This document shows, piece by piece, positions 1 to 52,438 of a DNA stretch of 52,438 bases. Origin of the DNA: a virus; IMG/VR virus record IMGVR_UViG_3300023179_000147, positions 1 to 52,438 of that record; one strand, 5' to 3'. The number at the start of each line of letters is the position of its first letter. The stretch's first letter is position 1. A program made the position numbers and the translations under genes. The notes beneath the pieces were generated by a model. The model was not told where the DNA came from and did no database searches. It saw only the letters and a program-made list of their open reading frames with translations.

Positions 1-67
1 AGTCTTCCTTCAGGACACTCCTGACCTCCGCCTCAATGAGCTTGCGGAGGTCACTCTTAGCGGCCAC
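1..67 (-). CDS. N-terminus of a small protein, cut by the left window edge
   Basis: An open frame runs off the left edge from a GTG at 65-67, with an in-frame TAG at 104-106 upstream. The visible peptide is about 22 residues and contains KSDLRKLIEAEV. This amphipathic pattern (LRxLIxxEV) is shared with the N-termini of the proteins starting at 31942 and 33043, which is the main reason to believe it. It would overlap the end of the gene at 57-530 by 11 bases. No good ribosome-binding site is visible, so the start is uncertain. Function unknown. Confidence 0.4.
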   Translation of the reverse strand, partial: MAAKSDLRKLIEAEVRSVLKED

Positions 68-530
68 GTGGACCGCCGGGAGGAAGCTCTGATTCCATAC
101 CTGCTAGCTTGGCATGTGAGGTGAGCAGTGCAGCCTGAGACGCGTAGTTTCTCATCGCGGCGAGCACATCACTGACAAATTCCTGTTGGATCTCTTGGAG
201 ACCGTCAGGATCGAAGTCTTCGAGGTCATCCATCAGGGTTTTAGCAGTGGTCTTATCGGCACCGTACATGGGTAGGAGCTGCGCAAGTTCTTTGTACAGC
301 ATCTTGTCGAACGTCTCGAGGAACTTGAGTGCCTCGTCCGTGGTGCCCTCAGCGATTACTGCTTCGACCTCTTTCTCAAAGCCGTCAGGGTTCTTGTTCT
401 CGGTGAGGCGCTCGTTGCGCATCGAGTTCGACAACATCTTTTGACGGAGACGTGAAGCCTCACGGAGGAGCTCTTGGTCAGAATTGAGAATGCCTGCGAT
501 GCTGTTGGTCTGTCGTCTTGAAAGCGTCAT
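57..530 (-). CDS. hypothetical helical phage protein
   Basis: A 157-residue, mostly charged and probably all-helical protein that I do not recognise. It has acidic stretches in the middle and a Pro/Gly/Arg-rich tail. The ATG at 530 is preceded by GAGG at a good distance. It lies 13 bases downstream of the homing-endonuclease gene. If that gene is a mobile insertion, this gene would otherwise directly follow the ribonucleotide reductase. A T-variant of the ATACTTA motif (ATATTTA, minus strand) lies at 545-551, just upstream. No catalytic motif, signal peptide or membrane segment is seen. Confidence 0.75.
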   Translation of the reverse strand: MTLSRRQTNSIAGILNSDQELLREASRLRQKMLSNSMRNERLTENKNPDGFEKEVEAVIAEGTTDEALKFLETFDKMLYKELAQLLPMYGADKTTAKTLMDDLEDFDPDGLQEIQQEFVSDVLAAMRNYASQAALLTSHAKLAGMESELPPGGPRGR

Positions 531-543
531 GTTAGCCTCTACG

Positions 544-1569
544 CTAAATATTGCACTGAGAGAGAAAGTTCTCCAGTTCCATTCTTTTCATCTGAATATC
601 ATCAGACTCCCAAATGATAAACACGCGGTAACCTGCTGCTTCAATGTTCTTGCGTCTTGCCTCGTCTGAGGCGCGCTTCTCAAATGCTGTATATGACTGT
701 CCTGGCATTTTTATAATAAAATCGGGGTCGTATTTCATAGGATTAGCATGTGGATAGTCGCCGTAGACTTCTAGAACTATCTTCTTTTCTTCGTTTAGCT
801 CATCAGCAAAGTATTTGAGAACACGTTGTTCTGATACAAACCCAAGCGCATCAAGGTTCATTTCATTACGAATTCTTTGATGAAGTTTGCTCAATCGATT
901 CTTACAGCTACGAAATAATCTTTCTCTAAAATTCAGATCTTTATTTCTTTCTTTTATCCAAGAAGATCTACGACTTCTTTCTTCGTGAGAATATTCGATG
1001 TTTGTCATACGCAAGCGATAGGTTTCGTCATTTTTCCATCTATCTTTCGAAGCCTTACTAATCAAAGATTTCGAAGTGTATGTGTGACGTCTGCCTGTTC
1101 TTCCTCGTGTCTTTGCTGATATTGCTGTCTTAACACTAAGAAGCTTGGATACGTTATCTACACCATATCGTGACGATATAGTTTCCTTTATTTTCTTCTG
1201 CGTTTTATCGAGTGAAAATCCTGCGTTCTTGCCTGAACATTTTGGAGAACAGAATTTTTTAGGTATTCCACGTTGAAAACTAACTTCCATGCCACATTCA
1301 GCACATAAAGGAATACCGAATTTCTCTTTGTGACGTCTTTCTCTTTCATCATAATGGTGATGATTGAGAGCATAAGATAGAAATTTTCCCCTATTGAATG
1401 TGGGTCTTTCATCACATAACCCACAAGCACATCTAGGCTCTATCCCGTGAAATTGAAACTGCACGACATAATCCTCAAACGACATGTCGTGCAGTTTCTT
1501 TATGTGATTTGTTAGCTGACCGCCTCTGTTATTGACAACTTCAAATCCGCATACTTGACATATTCCCAC
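544..1569 (-). CDS. free-standing Vsr-like homing endonuclease with zinc fingers
   Basis: A 341-residue mobile DNA endonuclease candidate. The N-terminus has a C2H2-like finger (C4, C7, H22, H27) and a second cluster C89-x2-C92-x14-C107-x3-C111. Next comes a NUMOD-like DNA-binding segment (KIKETISSRYGVDNVSK, residues 126-142). The C-terminal part (about 262-325) carries YGDYPHANP, then TAFEKRASDEARR and GYRVFIIWESD. This pattern is typical of phage Vsr/EDxHD-fold homing endonucleases such as I-Bth0305I. It sits between the RNR and the next gene, a usual place for a homing endonuclease. The start is GTG with no ribosome-binding site, only six bases after an ATACTTA motif. Target site unknown, but RNR or flanking DNA is likely. 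Confidence 0.88.
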   Translation of the reverse strand: MGICQVCGFEVVNNRGGQLTNHIKKLHDMSFEDYVVQFQFHGIEPRCACGLCDERPTFNRGKFLSYALNHHHYDERERRHKEKFGIPLCAECGMEVSFQRGIPKKFCSPKCSGKNAGFSLDKTQKKIKETISSRYGVDNVSKLLSVKTAISAKTRGRTGRRHTYTSKSLISKASKDRWKNDETYRLRMTNIEYSHEERSRRSSWIKERNKDLNFRERLFRSCKNRLSKLHQRIRNEMNLDALGFVSEQRVLKYFADELNEEKKIVLEVYGDYPHANPMKYDPDFIIKMPGQSYTAFEKRASDEARRKNIEAAGYRVFIIWESDDIQMKRMELENFLSQCNI

Positions 1570-1575
1570 GTCAAA

Positions 1576-1582
1576 TAAGTAT
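1576..1582 (-). promoter_or_regulatory. candidate late-promoter motif ATACTTA before the homing endonuclease
   Basis: ATACTTA on the minus strand, reading TATACTTA with its 5' neighbour, lies in the 34-base gap between RNR and the endonuclease. If it works like the T4 late octamer (positions -13 to -6), transcription would start one base before the GTG at 1569. One of eight copies in the window. Confidence 0.45.
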
Positions 1583-1603
1583 ATGGGTTGTTCAAGATGT
1601 AAG

Positions 1604-4600
1604 TTATGAACAGCGCGAATTACCGCAATTTTTGCAGGTAAGACAACCCTCCTGATAGACGAGGCCGTCTTCTACTCCACAGGAAGCGCAAGTCTTATCT
1701 GACGCTGACTTAGTGCCATCGGGGATGTAGCTCTTCAACACTCGAGCCAGAGCCCTTGAGAAGCTGTACATATCACTATTCTTGTCCTTCTGCAACTGCT
1801 CACAGACATAGCTGACAGGAACTCCATGTCGCAGGGCAAGTGAAATCGTACGGGTCACTGCACCGTGATTGGGATTGTCGAATAGCTCGACCACATTCTT
1901 GAAGAGTAAGTGATCGTCATCTCCCACTGGGATTGAAAGATTGTATGTTGCGACTCCGTCCTTCTTGCCGTTCTTGAGAAGTGTGCCGGCCTTCGACTTC
2001 TTGGGCACCTCGACGTGTTGTGATAGTCCGCAGAAGACCTCATAAGGCTGCCCGTCCATCTTACCCACCAGGACGAGGTACGACTCTGAGCCATCGTGTC
2101 CACGCACGTTTATTCTATGAATATCACAAGGTAGTTCCTTTGGTCTCTTTGGCGCATGATTTTCTGTGATGGTCTTGGGTTGACCGTCAACTTTCGGCTC
2201 CTCTTTCTTGGGTGTATCGGCTACAAGGACTCCGCTTCGACAGCCGTCACGATAAACTGTGACGCCCTTGCAACCTGTCTCCCACCCCCTCATGTAGATG
2301 TCCTTAACAACATCGACGGTAGTAGAATTTGGAATGTTAGTCGTATTGCTGATTGAGTGGCAGATCCACTTTTGTGCCGCCGCCTGAAGATCGACCTTCT
2401 TGACCCAATCGATCTCATTCGCTGTGCCACCCGCATAGGGAGATTCATTGGCTTGTGCCTCGGTCTTGTGGTTAACATCCATCCACTTCTTGAAGGCGTG
2501 GTGGTAAACCATATATTCCTGCCACTTGTCACCGAGCTGGTCGACGAAGTCGACACGGACGCTTGGGTCATCACCGTTAACCTTCTTGCGCCTCTTGTAG
2601 AAGAGCATGAACGCAGGTTCGATGCCTGAGGTGGTTTGGGTGAGGACTGAGACCGAACCTGCAGGTGCCGTTGTGGTGAGTGCAATGTTGCGGCGACCAT
2701 ACTTGGTGTAAGCAGCAGCTAGATCCTCATCCTGAGACGTGACCTGCTGGATGAATGGATGGTCCTGTTCAGCTTTGAGATCGAAGACGGGAAATGCTCC
2801 ACGTTCCGCAGCCATCTGGACTGATGATTTATATGCGTTGACTGCCAAGGTGCGGTAGACTGTCTCCGTCATTTGAATGGATTTATCAGAACCATAGACG
2901 AAGTTCATGGCAGCCAAAGTGTCACCGAGAGCTGTGATGCCGAGGCCGGTGCGGCGGCCGTTGATTGCAGCCGTCTTGATCTTGCCCCATAGTTCGAGTT
3001 CTCCTCGCTTCACGTCATCGGGTTCAGGATCATTTTGAATCTTGGAGATAATCTTGTCGACAGCTTCCAACTCCAGATCGATGAGGTCATCCATTAGTCT
3101 CTGCGCCTTCTGCACCGCCTCGTTGTAACCCTTTTGGTCGAAGGATGCAGCAGACGTGAACGGATTATTGACGAAATTGTAGACATTGACGAGTAGGAGG
3201 CGGCAGCTGTCATACGGACTCAGGACGATTTCTCCGCAATTTTCGCTAAGTACTTGTATTTGTTCATTATTGTCTTCTTTCCATCCACCGAAGAAGAAAT
3301 TGTGAACATCATCGACTGTTCCGTTATACACGTCTTCGTGTCCATCGAGCTCAACAGATATGACGCGGTGATTGTGAAGCGAAGCCTCAGACTTCAGCTT
3401 CTTCCACGATGAGAAACCATTTTTTGTTCCTAACCTTGCAGAAACGTTGTTTGTCTTACACAGCTCTTCCCACTCACTGCGTAGTGGGTCTCTTCCGAGA
3501 TCAAATCGCAGCTTCGTATAGACATTCAGCTGATCAATTCTTTTCTTCGTACCTCTTTCTTCGTGCAGCTTCTGCAGTGTTGCTGCTCGAACAGAGTTTT
3601 TACCTGCCTTGCGATTCGCATAATAGTTTGAGCATGAATGACCGCAGAAAGAAATCTCTCTCCTGTCATACGCGAGCCAGAAGTTATTTTCACACCACTC
3701 ACACTTCTTCTCAATTTGCAACTCTTTATCCAAGATTCTCCACGTGTATCCTGACTCTTGAGCTTCGAGAGCTCGTGAAGCTGTTCGTGGATCTGCAGAT
3801 GTCAGCTCGCTTGCAATACCAAGATCATCAGAAATCTCAGCTGTGACCTGCGAGAATTTCTTGCCGCCGAGTCTAAAAGAGTTCAAAAGCCTAGGCAATG
3901 AATTTTGTGCAGCATAGTTCTCCCAGTCACCGCCGCTTGGACGACGACCCAGAGAAGAAGCGAGAGCTTTAATGTGATTCATCAGTTCTTCATTGCTAAC
4001 ATCGTATGCTCTTGGATTATTTTCCCCCGAGACGGATTGCGACATCTTTGCGGAGTATGCGGATAACCTCGCAGGATCTGCTTTGATCTTAAAGATGGGG
4101 TTTTTCTCGCCTCTCATCATAGAAGCATGTAGTTCCTGATGGGCTTTAAATTCCATACACTTCAAATTTTGAAGACGATTATCTTTTGAGTTAAAGTTAA
4201 CATGGTGGATGACATGCCCAGAAGGCACAGCGCCATTATGAAACTCCCAAATCAGCCTGTGCTCGGAGCGAGAGCCTGTGCTGTTTTCGATCGTCACATA
4301 GTGATTTGGATTATTAGTTCTGATAGTTGGGCTTATTTCTACGAGGGTACGCTCAGTGCGCTTTGAGATCATCAACTGATCTCCTGGTTGTAGATCCTGC
4401 ACTGTCTTCCGTGTTCCGTCACGAAGTATCATCGTGTGGTTGCCGGTCGCCTTGAAAGTGTGGCCTCCTTCGATCGTGACTTTGTAGATGGGCATCTTCT
4501 CGCCAGTGCGACGCGGGTTCCTCATGGTCTTTACAACGATCCTACCCGTGTCATTGTCGTGAGCATAGACTGGCACGTCCAAGCCAGCAGCAGCTAGGTC

Positions 4601-5530
4601 GCCGATAGAAACGTAGCCGCGGCCGTCGGCAACAGCAATCTGCGTATCATACGCAAGACACGGATTCGTCGAGACTGACTTAAACGCCTCATAGCATTCC
4701 GTCGGAGTGCGCTTCTTGACGGTATCCCAGAAGAGAAGTCCGGGCTCAGCAGATGCCCATGCCGCCTCAATGATCTCATGCCACAGCTGTTTTGCGTCGA
4801 CCCAATCCTCCACAGTGTGCTTCGCATCCTTTTGAACTGGGAAGCGCAAGTGAACCTTGCCGCCGTCCTTCACTGCCTGCATGAATTCGTCCGACAGCTT
4901 GATAGAGATGTTAGCGCCGGTGACCTTCTTGAGGTCACGCTTGATGTTAACAAAGGTGCGGATCTCGGGGTGGTGAACATCAATGGTCAGCATCAATGCA
5001 CCCCTTCTTCCACCCTGTGCCACCTCGCGGCAGGTGTTGGAGAACCTCTCCATGAAGACACCGATGCCGTCGGTGGTACGTGCTGCATTGGCCGTATAGA
5101 GGCCCTTGGGCCGGATGGTGGAGATGTCGAAGCCGACACCGCCGCGGCGCTTCATGATCTGTGCCTGTTCCTGGTCCGCCTTGAGAATCCCAGCATAAGA
5201 GTCATAGGGTGACTGGATGACGAAGCAGTTGGAGAGGGATTGGTACTGGTAGGGGTTACCGATTGCAGACATCGGAGAACCTTGCGGGACGATGCTCCAG
5301 TCGTTGAGATAACCAAAGATCTCATCTTCCGACATCGGATTGGGATATTTTGCCTCAATACGGGCAAACTCCTTGGCAAGGCGCCTGTGCATGTCTGCCG
5401 GAGTCATCTCTAGCAAATTGCCCTGTAGGTCCTTGAGTGCGTACTTGTCGACAAAGACTGAAGCGGCAAGCTCGTCTCCGCCGAAGTACTCTAGTGATGC
5501 TGCGTATGACTCTTCTCTTGTGTGTGTCAT
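1604..5530 (-). CDS. nrdJ: class II (adenosylcobalamin-dependent) ribonucleotide reductase, intein-interrupted
   Basis: Reduces ribonucleotides to deoxyribonucleotides for phage DNA synthesis. The precursor has 1,308 residues. After removal of a 474-residue intein (291-764) the mature enzyme would have about 834. Extein landmarks are SNCFV (C102), the active-site loop NP|CGEIVLSPYDSCRLL interrupted by the intein, SISNTTNIPNSTTV, and GCKGVTVYRDGCRSG. The C-terminus holds a TSCPD-type domain and a cysteine-rich ribbon (CASCG, CLTCKNCG). Such tails mark B12-dependent class II enzymes rather than NrdA/NrdB pairs, and no small subunit gene lies nearby. The ATG at 5530 is preceded by CGGAG. The helicase gene ends 22 bases upstream. 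The enzyme would need host or scavenged cobalamin. Confidence 0.95.
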   Translation of the reverse strand: MTHTREESYAASLEYFGGDELAASVFVDKYALKDLQGNLLEMTPADMHRRLAKEFARIEAKYPNPMSEDEIFGYLNDWSIVPQGSPMSAIGNPYQYQSLSNCFVIQSPYDSYAGILKADQEQAQIMKRRGGVGFDISTIRPKGLYTANAARTTDGIGVFMERFSNTCREVAQGGRRGALMLTIDVHHPEIRTFVNIKRDLKKVTGANISIKLSDEFMQAVKDGGKVHLRFPVQKDAKHTVEDWVDAKQLWHEIIEAAWASAEPGLLFWDTVKKRTPTECYEAFKSVSTNPCLAYDTQIAVADGRGYVSIGDLAAAGLDVPVYAHDNDTGRIVVKTMRNPRRTGEKMPIYKVTIEGGHTFKATGNHTMILRDGTRKTVQDLQPGDQLMISKRTERTLVEISPTIRTNNPNHYVTIENSTGSRSEHRLIWEFHNGAVPSGHVIHHVNFNSKDNRLQNLKCMEFKAHQELHASMMRGEKNPIFKIKADPARLSAYSAKMSQSVSGENNPRAYDVSNEELMNHIKALASSLGRRPSGGDWENYAAQNSLPRLLNSFRLGGKKFSQVTAEISDDLGIASELTSADPRTASRALEAQESGYTWRILDKELQIEKKCEWCENNFWLAYDRREISFCGHSCSNYYANRKAGKNSVRAATLQKLHEERGTKKRIDQLNVYTKLRFDLGRDPLRSEWEELCKTNNVSARLGTKNGFSSWKKLKSEASLHNHRVISVELDGHEDVYNGTVDDVHNFFFGGWKEDNNEQIQVLSENCGEIVLSPYDSCRLLLVNVYNFVNNPFTSAASFDQKGYNEAVQKAQRLMDDLIDLELEAVDKIISKIQNDPEPDDVKRGELELWGKIKTAAINGRRTGLGITALGDTLAAMNFVYGSDKSIQMTETVYRTLAVNAYKSSVQMAAERGAFPVFDLKAEQDHPFIQQVTSQDEDLAAAYTKYGRRNIALTTTAPAGSVSVLTQTTSGIEPAFMLFYKRRKKVNGDDPSVRVDFVDQLGDKWQEYMVYHHAFKKWMDVNHKTEAQANESPYAGGTANEIDWVKKVDLQAAAQKWICHSISNTTNIPNSTTVDVVKDIYMRGWETGCKGVTVYRDGCRSGVLVADTPKKEEPKVDGQPKTITENHAPKRPKELPCDIHRINVRGHDGSESYLVLVGKMDGQPYEVFCGLSQHVEVPKKSKAGTLLKNGKKDGVATYNLSIPVGDDDHLLFKNVVELFDNPNHGAVTRTISLALRHGVPVSYVCEQLQKDKNSDMYSFSRALARVLKSYIPDGTKSASDKTCASCGVEDGLVYQEGCLTCKNCGNSRCS
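3239..4660 (-). other. intein with HNH endonuclease domain inside the RNR
   Basis: Residues 291-764 of the RNR product form a 474-residue self-splicing intein. Block A is CLAYDTQIAV. A block-B-like ATGNHTMIL supplies the TxxH motif. Block F is DVYNGTVDDVHNFFFGG. The C-terminus reads LSEN, followed by +1 Cys. The penultimate residue is Glu rather than the usual His. In between is an HNH_3-like segment (HRLIWEFHNGAVPSGHVIHH, then NRLQNL, about 424-456). A zinc ribbon C610-x2-C613-x15-C629-x3-C633 follows. The insertion splits the active-site motif NP|CGE so that the catalytic Cys is the +1 residue. Boundaries follow from extein conservation and were checked against the codons at 4658-4660 and 3236-3241. 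Confidence 0.93.
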
Positions 5531-5552
5531 TCAGTAGACTCCGGTTTGCTAA

Positions 5553-6992
5553 CTATACAACGTCGGCGTGACGTTCAGATTTCCCGTTGGGCTTTGTATT
5601 AAACTCTTGCTTTAATTCCCGCCACTTTGCCCGAAGCGCCTGTCTCTGTGCCTCATCTTCAGTGACAGCTGTTGATCCGACATCAGGCACATCATTCTCT
5701 CCCACAATCTCAAACTTGCTTCGGGCGGTGTTCATCTTGAGGGGGAACACGAGACCGTCTCGACCGGCTCGGTTCTTCGCAATGTAGAGACGACCCCAGC
5801 CGCTTGCTTTCTCGTGGGGTCGACGAGACACCGACACGATGAGGTCACAGATCATCGCCTTACCGTAGGCCTCGGACATGTTGGTCATGTCGATGACCTC
5901 AGCATTGGCACCCTCCTTGTTGGACTGCGACGCCGTCCAGATCGGAACGCCGAGCTCCATTGCGAGACCTCGAAGTTCCTCGTACACCAGCTTGAGTTCA
6001 TGACGAAGAGAGTCAAACTGCCTCGTCGACCTCATGATGTCGGCATAGTCGATGATGATGATGTCTGGCTTGAATCCCTTTAGGTCGAGACGTTCAATGT
6101 GGGACTTGATGGTGTATATAGAGGCCGTATTTGTCGGATATTCTTTGATGAACAACCGACCAAGTCGATTGTCATCGTAGAACTTCTTGACCTCCTCCTT
6201 ACGGTCCATCACCTCGTTGGAATCGATGTCGCACAGGTTGGAGTCGTAACGGATGCCGACCGCTGTCTCCGACAACTCGAAGGTATAGTGGAGGACGTTC
6301 TTACCTTCGCGGAGGGCGTTGGCACCGATCATGGTGAGCCAATGCGATTTTCCTGAACCGCTAGCGCCAACGACGCAGAGGAGCTCGCCCTTACCGCTGC
6401 CGCCGTTGAGGATCTCCTTCTTATCGAGCTCTGGGATTCGAGTTGGAATTGTGTCGCGCTTAAGAAGAGTAAAGCGCGCATCCATCTCGTTGAAGAAGTC
6501 GTGGCCGACCGAAGGAGCAGTTCCAACCTGGACCGCCTTCTTGATGGTCTCCACGATGGACTCATACTTGTTAGCTTGCATCTGATCGACTGCAGATTCG
6601 AGTGCCTTCTTGAGAGCCTGCTTTCGACAGAATTCAAGCGACTTCTCCTTGACGTATTCTAGATCTCCTGGATCTGGGTTTGCCTTCATGCGTTGAAGAT
6701 AGTCAACGATCTGATCCCGAAGAATGATATCGGTCCCAGTCTTCAGCTCGTCACGGATGATAGTGACGAGGAGCTGGAGTGTGGGAAACACCTTGTATTT
6801 CTTAGAATACGCAAAGTATCGGTCCGCAAGAAACTTCAGATAGTTCACCTCGAAGTATGAGATGTCAATGACTTCCATCATCTGCTCGGCATACTTGTGA
6901 TCAACCAAGAGTGCTTGTCCAAGCTTCTCCTGAAAAGACTTGCCAAACTGGCTAAAGGATACCCCTGTCTTCTGTTCAATCTCTTGAGTCAT
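5553..6992 (-). CDS. replicative DNA helicase, DnaB/gp41-type
   Basis: A 479-residue ring helicase that would unwind DNA at the phage fork. The N-terminal helical domain covers about residues 20-150. The RecA-like motor follows, with Walker A GASGSGKS (209-216), Walker B IIIIDYADIM (311-320), a sensor-like WTASQSNKEG, and SRRPHEKASGWGRLYIAKNR, which resembles the DnaB H4/arginine-finger region. Length matches T4 gp41 (475). The ATG at 6992 overlaps the TGA of the exonuclease gene (ATGA) and has GGAG five bases upstream, so the two genes are translationally coupled. No primase domain is fused to it and none is seen in this window. Confidence 0.95.
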   Translation of the reverse strand: MTQEIEQKTGVSFSQFGKSFQEKLGQALLVDHKYAEQMMEVIDISYFEVNYLKFLADRYFAYSKKYKVFPTLQLLVTIIRDELKTGTDIILRDQIVDYLQRMKANPDPGDLEYVKEKSLEFCRKQALKKALESAVDQMQANKYESIVETIKKAVQVGTAPSVGHDFFNEMDARFTLLKRDTIPTRIPELDKKEILNGGSGKGELLCVVGASGSGKSHWLTMIGANALREGKNVLHYTFELSETAVGIRYDSNLCDIDSNEVMDRKEEVKKFYDDNRLGRLFIKEYPTNTASIYTIKSHIERLDLKGFKPDIIIIDYADIMRSTRQFDSLRHELKLVYEELRGLAMELGVPIWTASQSNKEGANAEVIDMTNMSEAYGKAMICDLIVSVSRRPHEKASGWGRLYIAKNRAGRDGLVFPLKMNTARSKFEIVGENDVPDVGSTAVTEDEAQRQALRAKWRELKQEFNTKPNGKSERHADVV

Positions 6993-7966
6993 TTTTGCTC
7001 CGAAGGCTTACGTGAACCTTCAATACTTGATAGATCGTAGAAGAATCCCTCGATATCAAAGTCGGGGATCCCCTCCTTCACTAACTGTCTAATCAACCCC
7101 ATCCTATTGACTGCGGGGGCGAATGTATCTACTGCATAATCGATACGTTTTGCTTGGTCAGGCGAGAGCATGCTGCCGTCGAGGTGAATCAGCTGCCAAT
7201 TTCTGCGGACCAGCTCTGCGTCCTCGTACACCCTCTTGTACGCTGCGGCATCAGAGGCATGACTCGCGGCGTAATCGATCACTTCCTGTAGGATGACCGT
7301 TGAATCACCCCCCAGCATGGGGAACCTCTTCGCGACGGTCTTATAACCCAGCCCCTTGACACCAGGGATATTGTCTGAATCATCGCCGCAGAGACATTTG
7401 GCAATTGCAAAATTATGCGACTTGACCCTAAACTCCTCAAACAGATCTTCGTCAGTAACAAACTTCTTTCTATAGAGAGAATAGATCCTCACCCCAGCTC
7501 CGAGGAGTTGGTACATGTCCTTGTCCGCAGAGACGATGATCTTGTCCCCCTCATTGCGCAGCGGACCCTTGCAGAGATGGGCGATGATGTCATCGCCTTC
7601 GCAGTCTGACACATATACCTGACACACGGGAACGTTTTTCAGCATTGACAACAGGGTGACGAGCTGATGGTGCTTGTTCTCTTCAGTGTCAGGTATATCG
7701 TCTTCATAGAACCGATTCAGGCGCCCGGGACGACGGTGCATCTTGTATTCAGGATAGATCTTGCGTCTGCGTTGTGAACCTCCACCCTCCCATGCGATAT
7801 AGACTCGATAGGGCTGGAACTCACGACACAGACGCTGCAGAGACTTCAAGAACCCGATGCAACCTCCCATCTGGTATCCATGGGAACTGACGGTCGGGAA
7901 CGCTGAGTATGCACGAAGATACGCATTCATGCCGTCAATTATGAAGACAGGACGATCCTGCTGCAT
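6989..7966 (-). CDS. 5'-3' exonuclease / RNase H of the FEN family
   Basis: A 325-residue member of the T4 RNase H / Pol I 5'-exonuclease family, which removes RNA primers and flaps. Metal-binding acidic residues appear at D11 (IIDGMNAY), E123/D125/D126 (CEGDDIIAHL), D148/D150 (VSADKDMYQLL) and D195/D198. The helix-3-turn-helix DNA-binding element is GDDSDNIPGVKGLGYKTVAK. Length is close to T4 Rnh (305). It would complement the family-A polymerase at 13897-15099, which lacks a 5' nuclease domain. It lies between the actin-like gene (42-base gap) and the helicase (4-base overlap). Confidence 0.94.
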   Translation of the reverse strand: MQQDRPVFIIDGMNAYLRAYSAFPTVSSHGYQMGGCIGFLKSLQRLCREFQPYRVYIAWEGGGSQRRRKIYPEYKMHRRPGRLNRFYEDDIPDTEENKHHQLVTLLSMLKNVPVCQVYVSDCEGDDIIAHLCKGPLRNEGDKIIVSADKDMYQLLGAGVRIYSLYRKKFVTDEDLFEEFRVKSHNFAIAKCLCGDDSDNIPGVKGLGYKTVAKRFPMLGGDSTVILQEVIDYAASHASDAAAYKRVYEDAELVRRNWQLIHLDGSMLSPDQAKRIDYAVDTFAPAVNRMGLIRQLVKEGIPDFDIEGFFYDLSSIEGSRKPSEQK

Positions 7967-8008
7967 ATCTCTAATCTACCCCCAAGTGATAGGGCAGTAC
8001 AAAGTTGA

Positions 8009-9013
8009 TCAAAGGATCTGGGCCGCGATGAGGCAGCCACGGGCCACTGCGTGCAGGGGATCAGCGGCATGCCGGACCTCCTTGACGGGAAGTGGGAATC
8101 CGTTCGATTCGAGCTTTGCCTTGAATACCTCAACGAAACCCTTGGGCTTTGAAGTACCGCCTGCAACGACGACGGGCAGTGGGTCCTTGAACTTGGGAAG
8201 CGCCTTATGGCCCTCAAGTGCGGATGCAAGCTGCTTCGTCGTGTAATCAATGAGACGGTCGTAGTATGAAGCAACTGCGGAGAGAACCTGATTATCGTTG
8301 GGCTGCCCCACAGTAAAATCGCCCTGCTCCTTCTCGGCCTGGACGATTGAATCGGTCTCGCCTGTAGCAACTGCTGACATACGGTCAACCCAATCACCGC
8401 TCTTGGTGGTGGAGAACTTGAGTACAGGCTCACCATTCAACATGACACAGACGTTCACCATGCCTGCTCCCCACGATAGGGCAACACCGGTGTAATCATC
8501 GTCAGCAAGCTCTGAATAGCACAGGGCCTCAGCTTCATTGATTGCCCTTGCCTCATAACCGCACTCTTGCAGGACCTTCTTCACTACGTCCTCGTGATAA
8601 CCGACGTCGAAGTCCTCGTCCTCCTGATCGACGGGCTGCGCTGGGACACAGAAGACGAGCTTCTCGTTCTCAGATGAAGATTGACCCACGACTTCCTTTA
8701 GGATGTAGGCAAGTACTCGTCTTGCGTCTTTCTCCTTCGAAGAGACAACACCCCGATACATGGGACGCTTTGCAGAGTCATTCCTCTCTACAGCCTTCTC
8801 AATCGCGTCCTTGCCCAGGATGATGTAGGAGCCGTCTTCGTCCTTGACGAAAGTCTTACCAGCTAAACCCTTTTCAATCATCTTTGAAGCAATCGGCGTC
8901 GAGGGCTTAATGACGTAGAAGGCATCACGAAAGTCCTTGTACTCTACCTTGTTGCCCTTGCCCTCCGATGAGAGGACGATGAACGATGTACCGACGTCTA
9001 GACCCTTTGCCAT
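8009..9013 (-). CDS. actin-like ATPase (ParM/MreB/Hsp70 fold)
   Basis: A 334-residue protein with the layout of bacterial actin homologues. Phosphate-1 loop is GLDVGTSFIVLSSE (4-17). A connector-like INEAEALCYSEL (158-169) follows, then phosphate-2 ALSWGAGMVNVCVM (178-191) and adenosine motif VVVAGGTSKPKGF (281-293). In phosphate-2 the usual Asp of DxGxGT is replaced (LSWGAG), which could alter hydrolysis. The role is inferred: filament formation that positions or segregates phage DNA or replication centres, as for phage actins such as AlpC. It directly follows the small membrane protein gene at 9016-9315 (2-base gap, AAAGG upstream of its ATG). It could instead be a non-polymerising member of the fold. 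Confidence 0.8.
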   Translation of the reverse strand: MAKGLDVGTSFIVLSSEGKGNKVEYKDFRDAFYVIKPSTPIASKMIEKGLAGKTFVKDEDGSYIILGKDAIEKAVERNDSAKRPMYRGVVSSKEKDARRVLAYILKEVVGQSSSENEKLVFCVPAQPVDQEDEDFDVGYHEDVVKKVLQECGYEARAINEAEALCYSELADDDYTGVALSWGAGMVNVCVMLNGEPVLKFSTTKSGDWVDRMSAVATGETDSIVQAEKEQGDFTVGQPNDNQVLSAVASYYDRLIDYTTKQLASALEGHKALPKFKDPLPVVVAGGTSKPKGFVEVFKAKLESNGFPLPVKEVRHAADPLHAVARGCLIAAQIL

Positions 9014-9015
9014 TT

Positions 9016-9315
9016 CTAACCTTTCGCTTTCTTGAGCTGTGCCAACTTATTGGTTGCAGATGAAATATCATCTTTTGTCTGTGTGACTGTTCCTAGAGAG
9101 GCGCCTCCTGACTTGAGACTAGTAGTGGAAACATCAGTCACAAACTTTGATTCATCGATGTCGACTGCGCGGCGGGTGAACGACTTCTTTTGCTCACGAT
9201 TGACACCGGCGACGAAAGAATCAGACTCTTTCTTTTTGAGCATTGAGACGATCGTATCGATCCTACCAAGAGCATATCCAATTGCAAACACGAATCCCAA
9301 CGTAAAAGACATCAT
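9016..9315 (-). CDS. small single-pass membrane protein, upstream partner of the actin-like gene
   Basis: A 99-residue protein that begins with a hydrophobic helix (about residues 3-18, FTLGFVFAIGYALG), followed by a Lys-rich boundary and a polar soluble tail of about 70 residues. This is the shape of an inner-membrane anchor with a cytoplasmic tail. No family is recognised. The first ATG (9315) overlaps the dUTPase stop as ATGA and is directly followed by a second ATG. The actin-like ATPase begins two bases after its stop. The adjacency suggests, without proof, that it tethers or regulates the filament protein. Confidence 0.72.
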   Translation of the reverse strand: MMSFTLGFVFAIGYALGRIDTIVSMLKKKESDSFVAGVNREQKKSFTRRAVDIDESKFVTDVSTTSLKSGGASLGTVTQTKDDISSATNKLAQLKKAKG

Positions 9316-9749
9316 CTTACACCCGTGCTACCAAATCCGCCAGCTCCCCGTGCAGTGACGCTAAGCTCAGAGACCTGACTGAAGCGACCCTGAAAACACG
9401 GCAAAAATATCAACTGGGCAATCCTATCGCCCTTTTTGATGGAATATTCCTCCTTCCCGAGATTGATCAGAAGGACTTTTACTTCACCTCGGTAGTCACT
9501 ATCAACGATGCCGGGTGAGTTGAGAACCGTGACACCATATCTTGCAGCAAGACCGCTGCGTGGACACACTTGCCCATAGAAGTTAGTGGGAATCTCAAGA
9601 TAGACACCAGTTGAGACTGCCCTCCACTCACCAGGTCGAATACTGAGATCTTCGTCTGATTGCAGATCACACCCGGCTGAATCTGCGGTTTGATATGTGG
9701 GCTTGTAGTTACCCTTGTAGCTAATCCACGGAGTTGCATTGTTACTCAT
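9312..9749 (-). CDS. dut: dUTP diphosphatase (dUTPase)
   Basis: A 145-residue trimeric dUTPase that hydrolyses dUTP to dUMP and pyrophosphate, keeping uracil out of DNA and feeding dTMP synthesis. All five family motifs are present in order: SAGCDL, PRSGLA, GIVDSDYRGEV, GDRIAQLIF and the C-terminal P-loop-like RGAGGFGSTG. Length is typical. The start overlaps the end of recA by 8 bases, and the stop overlaps the next gene by 4. Its place between recA and the replication genes fits a nucleotide-metabolism operon. Confidence 0.97.
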   Translation of the reverse strand: MSNNATPWISYKGNYKPTYQTADSAGCDLQSDEDLSIRPGEWRAVSTGVYLEIPTNFYGQVCPRSGLAARYGVTVLNSPGIVDSDYRGEVKVLLINLGKEEYSIKKGDRIAQLIFLPCFQGRFSQVSELSVTARGAGGFGSTGVR

Positions 9750-10953
9750 CTGATGTTACCTCCTCTGCATCCTTAGGAACTGGAATCGAGCCTGGGGTTG
9801 CAACGTATGCTGCGTCTACTGCCATCATAATATACTTTCTGTATTTATCATCACGCATCAGATTTCCAAACTCTGATTTGTAGAACTTCTTCTCGACCAA
9901 AACTTCACCCGTCTTCTGGTCGGATACAGCTAACTCTTTCCAGGCCCCCTCCCCTGAAATGTTAACGTGAACACCGTCACGGGTAACGCCCTTGCTCTCC
10001 TTGCAGTGAGAACGAACTTCATCAAAGATGTAGTCGTCTTCTACGATACCCTTGCCAAAGACGATGTCGAACTCAATCTTGCGGAAGGGAGCTGCCACCT
10101 TATTCTTCTTCACAGTTGCAATCACGTGGATGCCGACGGGAACACCCGTCTTAGGGTCCTTGATTGGATTACCGCTAGTAAGTGAAATGCGGATAGTCGA
10201 GTGGAACGGGATAGCCTTTCCACCGGGAGTCGTGGTTGGGTCACCATACATCACACCAATCTTCTCACGGATCTGATTGATACACAGGAGAGTCACATTG
10301 TTTTGACCAATGACACCCGTAATCTTTCGCATACCCTTTGAGATGACTCGGGCTTGAAGACCGATCGAGTTGTCCTCGTACTCACCATCCAGCTCAGCCT
10401 TGGGGGAGGTGGCGGCGACGGAGTCCCAAATCACGACTACAGGCACGTTCTTCTCGATGATCTGTTTTGCCTTTGTGATGGTGGACTCAATGACCGAGAA
10501 CACCTCCTCAGTGCAGTGTGTGTCGATATAGACAAATCTACGCTTGATATCGATTCCCATGTCTGCCAACTTCTGTACCGGAGTCGCATTCTCGGTATCG
10601 ACATACACAACAAGACCACCTAGCTTCTGGGCAACTGCTGCAGCGTGATATGCAAGGTGTGACTTACCACAAGAAGGCGGACCGCTGATCTCAATGATGC
10701 GACCTTCGGGATAACCACCTTCTGCTGCATTCCTGATTGCGTAGTTGAGCTGGAGGGAACCAGTGTCGATCCAACGCTTGACGATCGTGGGGGCGTCCAT
10801 CTCTGATAGGTTGAATGCCACCCGAGTCCCGAACTCCTTGTTGATCGACACAATGAGATCCTTCATCATATCATCGACGTCAGACTTCTTAGACTTCGAA
10901 TCTGAGATTCCTGCTTCTTCAAAGGCATCTGCTGTTGCTTTATTCCTAGCCAT
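9742..10953 (-). CDS. RecA/UvsX-like recombinase
   Basis: A 403-residue strand-exchange ATPase for recombination-dependent replication and repair. Walker A is GPPSCGKS (91-98), Walker B VVVIWDSVAA (172-181), and the L1/L2 region includes QARVISKGMRKITG and INQIREKIGVMYGDPTTTPGG. The latter is very close to bacterial RecA and T4 UvsX. The frame could start ten codons earlier at 10983. I chose the ATG at 10953 because TAGGAGTCAC gives a well-spaced ribosome-binding site. The protein ends in an acidic tail (DAEEVTSDE), as many RecA proteins do. SSB is encoded just upstream, matching the partner pair UvsX/gp32. Confidence 0.95.
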   Translation of the reverse strand: MARNKATADAFEEAGISDSKSKKSDVDDMMKDLIVSINKEFGTRVAFNLSEMDAPTIVKRWIDTGSLQLNYAIRNAAEGGYPEGRIIEISGPPSCGKSHLAYHAAAVAQKLGGLVVYVDTENATPVQKLADMGIDIKRRFVYIDTHCTEEVFSVIESTITKAKQIIEKNVPVVVIWDSVAATSPKAELDGEYEDNSIGLQARVISKGMRKITGVIGQNNVTLLCINQIREKIGVMYGDPTTTPGGKAIPFHSTIRISLTSGNPIKDPKTGVPVGIHVIATVKKNKVAAPFRKIEFDIVFGKGIVEDDYIFDEVRSHCKESKGVTRDGVHVNISGEGAWKELAVSDQKTGEVLVEKKFYKSEFGNLMRDDKYRKYIMMAVDAAYVATPGSIPVPKDAEEVTSDE

Positions 10954-10979
10954 GTGACTCCTATCAGGTGGAAAATACT

Positions 10980-11015
10980 GCACGACCGTGGAGATGTTTC
11001 ACACCACGGTCGCAC
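10980..11015 (-). other. stem-loop between the SSB and recA genes
   Basis: A 12-bp stem pairs 10980-10991 with 11004-11015 (core GACCGTGG/CCACGGTC) around a 12-base loop in the 80-base gap after the SSB stop. No run of U follows in the direction of transcription. An mRNA-stability or processing element is therefore more likely than a strong terminator. It could let SSB mRNA accumulate above recA mRNA. Confidence 0.55.
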
Positions 11016-11033
11016 ATTGCTTCTATTGTTAGA

Positions 11034-11867
11034 TCAGTCGTCGCCCATCAGCTCAGCAAAGGCGTCATCAAGTGATGACTTCTTGACCTCTGGCTTCTTG
11101 GCTGGCGCCTTCTTCTCAGCTGGTGCTGAGGTCTTCAGCTCGGCTGCGAGGTTCTCCAGCTCATCGGCTGGTGCGGGACCACGCGTCTCACCGCCGGACT
11201 GGGTAGGCTCCTCACCACCGTTGAGCCAGCGATTAAGGATGTTCTCAATCTCCTCGGTCGACTTGAGTCGGTACATGTCATCGATGCTTGGAATCGATTC
11301 GAGCCACTTTTGAGAGACACCTGAGTCCTCATGCAGCTTCGTCGGACGACGAGCAGGATCGACCGTAGTGTCGTTGAACTGCTTACCTGGTGCCTTGGTG
11401 ATTGACACCTTGAGATCGAAGCCCTCGGATGGAGAGAGGATGTCACCCACCTCCTCGTCAAGGAAGAAGCTCAACATGCGCTGGTATACTTGCTTACCGA
11501 ATGACCACACGAGGACGCCTTTGTCCTCCTCACCACGGACGATGACTGGGGCGTAACAACGAAGCTTTGGAGCCAGCTTCTTGGCCAGGACTCGATCGTC
11601 CGGCTTGCCGCTGCCGTACAACTTCTTGATCAGGTCATTGATCGGGTCCGGCTTTCCAAACTGATTTGGAGCCAGGATGCCCGCGTTCTCACCGATGTAA
11701 TAGAACCAACGCTCAGTGAAGGGCTGACCCTCCGCCGCGTTCTTCCACGGTAGACAGCGGATCTTGTACTCACCCAGAGTGGGCTTCCACATCTGGACCG
11801 AAGAGGTCCGCTTCACACCGCTCAGCTCTGCCACACGCTTCTTGATTGCTTCTAGATCGATTGCCAT
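11034..11867 (-). CDS. single-stranded DNA-binding protein, T4 gp32-like
   Basis: A 277-residue protein of the gp32 type, which coats single-stranded DNA at forks and in recombination. The N-terminal part has a basic LAST-like start (EAIKKRVAEL). The OB-fold core reads EYKIRCLPWKNAAEGQPF, GKPDPINDLIKKLYGSG and RCYAPVIVRGEEDKG. It ends in a Lys/Ala-rich linker and an acidic tail (DDAFAELMGDD), the usual protein-interaction tail. The Cys/His zinc set of T4 gp32 is not obvious. AAGGCAAAGGAA precedes the ATG. A 146-base non-coding gap upstream may hold a promoter. Confidence 0.9.
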   Translation of the reverse strand: MAIDLEAIKKRVAELSGVKRTSSVQMWKPTLGEYKIRCLPWKNAAEGQPFTERWFYYIGENAGILAPNQFGKPDPINDLIKKLYGSGKPDDRVLAKKLAPKLRCYAPVIVRGEEDKGVLVWSFGKQVYQRMLSFFLDEEVGDILSPSEGFDLKVSITKAPGKQFNDTTVDPARRPTKLHEDSGVSQKWLESIPSIDDMYRLKSTEEIENILNRWLNGGEEPTQSGGETRGPAPADELENLAAELKTSAPAEKKAPAKKPEVKKSSLDDAFAELMGDD

Positions 11868-12013
11868 TTCCTTTGCCTTTTCCTTTTCAAACGTGAACTA
11901 AGACGTGACTGTACCGCAACATGCGGAGTCAATCAGCATTCCTAGGTCCACAACCTATATTGAGAGCCCTCAACTGTGCACAGGAGGAACTAACTTTTAT
12001 TCGACAGGTGATC
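11868..12013 (-). promoter_or_regulatory. non-coding leader of the SSB gene
   Basis: A gap of 146 bases without an open frame, upstream of the abundant SSB. On the minus strand it contains a small CCGCA/TGCGG hairpin and purine-rich sequence before the ATG. No copy of ATACTTA is found here, consistent with early or middle expression. No clear sigma70 -35/-10 pair is visible, so the promoter position is unknown. Confidence 0.3.
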
Positions 12014-12298
12014 TTACTTCCAACGCACGAAGTTTTTCTTGCGCTTCTTCAGCTTACCACCTGGTCGCACGGGGTTCTTGCCCATGTCATCAGCGCTAGC
12101 GCCGAGCGGGCCTGTGAATCCTGCAATGTTAGCCGCGACGTTCATCTCGTCGAGGTCACTCTCGTTCTCAGCCTCTTCCGATTCCTCTTCCTTCTTTTTG
12201 CCATTACCGCCCTTGGGGATGAGCTGATTAGCAACACGTGGAGAACCCTGCACTTCAGCGAGGGACTCCACGATGTACTTTCTTAGCAAGTCATACAT
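12014..12298 (-). CDS. small phage protein with LLRKYI N-terminus
   Basis: A 94-residue protein. It begins with an amphipathic helix (MYDLLRKYIVESLAEV), continues with a Lys/Glu-rich linker, then a conserved-looking NIAGFTGPLGASADDMG, and ends very basic (GKLKKRKKNFVRWK). I recognise no domain. The N-terminal pattern resembles the recurring motif on other small proteins here. No ribosome-binding site stands out before the ATG at 12298. A basic tail could bind nucleic acid, but that is conjecture. Confidence 0.7.
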   Translation of the reverse strand: MYDLLRKYIVESLAEVQGSPRVANQLIPKGGNGKKKEEESEEAENESDLDEMNVAANIAGFTGPLGASADDMGKNPVRPGGKLKKRKKNFVRWK

Positions 12299-12327
12299 GA
12301 TTCAATATGTATATACTTGTAGCAATT

Positions 12328-13227
12328 TCAGGGGGTTGCAACAGCTTTTTCTGCCTTGCGCTGAGCCTTGAGATCCCAACGGTAATTCTTGATCGTGACA
12401 GATCCAGGTAGCAAGTCCTTACGAATATGCATGCTGGGTGTGCCGTTGAACTGCTGCGGGATTGTCGTTCGAATGTACCCCTCACTCTTGAATCGACTCT
12501 CGAATTCGCGAGTTGCCTTCTTACCTGTGAGGACTCTACCGTCGAATGTGTAATCCTTGAAGTGACCTGAGAAATGGGGCAGGTTGAAGCGGCTGACATG
12601 GACGAGGCACTTGGGTTGCTGCTTCTTCAAGAGATCACCTACAAAATCCCACGGCTCCCTCATGTGCTCAAAGACCTCATAGAACAGGTAACAGTCTGCC
12701 TTTGGCTGGGTGGGCTTCAAGTGCATGCTGAGGTTCTGTGGAGAACCAAATTCCTTTGCAAACCTCTTTGCTAACTCGACCTGTGACTTGTTATTTGCGC
12801 TGTTGTGATAGACGACCTTGGCATTGATACCCGCCGCAGTAAGCTGCTGAGCAAGATAGATCGAGCTGAGACCCACACCCGCAAAGTAATCGACAAACGT
12901 CCAATCATCGGCAAAGTTTGGAATCTCCTTGCGGATGTCTAGAAGACCGTTGACAGTCTGCTTGACACTGGCCTTCGTATAGTGGGTGTAGCACTTGCAG
13001 ATGTCAAGGACATATTCACTGCTGGTGTACAGCTTTGCCTCGTCAGCTGTCGTCTGAGCTGATCCAATCCACTCAGAGTTCAGCTTCTCTGTGACGGACC
13101 AGTCATCCCTTGTGCAAGTGTTGAGGGCGGGTGAAAACCACTCCTCGCCATCGACTTGCAGGACTTCACCTGCAACCTTGAGGACATGCTTCAGAACAAC
13201 CGAGCGCTTATCGTTCAACGTTACCAT
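12328..13227 (-). CDS. SAM-dependent methyltransferase-like protein
   Basis: A 299-residue protein with a class I methyltransferase core. The glycine-rich motif I is FVDYFAGVGLSSIYLAQ (111-127). An acidic strand with YEVFEHMREPWDF (183-195) resembles the EVxEHxxxP element of small-molecule and tRNA methyltransferases. The N-terminal 100 residues look like a helical cap, and the C-terminus is basic. There is no DPPY/NPPY motif, so a DNA-amino-methyltransferase role is not supported. Substrate unknown. It lies between the HD hydrolase and SSB. The ATG has GGAAGAGAG upstream. Confidence 0.72.
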   Translation of the reverse strand: MVTLNDKRSVVLKHVLKVAGEVLQVDGEEWFSPALNTCTRDDWSVTEKLNSEWIGSAQTTADEAKLYTSSEYVLDICKCYTHYTKASVKQTVNGLLDIRKEIPNFADDWTFVDYFAGVGLSSIYLAQQLTAAGINAKVVYHNSANNKSQVELAKRFAKEFGSPQNLSMHLKPTQPKADCYLFYEVFEHMREPWDFVGDLLKKQQPKCLVHVSRFNLPHFSGHFKDYTFDGRVLTGKKATREFESRFKSEGYIRTTIPQQFNGTPSMHIRKDLLPGSVTIKNYRWDLKAQRKAEKAVATP

Positions 13228-13245
13228 TGTGGATCTCTCTTCCTT

Positions 13246-13863
13246 TCACTTCCAGCCCACCGTGCCGGGCTTCTCTTGCATCGTTGAAATGTAGTCAGCT
13301 GTCATCACGGCGTAAACAAGCGGGCTCGTCTTCAGACAGTACGGCTTGTTCTCGTCGAGGACGAACCCGTCATTGAGAAGGATGGCAAGGTATTCATCTG
13401 TCTTGAGTCGAAGTCCGAACTGCTGGCACAGATGGACTGAACGCTGGGGGGTCGACATGAATTGCATGTCCTTGTTGTGTTTGTACATCTCACCCAACTT
13501 CTCGCGGTGCCAATCAGAGTCCTGTGGTACGTAATAGTCAGATACCGTGCCGTCGTCGTTTGCAAGCCCCACCTTGCCGATGTCATGGAGGAGACAGCTG
13601 ACGATGAGTGAATCCTTCGGGACGTCCCATCCGTATGCCTTGACGAGGCGCATCGCATTCGTAAGAACTCTCAGCGAGTGTTCTACCAATCCGCCGGGAA
13701 ATGCATTATGATACTCTTTCCGCGACGAAGCTGGGCACAGAGCGAGTTGTTCGCCCATGGCATCGACCATTGCAAGTGCAGCGGGGGCACGATCTCCCAG
13801 GGTCTCCATCAGTTGGCGGTACTTGTCAAAGTTAGACGCGATTGCTTCGGGTGATAGACTCAT
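13246..13863 (-). CDS. HD-domain phosphohydrolase
   Basis: A 205-residue metal-dependent hydrolase. The HD signature is present: H62 (GGLVEHSLRV), H93-D94 (CLLHDIGKVG) and a distal D190 (AVMTADYIST). HD proteins of this form cleave nucleotides or RNA 3' ends (YhaM-like) or (p)ppGpp. The true substrate cannot be read from sequence. Its place between the DNA polymerase and a methyltransferase in the replication block suggests nucleotide or nucleic-acid metabolism. The ribosome-binding site is weak. Confidence 0.85.
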   Translation of the reverse strand: MSLSPEAIASNFDKYRQLMETLGDRAPAALAMVDAMGEQLALCPASSRKEYHNAFPGGLVEHSLRVLTNAMRLVKAYGWDVPKDSLIVSCLLHDIGKVGLANDDGTVSDYYVPQDSDWHREKLGEMYKHNKDMQFMSTPQRSVHLCQQFGLRLKTDEYLAILLNDGFVLDENKPYCLKTSPLVYAVMTADYISTMQEKPGTVGWK

Positions 13864-13896
13864 GACAATGACACTAAAGCAGATTCCGACAATGTA

Positions 13897-15099
13897 TCAA
13901 AGATTTTCTAGCTTCAGCGGAAACGGCACCTCATATCCTGGGACCTGCACACCGACGAAGTGTGCCACGTCTTCCAACCGCTCAGGTGCAACGTCAAGGA
14001 TGATCGCGTCGTGGAGCACAAAGATGGGCCGGATCCCATCGGACCCCAACCCTCTCAGGACCGCGTCGAAACCCAGCATGGCAACGTCGACCCCGGTAGA
14101 TTGGGCATAGGAATTAACGAGCAGGTTGTCATGATCGGATGGAACGTGGATCTTTCGGCCGAAGCGATTCGTGATCCGACCACCACCCACCACCTCCTCC
14201 TTGAGCCGACGGCGGAGAGAGTCGACCTTGAAGTGGCTCTGGATCGTGGAGATGAACCCGTCCACTTCACTCTCTGACACACCCAGCCTGAGGCGGAGTG
14301 CTGCCCTTGAGATTCCGTACAGCTCGGCGATCACGGCGGTCTTCACGGCGTCACGGGGCACCCGACCGCCAAACAGGTCCTCGGCGATCTCAGCATACAT
14401 GTCACCTGCAGTCGACGACTGACCTGCCTCGGCCAGCACCACCCGAGCTTCCAGCGCCCGGAAATCAAGAGAATAGATGCGGCCGCCTTCCCACGTCGAG
14501 CGTAGGATCCCACGCGCTTCCTTCTTAAGGGTGAGGATGTTGGGTCCCTCGGTGACAGTGAGGCGTCCGGTGCGGGTCGAGAATCGATCGTACAGGGTGG
14601 GATGCGCTGCCCCACTCCGCTTCGGCCTGAACCCCTCGAGCACGGGTGTATTGCCACCGCCGGCATCAATGAGAACCTGCAGGGCAAGAGGATCAACACG
14701 GGCGGGCCTGAGAGCAGCAAGCACCCGAGAACCGGCTACCCAGGCACTCTCGTAGTACTCAAAGGGTAATCTTGAAAAAGAAGATGAGATTGTCCCCACC
14801 AGGTTTTTGAAGTATTCTCTGAAGGTCTCCTGGGGCAACATGTGCATCCACGGCGGGGAGATCGACCCAGTGGTGAGAGTGCGGAATGCAGCCGTGTATC
14901 GAGGAGGAACAGATGGGAGCTCGATCCCGTCGAGACGGAGCAGTGTATCGAGGCATCGGGCCGCGGGTGAACTCTTAGTCTCACCTGTCAGATGCCAAGA
15001 GTCGCGAGGGACCGATTCAGACCATGTGTATCCCTCAGCATCCCCGACGATGTGCCGGGGAGATCCGAGGAGGGAAGAGTCGATGCAGAAGCGCCGCAT
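13897..15099 (-). CDS. short family-A DNA polymerase, polymerase domain only
   Basis: About 400 residues carrying the family-A palm and fingers. FSTRTGRLTVTEGPN (176-190) matches TxTGRLSSxxPN. Motif A is IYSLDFRALEARVVL (211-225). Motif B includes R252, K256 and YG (264-265). NSYAQSTGVDVAM matches the QGxAAD helix. Motif C is FVLHDAIILDV, with H366-D367-A368 in place of the usual HDE. No 3'-5' or 5'-3' exonuclease domain is present, and the protein is well below the 580-900 residues usual for Pol I. The frame can start at GTG 15108, but the ATG at 15099 gives the better N-terminus. Both lack a clear ribosome-binding site. It probably synthesises phage DNA with separate nucleases. Confidence 0.9.
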   Translation of the reverse strand: MRRFCIDSSLLGSPRHIVGDAEGYTWSESVPRDSWHLTGETKSSPAARCLDTLLRLDGIELPSVPPRYTAAFRTLTTGSISPPWMHMLPQETFREYFKNLVGTISSSFSRLPFEYYESAWVAGSRVLAALRPARVDPLALQVLIDAGGGNTPVLEGFRPKRSGAAHPTLYDRFSTRTGRLTVTEGPNILTLKKEARGILRSTWEGGRIYSLDFRALEARVVLAEAGQSSTAGDMYAEIAEDLFGGRVPRDAVKTAVIAELYGISRAALRLRLGVSESEVDGFISTIQSHFKVDSLRRRLKEEVVGGGRITNRFGRKIHVPSDHDNLLVNSYAQSTGVDVAMLGFDAVLRGLGSDGIRPIFVLHDAIILDVAPERLEDVAHFVGVQVPGYEVPFPLKLENL

Positions 15100-15132
15100 G
15101 GGAGCCACTGTAACACATCAAGCACTTATTTT

Positions 15133-18100
15133 TCACTTAGGGCCGCTTCCTTTTATACCCAATTTTTGAATTTGAGTCTGAAGTTCGCCCTCAAGTGCAT
15201 CAGTGACTGTAGCAGCAAGAGACGGCGGAGCAGAGAACTTGCCGTATCCATCAGTGTACGTGAAAGTCCATTGAGTTGTGAACTTTCCGGGTGAGATCGA
15301 GTGTTGTATCTGAGAGGCACTATACAGGTTGTCGAGTGTAGTGCCTGTGTCGAAGTCTATGAAGTAGGTCTGGAATAACTGGGCGTAGGGTATCCCGGCG
15401 GACGACACGGTGATCGATGCTGGTACTGAACGCATCACGGGAAAGCCGCCGGGCCCCTCCAGCGGACCTGCTGGGGGCCCAGCAGCATTTGATGGTGTTC
15501 CCTTAAGCGCATTCATTAAATTGAGGGTGCCTTGTAGGCCATCCGTTTTCGACGCAAGGTTTGCTGAATATACAAGAGAGCCATTGGTGCCCAATACGAG
15601 ACATGGCACCCCACGCATCAGGAATTGTTTGAGCGCCTTGCGGTCTTTTGTGAGTTCAAAAGCTTCTTTGCCCGATAGATCAATCAATTCTAAGTTAGCA
15701 CGAGGATTTTCATTGTTCTTGTAAATCTGATGTGCCAAGTCGTAGTACCTCTTCTTGAGTCTTGCCTTTGCATTTGCCTGGGACTCTGAGTTACCACCAC
15801 CTTGACTATCTTGGATGTCTTTGTTGATCTGCTCCAAATCTGCTTTAGACAATTCGCCTACTCGGGAAACGATTCTACTTCTAATTTTACCCTTATTGAA
15901 AGCACCGAGTAAGAACCCTCCTTGCCCGTTGTCAATCACGGACTGCATTAGGCGATGGGGGTTGTTCTGTCTGTCGTAGATGTGTATCCTTTTGATGAAG
16001 TATCTATTGTCTGTGGACGGAGCAGTTGCTCCCGGTACGCTTGCGTTGTATCGCTGGCTATTGATGTTTGCTTTCAACTGTGAGATTATACTTTTCTGCA
16101 GTGCTCCTTCGCCGGGGACACCTTGCTCAAAATACATCTCAATTATGGGCGGCTTGAAATCACCCCAATCACGGGACCACTTTGCTATCCCAGTGTCATA
16201 CGATCCCTTTTTGGGTTCTTGCGCGGATTTGGGGTTTTTGTCGGGGTCGAACGGTTGGAAGAGTTCGCTCATGCCGTACCCGATAGATGTCTGATCCGCA
16301 AACTGACTCTCGACTATTATCTTGAGGAAAGATTGGATCGTGAGAACGGGAGCTTTAGTATTCTTGATTTCGTCGAGGTAGGCGTACGCAAGTTTTGTCA
16401 AGTCGATCGGAAATTCGGCAACAGAGTGACTGCTCATGGGACCACATGATTCATTCAGACCGTAGAATATCACCTGCAATTCATCACAAACCCCCACGTG
16501 AGCGATTGCAGGCGCCACGAATTCCATGAAAAGCTTGCCGAATGAAACGACACCCGCTCCACTTGCGATGTTCAATCTTGTCGTCTCTTTAGCTTGGTTA
16601 ATTTTAGCTTGTCGTTCAGAGCCCGCCTTCTTCCACTTGCTTATTTCTTTGATAAGCTCGGGTTCGAAATACTCAGGCTTGTTTTTGTTTCTCTCCCCGT
16701 CAGCTAAAAATGGGTCAGGTCCATTGAGCAGGTTGCTGAATTTTGCTTGCACTGCGTTTCCTGCCGAGCTTCTCAACGCCTTGAAGCTGAGATCAGGAAG
16801 AGTTTTTCCTGCGTCATCTTTTGTCTTACCTGCTAGAGACTTTATGTTATCGCTAAAACTTTTAAGCTCGTCTGCAGTTAGAACGCCTGTTGCGTTAATC
16901 TGATTAATCAGATTGTTTAGTGCTGTACCAAAATCACCCTTATCTTCGAGTTCTTTGAAGATTCCGTCTGATGCAGCTGCGTTGAGTATCTGATCTTTTT
17001 GCATCTTTACAGCAAAGGGTGTTGTGCCCTGTGTTATCTTGTTTCTTATTTCTGATATTGCTTGCAAAGCCTTGTTATATCGATACATCTGCCCGTTGAT
17101 ACTCTCGCCCATTGAGATATCAACAGTCTGTAGTTCTTTCGTTGACTTGATGTATAACTCAATGGTTAAAGACACCTGACCATTGGAGTCGAAGGAAAAT
17201 TGTGAATTTGAAACTGTCCAAACGTCACGGACGAGCATGTGAGAATTGATAAAATCAGCGTATTCATTGTCTTTGTCAGACCCATTTTTCTTGGGTGCCA
17301 TCCATCCATAGGTCGTCCAGACTATTGCATCATGATATCCCACAGACCCGCGTATGAATTCTGAAAATTCCGATATCCGACTCTTATCATGAATTTTTAG
17401 CTTCAAAGATCCTTTTTTAGTAGAGAACGCTCCCGATCCCGCGCTGCCAATTGTAACGTCGAATCCCTCTATCGAAGCAAAGGGCAAAAAGGGCTTTGCC
17501 TGAACGAGCCTACTCGTTGAAACTCCGAGTCTTTCAAAGTTAGTAAGTCCCTGCGGCAGGAGGAAAGATTCCATCCCCGTATACGCAGAAGTCGATACTT
17601 TTGCGGCCAAATTCTTTTTGTTGTCTTGCTGGTACTCATAAGTCGTTGAAACATTCTTAATGTTGTTTGCACCATACAAAACTTCGTCCGCTCCCGTAAG
17701 ATCATTTACCTTGGGTGTCCCAAGCAAGAATCTCATCACACTGGGTGAAGTGATGTATTCGGGATTCTGATTCGTGATCTCAAACCCCACATCAAGATGG
17801 GGTATTAGAGAATTTGCGACCGTTGGAGGTGTATAGTTCAGAAAAAGATCTGTGTACTCGGTGCCGCGAGTAGCTGGAGATATCAAAGCATTGCGCGTAA
17901 TAATCGCTGAGGTCTTGAAATTTCGGATCCGCGCGTCTCCCTCTTTTGAAAGAGCGGCGATGGAGGGTGCAAAATCGTTCAATGACTTGACGTCTACGGT
18001 AGAGTTGTTGTGCTTGACACCCTTAAAATACTCGTCTCCGGATATCAGACTGCTGCTGTCAGAGTTGCTACTATTCGAAAGTCCGTGAATGATGTCCTGC

Positions 18101-18354
18101 CGTGGAGCGGAGTTACTGCCTTTGGCCTCCTTACTTTTCAGCTTTGTCTTTATGCTCTGTTCACCTTGTGTGTCGTCGTCGTAGCAAAAGAAAGTTCCGT
18201 TCTTGTCGAGTATGAGCCTGTTAACATCGTCTTCAATTTCTTTTCTGCTAAGGTCGTTGGGTTGACTAATGTTCTTAGAAAATCCCGAGGGCGCCAACAC
18301 TCGATAATAATCGAGTAATTGCTGAAAAGGTGACGAATTAGGGTCGTTAGCCAT
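15133..18354 (-). CDS. large baseplate / tail hub-like structural protein
   Basis: A 1,073-residue virion protein. The start at MANDPNSSPF (18354) is preferred over a frame opening at 18429, because it begins two bases after the stop of the gp53-like gene. The middle part (IEGFDVTIGSAGSG, then VWTTYGWMAP and NSQFSFDSNGQVSLTIELY) is beta-rich, of the kind found in myovirus baseplates. The C-terminus (LDNLYSASQIQHSISPGKFT followed by FTYTDGYGKF) resembles tail-hub domains. Position next to gp53-like and tape-measure genes supports a baseplate role. Exact equivalence to T4 gp27 or gp5 is not claimed. No lysozyme motif is seen. Confidence 0.72.
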   Translation of the reverse strand: MANDPNSSPFQQLLDYYRVLAPSGFSKNISQPNDLSRKEIEDDVNRLILDKNGTFFCYDDDTQGEQSIKTKLKSKEAKGSNSAPRQDIIHGLSNSSNSDSSSLISGDEYFKGVKHNNSTVDVKSLNDFAPSIAALSKEGDARIRNFKTSAIITRNALISPATRGTEYTDLFLNYTPPTVANSLIPHLDVGFEITNQNPEYITSPSVMRFLLGTPKVNDLTGADEVLYGANNIKNVSTTYEYQQDNKKNLAAKVSTSAYTGMESFLLPQGLTNFERLGVSTSRLVQAKPFLPFASIEGFDVTIGSAGSGAFSTKKGSLKLKIHDKSRISEFSEFIRGSVGYHDAIVWTTYGWMAPKKNGSDKDNEYADFINSHMLVRDVWTVSNSQFSFDSNGQVSLTIELYIKSTKELQTVDISMGESINGQMYRYNKALQAISEIRNKITQGTTPFAVKMQKDQILNAAASDGIFKELEDKGDFGTALNNLINQINATGVLTADELKSFSDNIKSLAGKTKDDAGKTLPDLSFKALRSSAGNAVQAKFSNLLNGPDPFLADGERNKNKPEYFEPELIKEISKWKKAGSERQAKINQAKETTRLNIASGAGVVSFGKLFMEFVAPAIAHVGVCDELQVIFYGLNESCGPMSSHSVAEFPIDLTKLAYAYLDEIKNTKAPVLTIQSFLKIIVESQFADQTSIGYGMSELFQPFDPDKNPKSAQEPKKGSYDTGIAKWSRDWGDFKPPIIEMYFEQGVPGEGALQKSIISQLKANINSQRYNASVPGATAPSTDNRYFIKRIHIYDRQNNPHRLMQSVIDNGQGGFLLGAFNKGKIRSRIVSRVGELSKADLEQINKDIQDSQGGGNSESQANAKARLKKRYYDLAHQIYKNNENPRANLELIDLSGKEAFELTKDRKALKQFLMRGVPCLVLGTNGSLVYSANLASKTDGLQGTLNLMNALKGTPSNAAGPPAGPLEGPGGFPVMRSVPASITVSSAGIPYAQLFQTYFIDFDTGTTLDNLYSASQIQHSISPGKFTTQWTFTYTDGYGKFSAPPSLAATVTDALEGELQTQIQKLGIKGSGPK

Positions 18355-18356
18355 GA

Positions 18357-18659
18357 TTACACGAGCCTCACCACGTCGGAAATGTCGAGCACATTTATGA
18401 CGGTGCCGGGAGGCACCTGCATGCCCCACCCAATGTCAGATGCAGCTGCTAGAACCCACCAGTATCTTGAGTCACCGTATAGGGCTCCTGCCAAAGAGTC
18501 TAAACGATCACTACCCGTCGCTATGATTGTCTTCCGAACAGATATGATACCTTGCTTCAGAGCAAAACGCAAGACTTTAGCGGAGTGGGCAGTCCCGAGC
18601 TGTTGTCCGAGGTTTATCGTGTCGTCGTTAGAGTATCTGCTATTCACTGCCATCGTCAA
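18357..18659 (-). CDS. baseplate wedge protein, gp53/LysM-like
   Basis: A 100-residue protein with a single LysM/gp53-like module: RLDSLAGALYGDSRYWWVLA followed by MQVPPGTVINVLDI. Such small proteins clamp baseplate wedges in T4-like phages. The second Met (18653) is an alternative start. The neighbours are two very large baseplate proteins, with two bases between this stop and the next start. No signal peptide is present, which argues against a cell-wall-binding exported protein. Confidence 0.83.
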   Translation of the reverse strand: MTMAVNSRYSNDDTINLGQQLGTAHSAKVLRFALKQGIISVRKTIIATGSDRLDSLAGALYGDSRYWWVLAAASDIGWGMQVPPGTVINVLDISDVVRLV

Positions 18660-18664
18660 TACCG

Positions 18665-21600
18665 TTATTCCTTCTTTGGTTCGAACTTTGGTGCGAAATG
18701 CCCAACCTTGTAAATGGGAGCTCTATTGTACCCAAGGTGGTCAAGACCAGGAGTAATATCATGGAACGGCGAGAAGCTAATTGACACTTTGCACATCATA
18801 GGCGCTCTCTTGCCCGTGACTTCTGCGTCATTTATCGCCGGGCCCCACCGTTGAGATCCAAACCACTCAAACCCGAGGGATTCAATGAAACCCGGGAGAC
18901 CTCTGCCCCCAGAAGATTCGAACGACTTGACGATTGTGTTGTTAGATGGTTTCATGAATTGATCGGCGTTAGTGTTATATTCGCTGCTTCCAGTTACCTG
19001 ATTTACAATTTTGTCTATAGCATTTTTTCTTGTATTTGCATCCTCTTTTATCTTAGCGTCAATTTTATTTTTTGTTATGACCGACAGCTCACACATCGTC
19101 TGCAATTTGGAGTCAGATACCTGCCACAGCTTACTTTCGTAGTCGGGATTTTGAGCTCTTGCGTCTCTTAGCAATTTCCCAAAGTCCTCAGGGTTGGCCT
19201 GGTGAGCAGGAATGCGTTCTTCAGGACCTCTGGCTTTATATACAAAGTTGAACAAGTTGGCGCCATCCTTGTAGGATCTGGTGCCGTCAAGTTCAATACA
19301 ATAAACTGGATCACTAGTGAGCCAACGAGCTCCGGGGCCGAACGAAATGTCTTGTCTTATTTTTGCCTCGTCGACGGGTGCGACACCTGCCAGATCTTCT
19401 GATAGTTTTTTACTTCCGAATATAGTGTCTTTGTATCCATACCCAAATATTCTTGCTAAATCATATCTTGAATAGTTTGACGTAATGAGGTCCCCTATTC
19501 TCACTCGAACAAGAGGGGCAGCTGATATCGTTTGACTGAAGGGAGCATACAATTTATACGCTCCTGTTGAATCATGCAAATCGCGACCTTGTGTGAATTG
19601 TGGGTACACTAATGTAGTAAGTTTATTGATTTTTGTCCAAAGCGTGTCAAAATCAAGTTTGCTTGTAGCAACAATGAAGAATGAAAAATCAAGTTTTCTA
19701 GTCGTGCCCTTGTAAGTTTTTATGGGTTCGACGCGACCAAAAGCCTCAGTTGAATCATAACTTGCAGCGTAAGATTCAGTCAATCCATCAAGAAACGCGT
19801 GAAAACTGAGAATTTCGTTAGTCCTGACGTCATGAATATAAAATGGCATGTATTCAGCGTCAAGTTGCGTTTCAAATGTCTCTCTGTCACCTTGACTTAT
19901 TCTACCAGATTCAGCACTTGTCTCGTCTTTTATACTTGGGCGATTGGAAAGCGATAATCTACCAGGGTCTTTCAATATAGATTCATCGTCAGGAACACCC
20001 CACCCATCATTATTTTTTGCTCTTGTTTTTGTTTTTTTGATGAGATCAGGTTCAAGATATAGGTCGGGAGCAGTCCATGAAGACCATCCCAAGTCCGTTA
20101 TTTTTTTACCATCACCCTTATACAAACGATTCATCATGGATCGACTGCCGTTTTTGGGAGTAGAGTCAAGAACCGTTATGAATCTAATTCCGCCACCGCG
20201 GCTCAATGCATCAGGTTCATCTTCTGTCGGTGTACCGCCGCGGGCCAACTTATCGCCGTTTAAAAGTGTGTCTCCCAACCTGCAAAATACATCGACCACT
20301 CGAATAAATCGAGCTTCACGTAGCGTAAGGAGAAACGTCAATATGCCCTGTATCCCACCCACAGGATTATCAGCAGCAAAAGTCTTTGCGATTCGCGCTA
20401 TGTCTTCCCCCATCTTGATGAAAGAATTGACGACTGATCGTGCGACTACGACATAGTACCCAGGCGTCTGCGCGATCGTCAATAGAGCTTCACCCGCTTC
20501 TTTTAGAGAATTAGCGTCTTTACCTTGCTCAGTAACACCAAAAAAAGCTAGAGAACCACGCGCTAAACATGCGTCGGTGGGATTCGCAGTCCTGCTCAAT
20601 CCCAAAAAACTCCAAAGTCCAATTTTGTGTGATATCAAAGCCTTGATTATTCCAGCAAATGTGCTGTAATCTGCATTGGGATCCGCAATGCTACGACCGT
20701 ACGGTCTTCTACCCAGTGTATCTTCGGCTTCTTCCCACACTGTCACATTTTGCTTTGCGTCGGCGGGCTTCGCTTGATTTCCGTTGCCGAACTGTAGCAG
20801 TGCGTAGAATAAAAAAAGCAGAAGGCTCAAGGCAATGACCAAAGCGATTGCGAGAAGGATCATGCCGAGATTCGACATGCCGTAACCACCGAATGGATCA
20901 AGTGGGTTATTGTACGACCCATAGGAGTGAGCAGACGGATCGATCAAGTTATTGATATCGAGATCCTGATTGACCTGTTTAAGCGCAGCCTCAGCAGACA
21001 TGTCTCCTTGATCAAGCGCGACGTGTGATACTCCAAGCTGTGCAAGACCTGGGAGCAAAGCAAACGCGCTCGCGGTGCCGCCCGCAGGGTTAACTTCAGA
21101 AGCCGCAGTGGGTTCACCTGATGCACGAGACCCAAGAGCAATACCCACCTGAGCCAACATGCCGGGTGAAACGTCGCGAGCGTCCTCGGGACCAAGACTC
21201 TGTCCCATGGGATACTTGCGAGCGTAAGTCTTTGCGTTAAAGGCATGGATGCGAGCCTCTGAATCATCAAGCGACGATGGGAAGGGTTTGTCAGGGCTGA
21301 ATCTATTGTTGATGAGTGATTGACTATAGACGGTGTAAGGTGTGTTGGGTGTACGTTGACTAGCTTGTATTGGGGGTAACTTTCCACCTCCCACCGAAGG
21401 ATTCAGGTTGGCCGATTCTAATTGCGACGGATGAGCACCTTGCAATAATCCATTGGGGTCCTTCAATACGCTGTCGTTGAAGCTGTAACTCGCCCCACCC
21501 AGCGCAGTTACTTGTGACCTGCCCGACAAGGTTGTGTTGCTAAGAAAGCGTTTATCAGGAGTGTTGACGTTCGCAGACAACCTCGTCGACAGGTAGCTGC

Positions 21601-22921
21601 CGATGGTCGCTTTATTCCCGTCTGTAATGTCAGCCTGTGCGACTTGAGGTGGTATCTGTGATGGATCGCGTAAGTCGAGATTAATCTGTGGGGGTGGATT
21701 GACCTTATCATCAAGTAATTTTGTTGGATTTTTCTTGCTATCACCGGGCTTATACTTGTCGGTCGACGCCTGCTCGAATCCGTCGAAGTAATCAGCGATC
21801 GGACCCGCAACCAAATTCGTGATATTGACGGTACCGCGATCGGGCGGAGTCTGATATGCTTTGTTTGGGTCTGCAGCACGCTGCAGAAGTTGATTACCGT
21901 CGACCTGTGTGTTAGGATTCGTTTTCTCTTGCCGGCCGCGAAGTAAATTTCCCAATTTCCACGACGCGTTTGAGCGGCCCGTACCGAGGTTAGAAAAGTG
22001 TTCTTGACCCGGGTGGGAAGCTTCGACTGGGGTGGGTGGAGTGGGATATCCCTTATCATTTTCAAGCTTGATGGTGGTCGGCACCGTGTTGGGTGGACTA
22101 TCGACGGGATACACATTCGTGACGGAGGAAGGACCCTCTTCACCACGTGTGATCTTGCCGAGGTAGGTCGCCAAGGTCACCTTTGTAGAATCCGCTATGT
22201 CGTTCCTGACGTCGGGATGTGGTGTGGAGAGCGGCAGGTTGCGATTGGGAGGCGTGCCCTTTGATCCGTCGAGGAATGGGACGGGATCTGCTTCAGTGCC
22301 ACCGGGTGTATACGCACTGTTCTTGAATCCGCCGAGACCATCGAAATATCTGCCGACTGCTCCGCCCTTCTTCAGGGGTCGTTTGGTCAGCGTGCCGTCA
22401 GAGCTAAAGTCTATGTTTAGATCGACTGCTTCGGGTAGCAACCGGTGGCCATCGACCTGGTCGCTGCCGATGGGGCCGGTGCGATCTAACTTGAGTTTAT
22501 CGACGTTTCTCGTGTTGCTATATTGATTTAAGCTTATGTCGGCATAGTGTGGTTGAGTGTCGGGCCCAGTCCCATAGTCGGTCTTCAGCCCCACGGTGTA
22601 TCCGTCCTTCTCAAGCGAGACAGAGGTGACGGGTGTGGTGTTGCTCTTGTGGGCAACGGGGTACGCATTGGGCTTCGTTGCCGCCCCAGCCTGCCCTAGA
22701 GTTACCTTGCTGAGGTAAGAACCGAGTGTGGCCTTGTTGCTATTCGACAGGTCCCTTTGGGTCTTATCGACTGCAACCTGGCCAGGTGACCAATTCTCGG
22801 TGGGGGTAGAGGGGGTGCTAGTGTCAGGAGACGGCACCACCTCGATCGTGTGAAGCTTGCCGTCGTCCGCAGGAAATCCTCCGGTGCCTGTATCGATTGG
22901 TTGTCCTGGGTCGTTTGCCAT
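18665..22921 (-). CDS. large baseplate-associated protein with N-terminal repeats and a membrane-like helix
   Basis: A 1,418-residue virion protein. The start at MANDPGQPID (22921) follows the previous stop as TAATATG. Residues 57-240 and 241-430 are diverged repeats of about 185 residues (NKATLGSYLSKVTLG versus TKVTLATYLGKITRG; QVDGHRLL versus QVDGNQLL; YFDGLGGF versus YFDGFEQA). A third copy begins at 431 (NKATIGSYLS). A strongly hydrophobic helix at about 687-711 (MILLAIALVIALSLLLFLFY) splits the protein. The C-terminal part (YMPFYIHDVRTNEILSFHAF, GTTRKLDFSFFIVATS) looks like a baseplate-tube junction domain. The hydrophobic helix might enter the host membrane during injection. This is inference. 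Confidence 0.75.
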   Translation of the reverse strand: MANDPGQPIDTGTGGFPADDGKLHTIEVVPSPDTSTPSTPTENWSPGQVAVDKTQRDLSNSNKATLGSYLSKVTLGQAGAATKPNAYPVAHKSNTTPVTSVSLEKDGYTVGLKTDYGTGPDTQPHYADISLNQYSNTRNVDKLKLDRTGPIGSDQVDGHRLLPEAVDLNIDFSSDGTLTKRPLKKGGAVGRYFDGLGGFKNSAYTPGGTEADPVPFLDGSKGTPPNRNLPLSTPHPDVRNDIADSTKVTLATYLGKITRGEEGPSSVTNVYPVDSPPNTVPTTIKLENDKGYPTPPTPVEASHPGQEHFSNLGTGRSNASWKLGNLLRGRQEKTNPNTQVDGNQLLQRAADPNKAYQTPPDRGTVNITNLVAGPIADYFDGFEQASTDKYKPGDSKKNPTKLLDDKVNPPPQINLDLRDPSQIPPQVAQADITDGNKATIGSYLSTRLSANVNTPDKRFLSNTTLSGRSQVTALGGASYSFNDSVLKDPNGLLQGAHPSQLESANLNPSVGGGKLPPIQASQRTPNTPYTVYSQSLINNRFSPDKPFPSSLDDSEARIHAFNAKTYARKYPMGQSLGPEDARDVSPGMLAQVGIALGSRASGEPTAASEVNPAGGTASAFALLPGLAQLGVSHVALDQGDMSAEAALKQVNQDLDINNLIDPSAHSYGSYNNPLDPFGGYGMSNLGMILLAIALVIALSLLLFLFYALLQFGNGNQAKPADAKQNVTVWEEAEDTLGRRPYGRSIADPNADYSTFAGIIKALISHKIGLWSFLGLSRTANPTDACLARGSLAFFGVTEQGKDANSLKEAGEALLTIAQTPGYYVVVARSVVNSFIKMGEDIARIAKTFAADNPVGGIQGILTFLLTLREARFIRVVDVFCRLGDTLLNGDKLARGGTPTEDEPDALSRGGGIRFITVLDSTPKNGSRSMMNRLYKGDGKKITDLGWSSWTAPDLYLEPDLIKKTKTRAKNNDGWGVPDDESILKDPGRLSLSNRPSIKDETSAESGRISQGDRETFETQLDAEYMPFYIHDVRTNEILSFHAFLDGLTESYAASYDSTEAFGRVEPIKTYKGTTRKLDFSFFIVATSKLDFDTLWTKINKLTTLVYPQFTQGRDLHDSTGAYKLYAPFSQTISAAPLVRVRIGDLITSNYSRYDLARIFGYGYKDTIFGSKKLSEDLAGVAPVDEAKIRQDISFGPGARWLTSDPVYCIELDGTRSYKDGANLFNFVYKARGPEERIPAHQANPEDFGKLLRDARAQNPDYESKLWQVSDSKLQTMCELSVITKNKIDAKIKEDANTRKNAIDKIVNQVTGSSEYNTNADQFMKPSNNTIVKSFESSGGRGLPGFIESLGFEWFGSQRWGPAINDAEVTGKRAPMMCKVSISFSPFHDITPGLDHLGYNRAPIYKVGHFAPKFEPKKE

Positions 22922-22922
22922 A

Positions 22923-23183
22923 TTATGTGGTGGGCGGATCAACGCTGCCGCTGTTATCGTTAATTAGCTTCTTCTCCAACTCTAGGAACGCATTCTTTAC
23001 TGTGTTGGGATCCTTCTGCAAGGCAGGCGCAATGCCCTTGTAGAAGCTGTCGTATGCTCTCATCAGGAATTCTTCAGTGTGAGCTTTGATCGACCGACGC
23101 TCTTTTTCGTCCGACGCTAGAGAGAGCACAGTCTTGAACTGCGGATGGGAGTTGAGTTGCTCGATTAGTTTCTTCTTGTCCAT
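22923..23183 (-). CDS. small protein between tape measure and baseplate genes
   Basis: An 86-residue, mainly helical, charged protein with no recognised domain. GGAGG lies at good distance before the ATG. It is encoded directly after the tape measure and one base before the large baseplate protein, so it is likely translated with tail genes. It may be a tail-assembly or baseplate accessory factor. The sequence alone does not show which. Confidence 0.75.
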   Translation of the reverse strand: MDKKKLIEQLNSHPQFKTVLSLASDEKERRSIKAHTEEFLMRAYDSFYKGIAPALQKDPNTVKNAFLELEKKLINDNSGSVDPPTT

Positions 23184-23205
23184 GGTTGCCTCCGCACATC
23201 ATACA

Positions 23206-26200
23206 TCAAGTACCCTTACTTGCTGCAACTAATGTTTGATTCCTGCTCTTGTCTCTGCTGATCTTTTCTGAGTCAGTGAGCCCAACGTGATCGGCGACGT
23301 TGTTGATGCGATCACGAATGATAGAGTTAGTGCGAGAAACGAGAGATTTTTCAAGATCGTTCGCATCCATGTAGACGTCCAAGTTGACCGTGATCACGAT
23401 CTCACGAGACTTGATGGTGTACGTACCGCTCTTGCCCAGCCCCAATCCACCCGCCAACGATTGCAGACGAGTTTCGAGGTTGATAGACTTGAGCTGTTTG
23501 ATCGAATCTTCGACCTGTTGAACAGTCGACACCATGTTTTGAATTCTGCTAATTGCTTCTGCAGAATTCATGTCACCCATGGTGGCAATCCAGTCCATCG
23601 TTGACATGATGCTGTCTTGCAAGTAGACGATATCTTCAAGAGAAGCAGCCAGCATGTCAGCCTGTGACCCCTCTCCGAAGAAAGAATAGATCGAAGTAGC
23701 GGGACCCTTGAGATCTAGGACAGCCTCTATCATGCCTCCAACTGCAGTCGCAGCTTTTTCAACACCCTTCGATGCTGTGTCCCCCTTGAACCCTGCTACT
23801 ACTTCAGCGATCTTGCCGACGGCCTTGGTAACATGGTCGATGCTGTACGCTTTGGAGACTATGTCGTCGGTCCCTGCGAGAGCTTGAGTGATGTGTATCA
23901 ATTGTTCAAGCGGGATAAGGAACAAATCTTTAGCACCGGATCCATGCTTCGAGATGCCATCTAACGATGTGTAGATCTTGTTGATGGCATCACCCATCGC
24001 CTCTATCATCTTTGCTAGCCTGTTCAGCGGGTCGGCGCCGTCGAAATTTCCCAGAAATTTCGAAATATCTTTCACAGCGTCTATGACTTGTGAAATGCTG
24101 TAACCCCCCTTATACTCCCAACCTGCCAATGTTGCAGTAATGTGTATGAGGTGTCCAAGTGGGCCAAGGAATATGTCCGTGGCGTTGAACCCACCTTTGG
24201 ATATGGGGTCGAGTGCGTCCATCACTGCCTTGATCGAAGCTCCAACACCGTTCAATATCTTTGCCAATTTTTCGATGGCGGTCGCATCGACACCCGTCAT
24301 CATACCGGTGATGATCTTTAGTGAATCAAACACGGGCTTGATCGAGTATCCACCACCCCACGTCTGCCCAGATAGGGCGTACAGTATTCCCTGCATGTGC
24401 CCGAATACTTCAAGGAATGCATTGGTCGAGCCCTTTGATCCAGGATCAGGAATCTCAGCAATTTCCTTGATCATGCCTGGGATCAATTTCACGACGTCGA
24501 GAATCTTGCCGAAGGTCTCGAGCTTCTGTCTAAACTCTCCGCCTGCAGGTACGTCCTTAACTATCGCTATGATAGACTTCATCAATTCAGGGACAGTCTT
24601 TTGCATGCCCCGCAGAGTTTCGTTCAGGTCGGGGAAGGTATTGGTTATTTGGACAGTCGAATTTGTGACGTTTTGAACCTGGGCAGGCTTGACGTCTTTG
24701 AGTGAAGGTGACAGAGCAGAAACCAAAGTTGCGATCGTCTTGAAGATGTCTCCGACGAGTTGTACTCCCTTCAAGCCTTCAGGTGACAATTTCGAAAGAT
24801 CTTTGCCCACTGCGCTAATCGACGTTATCATGGGACCAAGGTTGTTCTGGATGGCACCAAGGACGGTCGTGATATACGCTCCAAGGCTTGTCACTGCGTC
24901 TGAATCGATTCCCTCAGAGGTGGCTGCAGCAGAAGCAAATGCATAACTTCCACTCTTCGACATGGTCTTCTTGAATTTGCTCATGTCGGGAATGACAGCC
25001 TGCATCAACGATCCGATCGCCTGGAATATCGACGCAATTGCGGGACCTGACTTGTCGAGGCCCTTTACGTCTCCCAGTTGCATAGCAACATCCTTGATCT
25101 TATCAATGAGTGGGATTATTGACTTGAGCAGGACACCCATGTAAGCTGTTGCACCATCGAAAGCTGCCTTGATGTTGGCTTCTTTGTTGCCCCTGAGGGA
25201 ATCGATCCAGGTGCCTGCGCTGCTGGATAGACCACCCACGGACTTCCCTACAGCGTCCATCATGCTCGCTATAGCTTGCATGACTGACGCAAATGCTTTT
25301 AGGGGCTCGATTTTATCGGGAGACAGAACTCTCAGGGATTCGATGAGTTGACGAACAATTGCGTTGATACCACCTTTGCCGTCAGATCCATTCAACAACT
25401 CCTTTATCATTCCAGTCACAGAATTGATTTGGGCTGTTTTCGCTTCTGCGGAGTCCGTCCAGCCGAAATCCATCGCCTTGAGGATGTCGCCGACCTTGCC
25501 CATCATGTTGGCGATTGCATCGATGATCGCTGCGAATGCTAATGATTTTGCTAAAACAGCAGCGGGACTCTCTTTGATCGTGGCCAGCTGCGCCATGACC
25601 CCTACAGCGGTGGCTGCCATAGCTTCGATTACGACCATCATCGCAGCAAGACCGGCTAGAGCAAATGCTCCCGCGATACCTGCTGAGGAAACGATGGCAG
25701 CTCCGACTAAGGTTGCAATCGTAATGACGACTCCTGCTTTCATGAATACATTTGCCATGGTATCAAGCACTGACGCACCAGCAAGCATTGCAGTCGGACT
25801 AATCAATCTCGTCAGAATGCCCATGACAGCAGCGGTCTGGACCATCGCGAGAATGATCACACCTATCGCTATCATGCCGGGGATGATGAATTCTTCCGCC
25901 GCCTCAGCCTCGACGCCGACGAGCGCCAGAACTGTGACTATCGCACCAGCTGCGAGGAAGACAGGAATCATTTCAAGCATCAGCAGACCTGTTTTTTTGA
26001 TGTCTTCGAATGAAGGTGCGATCAACTTTATGGCCGCGACGCCAAGCAAGAAAACATAAAGACCTTCAAGCATGATGGCGCCGATTGCAACAACAGCCTT
26101 TATGAGGCCCGCGGTGTCGACTTTGTCTAACTTAGCATCACCGACGCTCTTAACAAACATGCCTGCAGGCAACAACATGGCTGCGACCGCGGCGAACACA

Positions 26201-28725
26201 AATGTTGCTTTGCCGATATCTTCTATGCTGACACCCTCGACGACCTTAAGTGCCGCGGCAAATGCCAACAGACCCACACCAAAGACCATCGCAAGTCCCG
26301 CCATAAATTTCGTAAGACCACCCCAGTCTACTTTTGAACGGGCAGCTGTCTCCATGTTGGTGATCGTGTCGCTGTCAGGAATCGCCGAATTCATCATGCC
26401 GGCAGGGTTTTGTGTCAGGTTACCTGCCTTTTGGGCTGTCGCCATCGACTTGTTGACGTTGTCCATCAAGCCGCCGAATGTCTTACCACCATCTTGCCGT
26501 GCAGCGGCTGCAGTGCCCTTGCCGAGGCCCCCGAAAATTAATTGACCCGCAGCTTTGAATAGACCTGCAGAGGCAGCACCTGCTAGGGCACCCAGTATCG
26601 ATGGAAGCAGCACAGCAGCTATTGCAACGCCGATGACCTTGTGCCCAGTTGGAGTGTTGATCGCTTCTTTGAATTTCTCCCACAGGACACTTGCAAGTTT
26701 CTTGATAGCTGGCCACAATTTATCTATAAGCGCATCAAGGGACTTTTGGAATGGGCCGGCTATTGCACCCGTCATGCCACCTGTGTTGACAGATGGGAAT
26801 TTGGGATTTTGGATCCAGTCAGCAATTGAATCAATAATGACTGCAAGCTTCTTGATGACCCACTCTGACAATTTAGCAAATATTTCAGATACTGCCTTGC
26901 CGAATTCTTTGAAACCCTCAAGGACTTTTTTGCCGCCGGGTTTCCCACTATCGAAGAACTGCAAGAAGACGTCCTTGATCTCCTTAAAGAAATCATCCAT
27001 CTTCCCGGTGCCGCCCTTCTTGAACACGTCAAAGGCCTTAAGAATACCTCCAAACATCTTGTCAAAGCGCTTTGGATCGAACATGTCTCCAAGACCGTCA
27101 AACACTTTTTTGACTCCCGGGAACAAATCGACAAACATCTTACCTAGCTTGACGCCAAACCAGTATGCTTTCTGCAGCACCTGGGACATATTTTGCATGA
27201 TTCTTCTAAATTCTTGTGTATTCTGGATACCTGCGCCGATGCCCTTTGTGATCGACTCGAAGATGGATTTACCGGGGGCATCACCACCGGGTGTCAACCG
27301 CTTGATTGAATCTGCCAGTTCATGCATTGCATCGGACTGTGACAGAGTCTTCTGCTCATTTTTGCCTGCTTCAGCATTGATCTTGTCGAATGACACGCCC
27401 GCATTCTTAGCTGAGAATGCAGCATCCAGCATTGCATCGTCTGCGCCGTAGGTCGACTTGATGAACTGACGGGTCTGGAAGTCCATTTTGGACATGTCCT
27501 TACCCGCAGCCCTAAAAGCGTCCCTGAGTATGTCGATTTTCTTGGCTGGGTTTTGCTCCATCATTAGAGCCGTCTGATCAATGTTCACACCGAACTGCTC
27601 ACCCAATTTTGAGGCTGCTTCAGCAGCACCCTCAAACGTTGATGTTTGGTCCATTGCTCCCGTCAACTTGTCGATTGAAACACCTAACTTGGCAGCGTAC
27701 GTCGCCGCGGCGGCCATCTCTTTATTTCCAAGTTGCCCAAAGTGCGCAACGTCTTTCAATGCAGCGCCCATGTTACGAGAGATTACTTTTGCGTTGACAC
27801 CGAACGCCTTCGACATGCCGAGTGCTTGCTTCGTAATGTCATTCTCAATCTCGGTGATGCTCTTGCCCGTACGCATGGCGGCGTATCCCAGGCTCTCAAA
27901 TTGATCTTCAGAGAAGCCCAAGCCCTTGGCGTAACGCATCATCGCTTCGCCGTTCTGTGCAATCTCGCCTTGGAATACCTGGAAAGTGGCGCCTGCGCCC
28001 TTGGCAACCTCGTTCACGGCCTTTATTCGCTCTGCTGCATTACCCCAGATTTGATATGCAGACACACCGGTGTCGTTGAATTTGTCCATGTCATTGGCGA
28101 CACCGAGGACAGTGCGCGAAGACTCTGAACTCAATGATCCAAATTGATCACGCACTTCTTCGACCGCGGCTGCTAAGGCGTTGTCGCCCCCGCGAGCAGC
28201 CATGCTAAAGAGGCCGGTGATCATCTTGAACGGAATAGCGACGATCGATTTTGTCAGTTCAAACGCACCTGAAGCGACAGACTTGAAGAAACCAATCCCT
28301 GCTTTTGTCAACGCCTTGAGGTTTCGAAGGCCCTGCAAAAATCCTGTTAGAGCACCCTGTGCGACGAGAAGAGCTTTTGTATAGTCTTTCTTAGTCGCTT
28401 CTGCTGCTTGTTTAGTTGCGACCGCGGCGCCCTTTGTAGCATCAGTAGACTTTTTAACAGATTCAGCTGTCTTATCCCAATTCTCTGGGGCGAGAGCGTT
28501 GTTGGTAGGGTTGCACATACTCTCCATGTCCTTGTTGATCTGGGACATGGCGTCTCGAAGTTGCGTGATGACCTTGAGCTGATCTTCAAAGGACGCTGTG
28601 ACGGCCCGAGCAGCATCTCGGGTCGAAGCCATCTGTTTTGCTAACGCTTCGGCTACTTTTGGATCAGGGTTATTACCTGACCCTCCGCCACCTCCGCCTG
28701 GTCCTCCTCCGCCTGGTGCAGCCAT
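23206..28725 (-). CDS. tail tape-measure protein
   Basis: At 1,839 residues this is the longest gene of the window. A Gly-rich N-terminus (residues 4-17) leads into a helical region, then many Ala/Gly/Ile-rich hydrophobic segments in the middle (for example around 715-740 and 830-1030) and a repetitive helical C-terminal half. This composition, with its position after the chaperone genes and before baseplate genes, is diagnostic for tape measures, which set tail length and leave the tail during DNA injection. The C-terminal part repeats a pattern around GYSIKPVFDSLKIITG and GYSISQVIDAVKDISK at intervals of about 80-100 residues. At about 1.5 Angstrom per residue the tail would be near 275 nm. 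Confidence 0.95.
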   Translation of the reverse strand: MAAPGGGGPGGGGGGSGNNPDPKVAEALAKQMASTRDAARAVTASFEDQLKVITQLRDAMSQINKDMESMCNPTNNALAPENWDKTAESVKKSTDATKGAAVATKQAAEATKKDYTKALLVAQGALTGFLQGLRNLKALTKAGIGFFKSVASGAFELTKSIVAIPFKMITGLFSMAARGGDNALAAAVEEVRDQFGSLSSESSRTVLGVANDMDKFNDTGVSAYQIWGNAAERIKAVNEVAKGAGATFQVFQGEIAQNGEAMMRYAKGLGFSEDQFESLGYAAMRTGKSITEIENDITKQALGMSKAFGVNAKVISRNMGAALKDVAHFGQLGNKEMAAAATYAAKLGVSIDKLTGAMDQTSTFEGAAEAASKLGEQFGVNIDQTALMMEQNPAKKIDILRDAFRAAGKDMSKMDFQTRQFIKSTYGADDAMLDAAFSAKNAGVSFDKINAEAGKNEQKTLSQSDAMHELADSIKRLTPGGDAPGKSIFESITKGIGAGIQNTQEFRRIMQNMSQVLQKAYWFGVKLGKMFVDLFPGVKKVFDGLGDMFDPKRFDKMFGGILKAFDVFKKGGTGKMDDFFKEIKDVFLQFFDSGKPGGKKVLEGFKEFGKAVSEIFAKLSEWVIKKLAVIIDSIADWIQNPKFPSVNTGGMTGAIAGPFQKSLDALIDKLWPAIKKLASVLWEKFKEAINTPTGHKVIGVAIAAVLLPSILGALAGAASAGLFKAAGQLIFGGLGKGTAAAARQDGGKTFGGLMDNVNKSMATAQKAGNLTQNPAGMMNSAIPDSDTITNMETAARSKVDWGGLTKFMAGLAMVFGVGLLAFAAALKVVEGVSIEDIGKATFVFAAVAAMLLPAGMFVKSVGDAKLDKVDTAGLIKAVVAIGAIMLEGLYVFLLGVAAIKLIAPSFEDIKKTGLLMLEMIPVFLAAGAIVTVLALVGVEAEAAEEFIIPGMIAIGVIILAMVQTAAVMGILTRLISPTAMLAGASVLDTMANVFMKAGVVITIATLVGAAIVSSAGIAGAFALAGLAAMMVVIEAMAATAVGVMAQLATIKESPAAVLAKSLAFAAIIDAIANMMGKVGDILKAMDFGWTDSAEAKTAQINSVTGMIKELLNGSDGKGGINAIVRQLIESLRVLSPDKIEPLKAFASVMQAIASMMDAVGKSVGGLSSSAGTWIDSLRGNKEANIKAAFDGATAYMGVLLKSIIPLIDKIKDVAMQLGDVKGLDKSGPAIASIFQAIGSLMQAVIPDMSKFKKTMSKSGSYAFASAAATSEGIDSDAVTSLGAYITTVLGAIQNNLGPMITSISAVGKDLSKLSPEGLKGVQLVGDIFKTIATLVSALSPSLKDVKPAQVQNVTNSTVQITNTFPDLNETLRGMQKTVPELMKSIIAIVKDVPAGGEFRQKLETFGKILDVVKLIPGMIKEIAEIPDPGSKGSTNAFLEVFGHMQGILYALSGQTWGGGYSIKPVFDSLKIITGMMTGVDATAIEKLAKILNGVGASIKAVMDALDPISKGGFNATDIFLGPLGHLIHITATLAGWEYKGGYSISQVIDAVKDISKFLGNFDGADPLNRLAKMIEAMGDAINKIYTSLDGISKHGSGAKDLFLIPLEQLIHITQALAGTDDIVSKAYSIDHVTKAVGKIAEVVAGFKGDTASKGVEKAATAVGGMIEAVLDLKGPATSIYSFFGEGSQADMLAASLEDIVYLQDSIMSTMDWIATMGDMNSAEAISRIQNMVSTVQQVEDSIKQLKSINLETRLQSLAGGLGLGKSGTYTIKSREIVITVNLDVYMDANDLEKSLVSRTNSIIRDRINNVADHVGLTDSEKISRDKSRNQTLVAASKGT

Positions 28726-28736
28726 CTTTTATCCAA

Positions 28737-29027
28737 TCACAGGGGCCAGCGGACGCCCAGGACCCGCTCAAATTCTGAAGCTGACATTTGCTTAATACGC
28801 AGCTTATCAACAACACTCTGGACCGAAGCACCGGGTCTCTTCAGCTCGTCCTGGAAGCGACGAGATGCAGCCAGCGCATTGGCAAGCACGTCAATCTCAC
28901 GCTCTGAACCTCGAATCTTGGTATTGACCCATTTACCCACCAGCCATGACCCAAGGGCCGCTAGAAAAATCTTGCCAGTCAAGTTGAGATGTAATTCAGT
29001 CAATAAATCTTTTTTATCAGATGCCAT
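28737..29027 (-). CDS. small protein upstream of the tape measure
   Basis: A 96-residue protein with a hydrophobic stretch (LTGKIFLAALGSWLVGKWV, about 16-34) followed by a charged helical part. I recognise no family. It lies between the frameshifted chaperone extension and the tape measure, where tail-assembly factors are common. GCAGGAG precedes the ATG. It may bind the hydrophobic tape measure or be membrane-associated. Confidence 0.7.
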   Translation of the reverse strand: MASDKKDLLTELHLNLTGKIFLAALGSWLVGKWVNTKIRGSEREIDVLANALAASRRFQDELKRPGASVQSVVDKLRIKQMSASEFERVLGVRWPL

Positions 29028-29078
29028 TGCTGCTCCTGCCTAGTGTAAATAAAGAACTGACAAGATTTTTGCCGCAAA

Positions 29079-29348
29079 TTATGTAAAGCGTCGCAATCTA
29101 GACGGAACTTGTGAGCGCGCGCGGCCCTGCATTGATCTCACGTCGGGGGTGTTTTGGTGGAGGGCACGGCTCTGAGTCGCACCCTCTTCATTAGTGCGAG
29201 TTAGCTCACGATTGATTCTCTCTATAAACCAACGCTTATATGAGACGGGCATGTTTTGAGTCTCTCGCCATGAGAACCCGCCGTAATACATAAGCAAAAA
29301 GGCGGGTTCTAGAACGAGCTGCTCTTTATCAGCCGGCGTTAGGCCAAA
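29079..29348 (-). CDS. C-terminal extension of the tail-assembly chaperone, reached by +1 frameshift
   Basis: This frame is open from 29372 to its stop at 29079. From the shift site it reads FGLTPADKEQLVLEPAFLLM, then YYGGFSWRETQ and PVSYKRWFIERINREL. The region before any start codon therefore looks fully protein-like. The same frame has a Met at 29297 (MLMYYGG), which would drop 17 residues of that sequence. The LMYYGGFSW-to-RWFIERI pattern is what follows gp26-like proteins in T4-like phages (gp51-like). Continuing from the gp26-like gene by a +1 shift at TCG TTT CTT would give a 374-residue fusion, the counterpart of lambda G-T. Confidence 0.75.
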   Translation of the reverse strand, partial: FGLTPADKEQLVLEPAFLLMYYGGFSWRETQNMPVSYKRWFIERINRELTRTNEEGATQSRALHQNTPDVRSMQGRARSQVPSRLRRFT

Positions 29349-30204
29349 GAAACGAGATGCCGAGGGGCATTGTTACCTCCTCAGTGTGTCCGCAAGCGTT
29401 GCACGTCGAATCTTGCTTCATAACGATCCCGGGCTCGCTATCCTTAACATAGTTGCGAAGCGCGAGCGAATCACGTGCGGGCATGTTCTTGATGAAATTA
29501 GAGATCTTGGAGCGGTCTTCGATGCCGTCGATAGAGATAATTGAATGTAGGAGATTAGTCGTGACGTTGCTCTCATTCGACAGGCCTAACTTCTTCTGCT
29601 TCTCAGCGAGCTGGACCATCTCTTCTTCATCACGTCCTGTCATGAACTTAAATCGAACAAGCTTGCCGCTGTAAGGAAGCTTGAACTCAAAGATATTTGC
29701 GCCTGCAATAACGGGCTCAAGCTCAAGACGCTTGATCGGAAGATTGGCCAGGTTGAAGTCATGGGGAGATTTAACGCTGCACTCAGGACACTCTAGCTCT
29801 GCCTTGTACTCTGGCCCGTATCCTGTAATGCGAATGGCGACCATGAGAGCATTGCGATCACCCGAAAGAAGATCGAGTGGATTCATCGACTTGTCGACGA
29901 GGCATGACTTGATGAGCTCCGTAATCACTGTGCCCTTCTTTAGGAGGGCACGTGAAGTAAGAATGTCTTCCTCACGAGCCGTCATGGAACGAATCTCCAC
30001 AGCCTCAGCTCCAAAGAATGTAGAATCTTGAGAATACACTTTGCCATTAGATGGGAGAGGGACAACTTCGTTGGGTACATCAAGACCAAAGTCTGCCTTC
30101 ACTTTTTCAAGTGCCGACTGTCTTGGAATGCGCGGGTCGATACCTGATGCTGCTGCCTGCTGTGCTGCAAAAATTGAGTTCTTCTGTTCTCTCTCGTCTG
30201 ACAT
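29329..30204 (-). CDS. gp26-like tail-assembly chaperone / baseplate hub assembly protein
   Basis: A 291-residue protein of the T4 gp26 (T4_baseplate) type. An N-terminal linker leads to EVVPLPSNGKVY, a hallmark of the family (LPSxGxxY), then IRSMTAREEDILTS. It has CPEC (C139, C142) and CNAC (C268, C271) pairs that could bind zinc. Such proteins act before the tape measure in tail assembly. The zero-frame product ends LWPNAG soon after a slippery TTTC, and the +1 frame continues as a conserved-looking extension, so two products are expected, as for lambda gpG/gpGT. The gene begins a minus-strand unit divergent from the fibre cassette. GGAGAAG lies somewhat far from the ATG. Confidence 0.87.
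   Translation of the reverse strand: MSDEREQKNSIFAAQQAAASGIDPRIPRQSALEKVKADFGLDVPNEVVPLPSNGKVYSQDSTFFGAEAVEIRSMTAREEDILTSRALLKKGTVITELIKSCLVDKSMNPLDLLSGDRNALMVAIRITGYGPEYKAELECPECSVKSPHDFNLANLPIKRLELEPVIAGANIFEFKLPYSGKLVRFKFMTGRDEEEMVQLAEKQKKLGLSNESNVTTNLLHSIISIDGIEDRSKISNFIKNMPARDSLALRNYVKDSEPGIVMKQDSTCNACGHTEEVTMPLGISFLWPNAG
29347..29355 (-). other. probable +1 programmed ribosomal frameshift site
   Basis: On the minus strand the codons TCG TTT CTT occur six codons before the zero-frame end. Slipping from UUU to UUC changes ISF-LWPNAG into ISF-FGLTPADKEQ and joins the two chaperone frames. The UUU-C slip resembles the influenza PA-X site UCC UUU CGU. A -2 shift would give the same frame. 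A shift anywhere between 29329 and 29372 would also join the frames, so the exact site is inferred. Confidence 0.55.
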
Positions 30205-30319
30205 GGGGATGATCTTCTCCTGTTCTTACAAGATAAACACATTCCTGATCAAGTAAACGTAAGATCACGCAAACAATAGAAGATTAAGCTAATAATCCAG
30301 CACATTGATACTTACAGAC
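30205..30319. promoter_or_regulatory. divergent intergenic region
   Basis: A gap of 115 bases separates the minus-strand tail operon (start 30204) from the plus-strand fibre cassette (start 30320). It must hold outward promoters in both directions. The plus side carries GATACTTA at 30307-30314. On the minus side, TGTTTATCTTG is the nearest AT-rich element and is only a weak match. Confidence 0.4.
30308..30314 (+). promoter_or_regulatory. candidate late-promoter motif ATACTTA before the fibre cassette
   Basis: ATACTTA on the plus strand ends five bases before the ATG at 30320. With T4-like late-promoter geometry the transcript would begin at that ATG, giving a leaderless message. This is consistent with the absence of a ribosome-binding site there. 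Confidence 0.45.
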
Positions 30320-30712
30320 ATGGCATTGAATTACCCGTCCCAAGGAGAAGGCGCAGTCGACGCCTACCAGATATCAGCTAGTCCCTTCGTCACATCATCG
30401 TATGTCACTCTGGGCGAGATAAAGGAGATCAAGTTCGGATACGTCTCACGATTCATGGTGATCAGAAACACATCAGAGTCGGGAGTGATAGCAGTCGGCT
30501 TTACGTCGAACGGTCTCTCGACGCAGAACTCTAACTATTTTATCCTGAGCGGATCAGAGTCATTCTCTGCAGATTTTCGTGCAGATCGATTGTTCTTATC
30601 AGGATCTGCAGGTGCCTCGACTTCTTTCTCGGTCGTCTGTGGCCTAACGACTATACCGTCAAGAAACATGACACCCATCACGGGTTCAAATGGATTCCCG
30701 GGTGTAGGTTGA
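30320..30712 (+). CDS. small beta-rich virion protein
   Basis: A 130-residue protein rich in Ser, Gly and Thr, with alternating beta-strand patterns (FGYVSRFMVIRNTSESGVIA) and a Gly/Pro-rich end. No enzymatic motif. It looks like a capsid- or fibre-associated structural protein. The frame could open at a TTG at 30305; the ATG at 30320 is preferred. It is the first gene of a two-gene plus-strand cassette embedded in minus-strand tail genes. The next gene starts one base after its stop. Confidence 0.75.
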   Translation: MALNYPSQGEGAVDAYQISASPFVTSSYVTLGEIKEIKFGYVSRFMVIRNTSESGVIAVGFTSNGLSTQNSNYFILSGSESFSADFRADRLFLSGSAGASTSFSVVCGLTTIPSRNMTPITGSNGFPGVG

Positions 30713-30713
30713 C

Positions 30714-31466
30714 GTGGGCAGCACGGGATTCAATCAGACCTTCAGTTTTTCACAGAGTTGTGGATTCGGCAACGCGTTCTCGTATAGCTCTGAAATAATA
30801 TCTAATGATAGTCTCGTGCTCTTCTATGATGTGAAAGACATCGCGTCATATCCAGGAGCGGGAACAGCCATATATGACCTGCAGGGAAATAGCAACGGCA
30901 CACTGATCAACACACCCGTGTATTCGAACAGCGTGATTACATTCAACGGTGTTAATCAACGCCTCGTGACGGACACTTCCCTTGGACCCAAGGTACCGGG
31001 AGAAATAACATCACTATCTTTGTGGGCATATCCCATGGACAATGGTGTCCTGCTGAGTGAGCTTGGACAACCCACACTTGAGACAGGCTTCCACAATGCG
31101 GTGATGGACATGGTGGCGGGAGTCATGAAATTCGGCACTTGGAGTCAGGCTGGCATCACGTCTGTTGCATCAAATATTCCAACACCGCTTAATGCGTGGT
31201 ATAACTTTGTGATGGTATATAACGGTACTAAATTAATTACGTACGTCAACGGTGTAGCGGCCGGGAGCGTAACATACCAGAGGGTGAACCCGATTGAGAG
31301 TGGTAAGGGTCTGTACTACGCAATTGCAGCGGGAGACAGCACTAACATGGGCGACGGCACCTACACCAACATGAAATTGGGTGAATTTCGCGTGTACAAC
31401 ATTGCCCTCACACCATCACAGGTCCTGGGTAGCTTTACAGCAACACGTAAAAAATACGGTGTATGA
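30714..31466 (+). CDS. LamG/concanavalin-like fibre protein
   Basis: A 250-residue protein whose residues about 30-245 form a laminin-G/concanavalin-type jelly roll: LVLFYDVKDIASYPGAG, ITFNGVNQRLVTDTSL, ITSLSLWAYP, WYNFVMVYNGTKLITYVNG and MKLGEFRVYNIALTPSQV. Such domains on phage tail or capsid fibres bind glycans. The start is GTG one base after the preceding TGA, implying translational coupling. It probably decorates the virion and helps recognise the host surface. A hairpin terminator lies downstream at 31536-31557. Confidence 0.85.
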   Translation: MGSTGFNQTFSFSQSCGFGNAFSYSSEIISNDSLVLFYDVKDIASYPGAGTAIYDLQGNSNGTLINTPVYSNSVITFNGVNQRLVTDTSLGPKVPGEITSLSLWAYPMDNGVLLSELGQPTLETGFHNAVMDMVAGVMKFGTWSQAGITSVASNIPTPLNAWYNFVMVYNGTKLITYVNGVAAGSVTYQRVNPIESGKGLYYAIAAGDSTNMGDGTYTNMKLGEFRVYNIALTPSQVLGSFTATRKKYGV

Positions 31467-31535
31467 GACACCAATCATTTTGCAAAAAATAATCTCGACT
31501 CAATCTGTGATTAAACTTGTGTGCTTAAATGACAA

Positions 31536-31557
31536 ACGGAGGTAATGAAGCCTCCGT
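31536..31557. terminator. hairpin between converging genes
   Basis: ACGGAGG (31536-31542) pairs with CCTCCGT (31551-31557) around an 8-base loop. It lies between the 3' ends of the plus-strand LamG gene and the minus-strand gene at 31634. No strong U-run follows on the plus strand; TTGTCATTT follows on the minus strand. Probably a two-way terminator. Confidence 0.5.
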
Positions 31558-31633
31558 CAGTCAGAAATTTAATCTTACAATCACGCGTGGGGAGTTGACG
31601 TAGTGTTCCTCGTCGTCGGGTGAAAGATCGAAA

Positions 31634-31942
31634 TCAGTTCCAATCTCTAGACTCTGAGTCCTCACGGTTCTTCAAGTATTCATCTCTCTGCTTGTCCATC
31701 TTCTCTTCCCACTCGCGGTCCGCCTGGCGATTACTATCGGAACGCTCTGGTTCACCCGAGGAGTCTCCGTGGCGGTTGCCGCCGGTGCCGCCGGACGAAT
31801 AGCCCGAGGTCCACTGGGTCATCTCATCGGACTCCTCAAGCTCATCGAGCTCGTCCATGGCCTGCTCCATCTGCTCTTCTTCCATGGCCTCTTCGACCGC
31901 CTCACGGATGAGTCTGCGTAGCTGTGATAGTCTGATTCTCAT
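31634..31942 (-). CDS. small acidic protein with LRRLIREAVEE N-terminus
   Basis: A 102-residue, very acidic, low-complexity protein. After MRIRLSQLRRLIREAVEE come Glu/Asp/Met-rich helix, a Gly/Ser-rich middle and a charged tail. No domain is recognised. AGGAG lies eight bases before the ATG, and an ATACTTA motif lies upstream at 31966. The N-terminal motif is shared with other small proteins in the window and resembles a targeting or interaction tag. Probably a late-expressed virion or assembly protein. Confidence 0.78.
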   Translation of the reverse strand: MRIRLSQLRRLIREAVEEAMEEEQMEQAMDELDELEESDEMTQWTSGYSSGGTGGNRHGDSSGEPERSDSNRQADREWEEKMDKQRDEYLKNREDSESRDWN

Positions 31943-31965
31943 GTAGAATGTCTCCTGCTGTGGAG

Positions 31966-31972
31966 TAAGTAT
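31966..31972 (-). promoter_or_regulatory. candidate late-promoter motif ATACTTA
   Basis: CATACTTA on the minus strand, 23 bases upstream of the ATG at 31942, with AGGAG between them. It lies downstream of the terminator at 32051-32076, so this gene needs its own promoter, which fits. Confidence 0.5.
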
Positions 31973-32050
31973 GTAGTCAAAGACAATTTATCAACGTGCG
32001 TGTGCTTTGGAGAGACAGCCCGATGGTGATTCGTTGTATGTGTTAAAAGC

Positions 32051-32076
32051 AAAAGGCCTCTAAGGGAGGCCTTTTT
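32051..32076. terminator. bidirectional-type rho-independent terminator after the tail-tube gene
   Basis: AAAAGGCCTC (32051-32060) pairs with GAGGCCTTTT (32066-32075) around a 5-base loop, giving a 10-bp stem with A-run and T-run flanks. On the minus strand it is followed by GCTTTT. It ends the tail-tube transcript. Confidence 0.85.
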
Positions 32077-32119
32077 ATGGTTGCTTTTTGACGACAGAGC
32101 TTTACAGTGTGTGTGACTG

Positions 32120-32611
32120 TCAAAATTGCAAAACACAGTTGTCATAACGTAGCGAGAGAGAAATCTCCATTGGGCCGCCGTCCTCGTATGTCACCTCGTT
32201 GAAGTTGGCCTCAAGGATGAATGCACCCTTGATGTCCCAGAGCTCGACCACCGTGCCGACGGGATCAAGCAACTTGAGCTGGATGTCACGCTTATAGAAG
32301 TCGGCATAACCTGCGCGGCCCGAGACCGACTCATAGTGTGTGCGGACCCACTCCATAACCTGCTGGGCGCCGGAGGGAGCTATTGGATCGTGGAGGGTAA
32401 CTGCCATCGTGCCGAAGGTGGTCTTGCCCGCGAGGTACCGGCGGGAGTTGATGAAGGGAATCTCAACCTCTTCAGTTGTGATCTGTGGGCGTGCCGATGT
32501 CTTGATGATGTATGCGTCGATGCCCTCGATCATGAGCACCCATCGGTTCTTGCGCTTCGGCTCAAATTTAGCCGGGATCATTGATGTGACGTCAAGTGTT
32601 TCAGCAGCCAT
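32120..32611 (-). CDS. tail tube protein, gp19-like
   Basis: A 163-residue major tail-tube protein forming the rigid channel inside the sheath. The length equals T4 gp19 (163). Typical features are KNRWVLMIEGIDAYIIKTSA near the N-terminus, then EVEIPFINSRRYLAGK, MAVTLHDPI, and a C-terminal beta-rich end with the family-like phrase KGAFILEANFNEVTYEDGG. It has its own candidate late promoter, AGGAG before the ATG, and a strong terminator downstream, which suits a very abundant protein. Two sheath genes lie upstream. Confidence 0.95.
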   Translation of the reverse strand: MAAETLDVTSMIPAKFEPKRKNRWVLMIEGIDAYIIKTSARPQITTEEVEIPFINSRRYLAGKTTFGTMAVTLHDPIAPSGAQQVMEWVRTHYESVSGRAGYADFYKRDIQLKLLDPVGTVVELWDIKGAFILEANFNEVTYEDGGPMEISLSLRYDNCVLQF

Positions 32612-32635
32612 GTGTTATCTCCTGTTGTCCTTCAT

Positions 32636-32642
32636 TAAGTAT
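32636..32642 (-). promoter_or_regulatory. candidate late-promoter motif ATACTTA before the tail-tube gene
   Basis: CATACTTA on the minus strand, 24 bases upstream of the tail-tube ATG (32611), with AGGAG in the short leader. It drives what must be a strongly expressed late gene, which is why I read the motif as a late promoter. Confidence 0.55.
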
Positions 32643-32686
32643 GTGAATCTAACAAAAATTTTTCATTAATCGATGATTAGCAAAAA

Positions 32687-33043
32687 TCATCTAGAATCTG
32701 CTCCGCCCGACATCCAGACGCTGATTGCTTCATCGATCTCTGCGTTCATGCCGCCGAGGCGGTCTTCTATCAGCTGGACTGCGTTCGTATTGACTTCGGC
32801 GTCCTCCTGTTGATCGAGGAGATCGTCAAGCTGCTCCTGAACGATATCACCGAGTGATGCATAGCTCTTTGCAAATTCAAGCAGCTCACTGACGTCGACG
32901 TCATACAAGCTACCGTGACCTGAGTCGACGGTCCCGAAGTGCACGCTCTCGGTGAGGCGTCGGTTCTGCGTCCGGAGGAGAGACCTTGAGATCTCTTCGT
33001 CAATTATCTGCTGGAGCTGGGTCTTTGATATTCTCATTGTCAT
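32687..33043 (-). CDS. small acidic protein with LQQIIDEEISRSLL N-terminus
   Basis: A 118-residue protein, helical and acidic after an N-terminal MRISKTQLQQIIDEEISRSL. The N-terminus follows the same amphipathic pattern as the proteins at 31634 and at the left edge. The remainder (LLEFAKSYASLGDIVQEQLD and onwards) predicts helices. It lies between sheath and tube genes. Starts at 33043 and 33037 are both possible; neither has a strong ribosome-binding site. Function unknown. Confidence 0.75.
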   Translation of the reverse strand: MTMRISKTQLQQIIDEEISRSLLRTQNRRLTESVHFGTVDSGHGSLYDVDVSELLEFAKSYASLGDIVQEQLDDLLDQQEDAEVNTNAVQLIEDRLGGMNAEIDEAISVWMSGGADSR

Positions 33044-33062
33044 ACCGTAACTTCTTGTTTAT

Positions 33063-33104
33063 TCCGGTAAATCAGCCACAGTTTATTATGACCGATTTAC
33101 CGGA
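33063..33104 (-). other. stem-loop after the first sheath gene
   Basis: TCCGGTAAATC (33063-33073) and GATTTACCGGA (33094-33104) form an 11-bp stem with a 20-base loop, directly after the sheath stop at 33113. There is no U-run on the minus side, so partial termination or mRNA protection is more likely than full termination. Confidence 0.55.
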
Positions 33105-33112
33105 GTTTTATC

Positions 33113-36100
33113 TCATTGCACCTGGGTCAGGTTGTTGGCCACCACGAAGTCAAGCGAGACGAACTCGATGCTCTTGGTGGGCTGGACGAAGATCTTACCA
33201 CGGATGGTGTTGTTGAGGACGTCGTCCTGGGTCGTGGTGGAAGAGTCGATCACGACCTTGAAGCGCTCGAGGCCGCTGAGCTGCTGGATCCTCTGGAGTC
33301 GTGGTGTGACGGCGGCAGAGAACCGAGCGAGGGTTGCCTCACGGTTTGGCTCAAACAGGATGGTCTGTGCGATGTCGCGGACCTGACGACGGATGTCGAT
33401 GAGGAGGCGACGGACGTTGACGCGATCGAGGGCCGAGGCGGCAACCTGAAGCGTCTTCTGACCCCACACCACGATACCACCACGGGGGTTGGTACCGCTG
33501 CGAGCGGCGCCCGGGAAGGCAACGATCGGGTTGATTGAGGAGTCGTAGAGGGTATCCATATCAGACTGGCTTAGTCTGACTCTGGGCTCTAGGGCGACGT
33601 CAGGTAGTGCACCGCGGGTGAAACCTGCGGGAGCGAACCAAGGATGACCGACTGCGTCGTTGAGTGACAGAGCAGAGAGCACAAGCACTGATGGAGGCGC
33701 CTGGATGTTGACTCCGATTGGGTCTCTGTAGAGCACGTCTGGGAAGTATGCTGCTGCAAACGATGAATCTACTGAGCGGTTATTGAACTGCGAGACCGTG
33801 GTAGTAACCGAAGGTAGCATCGTATCATCTGTGACCGGGTTGTCATTCTCGTCATGCTGCTCGATATCCATGATGTAGAGAGCATCATAACGATCCATGA
33901 CAGCTAGTGTCGCAGTGTCGGTAACGATGGGCTCACGGATACCAGGTATCGCAAGAAGCTGTATATCGAGATTGACGACGTTAGCCATCACGTCAAGTGC
34001 CTTGAGATAGGTACGAACCGTTGGGCCGTCCTGTAGGAGTCGACCGGCAGCGTTCATGTCAGCGTGTGCAGCGTTATCACTGAGGGACGCTTCATCATTA
34101 TTGAAGATATTGACACCGTCAAATCCACCCTGCATGATGCATGAGAACTTAGCAAATTGTCTATTTGCAGACACTTTGAGGTCTTCGACTTTCAAGCCCC
34201 TGACCTTGTTCTCGTCGCCCTTGCCGTCTGATGCGACACCAGAGAGATCAACTGATCCCGGATTGCCATTACGAGCATATACAGCTTTGACCCACTTGGT
34301 GGGATCGGCGAACCCGCCGCTTGCAGTCGATCCAGTTACAACCTGCACGTTCTCAAGCGAGAAGAAGTTGTTACAGAAACGATCTGAATCTATAACCCCG
34401 AGTGCAGCAGTGTCAGGCTGCCCTGAGTTGCTGCCCGTGATGAAATGGGCGGCGCCCACTGCAAAATTAGGGAAGTACTTAGCAAACGATTTGAGTGAAT
34501 TGTTCGGAACAATGCTGTTGTTCTTCTTGAGAAGAGAGTCGGGATGCTCAAACTGGGCGCCCCAGTAAAACTTAGGCTCTACTTGCTCCTTTGTCGTCCA
34601 TTCAGTCGATAGAGTGACCTTGCGACGGAACGGAAGTGGAGGAGTCAAAGATCTCTTGAGGGTGTCAGCATCAAGTAGTGCAGAAGCATTGACACCGCCG
34701 ACAGTGGGAAGGGGAGCCGAACCGCTTGTAACCAAGTGGCTAATACCACGGAAGCCCATTGGAAGTGCTGATGGATCAACGAATCCGTTGACCACGTCTG
34801 GATGCACTTCTACACGGACGTAATTTGAGCGGTTGGGATAATTGCCTTCTACTACGAGCTTCTGTGAATCTTCCTCACGATCGAAGTCATAGTAAGCGTA
34901 TATATCGCCGATTACCTTTGCAATATAGCGATCAGACGACGGATCTAGGTTCACACCGTTGAAGACTTCGTTGGGAAGGTTCTTCTTGTCAAGATCACGA
35001 TCTGTCCAATCACGAAGCACGACGTTGAAAGATCCGTATTTGTTGAGCGGATCAGTCGATGGAGTGATGTTCTCAATTGCAACCTTGAAGTTAGTCGATG
35101 CACTGGAGCCATCATCAAGTGTGTGTAGTCTAAAGAGATCCTGTGGTCTGCCGCCGAATTTTTGTGAAACCATCCAAGGCGACACAGCGTGACCGAATCG
35201 ATCCTTGAACGACTCATAATTTGGCACAGTCGACGTCGAGGTGTCATACGGGACCGATGATGATACGACGAAAGCTACGGGCTCGGCGCCGGCATTCCCG
35301 ACTATCGCAGAGTTCAATGAGTCAGGAATGAGGTTCGTACCCGTGACAGTAGCCAAGGAAGGATGGATGTCCCAATTAGCGTACAGATAGTGTCCAGCAA
35401 CTTCGCTCTTAAGCGGATCAGTGTTCAGGGTTTTAGCAAAGTAGTTGTTGGATGTCGGATCAAAAGAAGCTGTGATGACGTTTGGATATTTTACATCTAA
35501 ACCCTTATGTCCGTTGAGGAATAGAGTGAACTCCTGCTTTGGGCTTCCGTTGTTTGATAGGACGACTGAACCCACTGTGCCACCCTTCGTAGCATATAGC
35601 GTATTGCCCACTGCGTTTGCTAGGGGAGCTGAGCTGTCAGAACCCGGGACAGAAGACGATAGGCTGATCAGAACGCCTGAAGGCGCCATGAGAACGCCAC
35701 GGACTATTGGAAGCGCGTCTGAAACACCGGGCGTAACAGAACCAGGCCCCTGTAGCCCAGCCTCACTGAAGTAAGTTGATCCTGCTGATTCAGACATGAA
35801 ACAACCCAAGAAGTAAGTCCTGCCGGGTTGACCGTTAGAATTTGCAAGAGCATTGGGTAGAATCGCACCTAGATCGCCACGGCTCTTATCAGTGTTGGGT
35901 AGCTCGGATCCGACCTTGAAGCCGGCAGAATTTACGAATCCCGTTGCGTCTCTCTTACGACCGTCACCGACGCCGAGAACCCTAAGATACGTAACCGACT
36001 GTGCATTTCGTAGCCACTCAATGACGGCCAGCGGTCCAAACTTCTTACCATCTGTTGTCCCAAACTTAGAGTACCAATCTGATAAATTACCGACGGTGAT

Positions 36101-36235
36101 TGGGACAAACGCAGGACCTTTCATCGAAGTTCCAACAATACCTGCAGGAACACCGGAAGGTTGCTGTGTTACTGGACTAGAGATGTCAATCTCCCTTGCT
36201 GTCACTCCTGCGCTTCCAAATTTTAGTTGTGCCAT
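33113..36235 (-). CDS. tail sheath protein, paralogue 1
   Basis: A 1,040-residue contractile-sheath subunit, longer than T4 gp18 (659) because of large inserted surface domains. The N-terminus reads REIDISSPVTQQPSGVPAGI and GPAFVPITVGNLSDW. The conserved C-terminal sheath domain contains GGIVVWGQKTLQV, SALDRVNVRRLLIDIRRQV and IRGKIFVQPTKSIEFVSLDF. These elements match the second sheath gene at 36275 nearly residue for residue, while the centre differs. The frame ends just before a stem-loop. It is translated from a transcript shared with the upstream sheath gene or from a weak promoter in the 39-base gap. Confidence 0.95.
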   Translation of the reverse strand: MAQLKFGSAGVTAREIDISSPVTQQPSGVPAGIVGTSMKGPAFVPITVGNLSDWYSKFGTTDGKKFGPLAVIEWLRNAQSVTYLRVLGVGDGRKRDATGFVNSAGFKVGSELPNTDKSRGDLGAILPNALANSNGQPGRTYFLGCFMSESAGSTYFSEAGLQGPGSVTPGVSDALPIVRGVLMAPSGVLISLSSSVPGSDSSAPLANAVGNTLYATKGGTVGSVVLSNNGSPKQEFTLFLNGHKGLDVKYPNVITASFDPTSNNYFAKTLNTDPLKSEVAGHYLYANWDIHPSLATVTGTNLIPDSLNSAIVGNAGAEPVAFVVSSSVPYDTSTSTVPNYESFKDRFGHAVSPWMVSQKFGGRPQDLFRLHTLDDGSSASTNFKVAIENITPSTDPLNKYGSFNVVLRDWTDRDLDKKNLPNEVFNGVNLDPSSDRYIAKVIGDIYAYYDFDREEDSQKLVVEGNYPNRSNYVRVEVHPDVVNGFVDPSALPMGFRGISHLVTSGSAPLPTVGGVNASALLDADTLKRSLTPPLPFRRKVTLSTEWTTKEQVEPKFYWGAQFEHPDSLLKKNNSIVPNNSLKSFAKYFPNFAVGAAHFITGSNSGQPDTAALGVIDSDRFCNNFFSLENVQVVTGSTASGGFADPTKWVKAVYARNGNPGSVDLSGVASDGKGDENKVRGLKVEDLKVSANRQFAKFSCIMQGGFDGVNIFNNDEASLSDNAAHADMNAAGRLLQDGPTVRTYLKALDVMANVVNLDIQLLAIPGIREPIVTDTATLAVMDRYDALYIMDIEQHDENDNPVTDDTMLPSVTTTVSQFNNRSVDSSFAAAYFPDVLYRDPIGVNIQAPPSVLVLSALSLNDAVGHPWFAPAGFTRGALPDVALEPRVRLSQSDMDTLYDSSINPIVAFPGAARSGTNPRGGIVVWGQKTLQVAASALDRVNVRRLLIDIRRQVRDIAQTILFEPNREATLARFSAAVTPRLQRIQQLSGLERFKVVIDSSTTTQDDVLNNTIRGKIFVQPTKSIEFVSLDFVVANNLTQVQ

Positions 36236-36274
36236 TTAACTCTCCGATTTTCTAACTATTCAGCTTGAAGCGTT

Positions 36275-39200
36275 TCAAACGAACTGAACACCACTATTTG
36301 TAATGACAAAGTCGATGGCGATATACTCAACGACTCTCGTCGGCACTACGACGATTCTTCCGTTGAGCTTGTTGAGGTCTGTGTCCTCTTGAGTGTTGTT
36401 CGACTCATTGCAGACCACCTGGAACGCCTCAATTCCTGCTTGTGCCTGGATGAGACCAAGCTGGAACGATGCGTCTGCAACAAACTTGTTGCGAACTGCG
36501 GGTGTGTTCTGCTCAAAGACAATCCTCTGTGCAATGCCGATGATGATACGCTTGATCTCTAGCATCAAGCGGCGGACGTTGACACGGTCGAGAGCTGACT
36601 TATTGACCTTCAGCGTCTTCTGTCCGTATATCACGAATCCCAGACGAGGGAACGACGCAATCGGATTGATGCGCGACTCGTACAAGCGATCACGGTCAGG
36701 AACGTTGAGTCTAACCGCGACGTTAGACACGAAGTCGAGGGCCGCGCGATTGAAACCGGCTGGTGCGAACCAAGGGTACGATACACGGTCGTTGAAAGCA
36801 AGGGCGCCGAGTGCAGCGACCGATGCGGGCACCTTTACCCTGCGACGATTAGTTGCATCATCGATGAATATGTCGGGGTAATAAACTGCTGCGTAGTCGT
36901 TGTCGATCGATCTTGTGTCAAAGTCTGCAGCTGTGAGGTTGATGTTTGGCTTGGCAGATGAATCATCGTACAGGCGAGATCCACCGTCGTCGTACGATGG
37001 AACATCCATCACATACACTGCAAGGCCATAATCTCGAACTTTCTTCATCGTTAGGTCAGTGATGTATGGTTCGCGAATGCCAGGGATTGTAAGTATGTTG
37101 TTGTTTGCCTCGAGCGGGTTTGTCATAACATCGACTGCTGCAAGATACGATGCAACACCATTGTTAGAGACGTCCTCGCCAGAAGGATTACTCAAGAATC
37201 CTGCTGGGACGAACCCAGGTGAAGCTCCTCCATTGACGTCGAACGATACAGACTTATCATTGAGTCGGCGAGCATCACGGTTTAGGAAGTTAGTTCCATC
37301 AAACCCGCCGTACATGAAGTTAGTGAATTTCATGTATGAAGAAAAGCGGTTGAATTGAGAGGGCGTGGCAGTCGACAGAAGCGTGGCAAAAGTTATTCTA
37401 TTGCTGCCGTTGTCGTTCCACGTGTAATTTGTGTTATCGAGTTTAGCATTCCTGATATAGGCAGCCTCTTTCATGTGTGTATTGACTGATGCAGTGATAT
37501 CAGCAACGCTACCGTTCCCAAGAACTACCTTAGATAATGTAAACTTGTTGTTATTGACGACGTCTGCGTTAGACCCAGTGACAAGAGCGTCGAGCTTGTG
37601 AATGCCAACAAATCTAGTCAAACCCTCAAGGAGATTGTTCTTCTCACTACTCACGTTAGCGTTTCTAACGTCAGTAGAATACGGGTCAGAAGTCACGCTG
37701 CTTCTTTCAAACATAGCACCCCAGTAATATGCTGAATTAGCGTGCTCAGACGGACCAGCAGCTCCTGCAAGTCCTGACGTGGCAGTCTCGCCGCGAGTTA
37801 CCTTGTATCTAAGCGGAAGCGGGGGCATGAAAGACCCAGTCAAAGCTAGTGCACCGGCTGCAAGCTGGCCAGCAAGTCTAGACGCAGATGGCGACAAGAC
37901 GTCTGTGTCGGCAAGCATCGAATTGACGTTGAGCGCTTCAGGTCCGCGGAAACCGAATGGCAAAGATTCTGCGGGAATTGCTCCGGTCTCGATGGCAGGA
38001 TTCATGATGACCCTGACATACGTAGATTGGTTGTTGTACTTGCCCGTGGCGACGATTCTCTTCTCCGAGGGGTTGACTGCGTCGAAGCTATAGAAAACCT
38101 TGCGGTCGCCAATCTTCTTGGCAATGTAATTCTCTGAGCTTGGGTCGAGGCTGCAATTTGAGAACTGCTCTATGACCTTGGGCGTCGTGTCTGTGTCATT
38201 CCAGTCACGAATCTGCACGTTGAACGTTCCGTGCTTATTTGAGTCGTTGGTTGAAGCCTTGACGTTACTAATCGAGATCTTATAGAGTGAATTTGCATAC
38301 TCACCGTCGTCGATTGACTCAAACTTGAAGAGATCATATTCCGTGGTGCCGAAAGGCTGAGAGATAAAATACGATGACGCAGGAGCCTTGAAACGTGTAT
38401 CGTAAGACCCAAAGACCTCACGGAAGAACCGGTTTGGGTTACCGTCATTAGAGTGATTAGACGATCCGCTAAGTATGGCAACTGGGTAGGATGAACTTAC
38501 CCAGGCAACGTTCACGTCAACTGCAAAATCAGCGTGGAGATAGTGTTGCTCTTGGACAAACTTATCAGGATCTGTGTTGAGAACCTTACCAAAGTAATCT
38601 TTGCTTGATGGATCGAACGAGGCGGTAAAGACCTTGATACCAGGAACAGAGTCTGTCGTGCAGAAAGAAGATCCAAGCGAAGAAGAAACTAGAAGCTTGA
38701 ACTTTCCGAAACTGTCAACTGTTGTGCTATCATTGACGGCTGAGCCGACCGTAGAAGGGACCTGTGTCGACAAGGGTAGAACCATCACCCTTGAAGTCTT
38801 GGGAGTCATTACGAGACCCCTTACTAAATTAACAGTGTCACTGGTGACCGAATCATTGTCAACAAACATTGGCATGCCGAAAGCAGCATTGGTCGATAAA
38901 GCGTGCTTGGCTGTCAAGAACTGAACGACACCTGAATCCCTTTTATCTGAGACACCAGCGCTTGCCGATCCCGACAGGATAAACCCTGCGTTCTTGACTG
39001 TCCCGTAATCAGCAGTGTTAGAGATGTCTGCATCAGAAGCATTAGCACCAGCGCCAAGAACTCTCATGTATGTGAGAGCTGAGCGATGCTTCAAGAACTC
39101 ATTCACTGCGTAAGGACCGAAGTGTTTTGGATCAAGATTACCAAACTTCTGAACAAATTCGTTCATATTTGCAACGGTAACGGGAACGAAAGCGGGACCC

Positions 39201-39316
39201 TTGTTAGCCGTGCCAATGACTGCAGCGGGTACGCCGACGGGGCCTGTAGCTGCAGGAGCGGAAAGGTCAATCTCACGCTCGTAAAAATTGGGCGACTTGA
39301 ATGTCTGCTCAGCCAT
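36275..39316 (-). CDS. tail sheath protein, paralogue 2
   Basis: A 1,013-residue second sheath subunit. It keeps the N-terminal REIDLSAPAATGPVGVPAAV and GPAFVPVTVANMNEF and the C-terminal GQKTLKVNKSALDRVNVRRL, IAQRIVFEQN and LNGRIVVVPTRVVEYIAIDF, but its central region is unlike paralogue 1. AAGGAGATCAGATA precedes the ATG. The pair may assemble as a mixed sheath, or one copy may form a specialised part of it. Duplication followed by divergence is the simplest explanation. Confidence 0.95.
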   Translation of the reverse strand: MAEQTFKSPNFYEREIDLSAPAATGPVGVPAAVIGTANKGPAFVPVTVANMNEFVQKFGNLDPKHFGPYAVNEFLKHRSALTYMRVLGAGANASDADISNTADYGTVKNAGFILSGSASAGVSDKRDSGVVQFLTAKHALSTNAAFGMPMFVDNDSVTSDTVNLVRGLVMTPKTSRVMVLPLSTQVPSTVGSAVNDSTTVDSFGKFKLLVSSSLGSSFCTTDSVPGIKVFTASFDPSSKDYFGKVLNTDPDKFVQEQHYLHADFAVDVNVAWVSSSYPVAILSGSSNHSNDGNPNRFFREVFGSYDTRFKAPASSYFISQPFGTTEYDLFKFESIDDGEYANSLYKISISNVKASTNDSNKHGTFNVQIRDWNDTDTTPKVIEQFSNCSLDPSSENYIAKKIGDRKVFYSFDAVNPSEKRIVATGKYNNQSTYVRVIMNPAIETGAIPAESLPFGFRGPEALNVNSMLADTDVLSPSASRLAGQLAAGALALTGSFMPPLPLRYKVTRGETATSGLAGAAGPSEHANSAYYWGAMFERSSVTSDPYSTDVRNANVSSEKNNLLEGLTRFVGIHKLDALVTGSNADVVNNNKFTLSKVVLGNGSVADITASVNTHMKEAAYIRNAKLDNTNYTWNDNGSNRITFATLLSTATPSQFNRFSSYMKFTNFMYGGFDGTNFLNRDARRLNDKSVSFDVNGGASPGFVPAGFLSNPSGEDVSNNGVASYLAAVDVMTNPLEANNNILTIPGIREPYITDLTMKKVRDYGLAVYVMDVPSYDDGGSRLYDDSSAKPNINLTAADFDTRSIDNDYAAVYYPDIFIDDATNRRRVKVPASVAALGALAFNDRVSYPWFAPAGFNRAALDFVSNVAVRLNVPDRDRLYESRINPIASFPRLGFVIYGQKTLKVNKSALDRVNVRRLMLEIKRIIIGIAQRIVFEQNTPAVRNKFVADASFQLGLIQAQAGIEAFQVVCNESNNTQEDTDLNKLNGRIVVVPTRVVEYIAIDFVITNSGVQFV

Positions 39317-39374
39317 TATCTGATCTCCTTGAATCTTAGATTCTTGACATAACTATCATGGTCAAGGTCAGAAT

Positions 39375-40655
39375 TCACTTCTTAGTGATGATTATGTCCA
39401 GCCCACCAAGCTGTGCTCCGCTGTAAACTGTCTCTCCCTTTGAATTCTTAGTGACAGTTTTGATTGAATATCCACGGGGAAGAGTGGATGAAGCTGGATC
39501 ATGAGATCTAGTCACAGGATCTATATCTTCGGGAACGTTGCCCATCATATCATCAGCAACGTCAGGTAATATGGGATACACTTTCTGCTGTCTCCACCCA
39601 ACGCTTCTTTGATCTCTGCGCACGTTGCCTTGCTCGTCGAGTGGCAGAGTCGGATCATCAGAGCCAAGAACATACGTCGAAGAAATATTTTCAATCAACT
39701 CATCAGCAGCCGTTGTAGTGAACTCAACGATGGGAGAAGAGACATATCGCTTGATTGGAACTGGACTGCCGGGTGATGAATTTGCGAAGAAGTAAGCAGG
39801 CACTGAAATAGTGAAAGTGTTCTTGATGAATCTTTCCTGCTGTGACATATCATCGAAATTTGTCTCAAGAGTAAAACTACCGTCATCGACCTTCGCAACA
39901 AACCAATACCCCTTGGGAGTTTCAAGTTTCCACGACTGACCCTGCGGCAATAACGAGCTGATTATTTTTTCCATAATCTGGTTCGAGTGTTGGGTGTACT
40001 GAGACCACACCGTTATCGAATACTTTGCTGTGTAAAATTGGGGTGCCGGCACGACGATCGTCTCAAACACGTTATTGCGAAGGTTTGGCGTCAAGTAGGC
40101 ACCATCTCGAACAAACTTTGTGCTTGATAGCTCGCCGACTTGATTGTCAGTCGTTACTTGACCTGATGTATGCTTGCTCGTAGATGGTACAGCAAGATTC
40201 TGCTGATTGGGCAGCAATAATCTGTTTATTAGTGCTTGGTAATCCCTGTCTGATTTATCAAGCCTTCTTCTGACCACAATCTCTCCTTGCTGCTGGTTTA
40301 TACCGCGGGCAGCAATATCATCACTCACACTTTGGTTCATGTCTGTTCGCATGATAGTGATAAGGGGCAGGATGAGTGTACTGTTTCGATCTCTAATCGG
40401 TCTGCCGCGCTTCAGGAGTGCCCATTTTTCTCCAGCTGCAAATATGATCGGCACTTTTGTGACGGGCACACTTCCGACACCGCCGTACTCGGGCACAATC
40501 TCTTTTTCGAATAAATTGAAAAGTGAAGTGTCAACGTCTTCTATTCCACACGGGGGAATAGTCAGATCAGTTTGCCCCTGCTTCTTTTCATACCCAGTTG
40601 GTAGAGGAGACTGTCCGTAGCTTACTTGTGATCCGGGATTAAATCGAGTGGGCAT
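39375..40655 (-). CDS. tail completion / sheath-terminator-like virion protein
   Basis: A 426-residue virion protein encoded between the gp14-like neck gene and the sheath genes, the position of gp15 (tail terminator) in T4. A recognisable core lies at about 205-330 (TAKYSITVWSQYTQHSNQIM, GYWFVAKVDDGSFTLETNFD, FTISVPAYFFANS). It resembles phage proteins that cap the tail and contact the neck. The N-terminal 170 residues are Gln/Arg-rich. The gp15 assignment rests mainly on gene order and this core. It starts 12 bases after the gp14-like stop. Confidence 0.65.
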   Translation of the reverse strand: MPTRFNPGSQVSYGQSPLPTGYEKKQGQTDLTIPPCGIEDVDTSLFNLFEKEIVPEYGGVGSVPVTKVPIIFAAGEKWALLKRGRPIRDRNSTLILPLITIMRTDMNQSVSDDIAARGINQQQGEIVVRRRLDKSDRDYQALINRLLLPNQQNLAVPSTSKHTSGQVTTDNQVGELSSTKFVRDGAYLTPNLRNNVFETIVVPAPQFYTAKYSITVWSQYTQHSNQIMEKIISSLLPQGQSWKLETPKGYWFVAKVDDGSFTLETNFDDMSQQERFIKNTFTISVPAYFFANSSPGSPVPIKRYVSSPIVEFTTTAADELIENISSTYVLGSDDPTLPLDEQGNVRRDQRSVGWRQQKVYPILPDVADDMMGNVPEDIDPVTRSHDPASSTLPRGYSIKTVTKNSKGETVYSGAQLGGLDIIITKK

Positions 40656-40667
40656 ATTCTTTTCTCC

Positions 40668-41336
40668 TCACTCATCGTAGAAGGAAGATCCCACACCCTG
40701 CGGATCGCCCTTCACCGAGACCTCCTTGGGTCCTGTTAGGGGTTTATCAAGAACACCATTTTCAACAAGGTCCCTCTTGTCACCGGTGGGATCACCGTTC
40801 TGATCAAGAGCTTCGCCACGCTGTTGATGAAATTCTGTTTGCACAGCGTCCGCTTCAGGACGTGAGATGTCTGTTGGACCAATGGTGGGAGCCTTGAAGA
40901 GACCCTCACGGCTCTTCACACCCATGAGCTTAACACCATCTTTATGCTCTGGGAGGCCGTAGATGTTGCGCATGTAGACACGTTCTGTGATCTCATAGAA
41001 TACGTCAGAGAACGAGAAGAAGTCGCCGATGTTGACGTTGATGCCCTTGTCAACGAGATCCCTATGCTGCAAAAAAACCTCTATCTTGAACTGCGCGTCG
41101 ACTCCAAATTTATCAATCTTTGTGTCAGTTTGAAAGTTGTTATCGACTAGGCAGTCTAGTGCAATTGGATTGTCATACACTTTCTGAAGTGCTTCGTTAT
41201 ACACAGCGTGCGTCTGTGTCTTCAGCTCAGAGATTGCGTAATAGTAGATTTTTTGACCCACTACGTCTTTAATGATCTCTTTCGTGATATCACTGATGAA
41301 ATTTAGTTCGCGAAAGGTTACGAAAAGCCTTGACAT
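40668..41336 (-). CDS. neck protein, gp14-like
   Basis: A 222-residue protein whose first 160 residues resemble T4-type gp14 neck proteins: ITKEIIKDVVGQKIYYYAIS, YDNPIALDCLVDN, a beta-rich NIGDFFSFSDVFYEITE, and GVKLMGVKSREGLF. The C-terminus is a polar, probably disordered tail. gp14 closes the neck ring between head and tail. It lies 8 bases after the gp13-like gene and 12 before the tail-completion gene, which is T4 gene order. Confidence 0.8.
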   Translation of the reverse strand: MSRLFVTFRELNFISDITKEIIKDVVGQKIYYYAISELKTQTHAVYNEALQKVYDNPIALDCLVDNNFQTDTKIDKFGVDAQFKIEVFLQHRDLVDKGINVNIGDFFSFSDVFYEITERVYMRNIYGLPEHKDGVKLMGVKSREGLFKAPTIGPTDISRPEADAVQTEFHQQRGEALDQNGDPTGDKRDLVENGVLDKPLTGPKEVSVKGDPQGVGSSFYDE

Positions 41337-41344
41337 GATTCACC

Positions 41345-42523
41345 TCATCCGATCGTGATCGCAGTGCCTCGAGGCATTGGCACAAATCTTAGCTGTTTGT
41401 TGAGTGATTCTGCAGCAAGAGCGTCAGCCTCTAATAATTTCTGATGTGTCAGCTGTGCCAAAAACTCCTTCATCTGTGTCTGTAATTTATCTTTCTCTTC
41501 TTTGCCAGAGCTTACTAGACTCTCACCGTTAAGCTGGAGATCAGCATTTGGGATCGGAATCGACTGAAACTTAGATCTAATCAGGCCTAGTAACTCCTTG
41601 CACAGAGCCAACGTGTACTGTCTTATCCATTGACGACCGGGTTGGTTTATTGTCGAATACGGGATATTGTCTAGGGGCATGTTGTTCGGGCCTGAGACAC
41701 CGTATATCGTTTGATCACCATACGCTGTTGGATTGAGAACGTCCTGTGGGGGTAACACTTTGCAGTACAAATTACCAACCTGTAGATCAGTTACGGGTAT
41801 CGGGTAGATTCTCAATTTGCTACCCATGATCTCATAAGAGTATTGTGACCTGCGAACCCTAAATGCAGTCTCAAGCATACCACGACGCAAGACGTCTTCA
41901 AAGACGGGCAGAACGTAAAAAATAGTTGAATTGACGTACGACTCGTAATTGAAGTTAGTAGCCAAGAAGTTTGTCATATTGGAAGCATTGAGGAGGAAGT
42001 GTTGAGCAGCGAGGGGCTCGACGTGAAAGAGTTCAACAACCCTCATTTTACCCTTGAATCCTTCAGGCAGGTTGTCGTAGATGGGTGTGCCCGTTTGAGT
42101 ATCTAAGAGATCAGTGTATATGTTATAGTCCTGCTGACCGCCCACAAGGTTGAAATACCCCCACACTGGGTCGCTTGACCCTCCCACAAATGCGTTCGTG
42201 GCATAGGGTTCAGCCATGCGGAGAAGATACTCTAGTGATCTCTGGGCATAGCGGTTGGTGAGGTTAGTCGATCCCGTTGCTAGCCCGAGGACGTTGGTCA
42301 ATTCAGATACAATCTTTGTCTCATGGACAAGACGTGCATATTCACAAGATGCCTCTTCGAAGCAGGCCCAAATCTCCTTCTTCGTCAATTCGACCGAAAG
42401 TACATCGTCTCCTAACTTGCGCTTGACAAACGTGACCATTGAGTCAGCGTCTGTTTGAAATTCAGCATCGGAATCAAAAAATCCAAATGGTGTGGGGCTG
42501 ATGGTGGCGTTAAAGCTAGTCAT
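41345..42523 (-). CDS. neck protein, gp13-like
   Basis: A 392-residue protein resembling T4 gp13 and head-tail connector proteins: an N-terminal helical part (VTFVKRKLGDDVLSVELTKK), then a beta-rich middle with GGQQDYNIYTDL, FRVRRSQYSYEIMGSKLRIY and NLYCKVLPPQD, and a helical C-terminus. It would join the portal to the tail. TAGGGTAGG precedes the ATG, and an ATACTTA motif lies upstream at 42542, so it starts a neck-sheath transcription unit. Confidence 0.8.
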   Translation of the reverse strand: MTSFNATISPTPFGFFDSDAEFQTDADSMVTFVKRKLGDDVLSVELTKKEIWACFEEASCEYARLVHETKIVSELTNVLGLATGSTNLTNRYAQRSLEYLLRMAEPYATNAFVGGSSDPVWGYFNLVGGQQDYNIYTDLLDTQTGTPIYDNLPEGFKGKMRVVELFHVEPLAAQHFLLNASNMTNFLATNFNYESYVNSTIFYVLPVFEDVLRRGMLETAFRVRRSQYSYEIMGSKLRIYPIPVTDLQVGNLYCKVLPPQDVLNPTAYGDQTIYGVSGPNNMPLDNIPYSTINQPGRQWIRQYTLALCKELLGLIRSKFQSIPIPNADLQLNGESLVSSGKEEKDKLQTQMKEFLAQLTHQKLLEADALAAESLNKQLRFVPMPRGTAITIG

Positions 42524-42541
42524 GATACCTACCCTAGAAGA

Positions 42542-42548
42542 TAAGTAT
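42542..42548 (-). promoter_or_regulatory. candidate late-promoter motif ATACTTA before the neck genes
   Basis: CATACTTA on the minus strand in the 45-base gap upstream of the gp13-like gene; the motif ends 18 bases before the ATG at 42523. Confidence 0.5.
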
Positions 42549-42568
42549 GTTCAACTGCGATGTAGCAG

Positions 42569-42892
42569 TTACCCGCCGTGAGATTTAATCGCTCTTTCCT
42601 GACGTTCAGCACCAGCTCTTGAGCTGTGTGTGCCGAGGCGACGACGGCGGCCCGTACTTCGGTCTTTCTTCTTGGTGTAGAGACACCACTCATCTCCACA
42701 CTTCCTGATAATCTCAAAGATGTATTGACGCAGCATAGACTCCTCAAGAGTCGCATCACCATCTTCTTCGGGTCCGTTCTTGACAAGATATCGACCAGCG
42801 GATGGAGGCATATAGTCCATCATGCCCGTAGGGCCCTCCCCCGCTCCGATCTTGTCTCTGACTATCTCTTTGTCAGACTTACGGCGAGGCAT
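42569..42892 (-). CDS. small basic protein with GxxLGxHxxR motif
   Basis: A 107-residue protein. The second half has EWCLYTKKKDRSTGRRRRLG, then THSSRAGAERQERAIKSHGG. This matches a short motif (GK-x-LG-x-H-x2-R-x2-A-x2-Q-x2-AI) that ends several phage head and structural proteins. It is Arg-rich and could contact DNA. It starts two bases after the stop of the previous gene. Role unknown; head-tail joining is suggested only by position. Confidence 0.7.
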   Translation of the reverse strand: MPRRKSDKEIVRDKIGAGEGPTGMMDYMPPSAGRYLVKNGPEEDGDATLEESMLRQYIFEIIRKCGDEWCLYTKKKDRSTGRRRRLGTHSSRAGAERQERAIKSHGG

Positions 42893-42894
42893 GA

Positions 42895-43458
42895 TTAGCG
42901 CTTGCCGAACTTCTGTCTTAGGGTCTTGCGACGAAGAGTGTCAGGTGCATCGACTTTACTCTCATATAGAGTCTTGAGAGAAGGAGCCGAGTGGTCGTCG
43001 AGGCCGACCTCCGGAGAAGTCTCTACTTCGGGTTTCTTCTGCTCAAATTTTATCGTCTGGGCTGAAAACCTCTGTGGTAAAGCAACAGGTGTAGCAGTCA
43101 CCTTGATCTGCTGTTTCTCGACCCTGGGTGTTACCTTGATAGCCTCTGCAACGACTGACAAGGTCTTCTTAAAGTTAATCTGGAATTGAAGGGGAGAGAA
43201 GTAGCGATTGTCAATCAACACCTCAACCCGTGCCTGGTACATCCCCTCCTGGAGACGTCCACCCATCTTAGGTAGTGTGAACTGCACGACCTCATCCTCA
43301 CCCGTGCCGTAGCCGTTGAACATATAGGAGACATCCTTGCCCTCGCAGACAAGACGGACCTTGGCGGGCGAGGCGGCCATGCCCTCCATCTTGATCTTAA
43401 AGGCCAGATCGTTGGATTCTTCGATGTCGAGGTCTAGGGTTTCAACTAACGGTTCCAT
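42895..43458 (-). CDS. beta-rich structural protein upstream of the neck genes
   Basis: 187 residues from the ATG at 43458. A TTG nine codons earlier would overlap the previous stop. The N-terminal 105 residues look like a beta-sandwich (NDLAFKIKMEGMAASPAKVR, DVSYMFNGYGTGEDEVVQFT, YQARVEVLIDNRYFSPLQFQ). The rest is a Lys/Pro-rich linker and a basic C-terminal tail. I place it with head- or neck-associated proteins by position only. The candidate late-promoter motif at 43465-43471 ends six bases before the ATG. Confidence 0.72.
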   Translation of the reverse strand: MEPLVETLDLDIEESNDLAFKIKMEGMAASPAKVRLVCEGKDVSYMFNGYGTGEDEVVQFTLPKMGGRLQEGMYQARVEVLIDNRYFSPLQFQINFKKTLSVVAEAIKVTPRVEKQQIKVTATPVALPQRFSAQTIKFEQKKPEVETSPEVGLDDHSAPSLKTLYESKVDAPDTLRRKTLRQKFGKR

Positions 43459-43464
43459 CTCTTC

Positions 43465-43471
43465 TAAGTAT
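43465..43471 (-). promoter_or_regulatory. candidate late-promoter motif ATACTTA, nearly leaderless
   Basis: GATACTTA on the minus strand, followed by GAAGAG and then ATG (43458). T4-like geometry would put the first transcribed base one base before the ATG. It lies within the TTG-started version of the same gene, so it is the weakest of the eight copies. Confidence 0.35.
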
Positions 43472-43481
43472 CTCCCATCTG

Positions 43482-43826
43482 TCAACGTAGCTTAATTCTC
43501 TTAACAGAGATCTTGATGTCCTGTGAGATGTCTCTGACCCTGGCAGAGATGGGCTGCACTGTGATCTTCCTGTAGGTCGGCGACCTCTCAACGTGGGCCT
43601 TGACAAATCCCTGTATCTTGACCGGTGGCGGTGAATCGTTGACACGGATGAGCTTCGCCCAGACAAGGACCTCCTGGAGCCTCTCGAGCGCCCGCTTGGT
43701 GCCCGATTGGCCTGCCCGATATATGCGCTGGATCTCAACGAGCAGCCGCTTGCCGAATCCACCGGTGACAAGACCCTGGTTGCCGGGCGTACCCTTACCC
43801 AGACCCCTCGTCGTCATTCGGGGCAA
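43482..43826 (-). CDS. small basic phage protein (possible head-tail joining)
   Basis: A 114-residue basic protein with Gly/Arg-rich N-terminus (TTRGLGKGTPG) and a beta-patterned C-terminus (VQPISARVRDISQDIKISVK). A TTG start at 43826 is favoured: AGGGTG lies seven bases upstream, whereas the ATG at 43817 has no usable site. It starts two bases after the stop of the gene at 43829. Not assigned to a family. Confidence 0.65.
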   Translation of the reverse strand: MPRMTTRGLGKGTPGNQGLVTGGFGKRLLVEIQRIYRAGQSGTKRALERLQEVLVWAKLIRVNDSPPPVKIQGFVKAHVERSPTYRKITVQPISARVRDISQDIKISVKRIKLR

Positions 43827-43828
43827 GG

Positions 43829-44359
43829 CTACACCCTGCGCCTATCAAATACGTTCTCAAGAGAGGGTTTCCCTGCATCGTCGAATAGATTGAAGCGGGC
43901 GACCTCGGTGGTGTTGTCCTCTTTGTAGAAGATCATCTGATTGTCCTTCATGAGCCAGCGCCCCGTCGTGTGATCCTTAATTGCGCTGACGTCGATCATC
44001 ACCTGGGCCACCATGCTGGTTAGGTTGTTTAGGTCGGTCGCAATTGCGGTGCTGACATATGATCCGATGCCGGCAATGCTCTCAGACAGACTCATGTATG
44101 AGGTGAGGTCGACGGCATCCGTCGCGTAGTATGTCTTGAAAAATGCCGTGCCTGTGTCCCAAACAATCTGTGCGGTTGGAGTGACGGGAGGTATGTCGAC
44201 GTTGGCAGAATAGATACCGGGTGCGGTCTGATTAACACCGTCGATCGATCTCGACAGCAGCATGCTGCCTGAGACATCATAGACCGTGTATCCGACCCCG
44301 TTGGATCCGGTTGCATTGCTCTTAGAGGAACCAAAGTCGACTGTCAACAAATTGAACAT
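43829..44359 (-). CDS. virion-associated protein with NQMIFYKEDN C-terminal module
   Basis: A 176-residue protein. The first 110 residues look like a beta-domain (VGYTVYDVSGSMLL, GIYSANVDIPPVTPTAQIVW). A short coiled segment (IAGIGSYVSTAIATDLNNLT) follows. The end, GRWLMKDNQMIFYKEDN followed by VARFNLFDDAGKPS and ENVF, matches a module repeatedly found at the end of phage tail or neck proteins. Enzymatic motifs are absent. Probably structural. It is the second gene after the J-domain gene on the minus strand. Confidence 0.72.
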   Translation of the reverse strand: MFNLLTVDFGSSKSNATGSNGVGYTVYDVSGSMLLSRSIDGVNQTAPGIYSANVDIPPVTPTAQIVWDTGTAFFKTYYATDAVDLTSYMSLSESIAGIGSYVSTAIATDLNNLTSMVAQVMIDVSAIKDHTTGRWLMKDNQMIFYKEDNTTEVARFNLFDDAGKPSLENVFDRRRV

Positions 44360-44383
44360 GGCACAGGTGATTATATATCCAGA

Positions 44384-45019
44384 TCACTTCTTTGATTTCT
44401 TGCGCTTTCTATGTGAACGGAGCGCTTGCTCTATCTTCTTCTTCTTTTCGGGCGGAGAAACAGCCCAGTCCCATAAAACATTCTTAGAGATTGAATCGAG
44501 GTTTTCTTCTAGTGCTTGGACTCTCTTCTCGAGTAGAGCAATCAGAGCATCGGACGGATCTTCAAGTTCAACGGACAGGGTAAGAGCAAGGTCGAGCAGT
44601 TCGTCAAAGCGACCAGAACTATACGCATCAGACGCTTTCTTGTAAGCCTCAGAGAGTTCAGGATCACCTCCTGTCTTATCAGGGTGGGTCTTGAATGCGA
44701 TTTGTTTCCACAGGGACCGCATCTCGTCGGGTGGAGGGTCTGCACTGGATATTTCTTCTGGTGCTTGCTCGGTATCAGAGTGAGATCCTGTCTGGTCAGG
44801 CCCCTCGCCGCCTTGATCGATTATGATAGTCTTATGATCACTGCTCTGTTCGATATTATTTTCTTCCTGCTCTTCAGACTCTTCCCAATAGCTCTTCTCA
44901 AACTGTCTTTCATGCTCCTTTAATTCTTCACTCCTCTCCTCAATCTCGAGTCGAAGATAGCTTGACTTGTGGAGCAGTCTCTTGAGCTTCTTTTTTGCGG
45001 CAATTTTCGATGCGCTCAT
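44384..45019 (-). CDS. J-domain (DnaJ-like) co-chaperone
   Basis: A 211-residue protein with a J-domain at about 99-150. The HPD signature is at 112-114 in LWKQIAFKTHPDKTGGDPEL, followed by EAYKKASDAYSSGRFDELLD. It is flanked by a Glu/Gln-rich coiled N-terminal half and a coiled C-terminal part ending in a Lys/Arg-rich tail. J-domains stimulate Hsp70 (DnaK) ATPase, so this protein may recruit host DnaK to head or tail assembly. It leads the minus-strand structural operon. ATATTTA (45024-45030) lies four bases before the ATG, too close to fit the promoter geometry proposed for ATACTTA. Confidence 0.88.
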   Translation of the reverse strand: MSASKIAAKKKLKRLLHKSSYLRLEIEERSEELKEHERQFEKSYWEESEEQEENNIEQSSDHKTIIIDQGGEGPDQTGSHSDTEQAPEEISSADPPPDEMRSLWKQIAFKTHPDKTGGDPELSEAYKKASDAYSSGRFDELLDLALTLSVELEDPSDALIALLEKRVQALEENLDSISKNVLWDWAVSPPEKKKKIEQALRSHRKRKKSKK

Positions 45020-45085
45020 GCGTTAAATATAGTCGAAAAATTTCAAAAAATGACATAGCGTTGTTTGAAAAAATCGTAGATGATT

Positions 45086-45092
45086 ATACTTA
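45086..45092 (+). promoter_or_regulatory. candidate promoter TATACTTA before the large fibre gene
   Basis: TATACTTA at 45085-45092 on the plus strand. TATACT with TTGTTT 18 bases upstream (45061-45066) could alternatively serve as a sigma70 promoter. Leader length to the ATG at 45159 is about 60 bases. Confidence 0.55.
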
Positions 45093-45099
45093 AAAGTTG

Positions 45100-45130
45100 A
45101 TGTGGATCCACATAGTGTGGGACGCATCCC
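45100..45130 (+). other. structured 5' leader of the fibre gene
   Basis: A perfect 14-base palindrome, ATGTGGATCCACAT, occupies 45100-45113, followed by GGGA-CGCA-TCCC (45119-45130). Two small hairpins would sit at the 5' end of the fibre mRNA, just after the proposed start of transcription. They could protect the mRNA. Confidence 0.45.
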
Positions 45131-45158
45131 TTTCAACTCTCGAGAAAAGGAAGACAAC

Positions 45159-47204
45159 ATGTCTAGAACACACATTCAACAGTCACAGATTAGCGGTTCG
45201 TTAGTAGTTGATATCAACGAAAGCGCTTCGCTAGTGCAGGCTCCCGGCTCCCTAGTCGGCGACCTAAACATACTCCGCACGCAGATCAAGGGAATCCTCG
45301 GTGAGGATCACTTCTACAGTGCAAGATCAGGCCAGGATCTTAAATTGATCTACGCAGCAATGCACGCCTCCGGCGCAGACGCCGACTTCCAGGGCAGCAT
45401 CTCGACGGTCAGCAGCGCATCAGTTGGCAACTTCCTCGTTGTCCAGACTGGTGGCATGCAGGTGACCGGCTCGGCCGACCTCTCCGACACGCTCCATGTC
45501 GCAGGCAATGCATCTTTTGATGGCAATGTCACACTCGGCGATGCAGCCGGCGACACTCTTACCTTCAATGCCAAGGCAGCCTCTGAACTCGACATGGACA
45601 GCCACAAGGTTGTCGGTCTTGCACAGGCATCAGCTGCAGGCGATGCTCTCGCCTGGGGCTATGACGCATCGGTCTCTGACCTAGTCGTCACGGCAGGCGA
45701 CTTCACTGTTGATGCTTCGGGCAACACCGTCGTCGGCGGCACGCTCGGCGTCGACGGCGTCGCAGACTTCTCTGCAGACGTCTACGCAGCTGCTGCTCTA
45801 TATGTCAGCGGTGCATCCACTTTCGCAGCCGCCGCGGACTTCAACGGTGGCATCACTGCCGACCAGATCAAGATCGACGGCGACGTGGCTGGGCACCTCT
45901 ACTTCGTAGATCCCTCCACGGGCGAGATCCAGGACTCCGACGACCTCTACTACAAGGCTGGTGGTCTCTACGTCACGGGCTCTGCTGAGATCAGCAACGG
46001 CCTCAGCGTCCTCGCAGGCGGTCTCACCGTCGGCGGCGATCGCCTCGAGGTGACGGGTTCATTAGCAATCTCGGGTGTCGCTGATTTCGGCGGCAAGGTC
46101 TACATTGCTAGCGACCTCGGCGTCTCGGGCTCACTAACAGTTGCGAATGATATCAAGATCAGCGGCGACGTGCCACAACACCTCTACCTCGTCGGCGCCT
46201 CGGGTGAGATCCAGGACGAAACAAAGCTCTGGTTCGACGGCTCGAAGCTCTACGTCACGGGTTCTGCTGAGCTCAGCAGCAATCTCGAGGTGAAGGGCGG
46301 CTCAGTCACCCTCTCAAACGGCGTGTCGATGGCTTCATCGGCAGCTAACAAGCTCGTCATCACAGCAACTGACGTGGTTGAAATTTCCCACGACCTCAAG
46401 GTCGACAACAACCTCGAGGCAGTGAGCGGCTCGTTCACGGGTGATGTCACTGTCTCTGGCGACCTCTACGTCCAGGGTGCAATGACCTACATCGAAACCG
46501 AGAATCTCAAGGTCAAGGATGCAATCATCCACCTCGCCACCGGTTCGAACGCCGCCGCTTCCCGTGGTATCGTTCTCCATGGTGGATCAGGTTCTGGTGG
46601 CGACATCGCAGTCGGTGCAAAGATCAACGGCTACGACTTCGTCTTTGCCAAGAATGTGAACGACGCAGATGTCGACGCAGGCAACTCCGAGATCTTCTCG
46701 ACAGCTGACCTCGCCGGCGCTTGGTTGAACAACATTCAACTCGGTGTCGCAGAGGGTGCACTCAGCGGTTCACTCGCTGTCGACGGCTCGAACGTGAAGC
46801 TCTCGGCAGAAGCTGACCTCAAGCTCAGCGCACACGGCGATACAGTGAGCCTAATGACGGACGCTGATTACCAGGCAGTGTTCGGCGTTGGCGCTTGGGC
46901 CGCAGGTGAGACCCTTGTGGGCGCACTTGAGACCCTCTACCAGGGAGCATCGGGCGGTGCAAAGAAGGGCAACCTCAGCTCGAGCAACATCACGGGCGAC
47001 ACCCTAGACTTCTCAAGCGTCGGTGTCCTAGGTACATCTAATCAGAAGTTTGTTGACGTATACCTCAACGGTGTCCTCCTCGCCTACGGCGTGGACGTCA
47101 ACAACCTCGCTGGTACGGGTGATAAGATTGACCTCGATCACGGCCTCGTCACAGGCCTCACGTCTGACGACGTGATCACGGTCATCCTCCGCGGCGCTGC
47201 CTGA
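45159..47204 (+). CDS. large repeat-built fibre protein
   Basis: 681 residues from the ATG at 45159 (AAAAGGAAG upstream). The frame opens earlier, at 45102. After an N-terminal anchor-like part, the protein is a beta-helix-type repeat array of the form G-x-LxVxGxA with SGSL, TGSAE and VSGD. One pair of long repeats, GHLYFVDPSTGEIQDSDDLY and QHLYLVGASGEIQDETKLW, each continues into GLYVTGSAEIS or KLYVTGSAELS. The C-terminus (FVDVYLNGVLLAYGVD, DVITVILRG) is a typical small beta-domain found at fibre tips. Codons are unusually rich in C-ending forms compared with both neighbours. Probably a tail or head fibre; target unknown. Confidence 0.87.
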   Translation: MSRTHIQQSQISGSLVVDINESASLVQAPGSLVGDLNILRTQIKGILGEDHFYSARSGQDLKLIYAAMHASGADADFQGSISTVSSASVGNFLVVQTGGMQVTGSADLSDTLHVAGNASFDGNVTLGDAAGDTLTFNAKAASELDMDSHKVVGLAQASAAGDALAWGYDASVSDLVVTAGDFTVDASGNTVVGGTLGVDGVADFSADVYAAAALYVSGASTFAAAADFNGGITADQIKIDGDVAGHLYFVDPSTGEIQDSDDLYYKAGGLYVTGSAEISNGLSVLAGGLTVGGDRLEVTGSLAISGVADFGGKVYIASDLGVSGSLTVANDIKISGDVPQHLYLVGASGEIQDETKLWFDGSKLYVTGSAELSSNLEVKGGSVTLSNGVSMASSAANKLVITATDVVEISHDLKVDNNLEAVSGSFTGDVTVSGDLYVQGAMTYIETENLKVKDAIIHLATGSNAAASRGIVLHGGSGSGGDIAVGAKINGYDFVFAKNVNDADVDAGNSEIFSTADLAGAWLNNIQLGVAEGALSGSLAVDGSNVKLSAEADLKLSAHGDTVSLMTDADYQAVFGVGAWAAGETLVGALETLYQGASGGAKKGNLSSSNITGDTLDFSSVGVLGTSNQKFVDVYLNGVLLAYGVDVNNLAGTGDKIDLDHGLVTGLTSDDVITVILRGAA

Positions 47205-47239
47205 ACGGCATGACGGTCACAGCTCAGCTGTGAAGTAGT

Positions 47240-47269
47240 GAAGGGCCCCTTTTGGGGCCCTTCCTCTTT
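47240..47269 (+). terminator. strong rho-independent terminator after the fibre gene
   Basis: GAAGGGCCCC (47240-47249) and GGGGCCCTTC (47254-47263) form a perfect 10-bp GC-rich stem with a TTTT loop, followed by CTCTTT. It ends the fibre transcript. Only a few bases further on, ATACTTA restarts transcription. Confidence 0.92.
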
Positions 47270-47276
47270 AAGCGCT

Positions 47277-47283
47277 ATACTTA
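47277..47283 (+). promoter_or_regulatory. candidate late-promoter motif ATACTTA after the terminator
   Basis: TATACTTA on the plus strand directly after the fibre terminator and 19 bases before the ATG at 47303, with ACGGAG between. A new start is needed here because of the terminator. Confidence 0.6.
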
Positions 47284-47302
47284 CCGTTACGGAGTCAACA
47301 AC

Positions 47303-47869
47303 ATGAAAGACATCAAGGACATAGAGACAGTATTACAAGAAAAACTTGAAAAGAAGAAACTTGAAATAATCTCTGCAGGCGGAAGCCTCGGTGCGATGAA
47401 AGAAGCTTCTAAGATACACAAGGGATTCATTAGCGCGGCTCGAGAAGAGTTGACCGAACTTGTAGGTGAGGGAAAGATAAGCGCAGAGATAGCAAACTAT
47501 GTTCTATCATGGTTAGACCGTTCACACTCTAAGATAAAAGAACTAGTTGAAACAGCAAAATCATATAGCGACATCAAGACGGGAGAAGCAATTGCTCACG
47601 ACAACATCTTGAAGTCAATCAGAGAATCTAAAGAAATTGAAGAGATTGTGACACTACAAGAATTACCGCAAGATATTCATGCAGCAACAGAGAGTCAAGA
47701 GACTACAACGTCAGAGACAGATCAGCCCGAGTCTGAGCCCGTGCTCGCGATGGCGTCAGTGCCAGAAGAGAAGCCCAAAAAAGAAAGACGAAAGCCCAAG
47801 GCACAGGAAAGATCAAAGAAAATCGACGATACTGTCAAGCGTCTAAAGAAATCAAGGTCTGAAAAGTAG
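47303..47869 (+). CDS. Lys/Glu-rich helical protein, unknown function
   Basis: 188 residues from the ATG at 47303, chosen because ACGGAG precedes it. The frame is open from 47252, but that part crosses the terminator. The N-terminal 110 residues are helical (VLQEKLEKKKLEII, EELTELVGEGKISAEIANYV). The C-terminal part is disordered and ends in a basic tail (KKERRKPKAQERSKK). Base composition is much more AT-rich than the fibre gene before it. No family is recognised. A DNA-binding or scaffold-like role is possible. Confidence 0.75.
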   Translation: MKDIKDIETVLQEKLEKKKLEIISAGGSLGAMKEASKIHKGFISAAREELTELVGEGKISAEIANYVLSWLDRSHSKIKELVETAKSYSDIKTGEAIAHDNILKSIRESKEIEEIVTLQELPQDIHAATESQETTTSETDQPESEPVLAMASVPEEKPKKERRKPKAQERSKKIDDTVKRLKKSRSEK

Positions 47870-48604
47870 TCAATAGGAGTAGGTGGCAGACAGGTTATCA
47901 CCTGATATGGGTGGATAGACCAGTGTGACAATCTGACCCGACAGTGTGTAGTCATGATTCTGCATCTGCAGGACACCGTTTACGAAGAACATAAGTGAGC
48001 TGGGTGGGTTGGGAGCGTTAGAGAGTGAGAAATTCTCGTTGTTCCCATCCGTGACACCTGTGGGAATCTCCATCCATGCGATGGAGTTCCCTGCACTTAC
48101 ATATGAGTAGGTCGCAACTATCTTACTGCCGATCTCAAGGGGAAGAGACGTATTGATCGTTGCACCTGCCAGGGTGTAGTCGTAATTGGCGCCTTGCAAC
48201 TGCAGGACTCCATTCACGAAGAGCATCAAGGATATTGATGGCTCGGGAGAGTTTGCGAGGTAGAAGACATTGTTAGTGCCGTCTACCCCGCCGCTGGGAA
48301 CCTCCATAAAGCTCCATTCGACAGTGGTAACTGTTTGGGAATTTGATGCACCACTACCGGATGAAAACTCTACGAGGTCAGCGTCTTGTATGCCGTCACG
48401 GTACCAATACTTGTGGGCGACGCCTCCAATGATGAGGCGCACTTCCATAGATTGGAATCTAATGGCGGCAGGAATTGATGAATTGGCAGCAGAGATTGCT
48501 GCTGCCTCTGTGTTGGCAGAATACGGCCCAGACCACGTATCAACGGGTACCGGATTGACCGGTTGTATACCAAATGGTAGCTGTAATCCCAACGGTCCAG
48601 GCAT
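47870..48604 (-). CDS. fibre-like protein with two tandem repeats
   Basis: A 244-residue protein. Two tandem repeats of about 75 residues follow an N-terminal beta-domain (FQSMEVRLIIGGVAHKYWY). Each repeat reads W-x-E-x-P-x-G-x2-DG-x-N, then SLMLFVNGVLQLQ or SLMFFVNGVLQMQ, a DYTL step, and ATYSY at the end. This repeat occurs in many phage fibre and baseplate-associated proteins. Its stop abuts the stop of the plus-strand gene at 47869, with no space between. It is probably translated with the upstream fibre gene at 48612 (7-base gap). Confidence 0.82.
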   Translation of the reverse strand: MPGPLGLQLPFGIQPVNPVPVDTWSGPYSANTEAAAISAANSSIPAAIRFQSMEVRLIIGGVAHKYWYRDGIQDADLVEFSSGSGASNSQTVTTVEWSFMEVPSGGVDGTNNVFYLANSPEPSISLMLFVNGVLQLQGANYDYTLAGATINTSLPLEIGSKIVATYSYVSAGNSIAWMEIPTGVTDGNNENFSLSNAPNPPSSLMFFVNGVLQMQNHDYTLSGQIVTLVYPPISGDNLSATYSY

Positions 48605-48611
48605 CCCTTAC

Positions 48612-49982
48612 CTACGTTCGTTTAAACTGGTGGCGGTGATTCCCAGTGTAAGGGATTGCATTGGTCATTGTGTATATGTTGTACTGTCTTGTTGTTCCGC
48701 CTGCGTCTGTTACTCCGAGGTTCGTCAATGAATAATTTGACGTCACTACAGCATTGAGTGCGTCAAGGTCTACTACCTCTGTGACGGTGTGAGATTGAGG
48801 TAGAGCAATTGTGAAATTTCTCTGAACGTTTCCAGTGTTGAGTATGAGTGGGTCAGCAGCGTCAGTAAAAACGTGGCTGGCTAAAGACCTCACGTCAGAA
48901 GAAGTGGCTGGGACAGCACTGGTGGGGCCATACCAGATCGTGTCAAGCAAGTGGACGATCACAGGAGGTGAATACGTCGTGGCGTAGATGTCATCAACTA
49001 CGACTCGGTAGTATATGATCGTCTCGCTGACCAGTGTGGGATCACTGTGCAGAGTCGTAGGTATTGTAATTAAAGCAGGATTACCAAGTACCTGCACAGC
49101 TGAAAGACCAGGCACAACAGACCATACTGAGTTATTCAGAGAGTACTGCACAGAATAAGAAGTTATTGGGACATTTACTCTTTGACGTGTAATTGAACCA
49201 TTTATCTGAGAGTCAGTGTTGCCTCTCTCACGCTTAAGCGGACCCTCACCCGTAACACCGGTCGGAGTTGCGCTGATGCTAAGTGAGATCGTGGGAGGAG
49301 CATAGGATTGTGGAGTAATCGTCGAGGTTGTCGTGGTGGTCGCACCTTGTGTATCCACGACCGTGTATCTATAATTCAGCTGAGAAGTAAAGAAAGAGGG
49401 TGCGTTGAACATGTGTGATGCAGCGAATGGGTTGTCTTGGACGTTTGTAAGCAGTGCCCAAGCACCCATGCTACCCGTACGGAACTCCAACGATACAGAA
49501 GAAACACTGGCTCCCATTGAGTTGATCACGTAACTAGCACTAATGGTCGTGCTAGTCGGACCGTTGATGTTGAATTGAGTAGTGAGTGGATTCGATGTAG
49601 TGATATTGACGGTGGGGGCTATCGGCTCTGCAATAGCCATTAGGATTACCTCTGCAGGAGTCTTGCCCGTCGCTGGGATTATTTCGCCCGAAGCATAGCG
49701 GCCAAACGTCCGGCCACCCGTCAAAGATACAGTCAAGTCACTCGGAAAAACGTAGGAGCTAGATCCCGTCGAAGAGATGACCAACCCGGCGCCGGGGCCG
49801 TAATCCTGTATGCTGATGCCAGAACCCGCAGCGATATAACGAGCGGTTGGGGGCGCAAAAGGCATCGCTCCTGAAGTGACCACAAAGGGTGTCGTATTTA
49901 CATGTGAATCTATCTCTACGTGTGTGAGTGATCCGATGTTATCGAGATCCTTGTGGTCATCTATGACCCTACGTGCTGTCAT
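48612..49982 (-). CDS. tail fibre-like protein with Ig/fibronectin-like domains
   Basis: A 456-residue beta-rich protein. Near the N-terminus HKDLDNIGSLTHVEIDSHVN resembles the DHxxLxxLxDDDH motif that anchors tail fibres. Two Ser/Thr-rich Ig- or fibronectin-like domains follow (about 120-225 and 226-355: TISASYVINSMGASVSSVSL, ITSYSVQYSLNNSVWSVVPG), then a C-terminal beta-domain ending HRHQFKRT. It probably projects from the virion. The start at 49982 lies about 50 bases after a terminator. No promoter copy of ATACTTA is present in that gap. Confidence 0.8.
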   Translation of the reverse strand: MTARRVIDDHKDLDNIGSLTHVEIDSHVNTTPFVVTSGAMPFAPPTARYIAAGSGISIQDYGPGAGLVISSTGSSSYVFPSDLTVSLTGGRTFGRYASGEIIPATGKTPAEVILMAIAEPIAPTVNITTSNPLTTQFNINGPTSTTISASYVINSMGASVSSVSLEFRTGSMGAWALLTNVQDNPFAASHMFNAPSFFTSQLNYRYTVVDTQGATTTTTSTITPQSYAPPTISLSISATPTGVTGEGPLKRERGNTDSQINGSITRQRVNVPITSYSVQYSLNNSVWSVVPGLSAVQVLGNPALITIPTTLHSDPTLVSETIIYYRVVVDDIYATTYSPPVIVHLLDTIWYGPTSAVPATSSDVRSLASHVFTDAADPLILNTGNVQRNFTIALPQSHTVTEVVDLDALNAVVTSNYSLTNLGVTDAGGTTRQYNIYTMTNAIPYTGNHRHQFKRT

Positions 49983-50028
49983 CCATCAAATTCCCGCATC
50001 AATAATACAACTCTATGATGACATGGCC

Positions 50029-50070
50029 TAAAAAAGAATGAGACCCGATGCACTTGTGCCGCAGGTCTCA
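50029..50070 (-). terminator. rho-independent terminator of the tmRNA-containing operon
   Basis: TGAGACC (50039-50045 side) pairs with GGTCTCA (50064-50070), with an inner GCAC/GTGC helix. The minus-strand RNA then reads TTCTTTTTT (50037-50029). It lies 69 bases after the stop of the gene at 50139. Confidence 0.85.
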
Positions 50071-50138
50071 ACTCGTAAAGGATTTTAGACATCATGGGTC
50101 GCTAAATATGCAACACATGACTTACGGGTTACATCAGG

Positions 50139-50354
50139 TTACATTCCTGAAATTATTGACATGACTGCTGTCTTCACACGCTCTTGTAGCTCACGGGGCA
50201 ATGCAGAGAGCAAAATATAAGACTCGGATCTAACGCTCTGTTCAGGAACACCCTCAGAAAAAGAACTGAGGGTAGGAACCATCACGCGCAAAGTGATGGG
50301 TGGTGGACTCTTGTCCGAAATGAGAGTATCGTATAAATCTACTTTATTAGACAT
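50139..50354 (-). CDS. small hypothetical protein
   Basis: A 71-residue protein with no recognised domain: a mixed N-terminal half with a proline-rich step (SPPPITLRVMV) and a helical end (LPRELQERVKTAVMSIIS). AAGGG precedes the ATG. It is the last gene before the terminator and starts two bases after the stop of the gene at 50357. Expressed with the tmRNA by position. Confidence 0.7.
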   Translation of the reverse strand: MSNKVDLYDTLISDKSPPPITLRVMVPTLSSFSEGVPEQSVRSESYILLSALPRELQERVKTAVMSIISGM

Positions 50355-50356
50355 GT

Positions 50357-50542
50357 TTAACCCTTGAGAAGTGATTTGGCTTCGTTCAACGCTTGTGATT
50401 GAGCAAAGAAACGCTGTCTTAGCCCAGTAAGCAATTCATTCAACTTGTGGACACCCGCCAAATCGCCAACAGCGTTACACTCGGCAAGAGCCGCCTCCGC
50501 CTTCTGGATCTCTTCTAGTAAACTGTGATTGGTTGCTGACAT
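50357..50542 (-). CDS. very small helical protein downstream of the tmRNA
   Basis: 61 residues from the ATG at 50542, preceded by AGAGGAA. The frame extends further upstream through the tmRNA 3' end, but that part is RNA, not protein. The sequence is Ala/Glu/Leu-rich and predicts two helices (LLEEIQKAEAALAEC, VHKLNELLTGLRQR), perhaps a coiled-coil hairpin. Function unknown. Confidence 0.68.
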   Translation of the reverse strand: MSATNHSLLEEIQKAEAALAECNAVGDLAGVHKLNELLTGLRQRFFAQSQALNEAKSLLKG

Positions 50543-50563
50543 ATTTCCTCTTCTCTTTAATTG

Positions 50564-50934
50564 TGGAGGTGCCCGGAATCGAACCGGGGTCCAACACAAC
50601 TCAATCATACTCCTCTTTCACAGGCTTGGAATGGATTTATCGACACCATCCTCGTCTAGAGAGTTCCAGGTTTATACCTCAGCCCGGGGCTCTCAACCTA
50701 AAAGGTCCTGGGCACCACCCTCCCAGGAAATCCACCCCAAACAACGGGGGGTAACTGCATTGTCTGGAACAATTCTTTTTCTAGGCTGTTCCCACCCATT
50801 CCTCAGGCCGCGAGGGCGAGAGGAGAGAGGCCGTTATCGTTGGCATCTAACGCCACTTGGATTGAAACCGGATCCTCGTGCACCGGTGCCTGCAGATTAT
50901 GCTCTTGTTGCGCTGTCGAAACCTTTTCACCCCC
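50564..50934 (-). ncRNA. ssrA: transfer-messenger RNA (tmRNA)
   Basis: A 371-base one-piece tmRNA that rescues stalled ribosomes and tags unfinished proteins for degradation. The 5' end GGGGGTG (50934-50928) pairs with CACCTCC (50571-50565), forming the 7-bp acceptor stem. The T-arm is CCCGG-TTCGATT-CCGGG. The 5' part has the typical GGTTTCGACAG after the acceptor. A bulged helix-2 can form between GCAGGC and GCCTGT. The tag frame at 50803-50844 reads ANDNGLSPLALAA followed by TGA, preceded by UUAGAU before the resume codon GCC. Candidate pseudoknot stems (TCCTGGG/CCCAGGA, GAGAG/CTCTC) lie after the tag. The 3' end reads ACAA after the stem, so CCA must be added. The mature 5' end overlaps the TGA of the upstream gene. 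Confidence 0.96.
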
Positions 50935-51181
50935 GAGATTTTCTTGACTTTGCTTTATTTATGTTGCTCAGATCATCCTTTAGAATTTGAATCTTGCGAG
51001 ATTCACTCTCTGTCCAGTTCTTGAACAACAGACTCTCAGCCTTCTCCTGCTCTTTCTCAAGAGCAGACAGGATGGGTTTCTTTAACTTTTCTAGAATAGC
51101 AGCATTGTCTGCTGCATCGGCTGATCTAACAAGAGTCTCATAGACTCTCAGCAGCTCTTCGGGCGCTAGTTGTACATTCAT
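50927..51181 (-). CDS. small helical protein whose stop overlaps the tmRNA
   Basis: An 84-residue, charged, probably all-helical protein (EELLRVYETLVRSADAADNA, LEKEQEKAESLLFKNW). Its TGA (50929-50927) lies inside the 5' acceptor strand of the tmRNA, so processing of the tmRNA cuts this mRNA within its last codons. The ATG at 51181 overlaps the end of the next gene upstream by 4 bases. No known family. Confidence 0.72.
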   Translation of the reverse strand: MNVQLAPEELLRVYETLVRSADAADNAAILEKLKKPILSALEKEQEKAESLLFKNWTESESRKIQILKDDLSNINKAKSRKSRG

Positions 51182-51735
51182 TCATCTTCTCCCGATGCTT
51201 GGAATCCCACACATGACCCCTGGGTAAAGAACGACGTCCACTGCTTTGGAAGCTTCTTTGCAATTTCAAATGTGTGGTATGATTCACCATCATATAGTGC
51301 AATCTTGCCTTCCCCACAGACGACTGCAGTGATACCTTCGATGATAACAGTCGAGTCATCGATCAGGGCATCGACCTTATTCTGATCGTCTTCGGTGATA
51401 TCAAACTCAAGTGTGACTTTATCACCAGTGGGTGATTTCACAAAGATGGGCTTAAGTCCATGTGCAGCTTCAGGTGTAACAAAGTAATCATAGTTAACAT
51501 ACTCTTCTGAGTCTTCATCATCTGAGTAGTCATCCTCTTCAGGAGGTCCATCGTCTTCATCGGATGAAGCAATTTCGCCCGTTGATTCTTCAGAATCATC
51601 AGGCTGCAGCACAGAATCAGCTAGCTCACTGAGAATTTCAAGAGCTTGTGATTGATGTTCACCCAACCCCTCGCCCGCTGTATTGTGGAATAGGATCCCG
51701 TATAGGAAGAGTGCTTCTTCTTTTGAGAGTTTCAT
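51178..51735 (-). CDS. acidic hypothetical protein
   Basis: A 185-residue protein with a helical N-terminus (LSKEEALFLYGILFH), a strongly acidic low-complexity middle (residues about 48-80, mostly Asp/Glu/Ser), and a C-terminal beta-rich domain of about 100 residues (VTLEFDITEDDQNKVDALID, TVIIEGITAVVCGEGKIALY). I recognise no family. AGGAG lies upstream of the ATG at 51735, but rather far (10 bases). DNA mimicry by the acidic part is possible but unsupported. Confidence 0.75.
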   Translation of the reverse strand: MKLSKEEALFLYGILFHNTAGEGLGEHQSQALEILSELADSVLQPDDSEESTGEIASSDEDDGPPEEDDYSDDEDSEEYVNYDYFVTPEAAHGLKPIFVKSPTGDKVTLEFDITEDDQNKVDALIDDSTVIIEGITAVVCGEGKIALYDGESYHTFEIAKKLPKQWTSFFTQGSCVGFQASGEDE

Positions 51736-51763
51736 GATCGCGTTGCTCCTGTTAAATAAGAAT

Positions 51764-51788
51764 CGGGAGCGCCATCCATGCGCTCCCG
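51764..51788 (-). terminator. hairpin after the gene at 51815
   Basis: CGGGAGCG (51764-51771) pairs with CGCTCCCG (51781-51788), an 8-bp GC-rich stem. In the minus direction ATTCTTATTTAAC follows, a weak U-rich tract. Probably a partial terminator between the genes at 51815 and 51178. Confidence 0.65.
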
Positions 51789-51814
51789 TCCCAGTCGTCT
51801 ATCTAACTTTTAGT

Positions 51815-52078
51815 TCAGATGGACTTACCAACGAACTGATAGTGCTTCTGCAACGCTCGGTAGAGCGTACGCGCCGTACGGCCGTCGAAGCTGTAGGAAT
51901 CTCCGTCCGGGGTGTCGATGAAGAGCATCGTCGACTCACTGGTCGGGTTCGTGGTGACCGCAACGTTGACGCTGCCCTCATCACGGCGGTGGGTCTCTGT
52001 GCGGAGCTTACCGCGGCGGTCCTCACGGCTGCGGATTGAAGCGTTGCGGTTCTGTGCTGCGTAATTCTTGTTCGACAT
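51815..52078 (-). CDS. small hypothetical protein
   Basis: An 87-residue protein. The first 35 residues are basic and probably disordered (RNASIRSREDRRGKLRTETH). The rest looks like a small beta-alpha domain (STMLFIDTPDGDSYSFDGRT, then LYRALQKHYQF). GGAGAATATTGAA before the ATG gives a usable ribosome-binding site. It starts one base after the stop of the gene at 52080. No family recognised. Confidence 0.72.
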   Translation of the reverse strand: MSNKNYAAQNRNASIRSREDRRGKLRTETHRRDEGSVNVAVTTNPTSESTMLFIDTPDGDSYSFDGRTARTLYRALQKHYQFVGKSI

Positions 52079-52079
52079 T

Positions 52080-52430
52080 TCAATATTCTCCTCGAGACGT
52101 ATTCAAGAGCGTCTCGTTGTTGTTATCATAGTAAGTCGGAGGTGCCTCCTTGTTCAAGGCCTCCATTGCGTTATTTTCTTCTTCAATCTGGACCGCTAAC
52201 ATGTCACACCACACCTTAGAGTAGACACGAGCCCTCTCGGGTGAGTGTCGATCATAGACTGAATCCTTGAAATTGTCATAGTCGACATCTGCAACGATCC
52301 GATCTAGAGCTGCCGCCCAACGGTGCTCAAGAACCGTAAACCGATAGAGATAATCAGCGCTTGGGGTCTGCTTCACGTCAGACTCCTTGAGCCCTAGAGT
52401 GTCGCCGTAACGGGCAATCAACGCCATCAT
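52080..52430 (-). CDS. hypothetical protein near the right edge
   Basis: A 116-residue, helical, charged protein rich in aromatic residues (YLYRFTVLEHRWAAALDRIV, ARVYSKVWCDMLAVQIEEEN). No family recognised. The frame is complete: GAGGTGAC lies directly before the ATG at 52430, inside the window. A second ATG follows at once. It is the first visible gene of the operon that includes the tmRNA; the true operon start lies beyond the right edge. Confidence 0.72.
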   Translation of the reverse strand: MMALIARYGDTLGLKESDVKQTPSADYLYRFTVLEHRWAAALDRIVADVDYDNFKDSVYDRHSPERARVYSKVWCDMLAVQIEEENNAMEALNKEAPPTYYDNNNETLLNTSRGEY

Positions 52431-52438
52431 GTCACCTC

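Follow-up and report, generated by a model that had tools for sequence, protein, structure and literature searches.

The 52,438-base stretch of DNA analyzed here (the window) raises the question of why one heptamer, ATACTTA, recurs in front of its genes, and whether it acts as a phage late promoter of the T4 type. The window derives, as a fragment, from a myovirus related to T4. Its tail and replication gene set includes two sheath genes, a tail tube, a neck adaptor, and a baseplate hub, and it further encodes UvsX, a DnaB-type helicase, a gp32-like protein, and a ribonucleotide reductase. Positions 1-25000 gave no megablast match to named phages. We conclude that ATANTTA, of which ATACTTA is one form, is very probably the -10-like late promoter element in one clade of jumbo myoviruses related to T4, read by a sigma factor of the gp55 family.

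ATACTTA precedes genes of the window

ATACTTA occurs 10 times in the whole window, for 2.4 expected and a maximum of 6 in 100 dinucleotide shuffles; the original prediction had set the chance number in 52 kb at about six, which is too high. The coordinates and strands that it gave for eight sites were all exact (Table 1). It also held that 8 of 8 were intergenic: these eight do lie upstream of genes, but two more copies lie inside the sheath gene 36275-39316, and the proportion is really 8 of 10. Moreover, three of the eight said to lie between genes or at junctions (30308, 43465, and 47277) fall within the longest ORFs (30305-30712, 42895-43485, and 47252-47869, respectively) and are upstream given the ATG starts at 30320, 43458, and 47303. 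The first two starts are the choice of the gene caller, which gives weight to Shine-Dalgarno sequences, and the third is a manual shift from 47252; an upstream count of eight presumes all three in place of the longest ORFs. Two split gene calls were merged by hand into ORF 544-1569. As claimed, all eight sites aim at a gene start no more than about 70 bases away (5 to 66 nt downstream), and every plus-strand transcription unit has an element, since one heads each of the two plus-strand runs and, in the second run, each of the two genes is preceded by one.

In the non-coding DNA up to 100 nt 5' of genes, ATACTTA was counted 8 times in the sense direction and once in reverse, and dinucleotide shuffles of the upstream non-coding stretches (2000) gave a mean of 0.22 and a maximum of 3. 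Of the 140 words that can be made by permuting its letters, the heptamer ranked first, the runners-up reaching 2 each. The ATATTTA variants reported upstream of the genes starting at 530 and 45019 were present, and three ATAGTTA sites absent from the original prediction were found in front of both sheath genes and the reductase gene, all on the minus strand.

Table 1. Candidate promoter elements of the window, with the distance from each to the start codon and the fraction of orthologues carrying ATANTTA
Element	Position (strand)	Distance (nt), start	Gene	Orthologues	Remarks
ATATTTA	545-551 (minus)	14, ATG	57-530		within 3' end of 544-1569; weaker candidate
ATACTTA	1576-1582 (minus)	6, GTG	544-1569, weak homing-endonuclease match	0/1	leaderless type, with GTG start
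ATAGTTA	5550-5556 (minus)	19, ATG	1604-5530, ribonucleotide reductase	1/4	overlaps end of the gene upstream
GGTAGATT	7973-7980 (minus)	6, ATG 7966	6989-7966, exonuclease		contrasting host-like early promoter type, defined in relatives
ATACTTA	30308-30314 (plus)	5, ATG	30320-30712	4/9	leaderless type
ATACTTA	31966-31972 (minus)	23, ATG	31634-31942		Shine-Dalgarno-like AGGAG in between; no orthologue with aligned start in the conservation test
ATACTTA	32636-32642 (minus)	24, ATG	32120-32611, tail tube	9/10
ATAGTTA	36253-36259 (minus)	17, ATG	33113-36235, tail sheath	27/27
ATACTTA	37090-37096 (minus)		within 36275-39316, sheath		sense strand; treated as chance
ATACTTA	38470-38476 (minus)		within 36275-39316, sheath		sense strand; treated as chance
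ATAGTTA	39350-39356 (minus)	33, ATG	36275-39316, tail sheath	25/26
ATACTTA	42542-42548 (minus)	18, ATG	41345-42523, head-tail adaptor-like	13/17
ATACTTA	43465-43471 (minus)	6, ATG 43458	42895-43458	3/9	leaderless type; gaps of 5, 6, and 7 in the three orthologues with the element
ATATTTA	45024-45030 (minus)	4, ATG	44384-45019	0/1
ATACTTA	45086-45092 (plus)	66, ATG	45159-47204	0/2
ATACTTA	47277-47283 (plus)	19, ATG 47303	start moved from 47252	1/1

Conservation and strand sense in relatives

ATACTTA was the top enriched upstream 7-mer in the window and in the relatives G001 (309 kb), G002, and G016; it was the second-ranking word in G011 and shared fourth place in G012. The upstream words of G013 included the A/T and G forms of the element, and in G015 other words outranked ATANTTA. 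A strand-aware scan of relatives, proposed originally as a check, found the word enriched and sense-biased upstream: pooling eight relatives (the 7-mer table excluded the redundant G008 and G009), ATACTTA was seen 34 times in sense, once in antisense, and 5 times in coding DNA, for 0.26 expected upstream. The sister words ATAGTTA, ATAATTA, and ATATTTA were counted 21, 17, and 11 times, respectively. When the four forms were summed, six high-GC relatives gave 90 sense and 10 antisense sites; the bias was modest in G013 (52 and 22). As a positive control, 80 kb of T4 went through the same scan, which put ATAAATA, the core of the known late promoter, in first place. In 50 kb each of Syn1 and Moby, ATAAATA, with 3 and 1 upstream hits, did not come out on top, so the scan misses some late promoters.

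Conservation was followed in the 60 nt upstream of orthologues with aligned starts and distinct upstream DNA. ATANTTA was kept by 83 of 105 orthologues of the motif-bearing window genes (antisense 2) and found at 6 of 121 orthologues of the other window genes (antisense 3); gene 45159-47204 was sorted with the latter because its element, 66 nt off, lies beyond the 60 nt examined. Sheath orthologues from IMG/VR carried ATANTTA in all 28 usable loci, several of them near-identical, with its first base about 40-51 nt 5' of the start codon (4 of 32 loci were excluded because the match begins at the contig edge), and the window sheath gene with ATAGTTA at 39350-39356 fits this pattern. A separate set of 53 gp55-bearing loci, obtained from 69 of 80 considered after removal of shared DNA, gave a weaker signal (24 sense vs 7 antisense); taken one by one, 17 were sense-rich, 1 was reverse, and 35 were ties, and other words led.

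Full form of the element

The full element appears to be ATANTTA, wider than ATACTTA. In a substitution scan, T-11, A-10, T-7, and A-6 were fixed, T-8 was strongly preferred, and -9 was free, being mostly C or G in high-GC phages and more often A or T elsewhere. Position -12 is A, with C tolerated in high-GC members (48 sense, 10 antisense). The A at both -9 and -8 of the T4 consensus TATAAATA was not found, as -8 is T here and -9 is free. The absence of a fixed -35 box, on which the likeness to T4 had been based, holds in the jumbo clade, where no upstream position of 210 aligned sites exceeded 0.18 bit. In Flavobacterium phage immuto (49 sites), a -35 element is possible because several upstream positions are above this value. 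The distance from element to start codon ranged from 0 to 58 nt in the aligned sites.

Genes carrying the element and a second upstream word

Most motif genes assignable to a named family encode structural proteins. Among the 55 motif genes of G001, G011, and G012, we found four sheath, two tube, and two neck adaptor genes, one baseplate wedge gene, and one reductase gene, the remainder having no named family. The reductase and homing-endonuclease genes that carry the element are not obviously late genes.

A second upstream word of the TANNNT type, GGTAGRNT, marks a nearly disjoint gene set: of 1168 genes, 57 had ATANTTA alone, 52 had GGTAGRNT alone, and one had both. The 52 GGTAGRNT genes include those for nucleases, enzymes acting on nucleotides or NAD, tRNA nucleotidyltransferase, RNA ligase, and GroEL; none of the 25 families listed (of 32) is that of a virion protein. 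The gene-class sets omit genes shorter than 240 nt, genes crossing the 20 kb borders (2 of the 57 late ones), and the dual-motif gene. GGTAGRNT looks like a host-type early promoter, and TAATATA, the top word of the 53 gp55 loci, looks like a low-GC form of this early box. The late and early timing of the two sets is presumptive, as read from gene class.

Start-codon spacing

We looked for ATG downstream of 190 ATA[CG]TTA sites on 13 contigs, independently of gene calls. ATG followed at a gap of 5 in 29 cases and of 6 in 14, against 3 at gap 4 and 5 at gap 7, and the reverse complement used as control gave 1 at gap 5 and 0 at gap 6. Since the T4 late element ends at -6, leaving 5 nt to the start (excerpt of PMC1524935), ATGs at gaps of 5-6 would fall on the predicted start site or beside it. 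Their frequency in the window and in high-GC relatives therefore predicts that some genes have leaderless late mRNAs. GGTAGRNT behaves similarly, with ATG at gap 6 after 77 of 287 sites (control 2). There was no peak at gaps 5-6 in T4, immuto, or Microcystis phage Mel-JY01, and that of the 53 gp55 loci was not clear (7 and 9 vs 4 and 3). A Shine-Dalgarno sequence was present at 1 of 40 genes with gaps of 5-6, and between element and start at 77 of 109 with gaps of 14-36, a figure biased by the gene caller, which scores Shine-Dalgarno sequences.

A gp55-type sigma factor in relatives

A search for T4 gp55-like factors, also suggested originally, succeeded in relatives, which encode a divergent gp55, but found none in the window fragment. 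The T4 gp55 family, phrog_234, matched G001 (3e-9) and G002 (6e-7), and it gave no match in the 9 other of the 11 records, which are fragments, or in the 52 kb window. IMG/VR holds 396 stretches encoding a gp55 relative, of which the best 80 were retrieved. From these 80 loci, 51 were hand-picked, and 47 gp55 and 42 neighbour sequences were aligned; the phrog_234 profile recognized all 47 at E <= 0.01 (best 6e-8). The phage of the window presumably encodes the same sigma factor. Searching GTDB contigs with the gp55 profile, as a clue to the host, yielded no match, and the phrog_12791 profile gave none either.

The G001 protein has 270 residues, 85 more than T4 gp55 (185 aa), and is extended at both its N and C termini. 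An AlphaFold model of the gp55 homologue (mean pLDDT 75) was submitted to a VIA structure comparison, in which T4 gp55 (7d7c_F) ranked third with Z 10.7 over 125 residues and an rmsd of 6.1, in a range (Z below about 13) where helical proteins can match by chance; the other matches listed were mostly sigma factors. Foldseek returned nothing at E <= 0.001 with this model, and hhalign aligned the sigma profile to single T4 gp55 in the same register but weakly (E 0.076). The 25 Pfam families listed, of 27, included no sigma domain, and a sigma-70 region 4, considered for the C-terminal extension, was likewise absent from them; the one hint of such a region is the alignment of the model with longer sigma factors. 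A search restricted to multisubunit RNA polymerases (PF00562) was negative in 8 of 8 records.

In T4 gp55, A-12 is contacted by Y97, A-9 by N13/H95, and A-8 by T99 (excerpt of PMC7892883). In the clade alignment, all 47 sequences keep Y97, as Y129, and have N131 in place of T99. The residue at the T99 position is T in T4 and Syn1, S in Moby and Mel-JY01, N in the jumbo clade, and Q in immuto. Its covariation with the -8 base across groups is suggestive but not perfect, as Mel-JY01 has S yet T at -8, and Moby likewise has S, with an unsettled -8 base. Loss of H95 as the cause of the free -9 position proved not to be diagnostic, as F at this position also occurs in Syn1 and Moby.

The gp55 neighbour and the sliding clamp

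A gene of about 120 residues lies beside gp55 and is similar, by eye, in 45 of 51 loci. Its position would suit a gp33-like coactivator, but its identification as gp33 drew no support from family, fold, or hhalign comparisons. Sigma factors and gp33 orthologues of one jumbo-phage group have already been described (excerpt of PMC7824862). The gp45 clamp (phrog_223) was found in 0 of 11 records and the beta clamp (PF00712) in 0 of 8. Matches to gp44-like ATPase reached about 1e-13 in G001, G011, and G012 and were weaker elsewhere.

Proposed mechanism and alternatives

The enrichment of the element, its strand sense, its conservation in orthologues, and the gp55-type genes of relatives support the original reading as a T4-like late promoter. 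So do the lack of a -35 signal in the 210 sites, the negative PF00562 search, and the ATG peak at gaps of 5-6, which agrees with T4 start spacing. A phage-encoded gp55-family sigma factor would join the host RNA polymerase and read ATANTTA at about -12 to -6, and this element, without a -35 box, would turn on the tail, neck, and other late genes. Set against the T4 element (A-12 T A A-9 A-8 T A), the clade keeps the base at -12, has no fixed base at -9, and bears T in place of A at -8. RNA would start about 6 nt past the element: an ATG located there would yield a leaderless late mRNA, and an ATG farther off would leave a short leader in which a Shine-Dalgarno sequence is usually present. A more detailed version, which we consider doubtful, is a re-tuned T4-type late transcription in which changed gp55 pockets read ATANTTA, ATANTTA and GGTAGRNT promoters of high-GC members launch leaderless mRNAs owing to an ATG set exactly at the start, and the extra C-terminal helices of the sigma factor possibly replace flap binding by gp33, so that late transcription would need no gp45-type clamp.

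An element that is A/T-rich and sits just 5' of genes could also be a -10 box of the sigma-70 type in ordinary host-read promoters, and TATAAT is indeed enriched upstream in the pooled relatives (20 vs 1.2 expected). Yet TANTTA lacks the final T of TANNNT, a separate word of the TANNNT type, GGTAGRNT, occupies different genes with other functions, and the jumbo clade shows no -35 signal, all of which makes host reading improbable. A role in translation, in place of the Shine-Dalgarno sequence, would account for the gene class in which the element lies 5-6 nt before ATG and a Shine-Dalgarno sequence is rare. This seems still less probable, as many sites are farther away with a Shine-Dalgarno sequence in between (in proportions inflated by the caller bias noted above), the sheath elements are mostly 33-34 nt off, and most genes have no element at all.

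The wide variation in distance to the start codon, which reaches 66 nt at 45086, would suit an operator bound by a phage activator or repressor rather than a box contacted by sigma. However, the element is non-palindromic and sense-biased, it matches the T4 late element at -12, -11, -10, -7, and -6, and the ATG peak lies at start-site spacing, so that an operator is the least credible of these explanations and very improbable. We therefore retain ATANTTA as a late promoter element.

Comparison with known late promoters

The T4 late promoter TATAAATA, read by gp55, is likewise a short -10-like element of structural genes without a -35 box (excerpts of PMC1524935 and PMC7892883). T4 and the clade share A-12, T-11, A-10, T-7, and A-6, a gp55-family sigma factor and, presumably, use of the host polymerase. 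Unlike T4, the clade has T instead of A at -8, a degenerate -9, a non-conserved -13, and frequent ATGs at the predicted start. A published departure from the T4 consensus is the Aeh1 late element, CTAAATA (excerpt of PMC1524935): its C at -12 resembles that tolerated in high-GC jumbo members, whereas its A at -8 and -9 does not. Late promoters of phiKZ and AR9, which are also jumbo phages with late words of their own (TATG and AACA-6N-TA/G), are read by phage multisubunit RNA polymerases (excerpt of PMC5312081), unlike here, where the PF00562 search was negative.

Immuto and Mel-JY01, scanned over 100 kb each, have upstream words ATATTTA/ATAATTA and ATATTTA, respectively, and, as in the jumbo clade, a gp55-like gene (28-29% identity) followed by a small gene. 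They differ from the clade by A or T at -9 and by few ATGs at gaps of 5 and 6 (2 and 3 at 304 sites), and their small neighbour has no tie to the jumbo-clade neighbour that is detectable by tblastn.

T4-type late promoters and variants of them are thus already known, and the ATANTTA variant appears new: a literature search, made mostly outside subscription journals, found no published report of ATANTTA as a late promoter. It would map the promoters of a jumbo phage group whose members are mostly uncultured, and late genes of the group could be proposed from sequence alone. With one base flipped (-8) and one released (-9), the clade would also constitute a natural experiment on changes of promoter specificity in a minimal sigma factor. 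The placement of ATG makes a sharp and testable prediction, namely leaderless late and early phage mRNAs.

Finally, an N-terminal peptide was compared with late promoters by Fisher's test. No association was seen in G001 (p = 0.18), G013 (0.051), and G016 (1.0), and a tie to late promoters is suggested in G011 (0.013), G012 (0.014), and G015 (0.005).

Additional promoter-like word and gene features

In addition to ATANTTA, the candidate late promoter element, a second promoter-like word, GGTAGRNT, lies upstream of non-structural genes in three relatives of the phage (G001, G011 and G012). An exact 6-nt gap separating it from the ATG is frequent, and, judged from sequence, such sites are probably leaderless early promoters. 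Each gene of the adjoining tail-sheath pair has an ATANTTA of its own; G001 likewise carries two such genes side by side, their products being 1015 and 1004 residues long.

In 45 of 51 loci hand-picked from the best 80 of 396 IMG/VR stretches, the gene directly 3' of that for gp55, the putative late sigma factor, encodes a conserved helical protein with a DRQNAY motif, about 120 residues long and matching no known family; neighbour similarity was judged by eye. An MKITxxxLRxxIREE-like peptide opens many otherwise dissimilar proteins, one in the window and many in G001 (10 vs 0.8 expected), G011 (13 vs 0.75) and a further relative, G013 (20 vs 0.5). This N-terminus is reminiscent of capsid-targeting propeptides, the kind that a prohead protease cuts, and may be one.

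The ribonucleotide reductase ORF probably contains an intein or similar insert, since reductase matches near both its ends flank HNH matches within positions 400-640. Finally, ARAGORN gives the tag peptide of the window tmRNA as ANDNGLSPLALAA.

Positions of the features in the window and in one gp55 locus (L076)
Feature	Source	Position	Strand	Remark
Possible homing endonuclease gene	window	544-1569		next after reductase ORF
Ribonucleotide reductase ORF	window	1604-5530		1308 aa
GGTAGRNT-type word	window	7973-7980	minus	
Gene with MKITxxxLRxxIREE-like N-terminus	window	31634-31942		
Tail-sheath gene	window	33113-36235		about 1000 residues
Tail-sheath gene	window	36275-39316		about 1000 residues
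tmRNA gene	window	50561-50934	minus	Rfam RF00023, 82 bits
gp55-adjoining gene, about 120 residues (example)	L076	10822-11196		similar genes in 44 more loci

Follow-up and report, generated by a model that had tools for sequence, protein, structure and literature searches.

Why phages carry tmRNA is an open question, and the locus studied here raises it in a specific form: the first bases of a phage tmRNA also supply the stop codon of the protein gene in front of it (gene A). We asked whether this tmRNA is real and probably functional and whether the shared stop is more than compact packing. The window (the whole stretch of DNA that was analysed) is a linear 52,438-base IMG/VR virus record, IMGVR_UViG_3300023179_000147. 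It encodes two tail sheath proteins, a head-tail adaptor, UvsX, a DnaB-type helicase, a single-strand binding protein, a DNA polymerase and a ribonucleotide reductase with an intein. The tail sheath, head-tail adaptor, UvsX and other encoded genes identify it as a 52-kb fragment of a large-genome myovirus, in agreement with the first-pass annotation, which had called the tmRNA phage-borne; UvsX relatives occur on contigs of up to 324 kb. The ribonucleotide reductase large subunit is split by an HNH-bearing intein (1604-5530, minus strand), and the tail sheath proteins are adjacent paralogues of about 1,000 aa each (33113-36235 and 36275-39316, minus strand). We give a rough probability of 0.8 to the explanation as a whole, namely, that the one-piece tmRNA is real and probably functional, belongs to a large-genome myovirus and is processed by the host, with gene A using its stop.

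The tmRNA had been proposed from an acceptor stem, a T-arm, a tag frame and helix-2 pairing on the minus strand, with the Rfam tmRNA model and ARAGORN named as checks. All of these sequence observations stand, and both programs called a tmRNA. ARAGORN made a single call of a one-piece tmRNA (ssrA) at 50563-50934 with the tag ANDNGLSPLALAA followed by a stop, and RF00023 matched 50934-50561 on the minus strand over model positions 1-374 of 374 (82.3 bits, E = 1.7e-30; gathering score, 47 bits). The acceptor stem (GGGGGUG/CACCUCC) has 7 bp, all paired, including a G3-U pair of the kind typical of alanine acceptors. The tag frame has a resume codon, an A at position -4 and a hydrophobic end; an A at -4 before the resume codon is essential in E. 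coli (the A86 rule; PMC2481249). One detail is to be corrected: the sequence encodes A-CAA at the 3' end, not A-CCA, so that CCA would need adding. The region of PK1 to PK4 aligned poorly to RF00023, with low posterior probabilities and many non-standard pairs.

Table 1. Features of the tmRNA locus in the window
Feature	Position	Strand	Remarks
tmRNA (ssrA)	50561..50934	-	ARAGORN, RF00023 and six-phage covariation; predicted mature 5' end 50934; discriminator A 50564; encoded tail CAA, not CCA
Acceptor stem 5' strand, GGGGGUG	50928..50934	-	pairs with 50565-50571 (CACCUCC)
T-arm, CCCGG-UUCGAUU-CCGGG	50572..50588	-	intact pairing, covariation
Tag reading frame, ANDNGLSPLALAA and stop	50803..50844	-	resume codon GCC, conserved A at -4
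Acidic 185-aa gene	51178..51735	-	stop overlaps gene A start (ATGA)
Gene A, 84 aa	50927..51181	-	no Pfam match; stop is tmRNA nt 6-8
Gene B, 61 aa, MSATNHSLLEEI..LLKG	50357..50542	-	kept in all tmRNA-bearing clade members
Gene C, 71 aa, MSNKVDLYDTL..	50139..50354	-	kept in ten records
Terminator-like hairpin upstream of operon	51764..51788	-	fold z = -4.95
Terminator-like hairpin and T-run, downstream of gene C	50029..50070	-	fold z = -3.09

Next, we looked for the tmRNA in related records. RF00023 scored above its cut-off in 4 of 50 of them, and two more were located through the tag; altogether, a tmRNA over the cut-off was found in only 6 of the 52 related records searched besides the window, most of which are fragments. 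The two records found through the tag have near-identical loci, leaving five distinct tmRNA-bearing relatives. All of the relatives' tmRNAs lie near genes B and C, and their identity to the window's tmRNA ranges from 49 to 78% (49 to 85% pairwise among the six sequences). Their tags (ANDNGVAPLALAA, ANDNGIAPMALAA, ANDNGIAPLALAA, ANDNGTAVLALAA and ANDNATVLRAAA) are akin to ANDNGLSPLALAA, and neither the G3-U pair nor the A at -4 varies across the window and its relatives. Across the six phages, 100% of the cells of the tRNA-like domain (7-bp acceptor stem with G3-U, plus T-arm) are paired, with compensatory changes. The long helix 2 expected of a tmRNA is also present: its pairing is incomplete in any single sequence and covaries strongly across the six phages, with 63.6% of cells paired and both sides changed in 16 of 24 pairs in its main part, and 100% of cells paired in its top part. 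For the acceptor stem, helix 2 and T-arm together, 23 pairs were changed on both sides, compared with 9.8 in shuffles (0 of 500 reached the observed count), and sliding the pairing partners in the six-sequence alignment cut the count from 23 to 4-7. The locus is a real one-piece tmRNA, and it is conserved and syntenic in its tmRNA-bearing relatives.

A captured host tmRNA that has become a non-functional relic is thus a very improbable reading. Patchy presence in the clade, a relative (L085) lacking the T-loop consensus and the CCA not encoded in the window would all suit such a relic, but the acceptor stem, T-arm, tag frame, G3-U pair and A at -4 are intact in the window, synteny indicates long residence, and the stems covary across distant relatives, on which ground we rejected it. 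In the tmRNA of L085 (1501-1871), the T-stem is intact, the T-loop region reads GGCAGCG, not UUCGAUU, and ARAGORN gives no call; the change is possibly decay or a sequence error. As for the patchiness, genes B and C are kept without a tmRNA in G007, G008 and G019. In G019 (L158, G019:243000-250000), a tRNA-Gln takes the place of the tmRNA between gene A and gene B, and the tmRNA of L084 is followed by three tRNAs. Together with the tmRNA-less relatives, these cases indicate that small RNA genes are gained or lost at this spot, which resembles a hot spot for such genes. A 142-aa endonuclease-like ORF, assigned by eye, lies between the tmRNA and gene B in L083, and a 309-kb relative (G010) has a large tRNA array at about 257-290 kb with three tRNA-Ala genes. 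Among annotated phage records, we found no DNA relative of the locus, only short fragments matching the tmRNA query and no protein relatives of gene C or of the 69-aa family described below.

The tmRNA had also been described as embedded in an operon, and it does lie among same-strand genes between two terminator-like hairpins (Table 1), in the order 185-aa gene, gene A, tmRNA, gene B, gene C. Gene B begins as had been noted, with its ATG at 50542 being 22 bases past the discriminator base of the tmRNA at 50564. Acidic counterparts of the 185-aa gene are found in L083, L084, L142 and L158; a protein search of IMG/VR confirmed no relative of it. Homologues of gene A occur in the tmRNA-bearing relatives and in one relative without a tmRNA, and among the tmRNA-bearing clade members only L085 has gene A downstream of the tmRNA instead of before it. 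A simple promoter scan, which is a weak test, gave no promoter-like site in the near upstream region and no excess relative to shuffles, and it revealed no promoter for the tmRNA within gene A.

We infer the transcription, processing and tagging of this tmRNA, and its feedback on gene A, as follows. The tmRNA would probably be cotranscribed with the four protein genes of the operon, and its 5' end would be cut by host RNase P, which generates tmRNA 5' ends (PMC3985003). The host would supply the CCA end, and the RNA would then be charged with alanine and delivered with host SmpB. During infection, it would rescue ribosomes stalled on broken messages and add the tag, whose ALAA end should be recognised by ClpXP-type proteases. 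The SmpB family (PF01668) had no match in 14 clade records, which included contigs of 213, 298, 309 and 324 kb; the window itself is a fragment. Of 14 control genomes, 10 gave a PF01668 match in the same search. Host SmpB is therefore the probable partner of the phage RNA. The exact clade tag pattern had no match in 84,980 bacterial and archaeal species genomes, and looser ANDNG tags occurred in Spirochaetota, Roseomonas-type bacteria (permuted), Actinomycetota and one Thermaceae genome; this was too scattered for naming a host by tag match, which we rejected.

The first-pass annotation had further claimed that the 5' end of the tmRNA covers the TGA of the gene at 50927-51181, and this was borne out. 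The gene A TGA (50929-50927) is nt 6-8 of the tmRNA, within the conserved tmRNA sequence GGGGN-TGA, and the last two sense codons of gene A (CGG GGG) either straddle the tmRNA 5' end or fall within it. Gene A would thus be without a stop of its own and would use the conserved UGA of the tmRNA. Since this stop is inside the mature tmRNA, excision would remove it: after a cut at 50934, the gene A message would end in ..AAA-TCT-C as a non-stop message, the complete product would come only from uncut transcript, and the cut message would be rescued and its product tagged by the same tmRNA. The stop lies beyond the RNA cut site, as in arfA of E. coli, the site in the window being placed by homology only. 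It had been argued that maturation destroys the upstream message; the position of the stop inside the mature RNA agrees with this, but the outcome would be a non-stop message rather than simple destruction.

The distance from the gene A stop to the tmRNA start was +8 in the window, -3 in L082, -5 in L084, -62 in L083 and -75 in L142. Within the window's clade, the overlap is therefore not conserved and occurs only in the window phage. We lean towards neutral packing as the account of the overlap, with a normally working tmRNA and little consequence when processing removes the stop. The spread of stop distances in the clade favours this account. So does the 5' end of the tmRNA, where every frame meets a stop within about 41 nt and an upstream gene losing its own stop therefore gains just a short tail. 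With coupled transcription and translation, moreover, the leading ribosomes could reach the end of gene A while the 370-nt RNA is still being synthesised. For the window, compaction alone is a sufficient explanation of the overlap.

We then evaluated the overlap across IMG/VR, using complete scans for tmRNA 5' ends with the TGA, preceded by C or A, pooled with an earlier scan; these scans targeted TGA-bearing tmRNAs, and a single family makes up most of what they found. At least 69 distinct one-piece viral tmRNAs had a TGA at nt 6-8. An upstream ORF of at least 50 aa was in the TGA frame in 23 of the 69 tmRNAs listed, compared with 1 and 3 in the other frames. Most in-frame ORFs belong to a single family of proteins of about 69 aa, and three off-frame ORFs are homologues of this family ending at +27, +27 and +12. 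The family (L445-L524) has the motif WKxYKW..GVIxKKxRG and no Pfam match and is almost always directly upstream of a tmRNA. Its 60 distinct members comprise 45 that end inside the tmRNA (+8, +10, +13, +27, +40 and +41), 5 that abut it exactly, 4 with a 10-base gap, 3 with larger gaps and 3 in which no tmRNA was seen. A homologue detached from the tmRNA has its own stop (L238/L503), which supports the 69-aa gene as real. Rough trees indicated that the register changed at least 14 to 16 times and that overlap was gained or lost 6 to 8 times. That members so often end inside or against the tmRNA through this many register changes argues against neutral packing, as does a different gene that extends to +39 inside the tmRNA (L257). 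The persistence of the overlap in this family points to selection, suggestively and short of proof.

Outside the 69-aa family, overlap was not significantly more frequent at tmRNAs than at tRNAs. Among those with a recognisable upstream gene, it was found in about 5 of 50 tmRNAs, the window itself included, and in 5 of 95 tRNAs (P = 0.31), a comparison in which the family exclusion is approximate because only overlapping members were removed and non-overlapping ones may remain among the 50. This closeness to the tRNA gene rate favours neutral packing, and ordinary compaction thus explains isolated cases, perhaps including the window. A ThyX gene (L285, IMGVR_UViG_3300033977_000034; PF02511, E = 9e-39) ends at the same TGA, with its final codons and stop falling within a tmRNA that has the tag ATPMAMAA. 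A 63-aa ORF ending at the tmRNA TGA (L364) and an overlap of +70 (L312) were set aside as doubtful genes.

Alternatively, the overlap may be a selected switch, in which RNase P would make the gene A message non-stop, and trans-translation would lead to degradation of the message and tagging of the product. In its converse arm, ribosomes terminating at nt 6-8 would block the RNase P site, so that gene A output would exclude tmRNA maturation and vice versa, with both responding to ribosome supply. We regard this as unlikely, with gene A lacking a known function and the overlap not being shared by the window's clade, even though the overlap recurs in at least three phage settings (the window's clade, the 69-aa family and ThyX). 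A precedent in its favour is arfA of E. coli, where cleavage produces a non-stop message that is repressed by trans-translation, which also lowers the upstream zntR through PNPase (PMC10107115). Equally doubtful is the wider proposal that in several phage lineages the tmRNA creates and clears its own first substrate, as a self-limiting switch that would couple the upstream gene to rescue. Our preferred reading remains that of a functional, host-processed tmRNA whose stop gene A uses. The overlap layout recurs in several unrelated phages and is common in one family, and it offers a concrete, cheap test of phage tmRNA as housekeeping versus regulatory circuit. Even a neutral overlap would clearly illustrate how a protein gene can take its final codons and its stop from a structured RNA.

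That phages can carry a tmRNA is already known; what is new is the stop overlap. The statement that only a few phages have tmRNA genes no longer holds: one survey gives tmRNA in 402 of 18,146 phage genomes (PMC9004378), and phage tmRNA also appears in earlier lists (PMC4131195) and in huge phages (PMC7162821). The ssrA genes of mycobacteriophages Bxz1 and Wildcat, Bacillus phage G and Methylophilales phage Melnitz are phage-carried, as here; that of Melnitz is a two-piece permuted tmRNA, whereas that of the window is in one piece. The known phage ssrA genes have other tags, and the accessible portions of PMC9004378 and PMC4131195 describe no upstream gene ending inside the RNA; the open-licence literature yielded nothing relevant on a gene-tmRNA stop overlap. 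The huge phages resemble the window's clade in being large and carrying tmRNA, although some of them encode SmpB too (PMC7162821), and none was found in the clade records searched here. The zntR-arfA system, in which cleavage strips the stop and trans-translation represses both the ORF and the upstream cistron (PMC10107115), resembles the window in layout, and repression here would follow by analogy only. In arfA, the cut is made by RNase III within the ORF, and the tmRNA is encoded elsewhere, whereas in the window 5' processing of the tmRNA itself would make the cut. A further parallel is mitochondrial tRNA punctuation, in which RNA excision sets the 3' end of the upstream message and can remove its stop. 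Mitochondria restore such stops by A addition, whereas in the window the excised RNA would itself rescue the ribosomes.
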